The translations under genes and the position numbers were made by a program. DNA of 64,000 nucleotides, taken from Agrocybe praecox (Eukaryota > Basidiomycota > Agaricomycetes > Agaricales > Agrocybaceae). The stretch is taken from the NCBI GenBank assembly GCA_964017145.1, contig OZ024847.1:2294001-2358000 (forward strand), given 5' to 3'. This document shows, piece after piece, positions 1 to 64,000 of the stretch (positions within the stretch are counted from its first letter, which is position 1; the number at the start of each line of letters is the position of its first letter). The notes beneath the pieces are model-generated. The model worked only from the letters and a program-made list of their open reading frames with translations. It was not told the DNA's origin and ran no database searches.

Positions 1-353
1 TATGAGTAATATCCCGCAAATAACAAGTAATTTCTGACTGATAAGGGACTGTGGTATTTTTATCTTATCTTATCGCGGGGGTAGCAAATTCAAACCCAGA
101 CGGCGGCAGTACAGTTCACCGGTTCACCACGTATTGCGAAATTGTAACCTTCATCACCACCCAGGCTAATTACTTTGCCATTCCATTTCAACTCACTTGA
201 ATACCTGAACCGCTGAGCTCGTCGGGACTACGGGACAAATATCTGAAATGCGGGAGATACCGGTGTTCCCGGTTCGTCCTTTTTATTCGATTTTTTTCCG
301 TCTGGTCTTTTCTGAGGTTCCTTACTTACTTCCTCCTACCTTTTCCCTGGTCT
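1..353. other. Upstream intergenic stretch
   Basis: No open frame or repeat that I recognise. The last 60 bases are pyrimidine-rich, as is common just upstream of fungal start codons, and lead directly into the gene that starts at 354. Confidence 0.4.
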
Positions 354-1447
354 ATGGCTCCTCGCTCGACTCGTCCCACCATCCAATTATTTCGAGATGC
401 TAGCCCTCTCGAAATACGTGAGTTCCAGTTGAAGACGTTAGGTGCCAATTTTCTTTTCGGAAATTTTCTCTGTTCAGGTCCTAATAGACTCTTCCATCTA
501 GCTGTTCCGCTTGAATGGGTAGATCATCCGTGGTTCTCGAAGGAAAATTCGAAGAACTGGGCCTTCGGATACCGTCGTTTTGAAGAGATGGCCAAGGAAA
601 AGATGGACGCTGCTAAGGCAGCACATTCACAGTATGTCCTTGCTGATTTGATCCATTCCATACATTAATACAGAATTATTTCGAAGGTCTCACGTTACCA
701 CACCTTACACCAACGAGAGCAGCGAACGCTTCTGGGCCTCGGTGAATGGCGTGAGGTCTGTCGCTTACGCTCCGCCAGTGAGACGACTGCAATGTCTATT
801 TTACATCCGCCGCTGATTGCTTAACTCATAACACAGGCCACCAACCCACATAGGTGGAGCCTCAACTGCGACAGCGCGGACATTATTCCCGCCAAACGTG
901 CCAGGAACCAGGTGAGTTGATCGCACGCTAACGTTATAATAACGAACGTACTAACTTTTCATCATCTTTTCGTGTTCAAGTCTTTTGTACCCGACGTCGC
1001 TCACTCCGCACCAGTTGGGAATGGCCCTATCACGCGCTCTCGGTCATCAGCGTCTGCGGCTTCTCTGCCAGCGGCTGTTGTGGCCAATGAAGGACCTATT
1101 ACCCGTGCTCGTGCTCGTGCTTACATGGCTGGAGGATCAGCGAGCAGTGCTAGCTCCAGTTCCTCCACCGTGGCTGATCCCATGAGCTTCCAGGACCTTA
1201 TGGTTTATTTCGCGGTACAGTCAGCAAGAAGTTGGGAGGAGCGCCTCGTTGAATGGAGGAACCAGAGGCGTGCACCGGCCAGACACGTACGTTTTCTTAT
1301 CTGATTAGCACGCCACGCACACCGCATCTGACATAGTAATTTCAGGGAGGACGGAGGAACCAGAGGCGTGCACCGGCCAGACACCGCGACTTCACTGGGG
1401 TGTGTGATGTCCCATGCCGTCGCCATCGTGATGCGAACCCCACCTAA
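354..1447 (+). CDS. Uncharacterised 283-aa protein, 5 exons
   Basis: I do not recognise the family. My model joins 354-631, 687-777, 837-911, 981-1286 and 1346-1447, giving 852 nt and one continuous frame to the TAA at 1445-1447. All four introns have GT..AG ends; intron 3 contains a good branch site (ACTAAC). The N-terminal 120 residues look globular (aromatic-rich, with the stretch ESSERFWASVNGVRS). The second half is low-complexity, Ser/Ala-rich, with the short repeat GPITRxR occurring twice, and ends in a basic tail. No signal peptide or membrane segment is visible. The last intron (1287-1345) lies between two copies of the same 32 bases, so the encoded RNQRRAPARH segment is repeated across the splice junction. 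Confidence is good for coding and moderate for the exact exon 2 borders, which were chosen to keep frame. Confidence 0.6.
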
Positions 1448-1695
1448 AGTTTATATGAAGATCTTTCCATCTGACAGGGTATAAGTAGATACGTAGATCT
1501 TACTTAAATACAAAATGTATCGTGCACCCCAAGTAATAAAGATTTCAGTTTGGATTCATTGATTGGGTGTGATTTAACTTTGTATAAATTGCCATACTAG
1601 AGACTCGAACAACGTCAGTCATGTAGTTGCGTATTTTGTACTACACACGAAGTTTTACAAAATTTGACTTTGCCCTCCTTTGATACACGTTCCCA
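1448..1695. other. Spacer upstream of KDZ transposase 1
   Basis: AT-rich spacer without an open frame. The stretch around 1619-1640 (CATGTAGT followed by TTTTGTA) resembles the reverse complement of 5787-5809, beyond the 3' end of the transposase gene, and could mark a weak terminal inverted repeat. Much of the match comes from a 12-bp palindrome, so this is only a candidate. Confidence 0.25.
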
Positions 1696-4600
1696 ATGGC
1701 CAAACGCAGGAAGGTCGTAAAGCGCAATCTATCTCCCGTTCGGCGTGAAAGGGATGACTTGACCTCTACAACTCGGACCCGAACAATAGTCTCAACACAT
1801 CATTCATACCTCTCAAGTGGGGCCATTAGCTCTCGGTCAACAACGTCAACCGTGGTTGGTTCGCATTCGGAAATTTCTCGAATTCCAGAATATCATGGAG
1901 ACAGCAATATCTTGGGGTCAAATTTCGATATTAACGACGCGTCTGACACGCCGGAAACTCAGGAGACCCAGGTTGATGTGTACCCTAAAAAAAGACGCTC
2001 GGTGAGAGTCCGAGAAATTCTCACTCGTATTCTTGCTTTGCTTATGACTTACAAACAAGGATGAACCTCTCAAAGAATGGCTGCTTGAGCGAGAGGTTTT
2101 CCTATCTGAATTCCTTCGATTGGAAGCAAGGGATGAAGGCCGTACGGGATGCACCGAGTGTAACTGCAAGACAGGGTCGTTCCGCTGTCAGGACTGTGAT
2201 GGGTTGGACCTTCTCTGTCGCGAATGCGTAGTAAAAATTCATGCGCGCAACGGACTTCATCGCATCGAGGTACGTTACACCTTATAGCTCATTGTTTCCA
2301 CTAAACCTTCCGTGGTTAGGAGTGGGATTCCGCCCTTCGATTCTTCAAGGCCGTATCTCTAGGATCCTTAGGCCACATTTTCCAACTCGGTCACCCAGTC
2401 GGTGTCGCATGTGAACTCCCATCCCGGCCATACGCTGGAACCTTCACTGTCGTCGATCTCAATGGAATACACGAAGTCAACGTTCAATTCTGCGACTGCG
2501 AGTCGAAGCAACTCCTCTTCTTACAACTTCTTCGTTTCGGATGGTTTCCTGCAACAACCAAGTCCCCTCGCACGGCATTTACATTGCGGATGCTCAAATT
2601 CTTTCAAATTCATACCTTCGAGTCCAAGTCGACTGCCTACCAATTTGTATCAACCCTCAATCGTATAACTGATAACACGGGGGTTCACATAATAAAGGTA
2701 CAATAATTCTCTCTCAGAATTTGAAGGAAGGACTGACGGAAATAACTATTAGGACCGCTATCGTACTCTACTACGAGTAGCTCGGGAATATAACCACCTT
2801 AAAATGCTGAAGAGGGCCGGAAGAGGCCATGATCCTTCCGGTGCTGCAGGAACGTCTCCTGGAGAATGCGCCGTACTATGTGCTGCATGCCCGCAATGGG
2901 GGCGTAATGTGGACACTGCTTGGAAGGATATACCAGAGAAAAAATGGTACGTCAGGTAAATTTTGCAAGAAGTATAGTATTAATAGTGTGAATTTATGTT
3001 GCAGTTTCTTATATTCTCTTTTCGTCGGACTCGATGCCAACTTCCGCCTCAAACGCCGAGTTAGATCAAGCGAGAAGAAGGACCCGAGTTTTTCCAAGGG
3101 ATGGTCCTATTTCGTCGAGGAAGAGTCATTCAAGAAGTTCCTGGCGAACTATGGGAAGTTGGTCATACAAGAGGTTAGTCATGGCATGTTATACGTTCGT
3201 ATAGAGATATACTAATTATCACTCAGCCAAGTACCTGCTCAAACCATGATGCCGTCAACAAGGAGCGCGGAAGAGAGGGTTTGGCGGCGAGTGGTGTGGG
3301 TACATGCGATTGCATACGACATGATATGAAGCGGCCGTGTGCTGTGGGAGATACTCAAAAGGGAGAACGGTACGTCAGGCAAAATTTGCTTTGTAATAGA
3401 ACCTAGCTAACGAAAATGTAGGTACATCAATATGGACTATTTCTTCCTGTCAGGTTTACAGAAGTCCCTCACCGGTGGTGGAGATGTGGTAGTTTCCTAC
3501 GACATTTCGTGCCAGTGGAGCGTGAATCTCTGGAAGAGGATTGCGCTCTACCCAGAGTCCCTACATATCGACCACGAAAACCATTCCTTCCGCTTCATGG
3601 TCCCGAAGTTTCACTTGCCCGCTCACGTTAAACAATGCCAGACCGACTTCTCATTCAATTTTAACAAAAATGTTGGCAGAACCGACGGCGAAGGAGTGGA
3701 ACGAGGATGGTCCGACATAAACGATTTGGCTCCGAGTACTCGGGAGATGGGTCCTGGTTCCAGAAGAGACACGTTGGACGACCACTTTGGTGACTGGAAT
3801 TGGAAAAAGACGACAAACTTAGGTGAGTATTGTCCGTTTGAACCTGGCAGGTATAACTGCTTGTTAACACGATCCATAGCTCGTCTGCTTCTCACACGAT
3901 TGGAAGAGGCCATCCCAAAGGCATTCGAGCATAGCTTGCTACACCTTGATTTCACCAAAGGTCTGCAGGCTCCAGAACTTGTAGCTGAATGGGGTCGTCA
4001 GTTGGAAGCTTGGCAGGAAAATCACACACTTCTGAATCCATTCGCCACAAGTTTCAAAGGTAGGATTGAATTTATTTAGATATAAACTGATTACTAACAT
4101 CCTATTATGTAGCGATGTCCGTGGAAAGTGTCCGTCGCGAATTAGCCGAGAAGGAGGCTCACGAAGCAGGTTCAGCATCTGCATGGGTAATGCACGAAGA
4201 CGTGTCAGCTAGCCAGTTGATCACTATGGGGCTTGAGCTGGAAATATCGCAGTGAGTAATAGCTTTTTTGGAATCGAAGTATGAAGACTGACATTTTAAT
4301 GAATAGATGGGAGCTTGAAATGGAAATAAAGAACCTAACCGCTCACAAATCAGATGGTTACAAGGCAACAATCGTCCTCAAATCAACTGCATTACGCAGG
4401 AAGATAAACAGTTGGATTGAAGTCCAGCATCTATATGTACCATCGTTACGGATGCACCGCCAGGCCATCGCCGACAAGCTACCCGAAAACACTGAAGAAA
4501 CCCCGCCATGTTCTGTTTCACTTTTCCTCCCATCCTCCCTCCCCGCTAGAGTCCCATGCGACATTCGTCTATTTGATCTTGAATTCCGACTACGGCATGC

Positions 4601-5484
4601 ACAGTGCACCGACTCCTTGGATAGCCTGCGTAATGCATTGTGTCTACGTGCATATGTATCCATCGATAAGTCAAGATTCCAGTTCGGTCAACACGCGAAC
4701 ACGCGAAGTCAAGGTGTCATCAACCGCATACAGCAGAAAGTATCAACATTTTCCGAGCGCTATCGATCAACGCGTAAGGCGCTCGTTGCTCTATCACCCA
4801 GACTACAGAGAGGGGGGTGGGAACGAACACTCCTTGAGCTTCGGCAGGAGGATGTGCGTAGCCTGAACGATGATGAAGCCAGACGAGAGCAGGAACTTCG
4901 ACGAAAAGCGAAAGAGGGTCAGTCAAGGGATACAAATCCCGTGGCAGCTGTTTCAGAAGGGCACAGAACCATTTCATGGATCTGGCGGCAAATGGGGGGT
5001 GAGATTGAGATGGATGAAAGTACGCGACTGCACGAGAGTAAGTTGGACTCTTTTTGTGGTTGATTTAATATACTTACTAGTTCCAGGTCTGCGAATCGAG
5101 TGGTGTAAGAGCAAATCACGCGCCGATCGATGGCGGGAGGAGGTCGAGCTATTGCTAGAAGAGCGACGACGAATCCTGGCGTTTTTGGAGTACCGTGCAC
5201 TGGAATGGGAAAAAAGAGAGGTGCGGAGTAACGAGGATTTGGACGGATGGATGCTACCAGATGTGGAGTACGACACAGTGGCTATTGCGGGAAGGGAAGC
5301 ATACGCACGTCAACAGGCGTACCAATTCCGTCTAATGCGACGACATTTTGAACAGGTATGGGCTAACGTGGATTCTTACATATCGAGTAATGGTCAAGAT
5401 AAAGGTAGTAGTATTATCCCTTCTAATGTACAAGTAGAGGATGAGGAGGACGAGGGCGAGGGCGAAGAGGAAAACATACCGTAA
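1696..5484 (+). CDS. KDZ transposase 1 (intact, 1082 aa, CxC2 type)
   Basis: Transposase of the Kyakuja-Dileera-Zisupton superfamily, an RNase H-fold DDE enzyme expected to cut and paste its own element in the nucleus. Exons: 1696-2001, 2060-2269, 2320-2697, 2753-2946, 3005-3173, 3227-3369, 3422-3822, 3880-4059, 4113-4251, 4307-5037, 5087-5484. They total 3249 nt with no stop or frameshift. A CxC2 zinc cluster lies at about residues 131-172 (CTEC, CQDC, CREC, H). Likely catalytic residues are D373 (GLDANFR), D494 (VSYDISCQW) and E560 (GVERGW), followed by the family signature GPGSRRDTLDDHFGDWNW. The C-terminal third is charged and coiled-coil-like, with a Trp-containing IEWCKSKSRA stretch and a final Glu/Asp run. 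It is related to, but clearly diverged from, the second KDZ gene at 15236. An uninterrupted frame over 11 exons suggests the element was active recently. Confidence 0.88.
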
Positions 5485-5811
5485 AATATAAGCCGTAAAT
5501 ATAAATAGATATTCAGGCCGACGGGCTGGTGCTATTTAGGAAACCACGACGCGCGACATATAGAGGCGCATTATCACGTGGAGGGCTCGGGAGGCGGGCG
5601 GATTGAAGCGCAGGAAGGTGCATGGAAGCGTACGGTGATGGCGCGATGGCATACGGTGATGGCCTGAGTATTCGGAAGGGCAGAGACCAGCCAGCAGTGC
5701 GCTTGTTAACGTGATATTTTGTAAAACCGTCGCCTTAGTTAGCTCAAGATATGCAAAACGGGTTTGTGTTAACTAACATATATTTTACAAAACCAGTACT
5801 ACATGTAGTGG
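5485..5811. other. Region 3' of KDZ 1 with small inverted repeats
   Basis: No gene. Around 5711-5725 and 5780-5795 two A/T-rich blocks (TTTTGTAAAAC and its near reverse complement) could fold into a hairpin. The palindrome ACTACATGTAGT lies at 5798-5809, directly before the tandem array. Confidence 0.3.
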
Positions 5812-6570
5812 CTACTATCACACTATAGACAAGGGTAAAAATCCCATCGTTCCCTCATTTTATTATTACACCACAGGTAACAGTAAAAATATCATAGCTT
5901 ACTTACTGTTATTATTGCACTGTCTACAACAGTAAAAATTACACTGTTCACTCACTGCTACTATCACACCATAGACAAGGGTAAAAATCCCATTGTTCCT
6001 TCATTTTATTATTACACCACAGGTAACGGTAAAAATATCATAGCTTACTTACTGTTATTATCGCACCGTCTACAACGGTAAAAATTACACCGTTCACTCA
6101 CTGCTACTATCACACCGCAGACAACGGTAAAAATCCCATCGTTCCCTCATTTTATTATTACACCACAGGTAACGGTAAAAATATCATAGCTTACTTACTG
6201 TTATTATTGCACCGTCTACAACAGTAAAAATTGCACTGCTCACTCACTGTTACGATCACACCCATAGACAACGGTAAAAATCCCAAACTTCACTCTATCT
6301 CATCTTAACATCGTTGAAATCAGTAATAATAAAAATCGTTCATTGTCTATCATTATTAAACTGTCAGCAACAGTAAAAAAACCACAGTTCACTCACTCTC
6401 AATATAACATCATTGGCAACGGCAAAAAAAACTATTGCTTATTAACCCGCATTTAACGTCATTGTCAAAAGTAAAATATACCCGGGAATTAATGTGTTCT
6501 TTATGCCATCGATATCAAAGGTAAAAAATCGCATCATTCATTCGCTCTTATCATCATGAAGTTATCGATA
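5812..6570. repeat. Satellite array: 146-bp unit built from three ~49-bp monomers
   Basis: Three consecutive 146-bp units start at 5812, 5958 and 6104, and a fourth degenerate register starts at 6250. Each unit consists of three related monomers of about 48-49 bp that share a core like CAACGGTAAAAAT, followed by a T/C-rich tail. Corresponding monomers in neighbouring units are more alike than neighbouring monomers within a unit, which is higher-order organisation. Beyond 6250 the array decays into single diverged monomers to about 6570. It sits directly 3' of KDZ transposase 1 and may be a subterminal part of that element or an independent satellite. Confidence 0.85.
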
Positions 6571-7205
6571 TTGTTGATTCCTTGAACACCGCGGGTAGAA
6601 AAGACTGGATTATAAGCTGTCATCACATATCACATTGTGTTGTCTCTCGTACTGGAAAATGTAATGTATTTTGAAATCCTTCCAAAATCCGTCAAAAAAA
6701 AACAGTTCAATTTCCAGATTTAGAAGCAAGATTAAAGACTGCCGTGAGCAGTAAAATATCTTGTGTGTAGCCCCGTTCATGCGAGCGTTTTCTAGACACG
6801 TTCTTTGGGACTTGATTATATTGTGCTCAAGAAACCGTTCATTCTACTATCTCTGATACAGTGTATGAGGCTGGGCAAACGGCAGCACAATGGCTGTAGC
6901 TCATATGTCACAATTCATGATTACAAATTTGGCACATTCGTAGTACAACAAGGGGGAAAACAAAAAGCATTGGATACAAGTGCCGAACGTGGGGTTTACT
7001 TCACTGTGCGCTTAGTTGGTCAGGTTGAGCGCCTTTGCGGAGGTTCAGGCTATAATAAATGTGTATTGATTACAGCCCGCCTTTCTAAGAATGTGGATAA
7101 CGGACATACCTCCGGATAATCCTCACGGGATAGGATATGGATGCTAGAGCCAAGTCTTGATGTTTTCCTGTGACCGGATTTAACGCCAGGTGTCGTCGCT
7201 TTGGT
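6571..7205. other. Unassigned stretch
   Basis: A 104-codon frame at 6805-7119 on plus has no recognisable motif and no splice context that improves it. I treat the stretch as non-coding. Confidence 0.3.
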
Positions 7206-8260
7206 CTAATATGAATCACTAGTTGAACACAACAAATCAACTGAGAGTTGACTGTGCTTACTGCTTTTTGTGGCGGCATTTACACCCTGCGATTTACGAG
7301 AGAATTTAGCCGGGTTCATCTCCCTTGTGATCTGCATCGTCGAGCCCCTTGGGTCGTGCTTGAGTTTGTTGATGGGGGAGGTGGTGGTGGCGAATGTTGC
7401 TGAGGAAGTCACGTTGGAAGTTGATGATGATGACGGCGGTGTTGGCGAGAAGGGTGGGACCAAGCCTTCTTCCTTCAAATTCGCTTCCGCTCCTAGACCC
7501 AACGCGGGTAAGGGTATCGAGAGGTTCTCGAATGCTAAGTGTGGAGAGGGGGTAGTCGTCGGTACGGCTGTCGTTGACAATGATGGTGTGGTTGTCGGTG
7601 TCGGTATCGTTGACGGTGCTGGTGTGACTGCTGGCGGCATAGGCGATGGTATAGTCAGTGACGACGACGATGCGGTCCTCGTGGCCTACTGATGATGATG
7701 ATGTCGGCGCTGGTCCTGATACCGGTGAGGTCGTTCTCGGAGATGATATTGTCTCGCTCATTGTTGCCAGTGCTGGTGCTGGTGCTGGCACAACCGTTCA
7801 AACAACTCGCTCTTGTTCTTGTTCTAGAGGATGGGATTGAGATTGAGAATACGATGTTCGTTCTGCAGGTTCGGAGCTAGGAACCACCAAAGGTGACGGT
7901 TATACATTGACTGCAGGACCAGCAGCAACAGCAGGCGAGGCTACCTCTCCGCTCGTCGTCGTCGTCGTCGTCGGTGCCGCAGACATTGAGGTTGAGGAAC
8001 CTACTAGGAGAGGAGAGGATAGTAAATGAGAAAAATGAATTTTTGGAAGAAAAAAGAAAAGAAAAGAAAAGAACAAACAAACTCACCCAGAGCAGCAGCA
8101 GCAAGACCAGGACCTTCCTCGAACGGAATACCCAGCCCGACACGTGCAGGAGCTGGATGTCCATGTCCAGTACCTTCACCCGAACTACCCACACCAGAAG
8201 CACCAGCATCCTCACCACCCCAAACCCAAGCGCCTCTACCTGCCCATGCACCTGTAGATG
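7206..8260 (-). pseudogene. Low-complexity gene debris
   Basis: Several overlapping minus-strand frames encode Ser/Thr/Pro-rich and Gly/Ala-rich protein of the kind seen in disordered host proteins. One intron-like boundary is clear: minus-strand coding sequence rich in Gly and Ala ends near 8094 at a GTGAGT donor, and a CTCCTAG acceptor follows near 8010. No single frame spans the region. It contains a GTC/CGT trinucleotide run near 7946-7970. I read it as a decayed or captured piece of a host gene of unknown identity, cut off on its right by the repeat that starts at about 8240. Confidence 0.35.
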
Positions 8261-8700
8261 CTGACCTGATGTATCATATCTGGCAGTTGCCCAAGTGGCT
8301 GATACATCCATATGGGCACTTGCCAGACTTCCTATTTAGGATCATCTCAACAACAGGCTGGTATGGTGCCGGGCCTGCCGCAATAGGGCTTTGTAGGACC
8401 AGCGCACATACATAACAGTGCCGGATGCCATTTAGAACAGTGAGGAGAAAAAAAATTTGGGTGTAGTGGTGTGATTATGTCATCACTTTCAAAGAACGAC
8501 GGATTTCCATTCTGAGAGGTTCTGATGATATGTTTTCGTTATAACTGACTTATTTTTGTTCCTTCCGGCGCCAAACTTCTCCAATTAATTCCTTAATAAT
8601 ACTTCCACCTATTGCAGTCTTGAGCGCCAATCTTAGATAGGGTTATTGGATGGATTGCAAATGTTGAACTTGGATGACGACTTATATTTATAAATTCATT
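8240..8700 (+). repeat. TGATACAT-family dispersed repeat, copy A
   Basis: The head module contains TGTATCA at 8270 and TGATACATCCATATGGGC from 8300, followed by a CAGACTTCC-type block. The tail module (GGATGGATTG near 8648, then GGATGACG) follows about 350 bp later. The same two modules in the same order occur near 35.6 kb and 50.3 kb and in the arms of the 27.7-31.0 kb palindrome. No transposase frame lies between the modules, so it is presumably non-autonomous. Confidence 0.6.
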
Positions 8701-8867
8701 ATGTCATAAATAGGCACACATTCTATAATTAAACCTAATGATGCAATTGGCCACAGCTTTAAATATTCCGCCGGTTGTCGAAAACCTTTCCAATTTTAAA
8801 ATAGAAGCATAAAACATAGTATATTGATCATAAAGCATAGTTAGGTACGAAAGGGCATACAAAGTAA

Positions 8868-11627
8868 TCACAGGAGCTGAAAGACAGCGATACAATCTTC
8901 CAGGGCATCAGCCCAGCGACGTCGAAGCTTTGGAGTTTTATATGTACGAAGGCCCCAATAGTATAGCCCCCCCATGATAGAAACAATCCCGTTACTCCCA
9001 GATATTTTCAACGTTGCAAAATCACCTTCCAATGACGGGCGAATTGTACCCTTCGATGTGATTCTCCATTCAGGCTGCAAAGATTTCCACCACGCCAAGA
9101 ATTCCTTCTCAAAGAGCACTGGGTCACGTACCGCCTCCTCCACAGCGTATGAGAACTTACGCTTTCGCTTTATCCACTCTCCGATGCTAGCAGGCCTCCC
9201 ACTGGCTGACAAAAATGGCTTTGTTTCGGCGTGATTGCAACGTGTTTCGAAAGTCGACCAGACATCGACCATTTCGGCCCACTGAGATCCCAAAGCAGGC
9301 CGGGCGTCGAGGAAGCTGTTGAGTACTGAGGTATACCACTGCGGTACAAGCGTTGTAGAATTTGGCGCTTTGGAATTGCGTGATTTCTTTGCCTTGGAGA
9401 CCGGTGCAGAAACTGGAATTTCTTCAGCTTTACGTTTCTTGTTTCGTGTAGTGGGAGTAGACGCGGGCAAGTCGCCAGTAAGCCTATTGGGTTTTCTGGG
9501 ATTTTTTGTAGTAGGATTTGCTGCGGATTTGGAGAGTGGAGCGTCATGGTCTGTTGAGCGGGAAGTAGGCATGGACAACCTGTCTGTGTCTGCTATACAG
9601 TGTTCAGGTGCTGGTATGGGTGGTGTGCCGTTCGAAGAATCGTTGATAGGGACAATCGTCGTAGGTTCAGGTGGTGTGCCGCTCAAAGGATCGTTGATAG
9701 GAATAGGCATCGTAGGTCTAGGTGATGTGCCGCCCAAAGAATTGTTGATAGGGTCAGGCATCGTAGGTGGTTCGACCGCACCGAGTGCTGGTATAGGTTG
9801 CTCAGGCGTCGTAGGTCTGGGTAGTGTGCCGCTCAAAGAATTGTTGATAGGGGCAGGCGTCGTAGGTTGTTCGACCGCACCAAGTGCTGGTGTAGGTTGC
9901 TCAGGCGTTGTAGGTTGTTCGACTGCACCAAGTGCTGGTGCAAGTTGCTCATTATCGAGGGTTTCAGTCGCAGCCAAGTCCTGGGGCTGTGGCACAGCCT
10001 CTGTAGCACCGGGGTTTTCAATGATAACGGAGGGTGTCAATAAAACAGGGCTCTGATGGCGGGGAGAAACTGGAGGGCTCCAACCAGGGGAGGGGGGTGC
10101 ACTTGCCGTTTGAGAATTGGAGGTGGATTCGTTTTCGGGTTCGGCCAAGGGAGGAAAGACGGATTTAGACAATGGTTCGGTGGGTCGAGACAATTCAGCA
10201 GCTGAGGACAATGGTGGGGCAACTGGACGCGAAGGGACAGGCGCTGCTGCGGTAGCGTCGGTAGCTTTGGTAGAGTTGGGTAAGATTCCGTTGTCGACTG
10301 CATGGTCATTGTTGGGGATAGATACAGCCGCAGGGAGGTGGTCCTCAATATGGTCAATTTCACATTCGTCCTTGTCGAACTCCATCGAGAGTAAACCTTC
10401 AAGTCCATCCTCAGGAGGAATGGCACGGGAACGGCACTTCTGTGGTGCTGAAAACGAGTGTCAGTAAATATTTGAATAGAAAACAGAAATGAAGAGTTGA
10501 GACGTACGAAAGCATTTACGAAGAAACGAACCGAAAATAGGTACGACATACTTCTTGTATCGAGCTCTTTCAGCTCGTCCAAAATTCATTTTTGTCTCGC
10601 CAACGGTTTTGCCAGAATGGACGCTAATGATTTGTAAGAGAAATAAACTGAAGAGGTGGAATTTGAAGTACGTACCTGATCATGTTTAGTCGACCATTGT
10701 GTGCGGGTTCAGGCCCACCAGCAATAAGGGTAACGTTCCAGCCAGTAGAGTCGCGGATGGAGTCGAGTATAGGGTGAATAAAAGGTACCAAAGCTTCGAT
10801 GAACCTGTGTGATATTAATAAGGGTAGTAATAGAGGAAAGTTATCACAAGGAAAGAAAATACCTTTGACGGTCTCTTGGATCGCTCGAAGGTTTATCCTG
10901 CTGGTCTTGTTCCCACTTTGACAGAGCCGTCGCGTGTTCAGTCTTCGCTACTGCTTCCCATTGCTCATGTTCTTCCTTGCTCAGCTCGTTAAACAGTTCA
11001 CGGGCAACACGATCTCTCAGTGCTGCGAGGTTCTTGCGTTCCGTTCCTTCAGCGAGAACTCTTGTTTGAACGATTTGCGCGATTTCATGTTGTTTCGTTT
11101 TCCTCCATAAATTGCAGGCAGTCTTCTGTCTTGGGCGCGCGATACTTTTCCCAGAAATCTTCTGAAATAGCGCGGCAAATGGGTTGCCAGGGCCTGAATC
11201 TTTGGAGAATGGGTTGTTTTTCATATAAAGGTAATTGAGTTTGCGTTTGATTTGCTGAGAAAAAAATAAGTCTTAATTTTGACACGTCACAGACAACTAG
11301 AATGTGACTGACCGCTTTCTTGCGTACAATCAGCTGTCGGTGTGCTTCAAGCTTCGCCATTTGTTCAGTGTAATCATCTTGTGATAACATATCCGGGTCT
11401 GGCTCTGGGTACTCCTCGTCTGGGGCGTCATCATCTACTGCAGCAAGGTCTTCTTCGTTCGGCTCTTCGTCACTTCCCAGCTCGATTGGAAAACACTTGA
11501 AGTATTGCCGTTGGATATCAGGGACGATGTCCTTGACATAGCCGTTTTGGACCGCACTACAATATTTTTCGCGTTGTTGCAGGAGGAATTCGCCACGTAA
11601 ACCACGAAACGAGCCTGGATTGACCAT
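8868..11627 (-). CDS. Gene X, locus 1: uncharacterised mushroom-type protein, 843 aa
   Basis: Exons in coding order: 11627-11313, 11254-10863, 10804-10676, 10623-10508, 10447-8868, together 2532 nt in one frame. The protein starts MVNPGSFRG, a start shared with the decayed copy at 53291. Residues 1-105 are a conserved N-domain. Residues about 140-225 have an HMG-box-like pattern (ARPRQKTACNLW, then ELSKEEHEQWEAVAKTEH); this is my inference only. A conserved block follows (GWNVTLIAGGPEP, MNFGRAERARYKK). Residues about 340-680 are a Pro/Thr/Ser-rich linker with internal repeats (PALGAVEQPTTP units), ending in Lys/Arg clusters that look like nuclear localisation signals. A conserved C-domain of about 155 residues closes the protein. 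It is transcribed divergently from gene Y with 506 bp between start codons. Probably nuclear; function unknown. Confidence 0.75.
9600..9960. repeat. Degenerate coding tandem repeat inside gene X
   Basis: Within the linker of gene X, units encoding PTTPEQPxPALGAVEQ and PINNSLSGTxPRPT alternate several times. The DNA units are imperfect and of two types, suggesting growth by unequal exchange while the frame was kept. The decayed copy of X near 51.7-52.2 kb has a low-complexity linker at the same place but not these exact units. Confidence 0.6.
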
Positions 11628-12133
11628 TCAGAGGATACAAGAGAGAAGGACGAGGAGGGGAGAGGAGGTGATGATGGTGAGTGGATTGAATGGTCTCTAA
11701 ATGTGGTAGAAAAAAGCAGAGCATCCAGGTGAATGGTTCGGACCAGACATAGAAGGCCAGCAATGCGCACATAGCTCAGGCTGAGGTGAGGCACAAGTTT
11801 CAGAAAGGCCGCTATCGAACGAATTCAATAACCATTTCCCAAGTTCCCGCCCTTTAGGTCCAATGGGGAGCCATTCCGAAATTAGGAGCGTCGTTCGCGA
11901 AGAAAATGAACCAAAAATCGCCAAGAAAGATGAGTTTTCTCCCGATCTTGCACTCTGAAAGCGAGAGTTAATGTGAGGTGAAAGATTTTAGCCCAAACTG
12001 CCAGAACCTTGGGACTCGGGAACAAAAAGAAGCGACACATGCAGACTATGGAACGAACCAAGCCGTAATCGACCTCGAACAACACAATTGCCCAACGTTA
12101 GGGTCTCGGTAACGGGGATCATATTACAGAAGG
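11628..12133. promoter_or_regulatory. Shared divergent promoter region between X and Y (locus 1)
   Basis: The 506 bp between the start codons of the divergent genes X and Y contain no convincing coding sequence and must hold both promoters. The corresponding gap at locus 2 is 397 bp. I cannot point to specific factor sites. Confidence 0.5.
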
Positions 12134-14174
12134 ATGGTAAGGGTCCTCTCGCTATTGCACGTAAATTATTTAAACCTAACTATTCTATTCAAGTGGCCAG
12201 AGAAGTATCTTCCCTCCCTTTGTCCGTTTCTCGTACCACCCTCTGCGATGAGACTCTTCCGATCCAATATCTATCCTGAAACCCCCCCTCTCGACCCAGT
12301 CGAACCCTCGAGCCCTACTCCTGCTCTGCATTCGCTTTTGTCACTAGCCCCAGCTACGGCATCAGCTGGACATACTCCAGGTATGAATTTCCAATTATTA
12401 TTATTTCTACCTTTTTTAAAATTCAATATTTCTGAAGGTCGTAGCGGCACCCCAGGCGCGAACATTGAGGAAGGAAATGATGGTATGTGTTACCTCTTAC
12501 TCATTTTGTGCTCTTTTTTCTGACATTTTCGTAGTTTTTGGGCGCCGCACTCTCCGCGCCCAACAACCTGTTGGTGCCTTACCCAACGTATCCAGCATTG
12601 AACCGCCACTCCCTGAAGATATGATCCAGCCGTACCTTTCTCCTGGCACCACCTTTTATGTCATTACCAGAGGTCGCGCCGTAGGAATATTCACCGATTG
12701 GTAAGTGAACCTTTTTTTTTCTTTTACTTGCGCGTCGTTCGTTTTACACTAAATTCAATGAACATAGGAATCTTACGTCTCATGCAGTCTCCGGTATCTC
12801 GCGTAATGTTCACAGCGCCGCTAGGTCTTGGGATGACGCCCTCCGTTGCTACACTGCTGCCTTTGAAGAAGAGATCGTCGAGATCGTCAATGGTACGAGC
12901 ACGCCTGTCGCCAATACCCCAATGGCCAGCCAACGACGCCCTGGACGCGAAGCAAGTGCTTCAGTTAGTAAGTCTCCTCACTTGTGCTATTTTTGTTTGA
13001 TCTTTATTAATGCTCTTTCAGCCCCTGGTCGGAGGTCCGTAACTCACAATGCCAGTGCTCCTGAAGGCCCAGGATCCCCAAGTAAGTAAACTGTTTTATT
13101 TTCGATTTTCTTACTCATGGTTTGCAGCCCCTGTTCGTAGGACACATCCTCTCGCACCTCTCGAAATTGCCAGGGAACGTGCGGCGCGTCGTACTGCCGA
13201 ACACAGTACGTTTTTCATTTTTCCCTGATTTTAGGCTTCTGGCAAACACATTCCCAGACGATCACTCGGTAATCACGCCAAACAGGGGTATGTTTGCATT
13301 CCCAAAACCCGTGGTTCTGGCTAACATAATTACAGATACCAATCGTCAACCTTCTCCTTTTACAGGTATGTAACTTCCCTATACCCGACTCTCTGGCTGA
13401 AATTATATAGGTTACATTTATCCATCCTCCCCGGATCATGCAAGGGTCGAAATGCAATGTATGATTCATTTCTCTCACTACTAATTTGGGCTGGTTTTGA
13501 CGGTATGCTCAGTTAATGGCGAGCCAGCGTCTTTGCTTGCGGCAATCTCTCGTAGTAGTAAGTTTTCACATGCTACGGATCAGCTCCCCAATTCTGACAG
13601 GTTGTGTAGTCAGGCCCAATGTTCCAGACTCCCCGCTACCACGTCCTTGGGACGTGGGAGAGCTTGTTGGTACGTGATTTCGACATTCTTTCCCACCAAA
13701 AATTAACACTTACCCGAACATTGCAGCTTCTCCTTCTGTCGGTTCTGCAAATCTCCGTCCAGCATTCGAGTCAGGTTCGTTATTCGATATTATGACATCG
13801 GAACCTGCACTAACACCTACAATTATCGTCGGCTAGGAATCCAATCGCCGCTCTGTCCATATCAAACCGCTGAGCTCACTGCTTGGCTTGCCGGCCCCCC
13901 TATTGACAATGATCCCCCGACTCAATCCCGATCCCGATCCCCTGCCATCACTGTTCACGGGTCAGATTCGGAGGACGAAGGACCCCCCTCACCATCTTCT
14001 AGGTCTATCCCACTGGATCCACCTCCTCCTTATTCCACCTCCACCATTCCGATCGTTTATGATGAGGATGGGTATCCCCTCTTCGACTTCAGTCATGCCG
14101 ACGTCGAAGCCAACTTGGAACTTGATCGCATCCTTGCCGATCCTCGTGCCATACGCCATCCTCGTTCTAACTAG
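12134..14174 (+). CDS. Gene Y, locus 1: RNase H1 N-terminal-like domain protein, 14 exons, 445 aa
   Basis: Exons: 12134-12136 (ATG only), 12194-12380, 12438-12482, 12535-12700, 12768-12967, 13022-13081, 13128-13205, 13258-13287, 13336-13365, 13411-13458, 13513-13557, 13610-13669, 13727-13774, 13837-14174. The sum is 1338 nt in frame. Residues about 116-178 (GTTFYVITRGRAVGIFTDW followed by RSWDDALRCYTAAFEE) resemble the Cauli_VI/RNase H1 N-terminal domain, a small fold that binds RNA-DNA hybrid or double-stranded RNA. No catalytic RNase H domain is present. The rest is disordered and Ser/Pro-rich, with an SRSRS stretch and an acidic C-terminus. Exons 6-13 are 60, 78, 30, 30, 48, 45, 60 and 48 nt, all multiples of three, and the introns around them are all in phase 1, so any of them could be skipped without a frameshift. 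The one-codon first exon is the least certain part. Confidence 0.7.
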
Positions 14175-15235
14175 ATACTGGTGAAGTTCTGTTCGAAGAT
14201 ATGCGAGCTCAGGTTTGGTCCATTCGAGTGTAGCAGTAGTCCTTGTTACCTACGTTTGCCTTTCGAACTAGTCGTCTGTTTGCTTTATATTTTGAAATAC
14301 GATCGAGTTGGGATTTGCGCTCCCATTAAACCACGCGCTCCTACACATGTGGTGGAAATTTAAGATGATAATTAGAAATCTTAACTACTACTAAGTTCTG
14401 CAATTGACGATTAATGCATGGCAACGCCTCAATGTGTTCAAATCTCAATCGAGTGTAGGCAAACATTTCTTGTGTGCTAATATCAAATTTTGGAACAATC
14501 CATTGCACAATATCTAGTGTGAGCACTCCAAGCTTATATGTATTGTATACTACAGGATGATTAACTACTATGTAAATACATGTACCGTCAAAAATACTGA
14601 TAGGTTGGTATTACTATTTCATATAATCTGAGGTGAACGATCAGGTAGATACCTATTTGAACCATTGCACTTATTCACTTCTTAATATGAATACTCTCAG
14701 TCTATGTGCCTCGTGCGATATCTACTACATGTATAATTATGCTCTTAAATACCCCGAGGTGGGTGTCTTGTGAAATTAATATCAGACACCATGTTACAAT
14801 CTGAGACAGAACTGTACATTACACACTCTGATCGCTGAGATCGAGGGCTCAAACTCTAGATTTTTGTATGAACAATATGTGTGATTTTAGATTGATTCGG
14901 ATGCTACCAGATTCAGATGCTACCAAGATTTGTCGCGTATAATTCGACGATCAGTGAGTGAGTACGTTCCCTTACCATAATCTCAATAGTATCCATTGAT
15001 CATGCCTACTATATCTATTCTCAAAATTCAAATAGGTATGTATCTCATGAAATTGAACTATTTATGATTTACTTTCTCTTGCTTCCGCTTATTTATTACC
15101 TGGTATCGAATTCATACCTGTCTTCAAAATGGTTTTTGTGTCCAAAAAACGGCTAAGTCAGAGAATGATAAGAATAGAACTGACCTCAATTTAGCGCATC
15201 ATTCCATTTCCCCACGTTCCTTTTCCGTTGTCACC
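14175..15235. other. Intergenic region between gene Y and KDZ 2
   Basis: AT-rich, with no supported gene and no repeat matching elsewhere in the window. Any 5' terminal repeat of KDZ element 2 would lie here, but I could not identify one. Confidence 0.4.
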
Positions 15236-18200
15236 ATGTCAGCTTGGGCACGAAAACGACAGAAGATCAAGCTTGGGGATACTATTTCTTACCACGACTC
15301 CATCGTACTTGACGATGACCCCGATGTCATTTATTCCCGCGAAGGAGAACTCAGACGCGTAGGAAATGGAGTTACGAACACTCCAGCTGAGCATATGCCA
15401 CTCCTTGTTGACTGGGAAACGACGACAACGTGGAGCCCTCAGGATGACGCCGAATATGCGCTCGACCCAGACGAGGACACATTCAATAATGCAGTCGAAG
15501 AACCCGTAATCCAGATCGTGGATCCACCAGTGAAGCGAAAGAAATATAAGAGAAGTCAAGTTTCGGTGAGCCTTTCCTCTATGAATTTGTGACCGTCCTC
15601 TTACCATGATTCCCAGAAACGACCACACGTTGTGTGGAAGAACCTATATCGTCAAACATACCTGGAGGAGATGCTTCGCTGGTGCGGGAGAGGCGACTTC
15701 CGCAGCGCCAAAGATTGCCCCGACTGTGTTTCCCGCCGCATACAGCCTCCCCAGGCTCCCGAATACCGCTGTGAAGATTGTTTGATCCCTGATATCGTAT
15801 GTTCCGCATGTTGTCTAAAGCGTCATCGTGCACAACCCCTCCACAAAATTTCCGTGAGTACTTCGATGCTCTTCCAATTTTGGTTTGTCGTTAGTTACCT
15901 ACCTTCTGGCATGTTAGAAATGGACAGGGCATAACTTTGTTCCAGTTTCCCTCAAGGCGATGGGACTCAAAGTTCAACTGAATCATGCGGGCATGTTCTG
16001 CGAAAACCCACTTCCATGTCATGTCGCTTTCCTCGTACTGCATACCAATGGAATACATGAAGTATCAGTCATGTATTGCGGGTGTTCTCGAGCCATTCCC
16101 CATCACCTCCAACTTCTTCGACGTGGTTTCTACCCATCCACTCAGCTCATCATCAAAACTTGCGCCACATTTCAATTACTCGACCTTCTGCACAAATTTT
16201 CCTGGACCACCAAAGCTTCTACATACGATTTTTACCGCGGCATAGAGAAGATGTCGAGTAACACCGGTCTCAACGTTCCAAAAATTCGATATCGCGCATT
16301 ATGTCACATGGTTTTACAATGGCGACACCTGAAGATGCTGAAATGGGCGGGAAGGGGGCATGATGTTTCAGGCGCAGGAGGAACTTGCGACGGAGAATTG
16401 GCCATTGTCTGTCCTTCCTGCCCACATCCGGGTATTAATTTACCTGAAGGATGGCAGGATACCCCGGAGGCAACACAGTATGTCCCTTTCCAATGAAAAA
16501 TCGCAATTCGAAACTGACGCGTAAAGCAGATTTATTTACCGTAAATTTATATGTCTTGATGCCAACTTCCGCCTCAAGAACCAAATTGTTTCAAATTATT
16601 CTCAAGACCCTGGTCTAGGCGTAGGATGGGCTTACATGCTGCCAAGGCAAAAATACGAGAGCTACGTCTTGAGTCGCGCTAATGACGAAGATGTACATTT
16701 TTCTTTTTCTTATATGGGTTGGATGATATTTATTGTTTTTCTTACAGATTAGCACTTGTTCCGGCTTTCAAGCTCTATCCAAGGCCTACACTAAATTCTC
16801 AAAAGGACTTCGACACACAGGTGTCGGTGGAGCTTTCTGCGGGAGATCCGAAATGATACTCCCTGTTGGTATAGGGAACCTGCAGAAAGGCGAACGGTGA
16901 GATCTAACTTATATGACTCTTTATTTTTTTTGTCTCTTTTTCTAAATTCTTTATCTATCATAGCTACGCCAATATGGACTACATTTTTGGATCCGCCCTT
17001 CGACATTCGCCCATACCTCATGTGCTTGTTAGTTACGACATTGCATGCCAATGGTTTGTTAACCTCAATTCGCGCATGTTGGCTCACTGGCCGCCCGAAA
17101 TCCAACCCAATGAATCAACATTATTTATCCCTGCCATTCCCAAACTCCACGAGCCTGCTCACGGCGCTGCCAACCACGAGGTATTCTCTCTGAACCTCAT
17201 TCCTGGAGTAGGTCTTTCGGATTTTGAGGTACCGGAACGGGTTTGGTCTGGACACAACGGTCTTGCAAACTCGACTAAAACGCAAGGTCCTGGATCACGG
17301 CAGGACGTACTTGACGATCACTTTGGGTTTTGGAATTGGCTGAAGTATATTAGTCTTGGACGGACATTGATGCGGCGTTATAAGGCGGCAGTTGCAGAGA
17401 GGAATATCCAACTGGAAAGTCATCGAGGCCTGACCCTCACTGTCGGCTCAGAGGTTGCTGCGACCTGGGAAGCAATGTTTTTGACATGGGAATCAGACAT
17501 GTTCCCAAAGACAGAGCCCAATCCTTACTACTCAAAGGAAGAATGTGGGTATCTCGTTCATCGTGGGCTAAGGCATGATATTAAATTTGTTCTCCAGGCA
17601 TCAGTGAAGCCCAGGTTCGCCGAGATTTGGCTAACGAAGAGCAAGATCGTTTACGCGCAGGAGGAGTAGCCTTACATGCAACAAGTGCCTCTTCTTTCAT
17701 TACCCTGGGTTTGGAACTGGAAAATTCGCAGTAAGCTCATATTAAATCACGCCACTCTTTATATCAATTTGATACTGTTATTTAGGCGCCGCCTTCATCG
17801 ACGCAACAAGGACTTGGGCTCCGGCCTGACTATGCAACAGGAAAGTAGCCTTACGGAAGATCGAAACCTCCTTCGTGTGCGAATACGAGCATGGGAGCAG
17901 TTGCTACCTATATATATTCCTGGGCTCTTGCAGTATCAAACTGACATACAATCATCAAACTCACCCATGTCGCAAAATTATTCCGATAACCCAGAAGATA
18001 TCATCCTGTGGCTACCATCTCGCATACCCACCATTCATCGCAACCGATTATGTATTCCAGGCCTTCCCGAGACTGAAGAACGACTCCGTTCTTCTCAGTG
18101 TAGCGATGGCTTGGACGCAATCCAGAGTATCCTGAGGATGAAAGATCGTATGATCATTTTCAAGAACAAGAATGTTCGGGGTCAGCGAGACGGAACGAGG

Positions 18201-19004
18201 TCACGAGCATTCATTGACAGAGTCCACCAGAAGGCCAGGAATGCTGCAGAGAAATATCGGACTGCTAGAGAAGCCAAGATGAATCTTTCAGGACCCGGAG
18301 ACTGGGAAAGGAAATTCAAGGTCCTCGCCGACAGTGACATTCGTGGTTACAAGGATCCAACCCGTGTTCGTGAACGCCGCGGCCGTCCTGGAACCCTCGA
18401 AGATGGCCAACAATATGAAGAACCACAAACTGCGGATGGTGATAACGTCGACCTAATTCCTGATGTTCGTGAGCGACGTGATGGAACTGGTGAAACACGA
18501 CGTACACTTTTGTGGATATGGTTGACAACCTCCTCAAGCCCCACTACCCGCAGCGAAAACGCCTTGGACGACTCGTTCAGAGTTGAGTGGGGCAAGAGCC
18601 GTGCTCGTGCGTCTCGCGCTGCGGAAGAAGTCCTATTGCTTAAAGAAGAAATGCGACATGTTTTGAAGTATCTTGAATGGAAGGAGCGATGGTGGATGGA
18701 ACGTCGAACGACACAGACCGACCGCAGCAGCGATATTTTTGAAGGTCTTCACGCATATGCTCGAACTCAGGGGGAGCTCCAGTCTTCACTTTGTGCTCAT
18801 TTCAAGCAGATGTGGGCAAAACCTCTCAGTGAACCCGTACACATTGCCATCGACGACTTACTCAATATCGGTGTCACCGAAAGATTGGTGAACGACGACG
18901 ACGAAGCAGACGACTCAGAAAGCGAAGATGAAGATGATGACGAGGATGACGATGCTGAACTACCTCTTGACGCTCCCACCCGCAGCCCACTTAACGAGGA
19001 GTAG
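15236..19004 (+). CDS. KDZ transposase 2 (intact, 1123 aa, CxC2 type)
   Basis: Exons 15236-15565, 15617-15853, 15918-16477, 16530-16692, 16748-16896, 16964-17544, 17598-17730 and 17786-19004 total 3372 nt in one frame. The CxC2 zinc cluster lies at about residues 140-190 (CPDC, CEDC, CSACC, H). The family blocks YCGCSRAIPHHLQL and LKMLKWAGRGHD follow. Likely catalytic residues are D386 (CLDANFR), D505 (SYDIACQW) and E571 (PERVW), followed by GPGSRQDVLDDHFGFWNW. The spacing from the second Asp to the Glu (66 residues) is identical to KDZ 1. An AT-hook-like RRGRPG sits near residues 914-919, and the C-terminus is a long Asp/Glu run. It has three fewer introns than KDZ 1, yet several intron positions around the catalytic core coincide. 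Both copies look functional but belong to different lineages. Confidence 0.88.
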
Positions 19005-19593
19005 ACCCTTATGATATTTCCCTGCTATCTCACGTCAACATCGCTCAAACGTCGCTCATTATCTTGCATTTTTCATCCTCATTTTTTTGTAGTTTTTCCT
19101 CGTATTACTTCTCTTCACATTAACTACGAACTACACCTACATATCATGTACCGCTCATCGTGAATTAATTTTCTTGCCCTTGAACCCTAACTTGAGCCAA
19201 AAGTTGCAAAATCACCAAGTCGTTTCAAACTCCGCTTTCTTCACAGATACTTCGTCACTCACTTGCGCATTCACTTTAGCTGTTCATGTTACATGGTAGA
19301 GTTCACAGTAAGCCGTCTTTTTGTGGGCCATTTTATCTATGAGCTGACTAAAACTTCAGATATGCAATCCAACGTATCAAGGAAGGGGTACCAGGGATGA
19401 AATCTGGGATTTGATGTTTCTCACCGCCGCATTGAACACTACGCATTCTTCCTTTCCTCACCTGACAACTCCAATGTGTTCCTCGACATACCAACTTTGG
19501 ACGTACCAACAACCAAATTTGAGCCCCAAATCTCGTCAATCGTTGATGCATGCGTCCTCGAGGACCTCCGGCACTTCAGCAGATTCCTGGGAC
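19005..19593. other. Left flank of Ty3 element 1
   Basis: A short plus-strand frame (19476-19593, containing LEDLRHFSRFLG) runs into the LTR and may be the remains of a gene cut by the insertion. The last five bases, 19589-19593 (GGGAC), form one half of a target-site duplication whose partner lies beside Ty3 element 2, not beside element 1. Confidence 0.4.
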
Positions 19594-20070
19594 TGTCAGG
19601 GTTTCCCCTATTTTCCTCTATTTTTCTTTATTTATTTCGCATTTTTCCCTTTTGTAGATGTGTAGATATCTTATCTGTTTCATATCTTTGATTATCTCTT
19701 GATTATCATTTGATTAGATACTTATCACTTTGATTTCCCATGAGCACAGCCTCATTCATTCTACATCATTCCACATTATTCTTTTACTGTCTTTATGATG
19801 TCATTGCCTTACTCATCATTCCTTTCTATGATGTCATAGAGGAATATTCTAGAATAGCTGTAGGGTATATATACTGGACATGTAGGTAGCTTTAGCCCCA
19901 GCTTCAATCTCTTAGGATATCCACTATCATTGGTGTGATCTCTTAGAATCATTGAATGTCTCTCTATCTCTTTATCTCTCTGTCTCTCTGTCTCTGTCTC
20001 TTTTCTCTCTCTCCTCTTGCTTTGTCTTTGTTGGTGGCCTTGTCACACTGATTATAGTGTTGCCCTGACA
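19594..20070 (+). repeat. 5' LTR of element 1 (477-bp type A)
   Basis: Contains a TATA-like run (GGTATATATACTGG) at about 19864-19875 and the predicted transcript start near 19900. Type A markers are GATGTGTAGATA, GAGCACAGCC, ATTCCACATT, ACTGTCTTT, CATAGAGG and GATTATAGTG. It ends in a long C/T-rich tract before CCCTGACA. Confidence 0.93.
19867..19910 (+). promoter_or_regulatory. LTR promoter TATA and predicted transcript 5' end
   Basis: A TATATATA run lies about 33 bp upstream of AGCTTCAATCT (19900-19910). These 11 bases are exactly complementary to the presumed primer-binding site at 20073-20083, so transcription probably begins at or very near 19900. Confidence 0.55.
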
Positions 20071-20083
20071 GAAGATTGAAGCT
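20071..20083 (+). other. Primer-binding site, probably self-primed
   Basis: The site directly after the 5' LTR reads GAAGATTGAAGCT, with no TGG complementary to a tRNA CCA end. Its bases 20073-20083 are the exact reverse complement of LTR bases 19900-19910. In the Tf1 lineage the mRNA 5' end folds back to prime reverse transcription in this way. Element 2 has the same pair. Confidence 0.6.
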
Positions 20084-20578
20084 ATCTTAGACAACTCCAC
20101 CACTCACTATTCATCACCTCACACTTATCTACGCCAATCTATTCATCTCTCTTCCCACCATTTGCCCCCACATCCTCTCATCACATATATCATCCTCTTC
20201 ATCATCACCAACCCTTCAACCTTCACTACCCTCACAGTCTTCTACATCATTTCTCTCTCCCCAATTTCAACATCTCCTCAAGACACCTCTCTTTCTACTG
20301 GATCTCTCACTCTCTGCTGTGTGTTGTGTGTGAACTTGTAAATAGGGATACCAACTGTTGGGGCAGATTCAGGCCAACTGTTTCTGTCTTTGGTGGTCTA
20401 GGAAAATACCAGGTAGTCAACCCTGTGATCCTAGGTTTAGACCCACTGTGTTTGGGGTGACAACTGGGTATCCATTACATAGCCTTTTTTTAATTACTTA
20501 GTATAGTCTCAAGGGCACTTTTTGTAGATAGCTTCTCCCACACACACACCAGAGAGCCTCTACTTTATCTGCACCAAT

Positions 20579-23500
20579 ATGGACACTACCACTACCACTA
20601 TCACTACCACTACTCTTCCCTGTGTGGAGGAGCTCCTTCAACAAATCTCTCTCCTTACCCAGGAGGTGGCTCTCTTAAGGCAGCAGCAGCAACAGTCAGT
20701 CACACCTCCAACTACTCAATCACCATTCTCCTCTGCTGCTAGAGAAGTCCATCCTTCCTCTGCCAATCATAGTCCCTTTACCTTTGGTTCACAGTCTGGA
20801 ATCAAGGTTTCCCCCCCTGAGCCATATGATGGCTCTATGTCAAAAGCAGAAACCTTCCTCAGCCAACTCAAGTTATATTTCTATGGGAAGGGGATTACAG
20901 ATAACCTTCAAAAGGTTGTTTGTGCCCTGTCCTATATGAAAGAAGGCACTGCTGGGAAATGGGCACTTGACAAAACTAAAATTCTGGATGGAGATTATTC
21001 CAAAGAAGGCCTTTGGAATGACTTTGTCTATGAATTCAGGGAGGTATTTGGAGATCCAGACCCTGCTAGCACAGCCAGACACAAAATGAATCTTCTGAAG
21101 CAGGGAAGTCAAACTGCTGATGAATATGTGGCTAGCTTTAGGGAATTGGTCTCTGATACTGGGTACAATGATGCTGCTTTGGTTGAGAAGTTTCAGACTG
21201 GGCTAAACAGATCACTCAGGGAAAAGGTTTACAATGTCCCTGATATGCCCAAGACTCTGAATGGCTGGATCTCATGGGCTACCAAGCTGGACAGGCAGTG
21301 GAGACAGATGGAAGCCTTTAACAAGTCTACCTCCACTACTTCTTCTTCTTTCTCAAAGGCTCCTAAACCTCAGCCTAAGCCAGCAGCCCCTAGTCCTTCT
21401 TCTTTTTCAAGCAGTCAGAGAGGTTTTGTTGCTCAGGCAAAGCAACCAGATGTTGTTCCCATAAAAGTTGACTCTGAATGGAGGTCAGTCAGGCCACTTA
21501 TCTGCTTTAAGTGCAGAAAGCAAGGACATAAGGCTGCTGACTGTAGATCCTCAGTCAACATCAATGCTATGAACTATGAGGAGTTGAAAGACTTCTATGG
21601 GAAACTCATCAAGGAAGAAGAAGAGAGACAATCACAAGAACAGAAGAAGAATTTAGAGGCACCATTGGTGAAGGACATGTCCCAATGGAATAGATTTAAT
21701 GTATTAGAAGATGAAACTGATAAAGTCAATCCCACCTCTTCTGAATCTGATACAGAAATCATGTTCTCAAATTCTGATTCTTCTCTTTCTTCTACTCCTG
21801 AGAGGATATACATCTTAGGGCATAAGCCAAAGGCCTCCACCCATTTGTCAGTCATTCTCAAGACAATGGACACAGGAAAAAGGCTGCCTGTAGATGCTTT
21901 GCTTGACTCTGGAGCTACTGGTCTTTTTCTGGACACTGGGTTTGTAAAATACCATAATCTCAACACAAGAAAACTTCCTAGAGCTATTCCAGTCTACAAT
22001 GTTGATGGTACTCTCAACAAAAGTGGCTCTATTCATGAGGAAGTGGACTTGATTATGGTGTACAAGAACCACACAGAAAAGGCTACCTTTGCTGTTTGTG
22101 ACTTGGGAGACAAGACTGCTATCATTGGACATACCTGGCTCTATCTACACAATCCTGATGTCAACTGGAAGTCAGGTGATGTCCAGTTTACTAGATGTCC
22201 ATCTGACTGCCATATGGAAGTGATTAGAGCCAGGAGGAAGAGACAGAGGATAGCTGCAGTACAGAGAAGACAGCTCCCTCAGTTTGATGATGAAGGTGTA
22301 GATCTTGTAGATCAGTCACCTGACTCTGACTCTGAGATTGAGCCTGAGGATAGGATTTTTATTTCTTATCTCCATCCTCAGAAACAGTCTATCAATGCTA
22401 CCTCAACTGTGTCTCAGAAATTGGCAGAAGAGTCTTACCAACAGGCTGAATCCCCAAAGAAAACCTTTGAAGAAGCTGTTCCCAAACACTATCATCAATT
22501 TAAAGGAGTTTTTTCAAAAGAATCCTTTGATAGGCTACCTGACAGAAAGCCTTGGGATCATGCTATTGAGCTAAAGCCTGGGTCTGAGCCTTACAGATCA
22601 AAGATTTATCCTCTTTCCCCAAATGAGCAAAAAGAGCTTGATGCTTTTTTAGAGGAGAATCTGAAGTCTGGTAGGATTAGACCATCCAAGTCACCTATGG
22701 CATCCCCTGTGTTCTTTGTTAAGAAGAAGGATGGCTCTCTTAGACTAGTTCAGGACTATAGAAAGCTAAATGAAATGACCATTAAGAACTCTTATCCCTT
22801 ACCTCTCATTTCTGACATCATTACCAAACTCAGCAAAGCCAAGTATTTCACCAAGCTGGATGTCAGATGGGGCTTTAACAATGTTAGAGTTAAGGAAGGG
22901 GATGAGTGGAAGGCAGCTTTCAGAACCAATAGAGGGCTGTTTGAACCACTGGTCATGTTCTTTGGCTTAACCAACAGTCCTGCAACGTTCCAAACTATGA
23001 TGAATGACATCTTCATAGAGCTTATTGATGGCAATGTGGTCATTGTTTATATGGATGACATATTGGTCTTCACTGAGACTCTGGAACATCATAGGGAGGT
23101 AGTCAAGAAGGTTTTGCAAATCCTGGAAGATAACAAACTCTACCTGAAAGCAGAAAAATGTGAATTTGAAAAGGAAAAGATTGAATATCTTGGACTTATC
23201 ATTTCACAAGGCAAGATTGAAATGGATCCTGTCAAGGTAGAGGGTGTTTCCAAATGGCCTGAACCTGAAAATGTCAAGGATGTTCAATCATTCTTGGGAT
23301 TTGTCAACTTCTACAGAAGGTTCATAGAGGATTTTGCAGACATTGCCAAGCCACTTCATGAATTGACAAAGAAAGGGACAGTCTGGAGATGGGGACTTAG
23401 ACATCAGGAAGCCTTTGATCAGTTAAAGCTTAAGGTCACATCCTCCCCTGTTTTGGTTTTCCCTGATGATAATAAGCCCTATAAAGTTGAAGCAGATAGC

Positions 23501-25546
23501 TCAGATTATGCTACTGGGGCTGTCTTATCTCAGGAAGGATCAGATGGGAAATGGCATCCTGTTGCTTTTATGTCTAAGAGCCTCTCTGAAGTAGAAAGAA
23601 ATTATGAGATCCATGACAAGGAAATGCTGGCAATTATCAGGGCACTAGATGAATGGAGACATTATCTTGAAGGGACTCAACATACCTTTGAGATTTGGAC
23701 AGACCACAAAAATCTAGAGTACTTTATGACTGCCCAGAAACTAAGCAGAAGGCAGGCCAGATGGTCTCTGTTTTTGTCCAGATTTGACTTTTCTCTTCAT
23801 CATAGACCTGGTAAAAAATCCCTTAAGCCAGATGCTCTGTCAAGGAGATCAGATCATAAGAAGGGGGAGAATGATAATGAAAATGTAGTTCTCCTCAAAC
23901 CTTCCTACTTCAAGATCCAGGCTCTCAAACAGGGGCACACCATTTTGTCTGGTCCTGAGACTGATCTTCTAAAGAAAATCAGAGAGGCAAAGGACATGGA
24001 TGAAAAGGTTGTGAAGGCAGTACAGGAATTGAAGGGATCCTCAACCAAGAAGATAGAAGGACAGGAATGGGCAGAAGAGCAAGGACTTATTCTCTACAGA
24101 GGGAAAGTGTATGTTCCCAAGGACAAAGATCTTAGAAGGAAAATTGTGGAACTACATCATGATGCCTATATTGCTGGACATCCAGGAAAATGGAAGACAA
24201 TAGAGCTTGTCTCTAGAAATTATTGGTGGCCAGGAATGTCTCACTATATTGCAGCCTACACTAGAAGCTGTGATAGATGTAACAGGACAAAGACATTCCC
24301 AGCTAAGCCTGTTGGCTTCCTGACTCCTACTGAAATTCCTTCTGATGTCTGGCAAACCATTACTGTGGACTTTATCACTGGATTACCTGAGTGTCAAGGG
24401 TACAATGCCATCATGATAGTTGTAGATAGGCTTAGCAAGATGATCCACATCATACCTACCACAGATGAGGTCACATCTGAAGGTACTGCTAAGCTCTATA
24501 GAGACTATGTCTGGAAACTGCATGGTCTACCTATCAAAATAATCTGTGATAGAGGTCCCCAGTTTGTCTCCAAGTTCATGAAAGAGCTCAACTCCTTATT
24601 AGGTATTCAGACTGCTTCATCTACAGCCTATCACCCTCAGACAGATGGTCAAACTGAGAGGGTAAATCAAGAAGTAGAACAATACCTCAGGCTCTTTATA
24701 AACCACAGACAAGATGATTGGGTAGAATGGTTGTCCTTGGCTGAATTCTCCTATAATAACAGAGTTCAAGCATCTACTAGGCAAACACCCTTCATGCTCA
24801 ATAATGGTAGACATCCCAGGATGGGCACAGAACCTCTTAGAGACAGCAAGATGGACACTGTAGATACCTTTGTGAAAAACATGGAAGAGGCCAGAAAAGA
24901 AGCAGAGTCTGCCCTCAAAAAGGCTGCTGATGATATGGCCAAGTTCTATGATAGACACAGAGGTGTACCTACTGAGTATAAGGTCGGAGACATGGTTTGG
25001 CTAGATGGCAAGGACTTGAAGACTGATAGGCCTTCCAAGGAATTGGAGGACAAAAGATATGGACCATACAAGATCACCAAAGTTGTTGGTCCAAATGCCT
25101 ATGAATTGAAATTGCCTTCTACCATGAAGATCCATCCTGTATTCAATGTGGTCAAGCTCATGCCCCATCATCCTGATCCAGTTGGTAGAAAGCCCCCTTC
25201 CAGACCTCCACCAGTTATCAAAGGAGAAAACCCTGAATGGGAAGTTGAGTACATCAAGGACAGCAGATTATTCAGAAATAAGCTGCAGTACTTGGTTAAA
25301 TGGAAAAACTACCCAAATGAAGAAAGTACTTGGGAACCTGCAGAAAATTTGAAGAAGGCAGCTAAATCAATCAAGGAATTCCATGCAAAACACCCAGCTG
25401 CTCCCAGAAAAATATCTGCTCTCACTTTTGATAGACTTTCATTTTCTCCTTTAATCAATTTTACTGAACCTCCACCTCCTCTGAAACCCTCCAAGCTCAG
25501 CCATACATGTGCACATTGTGGGAAATGTGCCTTAGAGAGGGGGTGA
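20579..25546 (+). CDS. Gag-Pol polyprotein of Ty3 element 1 (1655 aa)
   Basis: A single uninterrupted frame. Gag covers about residues 1-330 and ends with a CCHC zinc knuckle starting at C309 (CFKCRKQGHKAADC). The aspartic protease active site is D443-S-G. Reverse transcriptase has YMDD at 824-827. RNase H begins near residue 970 (EADSSDYATGAV). The integrase has an HHCC zinc-binding region and catalytic D1264, D1324 and E1360 (D-D35-E), then the GPY/F module (KRYGPYKITKVVGPNAY). A chromodomain at about 1553-1610 (LQYLVKWKNYPNEESTWEP) probably directs integration to chromatin. Gag and Pol share one frame with no shift or stop, as in Tf1-type elements. The final codons, GAG AGG GGG TGA, also serve as the polypurine tract, and the LTR starts at the next base. 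The frame appears intact. Confidence 0.93.
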   Translation: MDTTTTTITTTTLPCVEELLQQISLLTQEVALLRQQQQQSVTPPTTQSPFSSAAREVHPSSANHSPFTFGSQSGIKVSPPEPYDGSMSKAETFLSQLKLYFYGKGITDNLQKVVCALSYMKEGTAGKWALDKTKILDGDYSKEGLWNDFVYEFREVFGDPDPASTARHKMNLLKQGSQTADEYVASFRELVSDTGYNDAALVEKFQTGLNRSLREKVYNVPDMPKTLNGWISWATKLDRQWRQMEAFNKSTSTTSSSFSKAPKPQPKPAAPSPSSFSSSQRGFVAQAKQPDVVPIKVDSEWRSVRPLICFKCRKQGHKAADCRSSVNINAMNYEELKDFYGKLIKEEEERQSQEQKKNLEAPLVKDMSQWNRFNVLEDETDKVNPTSSESDTEIMFSNSDSSLSSTPERIYILGHKPKASTHLSVILKTMDTGKRLPVDALLDSGATGLFLDTGFVKYHNLNTRKLPRAIPVYNVDGTLNKSGSIHEEVDLIMVYKNHTEKATFAVCDLGDKTAIIGHTWLYLHNPDVNWKSGDVQFTRCPSDCHMEVIRARRKRQRIAAVQRRQLPQFDDEGVDLVDQSPDSDSEIEPEDRIFISYLHPQKQSINATSTVSQKLAEESYQQAESPKKTFEEAVPKHYHQFKGVFSKESFDRLPDRKPWDHAIELKPGSEPYRSKIYPLSPNEQKELDAFLEENLKSGRIRPSKSPMASPVFFVKKKDGSLRLVQDYRKLNEMTIKNSYPLPLISDIITKLSKAKYFTKLDVRWGFNNVRVKEGDEWKAAFRTNRGLFEPLVMFFGLTNSPATFQTMMNDIFIELIDGNVVIVYMDDILVFTETLEHHREVVKKVLQILEDNKLYLKAEKCEFEKEKIEYLGLIISQGKIEMDPVKVEGVSKWPEPENVKDVQSFLGFVNFYRRFIEDFADIAKPLHELTKKGTVWRWGLRHQEAFDQLKLKVTSSPVLVFPDDNKPYKVEADSSDYATGAVLSQEGSDGKWHPVAFMSKSLSEVERNYEIHDKEMLAIIRALDEWRHYLEGTQHTFEIWTDHKNLEYFMTAQKLSRRQARWSLFLSRFDFSLHHRPGKKSLKPDALSRRSDHKKGENDNENVVLLKPSYFKIQALKQGHTILSGPETDLLKKIREAKDMDEKVVKAVQELKGSSTKKIEGQEWAEEQGLILYRGKVYVPKDKDLRRKIVELHHDAYIAGHPGKWKTIELVSRNYWWPGMSHYIAAYTRSCDRCNRTKTFPAKPVGFLTPTEIPSDVWQTITVDFITGLPECQGYNAIMIVVDRLSKMIHIIPTTDEVTSEGTAKLYRDYVWKLHGLPIKIICDRGPQFVSKFMKELNSLLGIQTASSTAYHPQTDGQTERVNQEVEQYLRLFINHRQDDWVEWLSLAEFSYNNRVQASTRQTPFMLNNGRHPRMGTEPLRDSKMDTVDTFVKNMEEARKEAESALKKAADDMAKFYDRHRGVPTEYKVGDMVWLDGKDLKTDRPSKELEDKRYGPYKITKVVGPNAYELKLPSTMKIHPVFNVVKLMPHHPDPVGRKPPSRPPPVIKGENPEWEVEYIKDSRLFRNKLQYLVKWKNYPNEESTWEPAENLKKAAKSIKEFHAKHPAAPRKISALTFDRLSFSPLINFTEPPPPLKPSKLSHTCAHCGKCALERG
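25534..25546 (+). other. Polypurine tract overlapping the gag-pol stop
   Basis: The run AGAGAGGGGGTGA ends exactly where the 3' LTR begins. Such a tract primes plus-strand DNA synthesis in LTR retrotransposons. Confidence 0.7.
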
Positions 25547-26013
25547 TGTCAGGGTTTCCCCTATTTTCCTCTATTTTTCTTTATTTATTTCGCATTTTTC
25601 CCTTTTGTAGATGTATAGATATCTTATCTGTTTCATATCTTTGATTATCTCTTGATTATCATTTGATTAGATACTTATCACTTTGATTTCCCATGAGCAT
25701 AGCCTCATTCATTCTACATCATTCTACATTATTCTTTTACTTTCTTTATGATGTCATTGCCTTACTCATCATTCCTTTCTATGATGTCATGGAGGAATAT
25801 TCTAGAATAGCTGTAGGGTATATATACTGGACATGTAGGTAGCTTTAGCCCCAGCTTCAATCTCTTAGGATATCCACTATCATTGGTGTGATCTCTTAGA
25901 ACCATTGAGTGTCTCTTTCTCTCTTCATCTCTCTTTCTCTCTCTCTCTCTCTCTACCTCTTGCTTTGTCTTTGTTGGTGGCCTTGTCACACTGATCTTAG
26001 TGTTGCCCTGACA
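25547..26013 (+). repeat. 3' LTR of element 1 (467-bp type B)
   Basis: Type B markers are GATGTATAGATA, GAGCATAGCC, ATTCTACATT, ACTTTCTTT, CATGGAGG and GATCTTAGTG. It is about 10 bp shorter than the 5' LTR in the C/T-rich tract. All these markers match the LTR at 43106-43572, not the LTR at the other end of the same element. Confidence 0.93.
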
Positions 26014-27289
26014 GCGAGTCCATGTCTTTTCTTATACGTGTCGATTATCTCTGCTGGTTTTGTATCATCTCTAAAACGCCGTATTTGATCTTGGATTCCG
26101 GGTACTCAATCAGGTGAGCTCTTCTCGTCTCCATATTTAACAACTTCATAAAGATGTCTTCTACTTACACCCAATCCCCATCATCTCAGAGAGGCCTCCC
26201 CATCTCAGCCCCCTCCATCGGGCACTTCAAAGTTCCGACAATGCTGCCATCCTGCAATTGTGAAGCTCGACGATGGATGGCTCATTGTATACCGTGTTTT
26301 CTCAACCAGTACGTGCCTTTTGTCTGATATACTATTGTGCTTCCATGCTCACATTTACCTCTTTCTAGACTCGCCTCCTCACTTCGATGAACGGGATAGC
26401 GTTGATTGATGCGGTGTGTATGGCTCCCTTAAAGCTAGGCCACGAGTAGTTGGCCTGGATATCTTGTAAGAAACGTGTTATTCCGTCTTTCCGTCTTTGA
26501 ACTTTGCTCTAAATTTCTGCACTCACACCTGCACTTTTCTTCTTCCTTTCAAAGCAAATGTCTTGCTCGGATGATGCCAGGATCGTCGCTTATTCAAGGA
26601 TCAACAGAGCTCGGTATGCGTTGCTCTCTGATTCTTCTGTTCCTCCGAGTGCAACAAGGGCGTCTCGAGATTTATCGTAAGCCATAATTTGGGTACGAAA
26701 CTTCAAAACTCCATGTCGCCAATCTTTGCGGCTGCTCGCGTACAGGCGTTTGTAGATCGTCCACTCTTGCTTTTGTCGGCTCGCAGGACAGACAATGCCT
26801 TGGTCGTCGCACGCACCAGACGAATGCTGTCAAAAAGCAGAACTCTTCACAGCTTTAGCTCAGCATCGGCCAGATCAACCAGCTCCCACTGCACTCGCTG
26901 CTCTGGCGTAAAGGACGAAGGTAGCAGAACACACCACGTCTCGAGTTCATCGACCGAACCAGACTCAGTGGCGGGAATGTCACCGTCTGAAATACTGCCG
27001 AGAATTCACGCTCAAGCTGCTTTTACTTGGCCAGAGTACGTACTAGTTTTTGTCGCAGTTTCACACGTTCTGTGGGACTCATCGTGGGGTCGCTTTTTAT
27101 GGTCAATACAAGCTCAAATCTATACGTGCCATGGGTGAGTCTGGTCAATATTCATATCAGGAAACATAAATCACTGGAAGCGCGCCTTCTTTTCGTCGAC
27201 TGCCAAAAAAACACCCGAATGGGGCTTACTGGTAGCCTTAAACTGCTTGATCAAGTCCTCGTAGATCTTCGCCTGGGAAGGCACTAAGT
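26014..27289. other. Unrecognised, possibly decayed coding stretch
   Basis: Short plus-strand coding-like pieces with intron-like borders occur (for example from an ATG at about 26155, and a 149-codon frame at 26689-27138 rich in Ser and Arg). I could not join them into one model or name a family. Bases 26014-26018 (GCGAG) are one half of the type B target duplication. Confidence 0.3.
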
Positions 27290-27700
27290 TTACTAATACG
27301 TCAGCGTGTTGTATATGACTTGAAATTCAGATAGACATACGTAGTCGGTAAACACATTCAATCCGATTGTCATCGTTTAGGATGCGTAATTTACGATCTC
27401 TTTTCTGCCACTCAGCGAGTTTGCGGTGGAAAAGCACTGATGGTACGAGGTGATTGGCACGCTTTCGCTTGAACTGCTCCTTTGCCTACATTAGCGCAGC
27501 GTAAAGAGATTGGGCTACCGCATATGAGGTTGTTAATTGCAATAATGAAATTAAGTTTGGAGCGAGCATACCCATATTCACTACTTTCTTCAAGTTCCAA
27601 TCCCCGAAGTTATCAATGATACTATCTTGCCGATGGCCAGAAGTCATTTGTCGACTTGTTTGGTTATGGGCCAAGCCAGCCTTGTCTGCTATATTCATAC
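27290..27700 (-). pseudogene. KDZ transposase fragment
   Basis: On the minus strand the block GHRQDSIIDNFGDWNLKKVV matches the KDZ signature that follows the catalytic Glu (compare GSRRDTLDDHFGDWNWKK in KDZ 1). An intron-like break near 27515-27575 is followed by a basic stretch containing HRKLAEWQKRDRKLR, which fits the next part of such transposases. The N-terminal two thirds, with both catalytic Asp residues, are missing: the palindromic element begins immediately upstream at about 27695, and I see no KDZ sequence beyond its far side. Confidence 0.5.
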
Positions 27701-28633
27701 ATGAACCCTTGGAAACTACCCAACAAGGGTGATACATCCACACCGGAAGTTTCCCAGTCCCGGCAGTGATATATCACTATGCTGCAGGCAGAGAGCAGCT
27801 GCCTTTGGTAAACATATATAAACATTGCTGTATTTTAAGGTTTTGGACAGTAATTATATGTTGCAGGCGTAGTGGTTATGTTTTTTGTTGCGATATGTCA
27901 GATATATATTCTAAATATATTTTATGTTTTTTTGGCACTCTTTGCGCACCTAAAAAGGGACGGGACGGGATGGATTAAAAAACATACAACCAGATGACGT
28001 GTTATTTATAGGTGCACGCAGGAAACAGTGTCCCCGAGGTGCCCGACGCTGTAATTGGGCTCCTGCGCTGCGTCGGGCATCGTTCGGGGCGCAGAAAAAG
28101 CCCAGATATAATGTAGGGATATGTTTTGATTTTTTGGGGCCCTTTGCGCCATCAAAAAAGGGCGGGAGGGGATGGATTGCAAAACATAAAACCGGATGAC
28201 GTGTTATTTTTAACGTGCTTTGATCATTTTGGGCGTTGCGCTATTTTTATTGATGATATCATCATTTTGCACTATATTTATTTTAGATATCATGTGTTTT
28301 AGGCCTAGATTAGATTAGATATATATAAAAAAAGCGAACTTTCTACTTTTATTTTGAGCGGCAGTTCCCTATTCAGCAATTATTACTATTTTCGGACATT
28401 CCTTATAAAACATACAATTTTTTAAAATAAAATAAAAACATATATTTGTCTAGTTACAAAATATCTATATACTGGGACCGAGCGAGGGGACGCAAGAGCC
28501 AGGAGAAGCACGCAAAAAACGAGAGACGATGTCTCTCGTCTTTGCGTGCTGGTCGTCCTGCTCGTGCTCGTGCTCGCCTGGTCGTCGTCGTGCTCATACT
28601 CGGGTCGTCGCAGCCGTCGTCGTGCTCAGCCCA

Positions 28634-28827
28634 GCCATTGTGCACGCCCTACCCAACGTGCACGCTCTACCCGTCGTGCACGCCCTACCCAACGTGCACG
28701 CTCTACCCGTCATGCACGCCCTACCCAACGTGCACGCCCTACCCGTCATGCACGCTGTACCTAACGTGCACGCCCTACCCGTCGTGCACGCTCTACCCAA
28801 CGTGCACACCCTACCCAACGTGCACGC
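28634..28827. repeat. 18-bp minisatellite, left arm
   Basis: Tandem 18-bp units alternate between TGCACGCCCTACCCAACG and TGCACGCTCTACCCGTCG variants, about ten copies before the sequence gap. The mirror array at about 29905-30036 starts in register but has a different unit order after the third unit, so the arrays evolved or were assembled separately. Confidence 0.85.
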
Positions 28828-29027
28828 NNNNNNNNNNNNNNNNNNNNNNNNNNNNNNNNNNNNNNNNNNNNNNNNNNNNNNNNNNNNNNNNNNNNNNNNN
28901 NNNNNNNNNNNNNNNNNNNNNNNNNNNNNNNNNNNNNNNNNNNNNNNNNNNNNNNNNNNNNNNNNNNNNNNNNNNNNNNNNNNNNNNNNNNNNNNNNNNN
29001 NNNNNNNNNNNNNNNNNNNNNNNNNNN
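28828..29027. other. Assembly gap of exactly 200 N
   Basis: A run of 200 unknown bases begins inside the minisatellite. The round number suggests a placeholder, so the true array length and the palindrome centre are not known. Confidence 0.97.
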
Positions 29028-29039
29028 CCCAATTCCAAA

Positions 29040-29430
29040 AATGGTACTGACCGATATCTGAATTTTGCAACGAAATGAAAGATGAGCAATACTGTTGTTC
29101 ATACCAAAATGAACATAGTAGTAAGTACTGTATTTCGTATGTTTTTTAAATGTTTTAATCTTTATATAGAAAACACTTCTTATTATCGACTGTAATCTAA
29201 TTTACAAATTTATGTACTCATAATATCACTATACAGAATGGTACTGACAAATGTATTGAATGTGCAACGAAATGAAAAATGAACAATACTGCTGTTCATA
29301 GCGAGATGAACATAGTACTCTACTTTGTATGTTTTTTTCCTTTTTTTTTCTTCATAAAACAGCTTTTATTAGCTACTATTACCTAATTTACAAGTGTATG
29401 TACTCAAATTGTTACTGTAGCACCTCCCAT
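29040..29430. repeat. 197-bp tandem duplication in the palindrome centre
   Basis: Two diverged copies start at 29040 and 29237, each beginning AATGGTACTGAC and containing TGCAACGAAATGAAA. They are AT-rich and non-coding. Confidence 0.75.
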
Positions 29431-29579
29431 CGTCGAGTGCAACGATGAGCTCGACCCGGGTATACACCGGGCCGGCGTGGGAAGTTACCGAATTTGGAAG
29501 AAATCAACCATTTGATGGTTGATTCCTTCCTTATCAACCACCATCACAGCCGCCGTCGACTTCCTAACCGCCCCTCCCT

Positions 29580-29810
29580 CATCGTGGGGATGTGGGCTTT
29601 GCACCACGTCCACGTCCACGTCCACGTCCACGACCATGTCCACAACCACAACCACGTCCACAACCACGAGGGAAACATGCACGACGTCGAGGACGAAGAC
29701 CTCGAAGACCTTGACGACCTGGGCCACCACCACCACCACGCCCTCGACCTCGACCTCGACCTTGACAATGACGACGATGACGACGACGATGACGACAGCT
29801 AGGTTGATAA
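29580..29810. repeat. Simple-sequence tract (CCACGT and GAC/CTCGAC runs)
   Basis: Hexanucleotide CCACGT runs near 29607-29665 and GACCTC/GACGAC runs near 29740-29800 open long frames on both strands (His/Val-rich, Asp-rich, Arg/Ser-rich). These are composition effects rather than genes. Confidence 0.7.
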
Positions 29811-30975
29811 CGACGACGGCGACGGCGACGAACACGACCTCATGACGACGATGACTGGCCCAAAGGCGACGACTGCCACGAGCACAACGGCTAGGACGTG
29901 CTCGATGGCTAGGGTCGTGCACGATGGGTAGGGCGTGCACGTTGGGTAGGGCGTGCATGACGGGTAGGGCGTGCACGTTGGGTAGGGCGTGCACGACGGG
30001 TAGAGCGTGCACGTTGGGTAGGGCGTGCACAATGGCTGGGCTGAGCACGACGACGGCTGCGACGACCCGAGTATGAGCACGACGACGACCAGGCGAGCAC
30101 GAGCACGAGCAGGACGACCAGCACGCAAAGACGAGAGACATCGTCTCTCGTTTTTTGCGTGCTTCTCCTGGCTCTTGCGTCCCCTCGCTCGGTCCCAGTA
30201 TATAGATATTTTGTAACTAGACAAATATATGTTTTTATTTTATTTTAAAAAATTGTATGTTTTATAAGGAATGTCCGAAAATAGTAATAATTGCTGAATA
30301 GGGAACTGCCGCTCAAAATAAAAGTAGAAAGTTCGCTTTTTTTATATATATCTAATCTAATCTAGGCCTAAAACACATGATATCTAAAATAAATATAGTG
30401 CAAAATGATGATATCATCAATAAAAATAGCGCAACGCCCAAAATGATCAAAGCACGTTAAAAATAACACGTCATCCGGTTTTATGTTTTGCAATCCATCC
30501 CCTCCCGCCCTTTTTTGATGGCGCAAAGGGCCCCAAAAAATCAAAACATATCCCTACATTATATCTGGGCTTTTTCTGCGCCCCGAACGATGCCCGACGC
30601 AGCGCAGGAGCCCAATTACAGCGTCGGGCACCTCGGGGACACTGTTTCCTGCGTGCACCTATAAATAACACGTCATCTGGTTGTATGTTTTTTAATCCAT
30701 CCCGTCCCGTCCCTTTTTAGGTGCGCAAAGAGTGCCAAAAAAACATAAAATATATTTAGAATATATATCTGACATATCGCAACAAAAAACATAACCACTA
30801 CGCCTGCAACATATAATTACTGTCCAAAACCTTAAAATACAGCAATGTTTATATATGTTTACCAAAGGCAGCTGCTCTCTGCCTGCAGCATAGTGATATA
30901 TCACTGCCGGGACTGGGAAACTTCCGGTGTGGATGTATCACCCTTGTTGGGTAGTTTCCGAGGGTTCATGTATCA

Positions 30976-32325
30976 TAGTACCTTCAAAGGGTGGCCAAGC
31001 GGAGCTGGCGGAGACGAGACCTGGTACGACGGAGCCTGAAAAATATGAGCGGAGTTCTAGCGTACGTTTGCGTCGCAGCATGTGACACAATCAGCGGTAC
31101 GCGTTTAGATTGGTTTGCATGTAATAAACGAATTTAAGCTTAAATTTTAACTCACCAACCAAGTAGCACATGACTATCCAGAAAGGTATATTAAACCTCT
31201 TTCTCAAACTTGTAGACATCAGTTTGAACCCAACTCGAAATATTTCGTTCCTTTCCATAACAATTGATCCCAACTTGAAATACTGTGTTAACATCAAGAT
31301 TTGAAGACATATGGGGAAACACAATATGAATGTGCGTAATGTATGTTCTTCCCATGTAGAAGTCCCATCTAATTACAATGGTAATGAATTGCAGACCAAG
31401 CGCCTTGCCGCAGCACTTAAGTGTTCTCAAGGTCATGTCGAGGAAATCAAGGTAAGCAATCAGATTGTCTCCAAAATCAGCTGTATACCACGGCGATCGT
31501 CGAAAAATACAACGGGTGCGATCCAATCAATTACTCAGAGAATTATGTCCGCTAATGTGTTTAATTAGAACAAAATTCGCATTCAAGATTGCCATCAATC
31601 TTCCCAGTCACTTCCCACCAGTTTACCTGATGCCGTCCATGGAACTCATTGCCCAAACCCGCTACCAGTACTTCCGCATGCTGCCCCCGATGCACATAAC
31701 CCCGGCGTCAGCATTGATGGCAGCATATGTCAATTCCTGTTGTCTTGCCAGCCTTCGCTCATCCATCTTTCACCGGTTTTCGCTGAGGTGGGATGCACAA
31801 GTTACAAATATCTGGTTTGGCTGTCTTCTCTATCGGACGAGAAGAGATTCCCAATGCTGAAGAAGATTTTCGGTATGAGAGGCGTTACACAGATGGATAT
31901 GAGGGTTTTGGAAGACAGTTTGAATCAGTGTCTTTAGTATAATCACGTTACAGGACTCGCAAAATTTATTAGCACTTTTTTTGAATTTTTTGATTTACAA
32001 GGATTATAATCATAACTTGGTGTAAGGGCCATCGTGGCCCGCGGCATGTACGAGTCTTTTACGTCTTTGTTAAATGTGTTCCGTAAGAAGAAATTTATTT
32101 ACAATAATATTGTAATATTGTAATTAAATGTATCTAATGCATGTGAAATACAAGAAATATCAAGGAGAAAGGGCCACTGGAACATCCGAATCGTCCTTGT
32201 TATCGTGCAGTCCAAGTACTTTGTGTGAATTGTGTGAGTGAAAATTAAAAAGAATCGTACTAGCAATCATGATTGTCCCACTTACTATATCTGATGGGTT
32301 GTGCTTCCAAGTCCAGAGTCTATGT
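30976..32325. other. Unassigned region right of the palindrome
   Basis: Frames of about 110-130 codons exist on both strands (for example minus 31191-31526 and plus 31465-31860) without recognisable motifs. No repeat shared with the rest of the window was found. Confidence 0.3.
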
Positions 32326-33193
32326 CTATTTCACTTCTTTTTCGGGATTCAGGAATGGAAGTAATATTTCCAAACGGGAAAAAGACGCAGTGAACTTGAA
32401 TGTCTCGAGTGGTCTTCTGCTAGTTGAGCTGTCTGAGTCGATTTGTGAGTTCGAGTACAACGTCGCAACAATTCCAGGGATGCACCTAAAATTGACGTGG
32501 ACGTACGCGTGCAAGCTAAACTCGAGCATCTCGAGACAGCGAAGGAGGGTGTGGTTTTTGCTGGAATGAAGGGTTTTCGACTCCCTTCGTAGTAATCGTA
32601 AGATATGGCGACATTGTTAGGTGGGTTTGTTTGACAGTGTGGATGGTTTCCAAGAGGGATTTGAAGTCGTCGAAGCTGAACTCGACATTAAGCAGCTCTA
32701 ATTTGGTCAATGACGGTGTTGATCGTTGAAAGAAAGGGAGTGAGGTGGCGTTATAGCACCGATGTCCATGTTTATCAAAGAAAAAAGAGGATAGATTCGG
32801 CAAGGTGATTGCAGAGAAAAATTTCTCTCCGCTATCAAACAAATCAAAGAATGGGTGGCGAAGAATCTGATCACATGCCAGCTGTCTCCCGCTTCTACAC
32901 ACAGCTCCGAGGGTGAACGGAGCAAAAATATCCTGCTGTTTCGGAGTCTCGAGGTCGCTTTGAAAGGTAGCGGGTGAACAGAGATGAAAGATAAGAGGCA
33001 TGCTTTCCACAGGTAGTTTTTGTATCATTCGGCTATGTGTGCTATTAAAATCGGTCTTCTTGCTCCTGTGTTTGACGAGAAGATTAAGCGCCGAGATAGT
33101 GTCGTGTAGTTGTGTTTCGAGGCTCGCCAGAGCTCTGCACGAGCTGCGTCGGCCTTCCATTTCGCAAGACGAAGTATATAATAGCTGGGACAA
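32326..33193 (-). pseudogene. Decayed F-box protein gene
   Basis: The minus frame from 33193 encodes an N-terminal coiled segment (LETQLHDTISALNLLVKHR) and then an F-box-like block (IQKLPVESMPLIFHLCSP ... FTLGAVCRSGRQLAC), the usual layout of the large mushroom F-box family, whose members recruit substrates to SCF ubiquitin ligases. The expected Trp of the GAVCRxWR motif is Gly, and the segment normally following the F-box is much shortened. A leucine-repeat-like piece (PSLTKLELLNVEFSFDDFKSLL) follows, and after 32516 the similarity moves to another frame (RPLETFKFTASFSRLEIL). I infer internal deletion plus frameshift. Confidence 0.5.
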
Positions 33194-33925
33194 AATTATG
33201 GATTCCTAACGGTCGAGATGTTCGAATAACATGATTGTTGTCGTTAATCACAATGAAAGCAGGAGTAAACGAAAAATCGAGACTTTAAAGACAATGATTC
33301 GCTACGGGCAGGAGTGAAAGCTATTGACCCAGCCGCGCGGTCGGTTCACGCGGCTTTCGGATCATGCCGAGCACCCGGGACTTAAGACATATAAAGTAAG
33401 TAGGCTCGTGACCACAATTCAAAAATGTTGACCGTTTGCTTACATCTGCTTGACTATGGCCTTGACCCGCTGAAAGTAGTATTCTGCCTGGTGGCTCCTA
33501 CCATCACTGCCATTTCTGGCGTCCACTAGGAACACCACCACCACAGGGCAACAAGAACCGCAGCAACATTACAAGCACAGCATGATAACACACCTGCTAG
33601 CAGAAATTCTTTATCATCTCCACCTCCCGTGCAAGGGCCGTCAACGCTGCTGCTTTCTGAGTAGCTGGCGTTTTCCACCCTGAACGGAGCTGCTCAGCGC
33701 TCAGCGAGCGGCATCAACAGCTTGAGGCGTTTATGCTACAAACGAACATTAGTGAGGCCTACGAGGTTGCTAGGAGGACCTCCTCTCCAGAGCAATGCAT
33801 TGCAGCCTTCTCGAGGCTTGTGGCGAAGCTGAGACGTACATCATCAACAAGGTAAGTGTACAACAGGTGATGATAGACGACAGTTACTGACCCATTTCAA
33901 CGCAGAACGCATCATGACAAGATCC
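33194..33925. other. Unassigned, possible gene debris
   Basis: Short plus-strand coding-like pieces near 33715-33860 and an intron-like segment (GTAAGTG near 33852, CAG near 33905) precede the Lon fragment. They may belong to the same captured locus, but I cannot match them to Lon. Confidence 0.3.
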
Positions 33926-34265
33926 TTTCGAGCCGCTCTTGTTTAGAGAGCGAGCGGTGGGGTTGAAGATGCCCGAGGAAGGTTTTTGATGGGGAGCTGG
34001 CGAAGCTCCGGGGTTTGGAGTCAGCTACGAGTGAGGTGAATGTTACAAGGAATCATTTGGGTTGGTTGACTCAGGTTCGTCTCTCATTCTTTCGTTTTTA
34101 TTTCTACGAGCATCTTACCATCATCTTCGGAACATCATAGATACCCTGGGGCCGCCATACACCAGAGAACTACTCCCTCCCACCCAAGCTGTGCTCGACA
34201 AGGATCGCTATGACCTAACGGGCGTGAAATCACGTATCCTCGAGTTCCTTGCTGTCGGCAAGCTA
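33926..34265 (+). pseudogene. Fragment of a Lon protease gene
   Basis: Translated pieces match the conserved region just before the Lon ATPase domain: [12 protein letters not shown], then (after a frameshift near 33990) [20 protein letters not shown] and NHLGWLTQ, then after an intron (34076-34139) IPWGRHTPENYSL, then (after another frameshift near 34185) LDKDRYDLTGVKSRILEFLA and VGKLR. Mitochondrial Lon degrades misfolded matrix proteins. The Walker A motif that should follow at once is absent, and the frame is broken at least twice, so this is a piece of a host gene and not a functional protease. Confidence 0.72.
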
Positions 34266-35619
34266 CGCGCAACACAAACCCAACAACGAGAAGAAGAACC
34301 CAACGAAACTTAGTGAAAACCCGTTCAATTATAACAGGATAACCACTTCCGTCCCAAAACAATTAGAGGCGGATGCAGCAGCATCCCGCACGGCCAACAC
34401 CATCTTCAGTTCCGTCTGCCTGCTCATCGAGAACCCTCTCCTGATGGAGCTCATATTCGTCATATTCTTGCTCTCTCCCCTCCTCAGCTGGGAGTGGAAA
34501 GAGGAAGGGAAGGGGGTCGGTCGCTCAGCATAATCAACATCAGCAGCAGCAGCAGGCACCGCCTTCGCCGCTGGCCCCACCGTCTCTATCTATCAATACG
34601 ACAACCTCGATGAGCCCTCAAGTTGGTATGGGTATCCTAGGCGCTAATGGGATGATGGGCGCTAGTAGCACAGCTACGCATGCCAGCAATCAGCAGCAGC
34701 AACAGCAATTTGTAGAGGTGGATAATAACGAGAAACCACGGATGGAGACGTATGTCCAGATATCGAAGGATGTTATACCGAGCGATGAGACGAGGATGAA
34801 GTTGAGGAGACAAGCGCAGAACTGGAGGGGCATTACCGCTCTTCCTTCGGATCCAAGCACATCAACATCATCAACATTGTCGTCTAACCCTACGAACGCC
34901 CAACAGCAACAGCAACACCCAATAATAATCAAACAAATCCCACCACGCGCAGCGTACAACCCCCTCCTTGCACACCACATCGCCTATCGCACAACACAAC
35001 CTCATCACGCCCTTCGTGTCCTCCATCACCCTGTCCGCCAAATACATCCTTGATCCGCTCAATGTGTACGTGCACCTGGGGATGCCGAACCCATATGTCC
35101 ATCTGCCAATGTCAACTTCAACTTCGAACTCATATTTCAACCCTAACCCGCATCATCAGGAAATGGCACAAACCTATCCATACCCAACTCCAACAACACC
35201 ATTTGCTCCTTCCTCCACCGACCCGCTCTTCCGAACCACCACGACGCACAACCATCATCCGCTATTCATGAATATGGACTCTCCAACGCCTACTCCCCCA
35301 TGCGCCCGAAACGCACCGAAACAAAACCGACAAATACAAATACAAACAGTCCCCCGCGAACTCCAACAGCTCCGCTACCAGATAAACAACATCCTGCACA
35401 CGCTCTCGTCCACATTCACAGCGTGTGCGTGTGGTGCGCGCACGAGGAACTGCGCGTTGACGCAGATGGCTGCATTTGTTGATAGGCTGGAAGGTGTAGC
35501 TACGACGACGGATATGCCTACGCATGTGATGGATATGGACGAGGAGAGGACGCCGCCGAAGATCAAGATGCGGAAGCTGTGGATGTATGGGCATGGGCCA
35601 GCCTTAGACGCTACATTCA
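34266..35619 (+). pseudogene. Low-complexity gene debris next to repeat copy B
   Basis: Plus-strand frames at 34610-35053 and 34968-35645 encode Gln-, Thr- and Pro-rich protein plus two more ordered stretches (QISKDVIPSDETRMKLRRQA; RELQQLRYQINNILHTLSST). No start-to-stop model spans them. I do not recognise the family. It may continue the captured host sequence that begins with the Lon fragment or be a second fragment. Confidence 0.35.
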
Positions 35620-36170
35620 TGTATCAAACCCTGGCAGTTGCCTAACGGCCTGATACATCCATATGGGCAGTTGCCTGACTTCCTATTTTGGATACACTAT
35701 CATGGCTGGGCTTCCTGGGCTTGTTGCTGCCGAAAATGGCCGAAACGGCACTTATATATAATTGAGTGGGTGTATGTTGGATGTATGGCTGAAATAATAC
35801 AATATTTAAGCGTGCTAGGTGTTCTGGTTGGGTGGGGTAGGCGCCTGTCTATTCTCGGGGAAAAGAGTAGGTAAACATAGACAAACAGTTTATTGCATAA
35901 TTGACCACTTTGCACTCGAAATTATTATTTTTGGCTCTATTAATGCTCCTTTCAGGGCGCTTCTTGGTGGAATGGACATGTAATATATATTAGGAATATT
36001 CTGCCTCTTTTGCTCTCACAAAAGAGGTCAGCAAACGATGGATTGACGCTCATGATTTTGGATGACATTTAAAAATAGTTGCGTATCCGGGTACACCGGC
36101 CATGGATGTAAAATCCGATTAGAATCTAATCTAATCTTCTCGCACTCTTTTATATAATCAATGACGCAGC
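35590..36170 (+). repeat. TGATACAT-family dispersed repeat, copy B
   Basis: The head module TGTATCA (35620) and TGATACATCCATATGGGC (35651) with TTGCCTGACTTCCTATTTTG matches copy A closely, and similarity reaches upstream of it (CCAGCCTTAGACGCTACATTC compared with the left end of the palindrome). The tail module (GATGGATTG near 36037, GGATGACAT near 36061) is followed by a GATTAGAATCTAATCTAATC block similar to the palindrome arms. Confidence 0.6.
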
Positions 36171-36299
36171 CACTCAGAAAGGCCTGCGAAACATATTTGC
36201 CTCAAAACATGTGAATAAATATTTTTATTTTTACTGACAGCTCAAGGGAGAAAGACAACATAAAGATTACTGAAAGGTGAGGTGATGACGACAATGGAG

Positions 36300-36935
36300 A
36301 CAAATTTTATTTCACGATGCTAGTGAGAGAGCGAAAGAAATGTAAACGCGCGAGTAAAGGAAGTTGATTTGAGCGCAGAAACGACTACGACGTGGAAGAT
36401 GTAACGAGAATAACGAGGGCAAGAGGGGTGGAAATGATGGAAAATAGTGTATTGAGAGCGAGCAAGAAATGTAAACGCGTGAGTAAAGGAAGTTGATTTG
36501 AGCGCAGAAATGACTACGACGTGAAAGATGTAACAACGAGAATGACGAGGGCAATAGGGGTGGAAATGATGGAAAATAGTCTATCGAGTTGAATGCAAGT
36601 GTTAGCCTAGAAAGTGGAGGATCTAATAACAACGATGGTGCCGTCAAAGATGGTCGAATTAACAAAGTTGGATGTGATGATGTAGTATCAAGCCCCGGCC
36701 ACAGAAAGTGGAGGATATAGCAGCAACGATGACAGGGGAAAGAGGGTGGAAATGATGTACTGAAATGGCTGTAAGCGTTGGCCCAGGAAATGGAGGACGC
36801 AACAACGATGATGACGGGGGCAAGAGGGGTGGAAGCGGTGGGAAATAGTGTATTGAAATGGATGTGAGTGTCGGCCCCGAAAATGGAGGATGTAGCGATA
36901 GCGATGGCGGCGAAGATGGTTGAAATAGTAGGGTT
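36300..36935. repeat. Degenerate ~120-130-bp minisatellite
   Basis: Two clear units are offset by 129 bp (TGTAAACGCG at 36341 and 36470). Diverged units containing GGCAAGAGGGGTGGAAATGA and AAATGGAGGATG continue to about 36930. The array opens a 305-codon minus frame (36312-37229) that I regard as spurious because it consists of repeated Ser/Leu/Phe-rich blocks. Confidence 0.7.
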
Positions 36936-37175
36936 GGACTTGATTATGTAGTATCTGGAGTAAAAGAGGTGGATGAAGATGGTTGGCCGTAGTTCATATG
37001 AATGGAAATTGGGATCGATCGTTACCAAAAAACAAGGAATGGAGATTAGAAGGATTTGACCGAGGCTATGGCAAAGGCGAGCGCGCAATTGAGGGAAAAG
37101 GGTGAAAAAATCATAAAATTGAAATTGGATAAACCACAAGGCGCATGAAAGAAGAGCGAGTCGACACCAGGTCCC
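36936..37175. other. Left flank of Ty3 element 2
   Basis: No gene. The last five bases (37171-37175, GTCCC) are the reverse complement of the GGGAC that precedes element 1, as expected if they once bordered the same insertion. Confidence 0.6.
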
Positions 37176-37652
37176 TGTCAGGGCAACACTATAATCAGTG
37201 TGACAAGGCCACCAACAAAGACAAAGCAAGAGGAGAGAGAGAAAAGAGACAGAGACAGAGAGACAGAGAGATAAAGAGATAGAGAGACATTCAATGATTC
37301 TAAGAGATCACACCAATGATAGTGGATATCCTAAGAGATTGAAGCTGGGGCTACAGCTACCTACATGTCCAGTATATATACCCTACAGCTATTCTAGAAT
37401 ATTCCTCTATGACATCATAGAAAGGAATGATGAGTAAGGCAATGACATCATAAAGACAGTAAAAGAATAATGTGGAATGATGTAGAATGAATGAGGCTGT
37501 GCTCATGGGAAATCAAAGTGATAAGTATCTAATCAAATGATAATCAAGAGATAATCAAAGATATGAAACAGATAAGATATCTACACATCTACAAAAGGGA
37601 AAAATGCGAAATAAATAAAGAAAAATAGAGGAAAATAGGGGAAACCCTGACA
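37176..37652 (-). repeat. 3' LTR of element 2 (477-bp type A)
   Basis: Same length and diagnostic bases as the 5' LTR of element 1 at 19594-20070; the only difference I found is AGCTGTAGCC instead of AGCTTTAGCC. Confidence 0.93.
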
Positions 37653-40600
37653 TCACCCCCTCTCTAAGGCACATTTCCCACAATGTGCACATGTATGACT
37701 GAGTTTGGAGGGTTTCAGAGGAGGTGGAGGTTCAGTAAAATTAATTAGAGGAGAAAATGAAAGTCTATCAAAAGTGAGGGCTGAAATTTTTCTGGGAGCA
37801 GCTGGGTGTTTTGCATGGAATTCCTTGATTGATTTAGCTGCCTTCATCAAATTTTCTGCAGGTTCCCAAGTACTTTCTTCATTTGGGTAGTTTTTCCATT
37901 TAACCAAGTACTGCAGCTTATTTCTGAATAATCTGCTGTCCTTGATGTACTCAACTTCCCATTCAGGGTTTTCTCCTTTGATAACTGGTGGAGGTCTGGA
38001 AGGGGGCTTTCTACCAACTGGATCAGGATGATGGGGCATGAGCTTGACCACATTGAATACAGGATGGATCTTCATGGTAGAAGGCAATTTCAATTCATAG
38101 GCATTTGGACCAACAACTTTGGTGATCTTGTATGGTCCATATCTTTTGTCCTCCAATTCCTTGGAAGGCCTATCAGTCTTCAAGTCCTTGCCATCTAGCC
38201 AAACCATGTCTCCGACCTTATACTCAGTAGGTACACCTCTGTGTCTATCATAGAACTTGGCCATATCATCAGCAGCCTTTTTGAGGGCAGACTCTGCTTC
38301 TTTTCTGGCCTCTTCCATGTTTTTCACAAAGGTATCTACAGTGTCCATCTTGCTGTCTCTAAGAGGTTCTGTGCCCATCCTGGGATGTCTACCATTATTG
38401 AGCATGAAGGGTGTTTGCCTAGTAGATGCTTGAACTCTGTTATTATAGGAGAATTCAGCCAAGGACAACCATTCTACCCAATCATCTTGTCTGTGGTTTA
38501 TAAAGAGCCTGAGGTATTGTTCTACTTCTTGATTTACCCTCTCAGTTTGACCATCTGTCTGTGGGTGATAGGCTGTAGATGAAGCAGTCTGAATACCTAG
38601 TAAGGAGTTGAGCTCTTTCATAAACTTGGAGACAAACTGGGGACCTCTATCACAGATGATTTTGATAGGTAGACCATGCAATTTCCAAACATAGTCCCTG
38701 TAGAGCTTAACAGTACCTTCAGATGTGACCTCATCTGTGGTAGGTATGATGTGGATCATCTTGCTAAGCCTATCTACAACTATCATGACAGCATTGTACC
38801 CTTGACACTCAGGTAATCCAGTGATAAAGTCTACAGTAATGGTTTGCCAGACATCAGAAGGAATTTCAGTAGGAGTCAGGAAGCCAACAGGCTTAGCTGG
38901 GAATGTCTTTGTCCTGTTACATCTATCACAGCTTCTAGTGTAGGCTGCAATATAGTGAGACATTCCTGGCCACCAATAATTTCTAGAGACAAGCTCTATT
39001 GTCTTCCATTTTCCTGGATGTCCAGCAATATAGGCATCATGATGTAGTTCCACAATTTTCCTTCTAAGATCTTTGTCCTTGGGAACATACACTTTCCCTC
39101 TGTAGAGAATAAGTCCTTGCTCTTCTGCCCATTCCTGTCCTTCTATCTTCTTGGTTGAGGATCCCTTCAATTCCTGTACTGCCTTCACAACCTTTTCATC
39201 CATGTCCTTTGCCTCTCTGATTTTCTTTAGAAGATCAGTCTCAGGACCAGACAAAATGGTGTGCCCCTGTTTGAGAGCCTGGATCTTGAAGTAGGAAGGT
39301 TTGAGGAGAACTACATTTTCATTATCATTCTCCCCCTTCTTATGATCTGATCTCCTTGACAGAGCATCTGGCTTAAGGGATTTTTTACCAGGTCTATGAT
39401 GAAGAGAAAAGTCAAATCTGGACAAAAACAGAGACCATCTGGCTTGCCTTCTGCTTAGCTTCTGGGCAGTCATAAAGTACTCTAGATTTTTGTGGTCTGT
39501 CCAAATCTCAAAGGTATGTTGAGTCCCTTCAAGATAATGTCTCCATTCATCTAGTGCCCTGATAATTGCCAGCATTTCCTTGTCATGGATCTCATAGTTC
39601 CTTTCTACTTCAGAGAGGCTCTTAGACATAAAAGCAACAGGATGCCATTTCCCATCTGATCCTTCCTGAGATAAGACAGCCCCAGTAGCATAATCTGAGC
39701 TATCTGCTTCAACTTTATATGGCTTATTATCATCAGGGAAAATCAAAACAGGAGAGGATGTGACCTTAAGTTTCAACTGGTCAAAAGCTTCCTGGTGTCT
39801 AAGTCCCCATCTCCAAACTGTTCCCTTCTTTGTCAATTCATGAAGTGGCTTGGCAATGTCTGCAAAATCCTCAATGAACCTTCTATAGAAGTTAACAAAT
39901 CCCAAGAATGATTGAACATCCTTGACATTTTCAGGTTCAGGCCATTTGGAAACACCCTCTACCTTGACAGGATCCATTTCAATCTTGCCTTGTGAAATGA
40001 TAAGTCCAAGATATTCAATCTTTTCCTTTTCAAATTCACATTTTTCTGCTTTCAGGTAGAGTTTATTCTGTTCAAGGATTTGCAAGACCTTCTTGACTAC
40101 CTCCCTATGATGTTCCAGAGTCTCAGTGAAGACCAATATGTCATCCATATAGACAATGACCACATTGTTATCAATGAGCTCTATAAAGATGTCATTCATC
40201 ATGGTCTGGAAAGTAGCAGGACTATTGGTTAAGCCAAAGAACATGACCAATGGTTCAAACAGCCCTCTATTAGTTCTGAAAGCTGCCTTCCATTCATCTC
40301 CTTCCTTAATTCTGACATTGTTGAACCCCCATCTGACATCCAGCTTGGTAAAATACTTGGCCTTGCTGAGTTTAGTGATTATGTCAGAGATGAGAGGCAA
40401 AGGGTAGGAGTTTTTGATGGTCATTTCATTGAGCTTTCTGTAGTCCTGAACTAGTCTAAGAGAGCCATCCTTCTTCTTGACAAAAAATACAGGGGATGCC
40501 ATAGATGACTTGGAAGGTCTAATTCTGCCAGATTTCAGATTTTCCTCTAGAAAGGCATCAAGCTCCTTCTGCTCTTTAGGTGAAAGAGGATAAATCTTGG

Positions 40601-42599
40601 ATCTATATGGCTCTGAACTAGGCTTCAGCTCAATAGCATGATCCCAAGGCTTTCTATCTGGTAGCCTATCAAAAGATTCCTTTGAGAATACCCCTTTGAA
40701 TTGGTGATAATGCTTGGGGACAGCTTCTTCAAAAGTTTTCTTTGGGGAATCAGCTAGTTGATGAGATTCTTCTGCCAATTTTTGAGACACAGAGGAGGTG
40801 GCATTTATGTACTGGTTCTGAGGATGTAGACAAGAGATAAAAATTCTATCCTCAGGCTCAATTTCAGAATCAGGTGACTGATCTACAAGATCTACACCTT
40901 CATCATCAAATTGAGGAAGCTGCCTTCTTTGTACTGCAGCTATTCTCTGCCTCTTCCTCCTGGCTCTAACAACTTCCATATGACAATCAGGTGGACATCT
41001 GAGGAATTGAACATCCCCTTTCTGCCAGTCAACATTAGGATTGTGTAGATAAAGCCAGGTGTGTCCAATAATAGCAGTTTTATCTCCTAAGTCACATATA
41101 GCAAAGGTGGCCTTTTCTGTATGGTTTTTGTAGATCATAATCAAATCAACTTCTTCATGAATAGAGCCACTCTTGTTGAGGGTTCCATCTACATTGTAGA
41201 CAGGAATGGCTCTAGGAAGTTTTCTTGTGTTTAGATTATGATATTTCACAAAACCAGTATCCAGAAAAAGACCAGTGGCACCAGAGTCAAGCAAAGCATT
41301 CACAGAAAGCCTTTTTCCTGTATCCATTGTCTCTAGTATAACTGACAGATGGGTAGAGGTCTTAGGCTTGTGGTTCAGAATGTAGATTCTTTCAGGGGGA
41401 GAGGAAGAAGGTGAATCAGAGGGCATGATTTCTGTATCAGAATTTGAAGAGGAAGGATTGGTTTTATCACTTTCATCTTCTAATACATTAAATCTATTCC
41501 ATTGGGACATGTCCTTCACCAATGGAGCCTTTAAAAACCCTTCTGATTCATTCTTGGTTCCTTGTTCTTCCTTGATCAGTTTCCCATAAAAGTCTTTCAG
41601 CTCCTCATGGTTCATGGCATTGATGTTCACTGTAGATCTACAGTGCTCTGCCTTGTGACCAGGTTTTCTGCATTTAAAGCAGATAAAGGGCCTGACTGAC
41701 TTCCATCCTGAATCTACTTCCATAGGGACCACATCTGATAGCTTTGCCTGAGACACTTGACTCCTATGATTACCAGCAAAGGAAGATGAACTGGGGGCAG
41801 CAGGCTTGGACTGAGGCTTGTTTGAATAAGGAGCCTTGGAAAATGGAGAAGAGGAAGAAGAAGTAGATTTGTTGAATGCTTCCATCTGTCTCCATTGCCT
41901 GTCCAGCTTAGTAGCCCAGGAAATCCAGCCATTCAGAGTTTTGGGCATCTCAGGTACACTGTAGACCTTTTCCATGAGAGATCTGTTAAGCCCAGTCTGA
42001 AACTTCTCAACCAATGCAGCATCATTGTACCCAGTGTCAGCAGCCAATTCCCTGAAGCTAGCCACATACTCATCAGCAGTTTGGCTTCCCTGCTTGAGGA
42101 GATTCATTTTGTGTCTGGCTGTGCTAGCAGGGTCTGGGTCTGCAAAGACTTCCCTGAATTCATAGACAAAATCATCCCAAAGGCCATCCTTAGGACAATC
42201 TTCATCTAGAATTTTGGTCTTCTCAAGTGCCCACTTCCCAGCAATGCCTCCCTTCATGAAGGAAAGAGCACAAACAACTTTTTGAAAGTCATCTGTGATA
42301 TTCTTTCCCCAGAAGTATAACTTGAGTTGACTGAGGAAGGCTTCTGCTTTCTGCATGGAACCATCAAAGGTTTCAGGAGGAGAGATTTTAGCAGAAGAGG
42401 AAGTGACAGCATGAGATGAAGGAACAGAGTAAACCTCTCTAGCAGCAGAGAAGAAAGGTGATTGAGTGGTGGGTGGTGTGATAGACTGTTGCTGCTGCTG
42501 TTTCAAGAGATTTAACTCCTGGGTAAGGAGAGTAATCTGGTGTAAGAGTTGCTCCACAGTGGTAGGAGGAGTGGTGGTAGGTTGTGGTGTGGTGTCCAT
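37653..42599 (-). CDS. Gag-Pol polyprotein of Ty3 element 2 (1648 aa)
   Basis: A single uninterrupted frame with the same domain order as element 1: Gag with CCHC knuckle from C307 (CFKCRKPGHKAEHC), protease DSG near residue 436, reverse transcriptase YMDD at 817-820, RNase H, zinc-binding and D-D35-E integrase, GPY/F module and chromodomain. Compared with element 1 the Gag half differs at dozens of residues and by small indels. From the middle of the reverse transcriptase to the C-terminus I see only a handful of substitutions (for example PVLIFP for PVLVFP, GYNAVM for GYNAIM, NLMKAAK for NLKKAAK). This step in similarity places a conversion or crossover within pol. The frame is open, so the element could be competent unless individual residues are damaged. 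Confidence 0.93.
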   Translation of the reverse strand: MDTTPQPTTTPPTTVEQLLHQITLLTQELNLLKQQQQQSITPPTTQSPFFSAAREVYSVPSSHAVTSSSAKISPPETFDGSMQKAEAFLSQLKLYFWGKNITDDFQKVVCALSFMKGGIAGKWALEKTKILDEDCPKDGLWDDFVYEFREVFADPDPASTARHKMNLLKQGSQTADEYVASFRELAADTGYNDAALVEKFQTGLNRSLMEKVYSVPEMPKTLNGWISWATKLDRQWRQMEAFNKSTSSSSSPFSKAPYSNKPQSKPAAPSSSSFAGNHRSQVSQAKLSDVVPMEVDSGWKSVRPFICFKCRKPGHKAEHCRSTVNINAMNHEELKDFYGKLIKEEQGTKNESEGFLKAPLVKDMSQWNRFNVLEDESDKTNPSSSNSDTEIMPSDSPSSSPPERIYILNHKPKTSTHLSVILETMDTGKRLSVNALLDSGATGLFLDTGFVKYHNLNTRKLPRAIPVYNVDGTLNKSGSIHEEVDLIMIYKNHTEKATFAICDLGDKTAIIGHTWLYLHNPNVDWQKGDVQFLRCPPDCHMEVVRARRKRQRIAAVQRRQLPQFDDEGVDLVDQSPDSEIEPEDRIFISCLHPQNQYINATSSVSQKLAEESHQLADSPKKTFEEAVPKHYHQFKGVFSKESFDRLPDRKPWDHAIELKPSSEPYRSKIYPLSPKEQKELDAFLEENLKSGRIRPSKSSMASPVFFVKKKDGSLRLVQDYRKLNEMTIKNSYPLPLISDIITKLSKAKYFTKLDVRWGFNNVRIKEGDEWKAAFRTNRGLFEPLVMFFGLTNSPATFQTMMNDIFIELIDNNVVIVYMDDILVFTETLEHHREVVKKVLQILEQNKLYLKAEKCEFEKEKIEYLGLIISQGKIEMDPVKVEGVSKWPEPENVKDVQSFLGFVNFYRRFIEDFADIAKPLHELTKKGTVWRWGLRHQEAFDQLKLKVTSSPVLIFPDDNKPYKVEADSSDYATGAVLSQEGSDGKWHPVAFMSKSLSEVERNYEIHDKEMLAIIRALDEWRHYLEGTQHTFEIWTDHKNLEYFMTAQKLSRRQARWSLFLSRFDFSLHHRPGKKSLKPDALSRRSDHKKGENDNENVVLLKPSYFKIQALKQGHTILSGPETDLLKKIREAKDMDEKVVKAVQELKGSSTKKIEGQEWAEEQGLILYRGKVYVPKDKDLRRKIVELHHDAYIAGHPGKWKTIELVSRNYWWPGMSHYIAAYTRSCDRCNRTKTFPAKPVGFLTPTEIPSDVWQTITVDFITGLPECQGYNAVMIVVDRLSKMIHIIPTTDEVTSEGTVKLYRDYVWKLHGLPIKIICDRGPQFVSKFMKELNSLLGIQTASSTAYHPQTDGQTERVNQEVEQYLRLFINHRQDDWVEWLSLAEFSYNNRVQASTRQTPFMLNNGRHPRMGTEPLRDSKMDTVDTFVKNMEEARKEAESALKKAADDMAKFYDRHRGVPTEYKVGDMVWLDGKDLKTDRPSKELEDKRYGPYKITKVVGPNAYELKLPSTMKIHPVFNVVKLMPHHPDPVGRKPPSRPPPVIKGENPEWEVEYIKDSRLFRNKLQYLVKWKNYPNEESTWEPAENLMKAAKSIKEFHAKHPAAPRKISALTFDRLSFSPLINFTEPPPPLKPSKLSHTCAHCGKCALERG

Positions 42600-43105
42600 A
42601 GTAAAGGCTCTCTGATGTGTGTGTGGGAGAAGCTATCTACAAAAAGTGCCCTTGAGACTATACTAGGTAACTAAAAAAAACTATATACTGGATACCCAGT
42701 TGTCACCCCAGGCACAGTGGGTCTAAACCTAGGATCACAGGGCTGACTACCTGGTATTTTCCTAGACCACCAAAGACAGAAACAGTTGGCCTGGATCTGC
42801 CCCAACAGTTGGTATCCCTATCTACAAGTTCACACACAACACACAGCAGAGAGTGAGGAGTCCAGTAGAAAGAGAGGTGTCTTGAGGAGATGTTGAAATT
42901 GGGGAGGGAGAAATGATATAGAAGATTGGGGGAATATTGGAGGTTGAAGAGTTGATGATGATGATGAAAATGATATATGTGGTGAGAGGATGTGAGGGGA
43001 AATGGTGGAAAGAGGGATGAATGGATTGGTGTAGATAAATGTAGGTTGGTGTAGGTAAGGGTGAGATAGTGATTGGTGGAGTTGTCTGGGAGAGCTTCAA
43101 TCTTC

Positions 43106-43572
43106 TGTCAGGGCAACACTAAGATCAGTGTGACAAGGCCACCAACAAAGACAAAGCAAGAGGTAGAGAGAGAGAGAGAGAGAAAGAGAGATGAAGAGAG
43201 AAAGAGACACTCAATGGTTCTAAGAGATCACACCAATGATAGTGGATATCCTAAGAGATTGAAGCTGGGGCTAAAGCTACCTACATGTCCAGTATATATA
43301 CCCTACAGCTATTCTAGAATATTCCTCCATGACATCATAGAAAGGAATGATGAGTAAGGCAATGACATCATAAAGAAAGTAAAAGAATAATGTAGAATGA
43401 TGTAGAATGAATGAGGCTATGCTCATGGGAAATCAAAGTGATAAGTATCTAATCAAATGATAATCAAGAGATAATCAAAGATATGAAGCAGATAAGATAT
43501 CTATACATCTACAAAAGGGAAAAATGCGAAATAAATAAAGAAAAATAGAGAAAAATAGGGGAAACCCTGACA
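43106..43572 (-). repeat. 5' LTR of element 2 (467-bp type B)
   Basis: Carries all type B markers listed for the 3' LTR of element 1, including the short C/T tract and GATCTTAGTG. It contains AGCTTCAATCT complementary to the PBS that follows in the minus direction (GAAGATTGAAGCT, ending at 43105). Confidence 0.93.
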
Positions 43573-43650
43573 CTTGCCAGCAGCTATTATTTAAGAGAAC
43601 GATCGTTGATCCTCAAAAAACATCGAATCCTGACATCATCGAAGGGAGGC

Positions 43651-43786
43651 CGTTTCTTCGAAAGGAGGTGGAGAAATTTAGAACGAACACGGAAAACGGA
43701 ACGGAAAACGGATAGCCTCAACGCCGAACGGTCACGCGACTTTATTCAGTTTCTTCCGTTACGCGTTGCGTCACTAAGGCCGGGCA
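43651..43786 (+). repeat. Dispersed direct repeat, copy 1
   Basis: From CGTTTCTTCGAAAGGAGGTG to CCGTTACGCGTTGCGTCACT this block matches 47112-47260 in the same orientation, with small indels. It could be the remains of an LTR or other terminal repeat enclosing the 3.4 kb between the copies, but the ends are not sharp. Confidence 0.55.
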
Positions 43787-46700
43787 CTCCCCCTCTCCAC
43801 TTGATTTATAGGCTCCAGTTGTCTTCAACTGGGACCTCCTTTTTCTGCTACCAGGTTACATTACCTGAAATATACGCGAATGGAACTGCTTTCTTCCTAC
43901 CTCTCTCTCTGTATTTTCCACCGTATTTCTCTCGTTTCTACAAAATTCCGGCTTCTATCATCCTCCGTCTAACACTTTTTGAGTCTCTCTTTTCGTCTAA
44001 TCAAGACATAATCTCGACTTCAAATGTATGATGGGCCATTTATTTTGGTGCGTACCTACATTATCGTCTAGCTTTCGTTCCGTGGGCGGGTCAAAGTCGA
44101 GTACGATCGTGGAACTTGTTTTCATTCATTCTTCTTCTCGTTACCTTTTGTCATCGTACTGCTTATGGTTCGCTTCACCTCGTCTCAGAAATGATGAAAG
44201 TATAGCTGGTTGTAGTACTTTCTATGCGGCAAGATATTTCGCGAAGCTGTATCAGGCAACACATAGAACATATGTTCGAAGGAAGAGCCCTGGGTGAGGA
44301 GGTATGCGAGTGTAGTATAGAACATACAAGATTCATTAACATCACTGCCGATCGTTATGTGTAGGCACCGCCGAGGAAAGCAAAATATGCACCTTCGACA
44401 TTGGAGGCTTTGAATGCATGTCCTTTTACGCCGATCGTGTAGGTACCCAAAATAAGTCTGCAGGTGGTCCTTGAACGTGAACACCCCATAGATTTAGGTA
44501 CATGTTATGGTGTATGTCTTCGATGTGTGTCTGACTACTAACCATCTCAAAAATCATCCTCATACAATCCAATCATGTCCTCTTCTTCCTCCTTGACAAA
44601 AGCCATTTTACTCTTCATACAAATTACGGTTTGCATAACTAGTAGTAGTACAAGCGAGGGAAAATCTACATAGGATTTAGGTAGCAGAATCCAGACCCCA
44701 GATTGTGTAGGATATACTTGAATACAGCGTTCGTTTTTGGGCCTACCCCATACATCGAGTAACGTCGAGTCTACCCCAGTCGACACAGCTACCGATATTA
44801 TCAGCTACATTGATCACCCAACTCCAAACCTGGCTTGAAAACCGCACCCTTAAACCATCCATATATTCCATGTTGTAGTTTACAATCGTGCTTTGAACCC
44901 CTACTAGTCCTATCCAATGGCGGATCGCATGTACTAGCTGTTCTCCACCTCCATCTATCCCTTTTCATCCTTCCTATCCTCTTTGGGTGTCGCAAGCTTC
45001 ACCCTCGAAGAACGTCCCGAGTTATTCCTACGTCTTTGACACCGTTTGCACCGCACTCGCTTTGCTGGATATGTACATAGCCACCTGGGATACTTGTCCG
45101 TGTCCGAGATCCATCGCAGACGACCTTCGAACAAGAGCGCATCCAATCTGATGATAAAGTAAGCATATGGATGCAGAGATTCAAAGACGGTAACGTTGTG
45201 TGTAATAGCAACGATGTGGACAGAATGAAAGAACTTACCAATTTTTGAGCCCCACGAGCTATCATGACTGCTGTCTTAGCTGCCTTACTAAACGAAGATA
45301 TTCAAGATATAAAAGGACCTTCATATAATCTGTAGAGGTAGGCATGAGCTTAACGCGACCCAAGGAACTCGTGTGACGAGTGCACCACTCACCAAAAGAC
45401 TTTAGTCAACGTCGTGCGCAATCGCACTAGATGCAACACTCAAGGAGATCCAGAACTCCACAATTCTTGATGCCAACTTTGCACGCAGTCGACTCTCGAT
45501 CGGATGAACGGCAAGCTTTCAAATTTCAGGCTCTGTCTGCCGTCCTGACTCCTATGGAAGAAACCGGCACCGTCAGCCTTCCTGGCCTAAGATGAGCTTC
45601 GAGACCACCATACCGGAATAGGACCCCACCGAGATCCAATTTTTCTGTTCTTTTTCTCATCTCCGCCTATCGCAAATGGTTTACGTGTAGAAGGAGCAGC
45701 AGGTATTATAACCTAAGAATTACAACGAAACGATTAGCATATGTTCTCGATAGCTTTAGGTAAAGCATACCATACGTTGTGAAATAACAACCTTCCAACA
45801 ACGCTATAGACCCTCAAGCCGTCGCGGAGATAGACGTTGTACAGAGCCATTAAGGCACATGAGGCTGCGAGTATGAGGATGGATCGACGAAAGCCTAAGA
45901 AAGGGTATGTCATTGCCTGGTCGCCTTGCATCGTCGGGGTACTGCAAACGATTTCACCATACTTGAATTTTGCGTCTGAGGTTGATCGAAACGTCGCATC
46001 TCCCCTCCCAAGCAACCCACCGCTAGTGCTGTGCTCTCCTGACCTGACCCCACTAAGACTCAGTGACTTAAAGCAGAACCACTGACGCGTTGCAATGCAT
46101 ACATTCGCCGTTCTTTGATGCAAAACCACTGGTCTTCGTCCATCGTCGATAGTACGTCGGGGTTCGTTCCTTTGCTCGCAAGACCCACTCGCCCGAGTAC
46201 GCCCCGCTGGGTGCGCATATAGCTGCCCCAATCTCGTATATATATTGGGACTTCTTCAGCTTCAGACGAGAGCTTGCTTCTACTAGGTCAGTATGATGGT
46301 GGAGTAGCTTTGTACGCGTCCGAATGATACTGAAACCTGTTGTGTACATGGGATGGCGGCATTGTAGGCGGGTACATACGGCTTTCTTACCGAAGTTGAA
46401 AACATTATTAGCATAAAACGTAGGGTACAAAAATAAGAATGAAAACTCACGAGCACGGCCTGCAACGTATAACATATCCGAGTTCCTATCGACTATATTT
46501 TCATACCAAACTATTGAGTGCTCCCAAAGATGTTCAGAATGGAAATCTCCGCGTATTCCCTGGCGATGGATAAAGAGAGCTTAGCAGCACATTTAACGCT
46601 GTGGAATCGGTGGATAGACTTACAATGATATGCGGTCCTGAATTTTCTTCACTTTGTTTGTGCAGCCCGAAATGTCCATCTTACCCAATACTTACGCGAC

Positions 46701-47111
46701 AACAGGGATGGGTTGAACTAGAAAGCTAAGCTAAGCTGGAGTAATGATATTTAATAAGCGCATATATGCATTGAAAATGAATGGTTCTTACAATGATGTT
46801 CAAGCCAGGCCATCAAACCCAACACACCCATCCATCGATACCAGTTCGTCAAGATGCGGAGTCTAGAAGGAGGATAGATGCGAGTGAGGTAGTGTATCAG
46901 AAAGAAAGAAGGCACGTACTGGTCAAAAAGACACGGTTGTACGATACGAATAAAAATTGAGGATGGTAGCAGTTTAGAGTGGCCGAACTCTCTGCGACGA
47001 TCGAGTCAAGTAGCGCGATCTTGGGATAATAAGTAAGCATGGATAACAAGAAGAGCGTGAACTCACCAGTATTGCGAGTCCCAGTCATGCCATGCATTGA
47101 TTCCCAAAGTT
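43787..47111. other. Unassigned region, possible decayed membrane-protein gene on minus
   Basis: Minus frames at 45734-46231 and 46068-46475 include a hydrophobic segment (SILILAASCALMALYNVYL) followed by RDGLRVYSVVGRLLFHNVWY, reminiscent of the small seven-helix mushroom families with an LLRDG-type motif before a late helix. Candidate 60-nt introns occur between 46450 and 47100. I could not assemble a continuous reading frame. Nothing is recognised in 44.3-45.7 kb. Confidence 0.25.
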
Positions 47112-47260
47112 CGTTTCTTCGAAAGGAGGTGTGCCCTGGTGTAAGGGCGAGCAGAGAAATTTAGAGCAAACACGGAAGACGGAATGGATCGCTTCATCGC
47201 CAAATGATCACGCGACTACATTCGGTTTCTTCCGTTACGCGTCGTGTCGCCAAGGCCGAG
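47112..47260 (+). repeat. Dispersed direct repeat, copy 2
   Basis: Matches 43651-43786. It contains an extra insertion of about 20 bp (near GTGCCCTGGTGTAAGGGCGA) relative to copy 1. Confidence 0.55.
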
Positions 47261-47802
47261 CCTTATCTGAGACAATTTTTGTTCTTCCTTTCCGCCACCA
47301 TTTCCACCCACTTGCTTCGTAACTCTGCTCTAGCTGCTTCAACCCACTGTTTTTCTTTGGTTTTAGTTCAAATAACCTGGGATATGGTTCAGTATACCCT
47401 TCACCCACCTGTCCAGAAGTTCGGATCGGCTGGGATGGAGCCTTGAGCCTGTAGTCACGAGCCTCGGTTTTTCTCGCCAATGACCAGAGTCCGGTTGGTT
47501 GGTTCGACTCTCGGTCGAGGAAAAAAAAATTTACGACCCCTCCTTATTTTTTTGCATATTTAAGGCTCCCAAGACCATATTTACCTGTATTGAGTATACT
47601 AAAACACTTCTCTCAACGCCTATACTTGTAAAATGCTTGTTTAAAGTGGGCCATTGCTTTGCATGGCATATACAAGTCCAAATAAATTCTTCTATTTTTC
47701 CCTATTTTCATTCATTTTATTTATTTTCTATAACATGTTACATCTCATCATTTGAAGTCAAATATGTATTTAAAATGCAAATGTACTTCTATAAATAAAC
47801 AT

Positions 47803-49175
47803 TTTGTTGGAATAAGTAATTGGGGTAAATACAAGTGCATCACTTGAGTCTTGACGGTGATACGACCAGTGTTCGGCTGTGACTGAACTTTAACCAAGTA
47901 TCTATCCTACTTAATTTTCGGCATAATAAACATGTTTATTATTAAGTCTACATAAGTACAGAGCAAGGATAGCTACATGTTTGGCTAGGGGAAACCATTC
48001 TACAAACCCTAGGATGAACCTTACGGATGCTAGAGTTAGTTATAGTAGTTCCTCGGAAATGCGTGGAACGCTTTAACAGCAATGCAGCAGGATCAAAGGC
48101 TCCTAGGATAATATTCAGCCATCAGGAATGTAAGCTAGAGCCTGCTGATAATAAGCTTAACAGCACTATAGCCACTTATTATTACGCAGTGCGCAACATG
48201 TCCACATCTACCTAATATGGAAACAGAAAGTTCCCACCATATGAAAGTACATGTAAACTACTGCCAATGTTCCTAGGAATGTTAACTCAAGGCGGAAGGA
48301 CTGATCCTAGCATTAACAAAGTACATTACTGGTCCCTAGGAACATAGTGGGCACTATGCAAACGACGAGACAAGCACTAGTAATGACAATTAGGACTTGC
48401 CAACGTCTGCTTGAGTCAGCAACTTGCCCAACCATATGAACCCTTCCAAGGGTATACAAAAACACGCATGGCACCTACTGGTTGCTTATGCATCAAGTGG
48501 AGCTACCTAGTGTTAACCAATAATATTATTTCCTGTATTTTCCGAGCGTTTCCGATCTGCTCCAAGTATTCCTGTATTTTCCGAAACCTAGCAGTATATA
48601 AGCAGCCTGTAAATTACTGTAGCACCCCAGATAAACTAGAACCCAGTTGTCCACATTTGAGGAACGCGCATTGAGTTGCAAACTCCTAGGATCGACCTTT
48701 GGTACCTAATAAATCTCCGCGAGAGTTGGTTTTATTGAACAAGACTACCTACTGTGTCATTTGAGCATCTTGGCGTTAGTTGAGCGACTTGAGTTAACTT
48801 GTAGAGTTCTCGAGGAACCTAAATAAACGTATTGGGATAAAGTTTCCTCTGTCTTAAGTGACATAAAGCTTAATACCCGCCTAAGTGGCAAGAATTGTCT
48901 AAGTGATGCCTAAGTGGCCCGTTCCTAGGGATAAGTTCCCTGCCTAAGTGGCAAATTGTCTAAGTGATGCCTAAGTGGCCCGTTTAGGATTGAGTCCCCG
49001 TTTTAAGTGATTAAAAGACTTTAGATTAAGTATCCAGCCTAAGTGGCGAACTACCTACACACTACATCTTGTGGAAACACATTAAATCTACGTTTACACT
49101 TTCCGAGGAACTTTGCTTTGTGCGTAAGCTACTCAAACACTTGTGATCTTTGATCCTAGGAAACGTTCTGTTGCA
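47803..49175. repeat. LTR-like block with CCTAAGTGGC tandem motifs
   Basis: Begins TGTTGGAATAAG, a start common in LTRs of Copia-type elements, and contains a TATATAA box at 48595, AATAAA signals downstream, many CCTAGGAA motifs, and a tandem block at about 48865-49045 in which CCTAAGTGGC and TCTAAGTGATGCCTAAGTGG recur. No coding frame of a retroelement adjoins it. I suggest a solo or truncated LTR, but the right end is not defined and no target duplication was found. Confidence 0.35.
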
Positions 49176-49453
49176 TTAGAGAGCGTATCTTTAGAAAGAA
49201 AACATAATTAACGACATGTATCATGTATCCCCCCCACAAAAGAACTAATCATATTGATTGGGTTTTGTTTCGGAGTATATACAAAGTACAAATCGTACAT
49301 ACACACTCAACCTCGCAGCAAGCACCTTAACGTCGACTTCTTTAACCTTGGTCTGCGTTTGCTGTTGCTCTTGTCTTTGTTGCTATCGTTGAGGACATTG
49401 TCTACGTTCATCATGGTTCCTCCCTTCCCAACACCCTCTTCTTCCTCATCACT
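49176..49453. other. Unassigned spacer
   Basis: No supported gene or repeat. Confidence 0.3.
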
Positions 49454-50090
49454 TTAATGAACCACCCCCTGCATCCACTTCGGTCTGCTGCCCATAGCGG
49501 CAGTAGCAGCTCGAGTGCCCCCAGAACTTCTCAAGTCACCCCTCGCTACCCCACCACTGCCAGTACTACTCCTCTCCTCATATGCCCCAACCACCTTCTC
49601 CTTTCCTTCCTTCCAAAACGCACTAGCCTTACTAAACACACCCAAACCGACTTTCGAAGCTTGCACTGGGAGTTTATCGGCTTGCTCTTGGATTTCCACG
49701 ATGGAAGCTTAGAAAGTGGACCCCGAACCCTCACCAGCACCACTGGCAGCGCGTGCAGAGGCCTGACACTGTCTTTCTAGCTTCTCGTGTTCTTTTTGGC
49801 CTTTCGGTGGTCCATGAGCTCATGATACGGCAGATAGTGCATCATGTGCAGGTGGTGGAGAGGGCTTCCATAATTTTGGTCTTGACTTCCCCGTTTTAAA
49901 GACATTAGAAGGCAGCTTGGACATCTTGACCGCCTGGGGTCACTTGTAACGCTTCTTGGGTTGCTTGACGGAGAACCCCATTTCTACAAATTGGCCAAGG
50001 ATGTGCAGTGAGGAAGACCTTTCTTTGCTGTGAGTAGGTTGGCTGCTTGTGGTGGTGGTTCTGGTATCTGAGATATTGTTGTGCCATGAC
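49454..50090 (-). pseudogene. Fragment of an auxilin-like/UBA-domain gene
   Basis: In minus direction the sequence first encodes a UBA-like helix pair in pieces (FVEMGFSVKQ in one frame, QATQEALQVTPGGQDVQAAF in another). After further frame changes it encodes VGLGVFSKASAFWKEGKEK and VVGAYEERS, ending with RPKWMQ. This order recalls fungal Swa2/Ucp7-type proteins, which act in clathrin uncoating through a UBA and a J domain. No J domain is present. At least two frameshifts and the short length show that it is a broken fragment of a host gene. It lies beside TGATACAT repeat copy C, as the Lon fragment lies near copy B. Confidence 0.5.
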
Positions 50091-50239
50091 TAGTAGACAA
50101 AAGAGTTAGATATTAATACCAAGAAAATTGCATGTGGGGTAAAAGTGAATGAACAGAAATAAAAAAAAAAAATTTCATCGGAACATAGACAAGGAAGGGG
50201 GGGAAAGTTTATGTACCAAATCATCATTCCTACTTGTCC

Positions 50240-50720
50240 ACCTGTAGCAGCTGTATGCATACATCAAATATAGCAAACTTCCTAAACCTAGTGATACATC
50301 CACATAGGCACTTTCCTAACTTCCTAAACGGGTACCATCCTTACAAAGCCTTGATTAGTGCGCCCATTGTGGTAATCACGTGCAAACAGGGCCAGACCTC
50401 ACCAGCAGGCTTCAGCACCTCCCAAAAGGGTGTTTCTCAATGTTGGGCGCAGCGTTCGGCGCGAGGGACGGCTAAATATGTTTAAAATATATTCTTTAAC
50501 CTATATTAGGCCTTTGCGCCTGGCTTCAGGGGCGGGAAAGGATGGATTGAAGAGGACACAAACGGATGACGTTCTATGTATAAACGACATTTGATGCCAG
50601 CGTGTTGTTGTTATTTTTAGGTACGTTCTATTTCTATTTACTATCAATGATATCATCATTTCATCATGATTTTCATACACAGCTAATCTTAGCTAATCTT
50701 ATCCATTAAATGAACACGAC
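50240..50720 (+). repeat. TGATACAT-family dispersed repeat, copy C
   Basis: The head module (CATACATCAAATATAGC, then TGATACATCCACATAGGC at 50292 and CTTTCCTAACTTCCTAAAC) resembles copy A, including the preceding CACCTGTAG. The tail module (GGATGGATTG near 50540, CGGATGACGT near 50564) is followed by ATGATATCATCATTT, which is also in the palindrome arms. Confidence 0.6.
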
Positions 50721-50988
50721 ATTGATTGATCGGACCGGCATCCAGCAGACCGGTCTAGACTTTTGTCCCTGCCAGATTTCTTGCTTCGCGAATATGCACG
50801 CAAAACATAAGTTTAACCTACCTTAGCAGTGGATATCCATTCAAAGACACCAATGTTCAGTAAAAAGTCATTCATTTTGTTGAACAAGGGGCAAAATTGT
50901 AAGGTATACTAAGTAAAGAAGCAAAGATAGACGAATTATAAGGAAATTATGATGTAAAATAGAAATATAATAACCGTTATAAAAAGAT

Positions 50989-53291
50989 TCAGTTACCCAC
51001 TAGTAGATGAGAGCAAACTGCAATGAAGTCCTCCACCATCAACAGCCACTGTGTATGAGCAGCCAAATTAGTCCTCGTCCCAATGCCCCTATAAAACAGT
51101 GCCGCAACTATGCTGCAAAGACCGTTGAGGCCAGGTCTGCATAGTGGCTCCCAGTCTCCATCCATTGAGCTGAAATCAATGGATCCGCAATCGTCGAGCC
51201 TCTATTCGGGTTGCAAGTCCGTCCACCACTTGAGCAACTGGGTTGTGTACGCCTTCATTGATATGGATGTGATGGGTGGACACCACGTTGGAAGTCGAGC
51301 ACGTTGGATCCAGTCCCCTACACAGGCAGGTCGATTGGTGGCCTTCAATTTCTTGATTCCTTTGTATTGATAACAATGTTCGAATGTTGCCCATATCTGC
51401 AGGAGGTCCCTCCAACGTTTACCGAGTTGTTCTGGGGCTTGAAACATTTCCAACGCCTTTTGAAACCAAACATCTGCATCTTGGGCAGCTTGCACGAATT
51501 CCAATTCATCAGAAACCAGGGTACTCGAAGAAGACGTCGTTGTCATTGAATTTGTGGATAGGGTGCTCAAAGTACCAGCACTTGAATGATATTGTTTGGA
51601 TGGAGGTACGTTCATGAGCCAACTCGTGTTCTGGAATTCGTTCTCCTTTTCATGATATTTCCTCTTCTTGCCGCGTTTAGATAAAGAAGAGGATAGGACA
51701 TCTGAATTGGGAGGTCCTGCTTTGCTAGCAGGAGGTAGATTGGAAGAAAGAATAGAGCGAGGTATTTGAAGAGACGGTCAACAGGGAGTTTGCAAACATG
51801 GTAGGTTGTTCTGCTCCTGTCGAATAGGCGATGGGCGATGAGGTGGTGATGCATTCAGAGCCTCTCCAGCTGGCGAGGAATGTCGAGAAACATGGGGAGA
51901 TGGGAGGACAGAGGGAGCTGGAGAATGTGCATGAGGGCACAAAGGCGGATACCTTGATGAATTGGAGGGTATTGGTGAAGGTCTTGGGAGTGGAGAACCG
52001 TTTGAAGATGGCACCGATGAAGGGTCTGCGCTATCGACCAGACCTTCAGTTGGCGATATGGTGATTGGTGTTGAACTGAGGGTCTCTGCTTCCAAGACCG
52101 ATACGACATTTGACACGCCGGTGTCTCTCTCTCTGATGATGAGGAAGACCGAGCAGTTGGCAATGGCTGCTTGGATGTTGGCAATGGCAGTTCAACTACG
52201 TCGGTGGTTGCACCGGCCTCCTCCATTTCGGCTGCATCCAGTGTGAAAAATCCCTCTTCAACGTTCAACACTTGTGCCTGGCACTCAGCAGGGGCTGAAA
52301 AAATCATAGTAAGTTCAAAATGCAAGGACATAACTGAAGGAAACTCACTGAAGCATTTTTTTAGATATTGGCCATAGATTGGCATGATGACCTTCTTATA
52401 GTGTGCGTGTTCCGCTCTTCCAAAATTCATCCTTATATCACCGCTGGTGGTCCCCGAATGAACACTAAGTGGTAAAAAAAAAAAGGTAAGCAGCATAATG
52501 AGTGAGTAAAAAATGTGTGAAACATACCTAACGACGTTCAAACGTCCACTGTGCGTGGGTTCAGGTCCACCTGTGATGAGCATAGCGTGCCATCCAGTAG
52601 CTTCGCACAAAAGGTCCAAGATGGGCTGTACAAATTGTACAAGTCCCTGAATGCATCTACCCAAGGAGGTCAATGAAACTGGTATCCATTAGACGAGGCA
52701 AGCTTTCGGTGATAATTTGCCTCCTCAATTCTTCTTCAATCTCGATGCGATGAGACATGCACCAAAGGTTCACGGCAGACTTGCGACGAGGACGAGCATT
52801 GGATTGACCGGTGAGTTTGCAGATCAGCGTTCGATAGGGATTCTCAGCACCAGAATCTTTAGGGTCAATATTGTGGTCCTTCATGTGTTGATAGGCCATC
52901 CAACGCTTGATTTGCTAGAAATAAAAAGGTCAGATGTCATTTCATCACAAGTCAGGATGGTCACATAATGACACACAGCTTTTCTGAATTCCAACGACCT
53001 CCTTCTATCGAGTCGTCGTAGCACCTCCTTCTCCAATTCATCTGGGCTAAGCAAATATTTGTTGACTGGCTCTGGCTCCTGCTCTGGGAAATCGTCGTCC
53101 ACGTTGGCTAAATCGTCTGGCGTAGGCTCGGTTTCGTGCAGCAACTCGATAGGAAATCGCTTAAAATAGCGACACTGGATGTTCGCGATCGCATCTGCTG
53201 CATAACCACCTAGGACCCCAGCTGCATACGCCTCCTTCTCAGAAAGAAGGAATTCCTTGCGACATCCTTTGAAAGAGCCTGGGTTTACCAT
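50989..53291 (-). pseudogene. Gene X, locus 2 (decayed)
   Basis: Homologous to gene X of locus 1 over its whole length. Exon 1 (53291-52977) is 315 nt, exactly as in locus 1, and encodes MVNPGSFKGCRKEFLL. Exon 2 starts at 52914 (QIKRWMAYQHMKDHNIDP, RPRRKSAVNLW) but lacks roughly 70 codons and changes frame near 52680, where GRCIQGLVQFVQPILDLL resumes. The block MNFGRAEHAHYKK follows. The disordered linker contains further frame changes. The C-domain is recognisable (FQKALEMFQ, KWWTDLQPE) but is cut by TAG at 51202-51204 where locus 1 has the Trp of QPEWR; similarity continues beyond it to a TGA at 50989-50991. The original protein was probably of similar size; no functional product is expected. 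Confidence 0.7.
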
Positions 53292-53688
53292 CCTGTAACC
53301 CAATGGGTGAGTTGTACGTCGTACTATGAAAACTGCGATACTTACGCATAACCTGGGATTTTCAGGCAATAGAAAATCAAGACACAAGAAAGGAAACTCC
53401 TGGCTACTCGTCAAACAGTTATTTGGTCTCTATTTTCATCCTGATTCACGATCTAGATCGCACGTTATGAGAGGTCCGAAAGGCATGCATCAAGCATCAG
53501 AAATACGGATTAAAAAAAATGGAATTGTCGTCTCATTATCCACCTCAATATTCTACACGATGCTCTACCCACAATTAGCTAAACGTGAACAGGGTCTTAC
53601 AGCCGTGAGTTTGCCTTTTTCAAAGATAACCAAATTGACATAAAAGCCTGCACTTCAGATCATTAACCCATCACCCAAATTAACCAAT
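53292..53688. promoter_or_regulatory. Divergent promoter region between X and Y (locus 2)
   Basis: The 397 bp between the X and Y start codons correspond to the 506-bp gap at locus 1. I see no coding sequence and no obvious shared motif longer than a few bases. Confidence 0.4.
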
Positions 53689-55596
53689 ATGCAACTCACC
53701 AAACAAACTTCCCAGTCTCAACCTATCTCGTCCTCTACTGCTGAAATATCCACTGTCCATGATACCATCAATAACTCGGCGGCAGAAGCTATGCCTGCCG
53801 ATGGTGCAACCAATATTGTTGCATCGGCAGCAGTCAACAGTTCTCATACCACTGTTGGTAGGTTGCGGATACCTTCTCTGCTATGTATGTTTTCTGAACT
53901 CAGAATTCCAGGAACTCAACGTCAACACTCAAATGCTTTAGCAACTCCAGGCAGGTTCATTGCTATTTCTCGCATAAGTCAACCCACTTATTTTTTTCTA
54001 CAGATCACCGCATGCACGTTCCACGTGGTTCAACCCACAGCACCAACCATTCGGCGATCAAACCACCAAACCCTGCAGATATGATACCCACACTCCCTGC
54101 GCCTTTTGGTCCAGGTTATTACATTGTCACTTATGGCCAACAAGTCGGGATTTTTGAAGCATCGTAAGTTTCTCAAAATTTTTATTTACGAAACTCATCT
54201 AACAACAGATCTCATAACTTAATAGGATGGTTGCCCATCTTCCCCTGGCAAATTTTGGCCAGCTCTCATATGAGAGTTTTTACACTTGGACCGAGGCCTT
54301 GTCCTTATGCGAGCAACCCGAATTGGCCCTGCACCATCCCGCCCACTTCAGCAAGCAAACCGAATTGGCTCTGCTCCTTCTCAGTCTGCTACCTCTGTTG
54401 AAGCTCCTGCTGGGACTACAGCTGTGACCCCTACTAGCTTATCTGGTTCTAATATGGCTGCTCGCACTGCCGGCTGTGGAACCGCAGAGAAACCCATTGA
54501 GATATACTCTACCGATCCAACCCCTGTTCGTCCTGGCACACAATCAAGACCTATTTTTGTGAATTCAACAGATAACACTTCTGCCGCGTCGCGCAGGGTC
54601 AGATTTCAACTCGCAATGAATGCATCTCGTGCCTCACAGGCTTCTGGTGCTATCGAAATAGCCTCAGGTCATTATGCTAGCCAAGGAGCTGCCGACTCAA
54701 CTGAACAGGGTCGTGGAACAGTTCTGGTGCCAGATACTCCAGCTCCTAGTCAGAGGACATCTCAGCAAAGGCAGAATCCACGCATCGTCGTGATTGATGA
54801 ATCAGATGATGAAAGGTTGGCGTACCTCCCTTCTTATCCCTCCCAAAGCAACCATCGAACCTCTTCACCACTACTGGCTTCACCTTTCAGACGAGCTAGT
54901 GCACGCAGTGTTCAAGGAACATGTAACATTACATCACTGCAAGGACGGCGTCCATGATATCCCGTCTCATATTCCAATCCTGCCTCCAGAATTTCTGGCA
55001 CCACAAGCGCAATTTTGGCAGCAGTCGATGCTGCTGTTACTAATCCAGGCCAATCACTCGGATCCCAGAATCAATCTACTATCGCCACGGCCGGGTCTTC
55101 CCTTCGAAACCTGCCTGCTAGCCCAGGCTCTCCGCAGGCGACTAGCATACCAACTATACAACCTTTCCCAATTATTCCACGTACACCAATTACCCCTACC
55201 CCTGCAAACAGAGGACGCCATTTCCAGCCACTTTTCTCTGAAAGTTCTCCGATTCCATCATCTCCTGATATTGATTTACAACTCAAGAAGGAAGCCAGCT
55301 GCCGTCGGTTTCTAACCATCCAAGCATGCTTCAATGATCTCGAAGATAATATGAACATTGATGATGTGCTTAGCCCAACCCCTTCTCCGCCATCTACCAG
55401 TCAGCTCGCAGAGTCTTCTTCTCGCTCTGCTCTTGGCACTACACCAACTATAATACACGAAGAGGATCATAGATCTGACCCTGATGGGTCAGAATTTGAT
55501 GACCTTCCAGAGTTGACGGCAGAGGAATACGATGAACTCTATGAATCTCTTCAAATGCTCAATTCAAACGGAAAAGGCAAGGCTCCTATGCACTAA
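53689..55596 (+). pseudogene. Gene Y, locus 2 (probably broken)
   Basis: Exons 53689-53857, 53912-53950, 54004-54163 and 54226 onward join in frame and encode the RNase H1 N-terminal-like block (GYYIVTYGQQVGIFEAS, then SFYTWTEALSLCEQ), parallel to locus 1. The second exon is a 39-nt symmetric phase-1 mini-exon. Its downstream intron (53951-54003) seems to use a GC donor. After about 54310 the good coding frame changes by one base (54290-54957, Ser/Thr/Pro-rich, with PRIVVIDESDDE), and again near 54960-55015, ending with an acidic C-terminus (DDLPELTAEEYDELYESLQM) at a TAA. An unseen intron could repair one of the shifts, but I favour decay. Confidence 0.55.
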
Positions 55597-55684
55597 ATAG
55601 CACATGATATTTGATCTCTACCACATCGCTTATTCTTCATTTAATTTGTACATAAATGCCAGAACCCTCTTTGCCTCTATGCTC

Positions 55685-56032
55685 GTCTATATGCCCCCAT
55701 TACTCTTCTTAATGTACATTCACACATTTATTTTAGACTAATTTAGACACATCATATATATATTATGCACATTTTTGTGGGCCCTTAACGAGAATAAATA
55801 CTTGATTGGGCAATAATGATGACTGGACATCCACTAGTGCGAGAAATTTTCAAAGCACTTACGTCTATATGCCCCCATTACTCTTTTTAACGTCCATTCA
55901 CACATTAATTTTGGACTAATTTAGACACATTGTATATTTTATGTACATTTTTGTGGCCCTTAACGAGAATAAATACTTTATTGGGCAATAATGATTGGTC
56001 ATCCACTAGTGCAATAAAATTTCAAGGTACTT
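55685..56032. repeat. 178-bp tandem duplication
   Basis: Two copies begin GTCTATATGCCCCCATTACT at 55685 and 55863 and run to about 56032 with small differences, for example GGTGACTGGACATCC-type differences and a short deletion in the second. They are non-coding and lie just 3' of gene Y of locus 2. Confidence 0.8.
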
Positions 56033-56097
56033 AGCTCCGAGACTATTTGACTACCAAAGAATTATTCACTGGCAACTGATACTTATTACTTGACAAA

Positions 56098-56488
56098 CTA
56101 ATCCTCTTTGAGCACCATCGCCATCAATCTCTGGTATTCTTCTTCATCTGCCAGTACCTATGAAGCTCGTTTCTTTGCCAATCTTACGTGTAATTTCAGT
56201 AAATATGTCTTTAACAAGCAGAAGGTGGGCCTACCGATACTGCCATGACTTGGTTTTGAGGCTTAATTTGTTCGACTCACGATAGCGTCGCTGTGCTTCT
56301 CGGTGTCGTTCTTTAAAAGCAACTTCACTCTTGCCCAAGCGCTTTGCTTTGCTCCTTCGAGCTCTATCAAGTGATGTACTACACTCTCGTTCAATGTTGC
56401 TGAACACTTGAACTCCGATTAGATATGTATGTAGTAGACTGTGTATAGGATGATCCATACCATAAATAAATCTCGCGTCTTGAGACAT
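56098..56488 (-). CDS. Small basic helical protein, uncharacterised
   Basis: The minus frame 56488-56235 encodes about 84 residues ending in a highly basic, probably helical region (RARRSKAKRLGKSEVAFKER, then RYRESNK). A second exon at 56157-56098 would add VLADEEEYQRLMAMVLKED, which looks real. However, the obvious splice (GTAGGC donor at 56234, ATAG acceptor at 56158) leaves the frame off by one, so either the splice site is misjudged or the gene carries an indel. Similar short basic repeats are common beside mushroom transposons. Function unknown. Confidence 0.4.
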
Positions 56489-57099
56489 TCGTGTTTGAGG
56501 GAGTGAGACTGTTTTTTGGAGGCATTACTAGTAGGTATGGATGATGACAGTTCAGGTTAGCGAGAAAGAGGACAAGTGTTCTATCTTGGTTCTATTGATG
56601 TATTAATAGTATATGATCATACTAACTCCGAAAGGTAATACCGAGACAAAAATAAAAATAACCAGTCAGATAAATAGTTTGAGTTCGCCATAGGAAGACT
56701 TTCAATGCTGTTCAGTACCAGATTGGTAAGAGATAATCATAGAAAAGAGAGAATTCTTTATATAGTCAATTCTATACTCGATGTCAGTGTCATCAATTTG
56801 AAGAAAAGTATGACATCGATATTGTTTGGATACCCAAGGCCATCTCACAAAGCAAAGTTTCATTAAAAACAAGGGATTCAAGATATATCTTTAGTTCGCC
56901 ACTTATCCCTCCCTCAAATTCATACCATAGGCATTGTACTAACTTTATCTTGTAACAGAACTTCATTTCAATGCTAAATATACAATATGTTGTCCCCAAA
57001 AGCAATAAAACTTTGCACCCAAAAAACGAAATCACCATGCACGGAAAAGCTATTTATAGACTAACATATGATGTACTGTGTTATAGGCATCGGGCCTCG

Positions 57100-58022
57100 T
57101 CTGGCCGCCGCCGTGCGACACCCCACAGCGGACCTTCATCCAGTGCCCTCATCAATTTTTTTGTCGTTCTTTCGGAGGAGAATAACAGCGATTGCGTCTC
57201 TCTTCAAGGGCGGAGGCGGCAGATTGGTGAATATCCCCCCAGTTTGGGTCAGAGGGACAACCGGCACACATGCCAAACATGGTTCCCTCGGTGTCGAGAA
57301 GCAGAACAACGGTCCTGTAGCAGGTTAAAGAAGATACAGCAGGGGAATGTTAATGAGCAGGCGTACATACCTTCCATCCCATTTTAGCAGCTTCATCTTG
57401 AATTTGGAATTTTCCCCAATGACTTCTTCCAATGTGTACTGAACAGAGGACTTGTACTTATTGTTGCGCCCTGTGTAACCAGTGGAAACAGCTTTCTTCC
57501 CATCCAGTTCAAAAATGAGCTTTGCCGGCTTGGAGTTCTCAAAGTGTTTCTGCGTGTTTGCCTTCTTAATGGTGTTGGTGGTCCGCACGTCCTCCCGCTG
57601 CAATTGCCGTTTCTTGTTTCAATTATTGTGGGATTTTTTCGTTTTTTAGCTCTGTGTGAGTCAGGTCCGCTGAGGAGTGGCCCAGGAAACACGTCTGGTA
57701 TGGGTCGTTTATTGGGATTTGGTGATTTGGAAGAGCATGGTTGCGGATTCTGCAGAACAGGTTGAATGTTGGGACTTCCGTCAAGAGCTGGGCATGTAGG
57801 GTTATAGATTAGTCAAAGGGGTAATAAATTTTTGAATAGCAACGTACCTGGTAATAGAGAGATTTCCGCCTCAACCTCTTCCTCACATTCGTCTGCGCTG
57901 GTCAAAGGTGAAAGACTGAAAAGAGCGTCGAATTCTGCTTGCTTGCGATTTGCGGCGGCGTGTGCGAGTGATGCGAAGTCGAAGCCTGGATAGTTTACAA
58001 CGACGGGTGCAGCTTCTTTCAT
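57100..58022 (-). pseudogene. Uncharacterised mushroom family gene, broken
   Basis: Exon 1 58022-57848 (MKEAAPVVVNYPGF, acidic end), exon 2 57787-57371, exon 3 from 57314. Exon 2 begins Pro/Ser-rich with KKRKN. The conserved part (KLIFELDGKKAVSTGYTGRN, YTLEEVIGENSKFKMKLLKW) is in another frame, so one indel lies near 57610. Exon 3 encodes TVVLLDTEGTMFGMCAG and DPNWGDIHQSAA, then a second shift leads to VSHGGGQTRPDAY, the signature I remember for this uncharacterised family, after which similarity stops near 57060. The large C-terminal half is missing. The retroelement-like neighbourhood fits a fragment. Confidence 0.5.
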
Positions 58023-59779
58023 ATCTCTATTTTCTCAATTCATGTCAGTTCTAAAAGGCAGGCAAAGGGGGTTGGAATGGTGCGTTTTATGCAGTGTATC
58101 CCCATGCGTGAGGATTCCTAGCATTGCGTACCATCCATGTGGATGAAGAAGACAAAAAAAGACGAAGGGACTTGCCTCAAAAGGTGGGTTTGAAGGAACT
58201 ATGGAAGCAAGGATATCATAGAATTAGAAAGGGTAAGAGATGCGCGTAGTTTCAATCAAGTTCTGATGCATCGCCGCGCTGATGAGACTGCTGAATGGCT
58301 GGCTCTAAAAAAATGCGATTTTTACGCATCCTAACACGGTTAATCAACCAAAAGAGCTTTTGCTATTGCCTGGTAGCATATATTGAAAAAGGTCGGAAAC
58401 ATCAATGAGACAGACCACTACCGAGAGCAAGATGCCTGTACAAAACAAGCAAGAAACCCTACACGTTTGGCAAGAGTAATTATTCTAATTATGGAAACAA
58501 AATGTATACAAATAAAAGACTAGTCCGTCTACCATTTGAAAGGGGTCTGCCACATGCGGGAGTCGAACGGGAGACCACATTAGAAAGGCTGCCAATACAG
58601 CACCTTAATCGTCTAACCCCATGCAGAAGCATAAAGCAAGCTCGTTGCGTGGTTATGGTTGACCGGTGTTATAATTAGCACACCAACGGAATTATCGAGA
58701 ATGAGAGTTCTAGAAAAGGTTGGGCCCGATACAAGAAAGGCTGGACCACTTCGTACAAAGCAGGCCCATTGGCCAAAGTGACATCAGAACGATCTCGACC
58801 CATTAATCGGTTAGACGAGCCGAGACGGTCCAAATATAGAAAGCGCTGGCTAAGTTGATGGGCGCCTACACCATTGTCACACGCCGTTGAACAGAAGACG
58901 TACTCAATGTAAATGGGTCAGACACGTCAAATAAGAAAAAGTATAGTAGCCAAACACCCTAGAAAAGCAAGGGGATGGCTGGCGAGAAGTTACAGTGGCC
59001 ACCAGTGCGACCGATCGGTCAGAATAAAATGGTGTAGCTGAGAGATCAGACATGATCGATAAAAGGGGTGCAACACCTCACCCGACTCACGATCGATGTC
59101 GCAATACTTGCGTATCGCATCGATAAGGCAGACATGTCAGTAGCAGAGGTAACCGGGCAATGCTTTTCACATGTATCTGTAAATATTTCGTAGTACATAT
59201 AAAAAGGCATGTACAGTAACTTACAAAAACAAGCTTTTGGCACCCATTTAACATTGTGAACCAGTCTCGTACTATTAAACAGCAAAGAGTCGGACAAGTC
59301 CTTAAGACTTCTAGATAGAAATTGGGTGTTGGTTTGGAATAGAACAATGGTTCATTAACGCTACCTACTCGGTGTGAACTAAGCGGACAAGTTTCAAAAA
59401 AGACAGAACATTTGAGTATGCTACTGGGGTAACCCTTCCATCTCCGGACATCAGCAATTGTTAATAGGCCTTGATACTTCGGGCGTACGCTAGGTGTTTT
59501 GGTGGCATCTTTTGTATGATGCATCAGGAAAAACACTTTTGTCCTTTGAGTCCCCCAAGACATGTAGCAATAAACAAGGATCCACAAAGAATACTGTGGT
59601 TTCCCACAAGTGCATCAACAGCTCCAGTATGAAGCCTGGGGAGCCCAGAGGAACCTTGAGATGCCTTGAATTGCCTTGAATAATGTTACATACATTTTAG
59701 GCTCTTGTAATGCCTTCAAGGCATCTTGGAATGCCCTCTAGTTTGCTTATGAATTTATTAAAAAGCTATTATATTTATT
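58023..59779. other. Unassigned region
   Basis: A 166-codon minus frame (59087-59587) has no recognisable motif. A tRNA-like block at about 58547-58625 (minus strand) was considered and rejected. Around 59640-59735 a TTGCCTTGAA/TTCAAGGC motif recurs several times and might belong to the terminal region of the Plavaka remnant that ends at 59780. Confidence 0.3.
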
Positions 59780-61070
59780 TTAATACAGTGTCTGGTAAGT
59801 GTAAGCACTTTGCCAATTATTAAGCAAAAAAACAGAAACAGTATCTAATACATCTTGGGACTTAAGAGTATTTTCTATAATATGAAAAGATTTGTCAGAG
59901 AATTTGAGAATCAATATACAACTTTGTCGTATTGAGATAAGAGGAATAATGGCAAAAGATGGCTCTTTTAGTTGCTTTACTGTGAACATGCCACTTGCCT
60001 CATCTGGTTCATGCTTAAAGGGTGCATACCATTCAATATATGCTAATTCTGTTTTTGGCCAGTCCTTGGGACCCGCTTGTTTGCCAAATCCAACATCAAC
60101 AGTTGTAGGTAGCTTGAAAATTACACGGAGTCTTGCAACACGTGTGTCTAATTTGAGATTGAGATCAGCTTATGAGTAAATATTGAGTAAAAACATAATT
60201 CACTCACTTTCAACGCCAACATTATCAGCCTCGTTATTCATATTAACAATAATAGTATCCATACATCCATCTGGGGTTTTGGATGATCGGGGAATGGCTT
60301 TAACTGTATCATTCTCCTCAATATCCTGGTGATCATAGTCGTCAAAGAGGCTGTTAGGATGAAACTTGAACTGGGCATAACAGTCAAGATGGTCAAAAGG
60401 AAGGGCAAATAACTGTGCTACCGCATTTGATGTGCGAGAATCTTTAGCAAGAAGCCGATTGAGATATTCCCTCAGATGTTGGGAGAATAAGGGTACTCCA
60501 TGCTCATGCTCAATTTGAGTAATAAGACAGCTGGGGTATGGTGGATATTTGGCAATTTTGATGATTGGCCGTTCATTTAATTCTGTTGGAGGTCTTTTCT
60601 CTGAGTCAATTGACTCAAAATAGTTGTCAAACATGGACACTTTCTCCTGTCGAGATAGCCAGTTGATCATTTGAGGGAATTCATCTCTACGATTAGATGC
60701 TCGCCATCCGTCCTTGGCAAAATCAATATGAAATCTTTCAAATGCCTCTGTGTTGTAGTTGTCGGTTGTGCCAAAAAGCTTAATGGATTCGATATAGTGG
60801 ACTAGGGAGTGGAATTTTGGAATATTGAGGTCAAGACGAATGCCAGTTTTGATAAAAAAATCCTTGTTCTGTTGGAATTTATTAAGTGCATCTTGAAGAT
60901 ATCCCAGAGTAGTGTCATCGTGTGACTTGTATTGCGCAAGGTAGATAAAATCCAGCAAACCCCTAACAGCACGTATTCCAGGCTTAGCCAGGCTCCCAAT
61001 CAAGCACCCAAGTAGAACCTTTGCCATGTTCTTGCATTCAGGGCCAGATATTTGACTAAGCGCTGCGCCT
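59780..61070 (-). pseudogene. Plavaka-type (CACTA superfamily) transposase, C-terminal fragment
   Basis: Minus exons about 61070-60208 and 60147-59780, joined through a 60-nt intron, encode the C-terminal part of a Plavaka transposase: ECKNMAKVLLGCLIGSL, RGLLDFIYLAQYKSHDDTTL, NIPKFHSLVHYIESIKLFGT, TDNYNTEAFERFHIDFAKDG and WRASNRRDEFPQM, then after the intron TRVARLRVIFKLPTTVDVGF and AYIEWYAPFK. The N-terminal zinc finger and the catalytic region are missing. Upstream of 61070 the sequence changes abruptly to the HPC2-like fragment. The frame in the preserved part is open, so truncation was recent, or the piece is used as an exon. Confidence 0.65.
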
Positions 61071-61166
61071 GCTGACACTGTCCGAGTCGTCGATGGATAT
61101 AGGTGGGTCACACACCCCTTCTGCCACGGTGGACGACGGGGGCGCAGCAGCGGATACATATGTATT

Positions 61167-61985
61167 TCATAATTTGGACGAAGAGGTGACTGCGTTGTTG
61201 GTCGCTGCGGGTATCGGGGTGGATATGGACGTAGGCACAGGCACAGGAGTCTCTGTGAGTGAAAGCGAAGGGTGTAAACCTGTAATAAACGATATTTTCT
61301 TTGATTTAGGTTTTTTCGGTGTCCTAGAAAGAAAAAAAACATGAATATACACGGTTGAAAGTTTTAAATAAAAATGCACATACAACTTGTCTTGGAGAAG
61401 GGCGACTTTGCCACTGGAGACGTAGAATTCCTGCTGTTTAGTCTGCGCAAAGAACATACGCTGGTCAACAGCGAGCTCAGAGTTGTTGATGAACGGATCA
61501 GTAGTGTCATATTCTGAAGTCTGCATATACACACACTGTTCGCGTCAGTGAGGATATGATGACGACGGGGGAAAAAAACGAACCTTGGTGGGCTTCTTCT
61601 TTGCTTTATGTATGCCTCTCTTCAACCCGCCACATCTCTTACTTGTACTTCTCTCCTCATCGTCATTCTCGTCCTCCTCCGACTCGCTCGAATACACATT
61701 ATGTTTATTCTCGACAGGTGGCCGTGTTGGGGGCGCCTGGCCGGTATCCTTGGCCTCTCGCAGAATGTTGACCTCATAGTTGGATGGCCCGCAGAGCTTG
61801 ATGTCGAGTCGGATAGTTCTGGCGGGTATAGTGGGCGGTGGCGGGGTAGGCGATGGTGAGCGAGCCTGACGAGGACTCGTAAAAGATTTGAAGAGAACGA
61901 GGTTGGCACAATTGGTTACTATCCGGCGATACGAGTATCCAAGGGATGGTATGGTGTGATGGTAAAGAAAAGAAGGTTCATTCAC
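61167..61985 (-). pseudogene. HPC2/ubinuclein-like gene fragment
   Basis: Exons 61985-61584, 61520-61384, 61323-61280 and 61204-61167 splice in frame to about 206 codons ending at TGA 61167. The protein has TIRLDIKLCGPSNYEVNILR, an acidic stretch, and the Hpc2-related domain SEYDTTDPFINNSELAVDQR followed by EFYVSSGKVALL. In yeast HPC2 is a subunit of the HIR histone H3-H4 chaperone complex. The usual long C-terminal part is missing; coding-like sequence beyond the TGA (VSAAAPPSSTVAEGV) runs into the Plavaka fragment. The first 36 codons before SPRQARSPSP may be intron or 5' flank. It is probably a duplicated host fragment rather than the genomic copy. Confidence 0.55.
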
Positions 61986-62694
61986 ATTACGAGTCCTCCA
62001 AAAGAGGACGAGTTCTTATATCGCGTGTGTCCTATTTTTGATCTTGTCACAGTTAAAAGGTCGGGCTTTTGTTTTGCCGGTTACCAGTTTGGTCATGTGA
62101 TGTTTGGTTGGTACACGCTAAAAATATACTGTTAATACCGTTGTGCCAGGATCCTGGATAACAGTCTCGACTCTCCGTGAGTACAGACTCTATCCTCCAA
62201 TTGATTGTTCTCACCCTGCCCTGCTACTAGCTAGCACGCTACTATAACACTAACTGTCACCCTCTGCCACTTTCAAGCGGGATTGCACTCCTACAGACGA
62301 CGACCGTCATCCAGTGCATTGCCCGAGCAAGATCCAAAAAGCCATATCTCTGGGGGCCCAAGGCGGCGCAAACTATAAACAAAGTATGTACTCAATTGCA
62401 ATGCTGTTTCTTCTATGTTCGTGACTTGTCTCGAATGAAACACGAACCTTTAAACTCATCATGTGTTGCAGAGAACTGGCCCGCTCAGATAGGTGTCTTA
62501 CTTGCAAAGAATTCTGGGAAGGGCTCCATGATCGACGCCATTATTGATTCCGCTGGGGGAGACATCATGGGTCAGGTCAAATCAACAGCTCTTAATACAA
62601 CAGCGACTACGATTTGTGGGATGCGTGGCTGCATAAAATCTGTAATTCTTGTCTTTATCGATATTTTATGTTATCTTTCTAAATCACTTCGTAG
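61986..62694. other. Unassigned spacer
   Basis: Plus frame 62396-62698 shows no motif; a possible exon near 62470-62572 (ENWPAQIGVLLAKNSGKG) may belong to the next gene, but I could not decide. Confidence 0.25.
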
Positions 62695-63300
62695 ATGAGA
62701 GCACCCAGCAAGAGAATTGGTTCATGCCTCTCGAGGAAACCGTTGCAACTGGTGTCGCCATGCGCGTCGAGAACGGTTTCTTCTACGTGTTTCCTTACGA
62801 AAATCCAGCTCTCATTCCCTTTGAGGCTACTGTGCGTAAGCTAAACCCAGTAGTGGCTGTCAAAATCCGCAACATGTCTGTGCAGGCTGTCATACGCAAA
62901 ATGTATGTCTATATTCACTAGAAAGTTACACATATATTCACCTTTGTTTATTTAGCGGTCCGAACGACGACTGTCTCTACATCGATGTGAATACGCGCAT
63001 ACAAATTTTGGACTCGATTGATCAACTTCCTTCTGCGGAGAAAAACCAATGTGGGGCCTTCATCGTAAGGGTCATAAACATCTATATCTATTTATACTGA
63101 CACCCGAACTTAGTGCGACGAGTGTGCCATCACACTCTGGAGTTATAACCTGGGGACGATACTCCCCCTTTGCAAAGAATTCGAGGAGAAACTTAATAAG
63201 CACATCTGGAGAACGTGCACCGTTTCACACAGACCGACGCCCTCCGTACCAACTGTGTCTCAGCCACAAACCGCTGTAGTATCTCCTGAGGGCTCTCAAA
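62695..63300 (+). pseudogene. Fragment resembling the N-terminal module of fungal GT2/chitin-synthase-like proteins
   Basis: Exons 62695-62902, 62956-63064 and 63114 onward join in frame and encode TGVAMRVENGFFYVFPYENP, RKLNPVVAVKIRNMSVQAVI, then DDCLYIDVNTRIQILDSIDQ and AITLWSYNLGTILPLCKEFE followed by EKLNKHIWR. From memory this alpha/beta module precedes the glycosyltransferase-2 domain of chitin-synthase-like membrane proteins in basidiomycetes. The glycosyltransferase and membrane parts should follow but do not occur in the 700 bp left in the window, where an unrelated fragment begins by 63435. So it is most likely truncated. The start codon is undetermined. Confidence 0.45.
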
Positions 63301-63434
63301 CTGTAATGCATTGCACCAACCCAATGACCTTGAGAATACGGTTGACAAAAATTTCAGATCTACATGCGTTTTGGTTGTTTTTCCATTTATATGCAGCGTA
63401 TACTAAGGATGGTTAACTTCTCAGACATATTTCA

Positions 63435-63716
63435 ATGACTTGTGTGGATGTCAATCAAGACAATTATATCGATGCATCCTGTATCTCCTGGTTACTGCAG
63501 CACAGTTCCGACGACGATACGATGAAAACTGCTTTGCAAGCAATCGGCGGCCTTCCTCGAGCATTTTCAGCGTTTCAGGTCCTCCGTGAGGCAAACACCA
63601 TCCAGATGGTCCTCCAACAGTTTAACTTCTGCTTTACTAGGCGCGATCCTTCCTTCAGAATGCATTATTGCACTGTCTCAGACCCAGAACAAGCGGAAGG
63701 GTATTGTCGAGCATAG
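63435..63716 (+). pseudogene. Fragment of a large mushroom membrane-protein family
   Basis: A 93-codon frame (SCISWLLQHSSDDDTMKTAL, then GGLPRAFSAFQVL, ending EQAEGYCRA) resembles the region after the N-terminal membrane domain of the DUF6535 family expanded in mushrooms. There is no membrane segment in the window on its 5' side, so the N-terminus is missing. The assignment rests on recalled motif style only. Confidence 0.35.
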
Positions 63717-63814
63717 ATACGACTGACTCACAGCACTTCGGAAAGTTGGCCACGACACCTTCGCGAGCCTCTTGGAATTCTGAAGGATTTCGACGATAAT
63801 TTACATGTAGCAGC

Positions 63815-64000
63815 CATTGTGACGTGTGCACATGCCCTACACTCAACGAGAAGGTAGCCGCCAAAATCATTGTAGAAGAAGTCAAGCCCGAGAAAGAGGA
63901 AGTCCAGACAGCTCAACCCGCTGCTGCAACACCCAAGTCTTGTTCTTGGTGGAGCTGGAAACTAGAGCCGCGCCTTCCAACATCTTCTGACTCAGAGAAG
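63815..64000 (+). CDS. Partial open frame running off the window
   Basis: A plus frame beginning SSHCDVCTCPTLNEKVAAK and continuing KIIVEEVKPEKEEVQTAQ is open to the last base. It is charged and low-complexity at its end. No start codon or family can be assigned; it could be an internal exon of a gene beyond the window. Confidence 0.3.

Follow-up and report, generated by a model that had tools for sequence, protein, structure and literature searches.

Does the order of sequences around two opposed Ty3-type retrotransposons in Agrocybe praecox record a past inversion, and where would the elements have recombined? The window, i.e. the whole stretch of 64,000 nucleotides analysed here, corresponds to C8:2294001-2358000 of an assembly of 59.17 Mb in 347 contigs. 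It contains two elements with full gag-pol frames in opposite orientation, element 1 at 19594-26013 (+) and element 2 at 37176-43572 (-), and a preliminary description had proposed that the DNA between them was flipped by recombination between the two. We put at roughly 85% the probability that the segment, which in the assembly runs for the most part opposite to its counterpart in a paralogue, was turned by one reciprocal crossover between the opposed elements.

LTRs and target duplications of the two elements

In both elements, the domains follow the order typical of Ty3/gypsy retrotransposons, from reverse transcriptase (RT) through RNase H to integrase and then a chromodomain, and the LTRs have TG...CA ends and are flanked by 5-bp target duplications (TSDs). 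In element 1, these domains occupy residues 714-875 (RT), 963-1069 (RNase H), 1182-1353 (integrase) and 1554-1603 (chromodomain). The LTR positions and lengths given below (477, 467, 477 and 467 bp) agree with the preliminary description.

19594..20070, + strand: element 1 5' LTR, type A, 477 bp, TGTCAGGG...CCCTGACA
20579..25546, + strand: element 1 gag-pol ORF, 1655 aa, with gag, RT, RNase H, integrase, SH3 and chromodomain
25547..26013, + strand: element 1 3' LTR, type B, 467 bp
37176..37652, - strand: element 2 3' LTR, type A, 477 bp
37653..42599, - strand: element 2 gag-pol ORF, 1648 aa, with gag, RT, RNase H, integrase, SH3 and chromodomain
43106..43572, - strand: element 2 5' LTR, type B, 467 bp

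The two LTRs of a freshly made copy are alike, as a result of reverse transcription. Here the similarity runs across the elements: the 5' LTR of element 1 and the 3' LTR of element 2 (type A) differ by 1 mismatch, and the 3' LTR of element 1 and the 5' LTR of element 2 (type B) by 2, in both cases without gaps, very much as had been described. The own LTRs of element 1 are 13 mismatches and 12 gap columns apart, and those of element 2 are 16 mismatches and 12 gap columns apart; the diagnostic sites are more numerous than the seven that had been reported. The tree of LTRs, a check that had been suggested beforehand, was built from 30 rows (25 different) and groups the LTRs across the elements and not within each of them: 19594-20070 joins 37176-37652 and 25547-26013 joins 43106-43572, both at 100/97, as two separate clades.

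The target duplications pair across the elements like the LTRs, in accordance with the preliminary description. The elements as originally inserted are referred to below as X and Y.

19589..19593, + strand: original element X target duplication GGGAC, present as one copy at the uninserted site in C211
37171..37175, - strand: second copy of the X duplication, GTCCC on the + strand, displaced by the inversion
26014..26018, + strand: original element Y target duplication GCGAG, present as one copy at the uninserted site in C11
43573..43577, - strand: second copy of the Y duplication, CTTGC on the + strand, one base changed

Across the elements, GGGAC/GTCCC match at 5/5 and GCGAG/CTTGC at 4/5 positions, whereas the 5-mers flanking one and the same element match at 3/5 and 2/5 only. 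The calculated joint chance of a 5/5 and an at least 4/5 match is ~1.5e-5 at equal base frequencies. This evidence is to be read with the mismatch in one of the pairs and with the unmatched flanks that likewise occur in one control element (C12, below).

Eleven other elements of the family were tried as controls, and 10 had an LTR pair, the element in C5 being dropped for want of a 5' LTR at the guessed place; the set is non-random and consists mainly of LTR pairs ~6-7 kb apart. Own LTRs differ by 0-2 mismatches in 9/10 controls (8 in C12) and by 0-6 gap columns in 9/10 (25 in C2). The target duplications match at 5/5 positions in 8/10, at 4/5 in C1 and at 2/5 in C12. In the LTR tree, own LTRs pair exclusively in 8/10 controls; those of C10 and C12 each form a three-row fork joined by one LTR from another element.

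Sequence order in paralogues and the split KDZ transposon

The preliminary description had predicted two ancestral junctions, and both were found as paralogous empty sites, C11 and C211 being paralogues in the same genome and not this locus in a sister strain. The paralogue C11:1881504-1895154 lacks both elements, is 95.6-97.9% identical to the window and lies in a region (C11:1870500-1908900) with zero N. Its collinear pieces are as follows.

C11 1881504-1885327: window 47413-43572, reversed
C11 1885322-1886924: window 26014-27596
C11 1886924-1887348: window 31058-31482
C11 1887606-1888142: window 31480-32016
C11 1890528-1892758: window 33412-35598
C11 1892751-1895154: window 8249-5811, reversed

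When C8 is compared with C11, window positions 26014-35598, less two inserts, are thus reversed relative to both flanks. The right-hand element site is represented in C11 by one GCGAG with the element absent, and position 43573 is joined there, uninserted, to 26014.

The first insert, at 27597-31057, has no counterpart in C11 and has many relatives elsewhere in the genome. It carries inverted arms of 1.08 kb that are 99% alike (27675-28754 and 29916-30995); tandem repeats of 18/36 bp and a gap of 200 N are present as well, but no clear target duplication. Because this gap (28828-29027) falls within the flipped segment, the scaffold does not run continuously through it. The second insert occupies 32017-33411, and C11 holds different extra DNA there, 2.4 kb at 1888143-1890527. 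A 146-bp tandem array at 5811-6285 borders the C11 homology.

The second junction was found in C211, which joins window position 19593 to 37175 with one GGGAC: C211:15366-17356 equals window 17613-19593 and C211:17352-18007 equals window 37175-36527, the two pieces overlapping by the 5 bp GGGAC. The sequences on both sides of this junction belong to a DNA transposon of the KDZ type.

8242..8249, - strand: KDZ target duplication, GCCCATGC on the + strand
8250..19593, + strand: main part of the KDZ DNA transposon up to the insertion of element 1, with the left terminal inverted repeat (TIR) from 8250
16974..17666, + strand: KDZ transposase exon (PF18758, E 2.4e-32)
35591..35598, + strand: KDZ target duplication GCATGGGC, matching the reverse complement of positions 8242-8249 at 8/8
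35599..37175, - strand: right end of the split KDZ transposon with TIR, moved by the inversion

The C211 copy is collinear with window 8250-19593 over C211:4583-17356 (87-94% identity, with some extra DNA) and matches the right end 35599-37175 over C211:17352-19078; its main pieces are just 85-94% identical to the window, and its own flanks form no matched target duplication. Since C211 runs straight from 19593 to 37175 with a single GGGAC, the left insertion site lies inside the KDZ transposon. The 8-bp sequence GCATGGGC is single in the C11 empty site (1892751-1892758) and has two copies in C8, one of them inverted. The two KDZ ends (8250 and 35599) become imperfect inverted repeats once the segment is unflipped, and because the 8-bp duplications now face each other inverted, the inversion cut the KDZ transposon in two. 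The separated ends, which are now directly oriented, would be expected not to work jointly as a normal transposon.

With Zisupton of the KDZ superfamily (PMC12730594), the transposon of the window shares a KDZ transposase, terminal inverted repeats and 8-bp duplications, as far as that source describes them, and it differs in having been broken up by the insertion of a Ty3 element and by an inversion. The two Kyakuja families of Laccaria described in the same source have 7-bp duplications and no inverted repeats, and because of its 8-bp duplications and inverted ends the transposon of the window appears closer to Zisupton than to these. KDZ sequences gave 176 matches in the genome. The protein search with a 505-residue frame inside the transposon returned none at E <=0.001 among the 7992 candidates scored. 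At 3411-4076, ~4 kb from the split transposon, an exon belonging to a different KDZ transposase (PF18758, E 4e-43) was observed, and a 387-residue frame with DUF6830 (E 6.5e-07) at 60203-61363; no Rfam match was found in the window at gathering scores.

26014..37175, no strand: inverted stretch of 11,162 bp enclosed by the two elements; C11:1881504-1895154 shows 26014-35598, less two inserts, to be reversed

The flip proposed for 26014-37175 is supported by the C11 and C211 junctions, whereas its extent has to be revised: the flipped stretch takes in the right end of the KDZ transposon as well as the inner part of each element, and ~12.4-14.0 kb was thereby turned, 11,162 bp of it between the elements. 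Unflipping alone restores three separate duplications, which points to the C11-type order as the ancestral one. The locus thus shows the features of ectopic recombination, i.e. opposed homologous copies, exchanged duplications, two chimeric elements and an uninverted single-target arrangement in paralogues, and the crossover between two inverted elements, as originally proposed, is well supported by the exchange of LTRs and target duplications together with the paralogous junctions.

The following order of events would account for these observations. A KDZ DNA transposon would have entered the locus first, creating an 8-bp duplication. Element X would then have inserted inside the KDZ transposon (GGGAC) and element Y, inverted, in the neighbouring DNA (GCGAG), in either order. 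Finally, X and Y would have paired and crossed over, by which the DNA between them would have been turned, two hybrid elements formed and the KDZ ends separated.

Probable position of the proposed crossover and tracts of identity

Elements 1 and 2 are 74-89% identical in gag (bins 20581 to 22570) and up to 100% in pol, and the binned identities thus reproduce the contrast from which an exchange in pol had been proposed. As a locator of the exchange, this step was rejected on logic: every column still compares X with Y, and since a reciprocal crossover keeps the element-to-element identity at every column, the gag-to-pol step cannot place it. The placement in pol itself stands, because relatives of the elements map the exchange to the 3' part of pol.

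The gags nearest to element 1 (98-99%) are those at C9:1206511, C6:486562 and C2:4531545, whose LTRs cluster with type A. Thirteen other full-length gag matches are 96-99% identical to element 2; the element-2-like gags include C12, C159, C11b, C1, C9b and C11a, all with LTRs of the clade that holds type B. An exception is C10, with LTRs on the type B side and a gag just 85% like that of element 2. In both elements of the window, gag and 5' LTR thus agree in type, and the 3' LTR is the swapped part.

The relative at C9:1205520-1211940, with LTRs in the type A clade, is element 1-like until shortly before pol ends and element 2-like from there on. It shares 422 element-1-only and 8 element-2-only sites in bins 20600 to 25300, against 3 and 20, respectively, from bin 25400 to the end. 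A fine alignment comprised 24 rows, the two elements together with 22 relatives. In it, 31/31 differing sites of the C9 relative are element-1-like up to 25353; past it, 30/34 columns are element-2-like, 3 element-1-like and 1 neither, 10 of the columns representing one indel. The states of element 2 at 24637 and 25353 occur in 0/22 relatives, and the informative bounds are therefore 24599 (5') and 25414 (3'). The element 2 side of the mapping is based on the 3' regions of the Y-like relatives L042, L043 and L061 and on the gag search tables. At 25414 and 25420 element 1 lacks the state of these three relatives, so that the mapping on the 3' side is mainly a matter of element 2 matching an X-like relative; at 25451 element 1 agrees with L042 and L043. 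On these comparisons, the crossover probably fell in the most 3' part of pol, within an interval of 0.8 kb.

24600..25413, + strand: mapped crossover interval in element 1, coding for the integrase C-terminal part, SH3 and chromodomain and holding the identical tract 24638-25352
37786..38599, - strand: crossover interval in element 2, derived from the element 1 coordinates over a gap-free stretch, holding the identical tract 37847-38561
23756..24366, + strand: identical tract of 611 bp in element 1, nearest to the X-like relative in both elements, likely a conversion tract
38833..39443, - strand: element 2 counterpart of the 611-bp tract
24638-25352 (+) in element 1 and 37847-38561 (-) in element 2: identical tract of 715 bp

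The distances between elements 1 and 2 in the two tracts (0/611 and 0/715) are the lowest of 276 pairs, with one other pair tying in each. Outside them, the elements differ at 18/456 positions before the tracts (rank 141 of 253), 12/271 between them (258 of 276) and 8/194 after them (127 of 276), and rank 120 of 276 in a further neighbouring region. The presence of two identical tracts bounded by ~4% divergence suggests that gene conversion accompanied the crossover.

In the 611-bp tract, both elements are nearest to the C9 relative (4/611), followed by L045 (8) and L041 (9), and are distant from L061 (13), L042 (19) and L043 (20); on this pattern, element 2 appears to have undergone conversion to the X type. 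The relatives L045 and L041, also close in this tract, have element-2-like gags. In the 715-bp tract, four alleles are found in both elements and in 0/22 relatives, while L048 and L057 share five of their own. The lowest distances here are 12/715 for L043, 14 for L041, 15 for L045 and 16 for L044 and L042, with 16 for the C9 relative too; the affinity leans weakly to L043, and a conversion of element 1 towards the Y type is therefore possible. As the 715-bp tract does not clearly resemble either parent subfamily and L045 and L041 are near in the 611-bp tract, the directions of conversion are indicated weakly. The identical tracts could also be older than the insertions, arising by template switching during reverse transcription, and could then have favoured the crossover through pairing. 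The fullest reading, in which the locus would preserve an exchange in 3' pol, two opposite conversions, a segment that may still be flipping and a disabled KDZ transposon, is tentative and rather doubtful.

Alternative explanations and comparison with known inversions

An assembly artefact, i.e. two ordinary elements with no inversion between which the assembler or scaffolder switched within the identical tracts, so that hybrid elements and a seeming flip arose, is improbable in our estimate. It is suggested by the exact tracts of 715 bp and 611 bp in both elements and by the 200-N gap in the flipped segment, and a consensus mixed from both copies could imitate conversion tracts. However, the assembly would have had to switch twice, at corresponding positions of the two elements; one switch does not explain the X-nearest 611-bp tract of element 2 between Y-like stretches; and in the same assembly 9/10 other elements have LTRs with 0-2 mismatches and 8 have perfect duplications. 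Another possible history is repeated flipping, in which more than one recombination took place, the present order is one state and the identical tracts are separate events. The two tracts, separated by 271 bp with 12 differences and only one of them X-like, would fit it, but the same pattern results from one crossover in which mismatches were repaired patchily, and when the genome was searched with the segment and with each of its two flanks, the locus was found once, in one orientation, beside its paralogues; we regard it as unlikely.

The family is mosaic, with relatives changing their affinity along pol, and the two elements might accordingly have been inserted independently, already mosaic by template switching during reverse transcription and with no rearrangement. 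Yet the LTRs of new copies are alike, as 9/10 controls illustrate, and such insertions can neither cross-pair the target duplications of two sites nor turn 26014-35598 relative to C11; contradicted by the C11 and C211 junctions as well, this explanation is very improbable. That the C8 order is ancestral and C11 the rearranged copy has a next to negligible chance: the direction is unreadable from C11 and C8 alone, as these are paralogues, but only the C11 order restores direct duplications (X 5/5, Y 4/5, KDZ 8/8) and inverted KDZ ends.

Inversion by a single crossover between opposed elements, the preferred reading, is a well-known kind of event; the present example is new, very clean and recorded unusually completely. 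For a Drosophila inversion generated by Galileo, opposed copies, exchanged duplications and chimeric copies served as criteria (PMC2775673), and the locus described here resembles that case, as presented there, in the opposed copies at the ends, swapped target duplications, chimeric copies and known uninverted sites. Galileo is a DNA transposon and the case a natural chromosomal inversion, while LTR retrotransposons are involved here, the inverted DNA amounts to 11 kb within nested transposons, and paralogues of the same genome supply the reference order. Inversions between human and chimpanzee were also attributed to retroelements (PMC2603318), although these were L1 and Alu, i.e. non-LTR elements of primates, unlike those of the window. 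In fission yeast, recombinant Tf1/Tf2 elements are mentioned, in the sections of the source at hand without inversions made by them (PMC10085805). Among the matches listed, going by titles and the openings of abstracts, no literature description of the present locus was seen.

One assembly, with no sister genome, shows that retrotransposons likely turned over a stretch of DNA, and the sequence of events can be read from three independent sets of target duplications together with paralogous empty sites. The exchange can be narrowed to 0.8 kb and is accompanied by probable conversion tracts, a detail that in our judgement is expected to be rare in natural inversions. The locus also points to a second way in which retrotransposons may break large DNA transposons, by pulling their ends apart, besides insertion.

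Two further candidates for inversion in the same family were rejected. The C12 control element (C12:1277630-1284025, LTRs L067 and L068), considered as a second inversion product for its unmatched flanks (2/5) and 8 LTR mismatches, has own LTRs that are still mutual best matches at 98%; each search scored 40 of 241 candidates, and among these no exchange partner reached the 98% level. In C9, identical single LTRs at 1285541 (L006) and 1299635 (L005) are opposed, 13.6 kb apart, and both have CAGAC flanks. Being single and equally flanked, they are more likely copies of one (inverted) duplicated segment.
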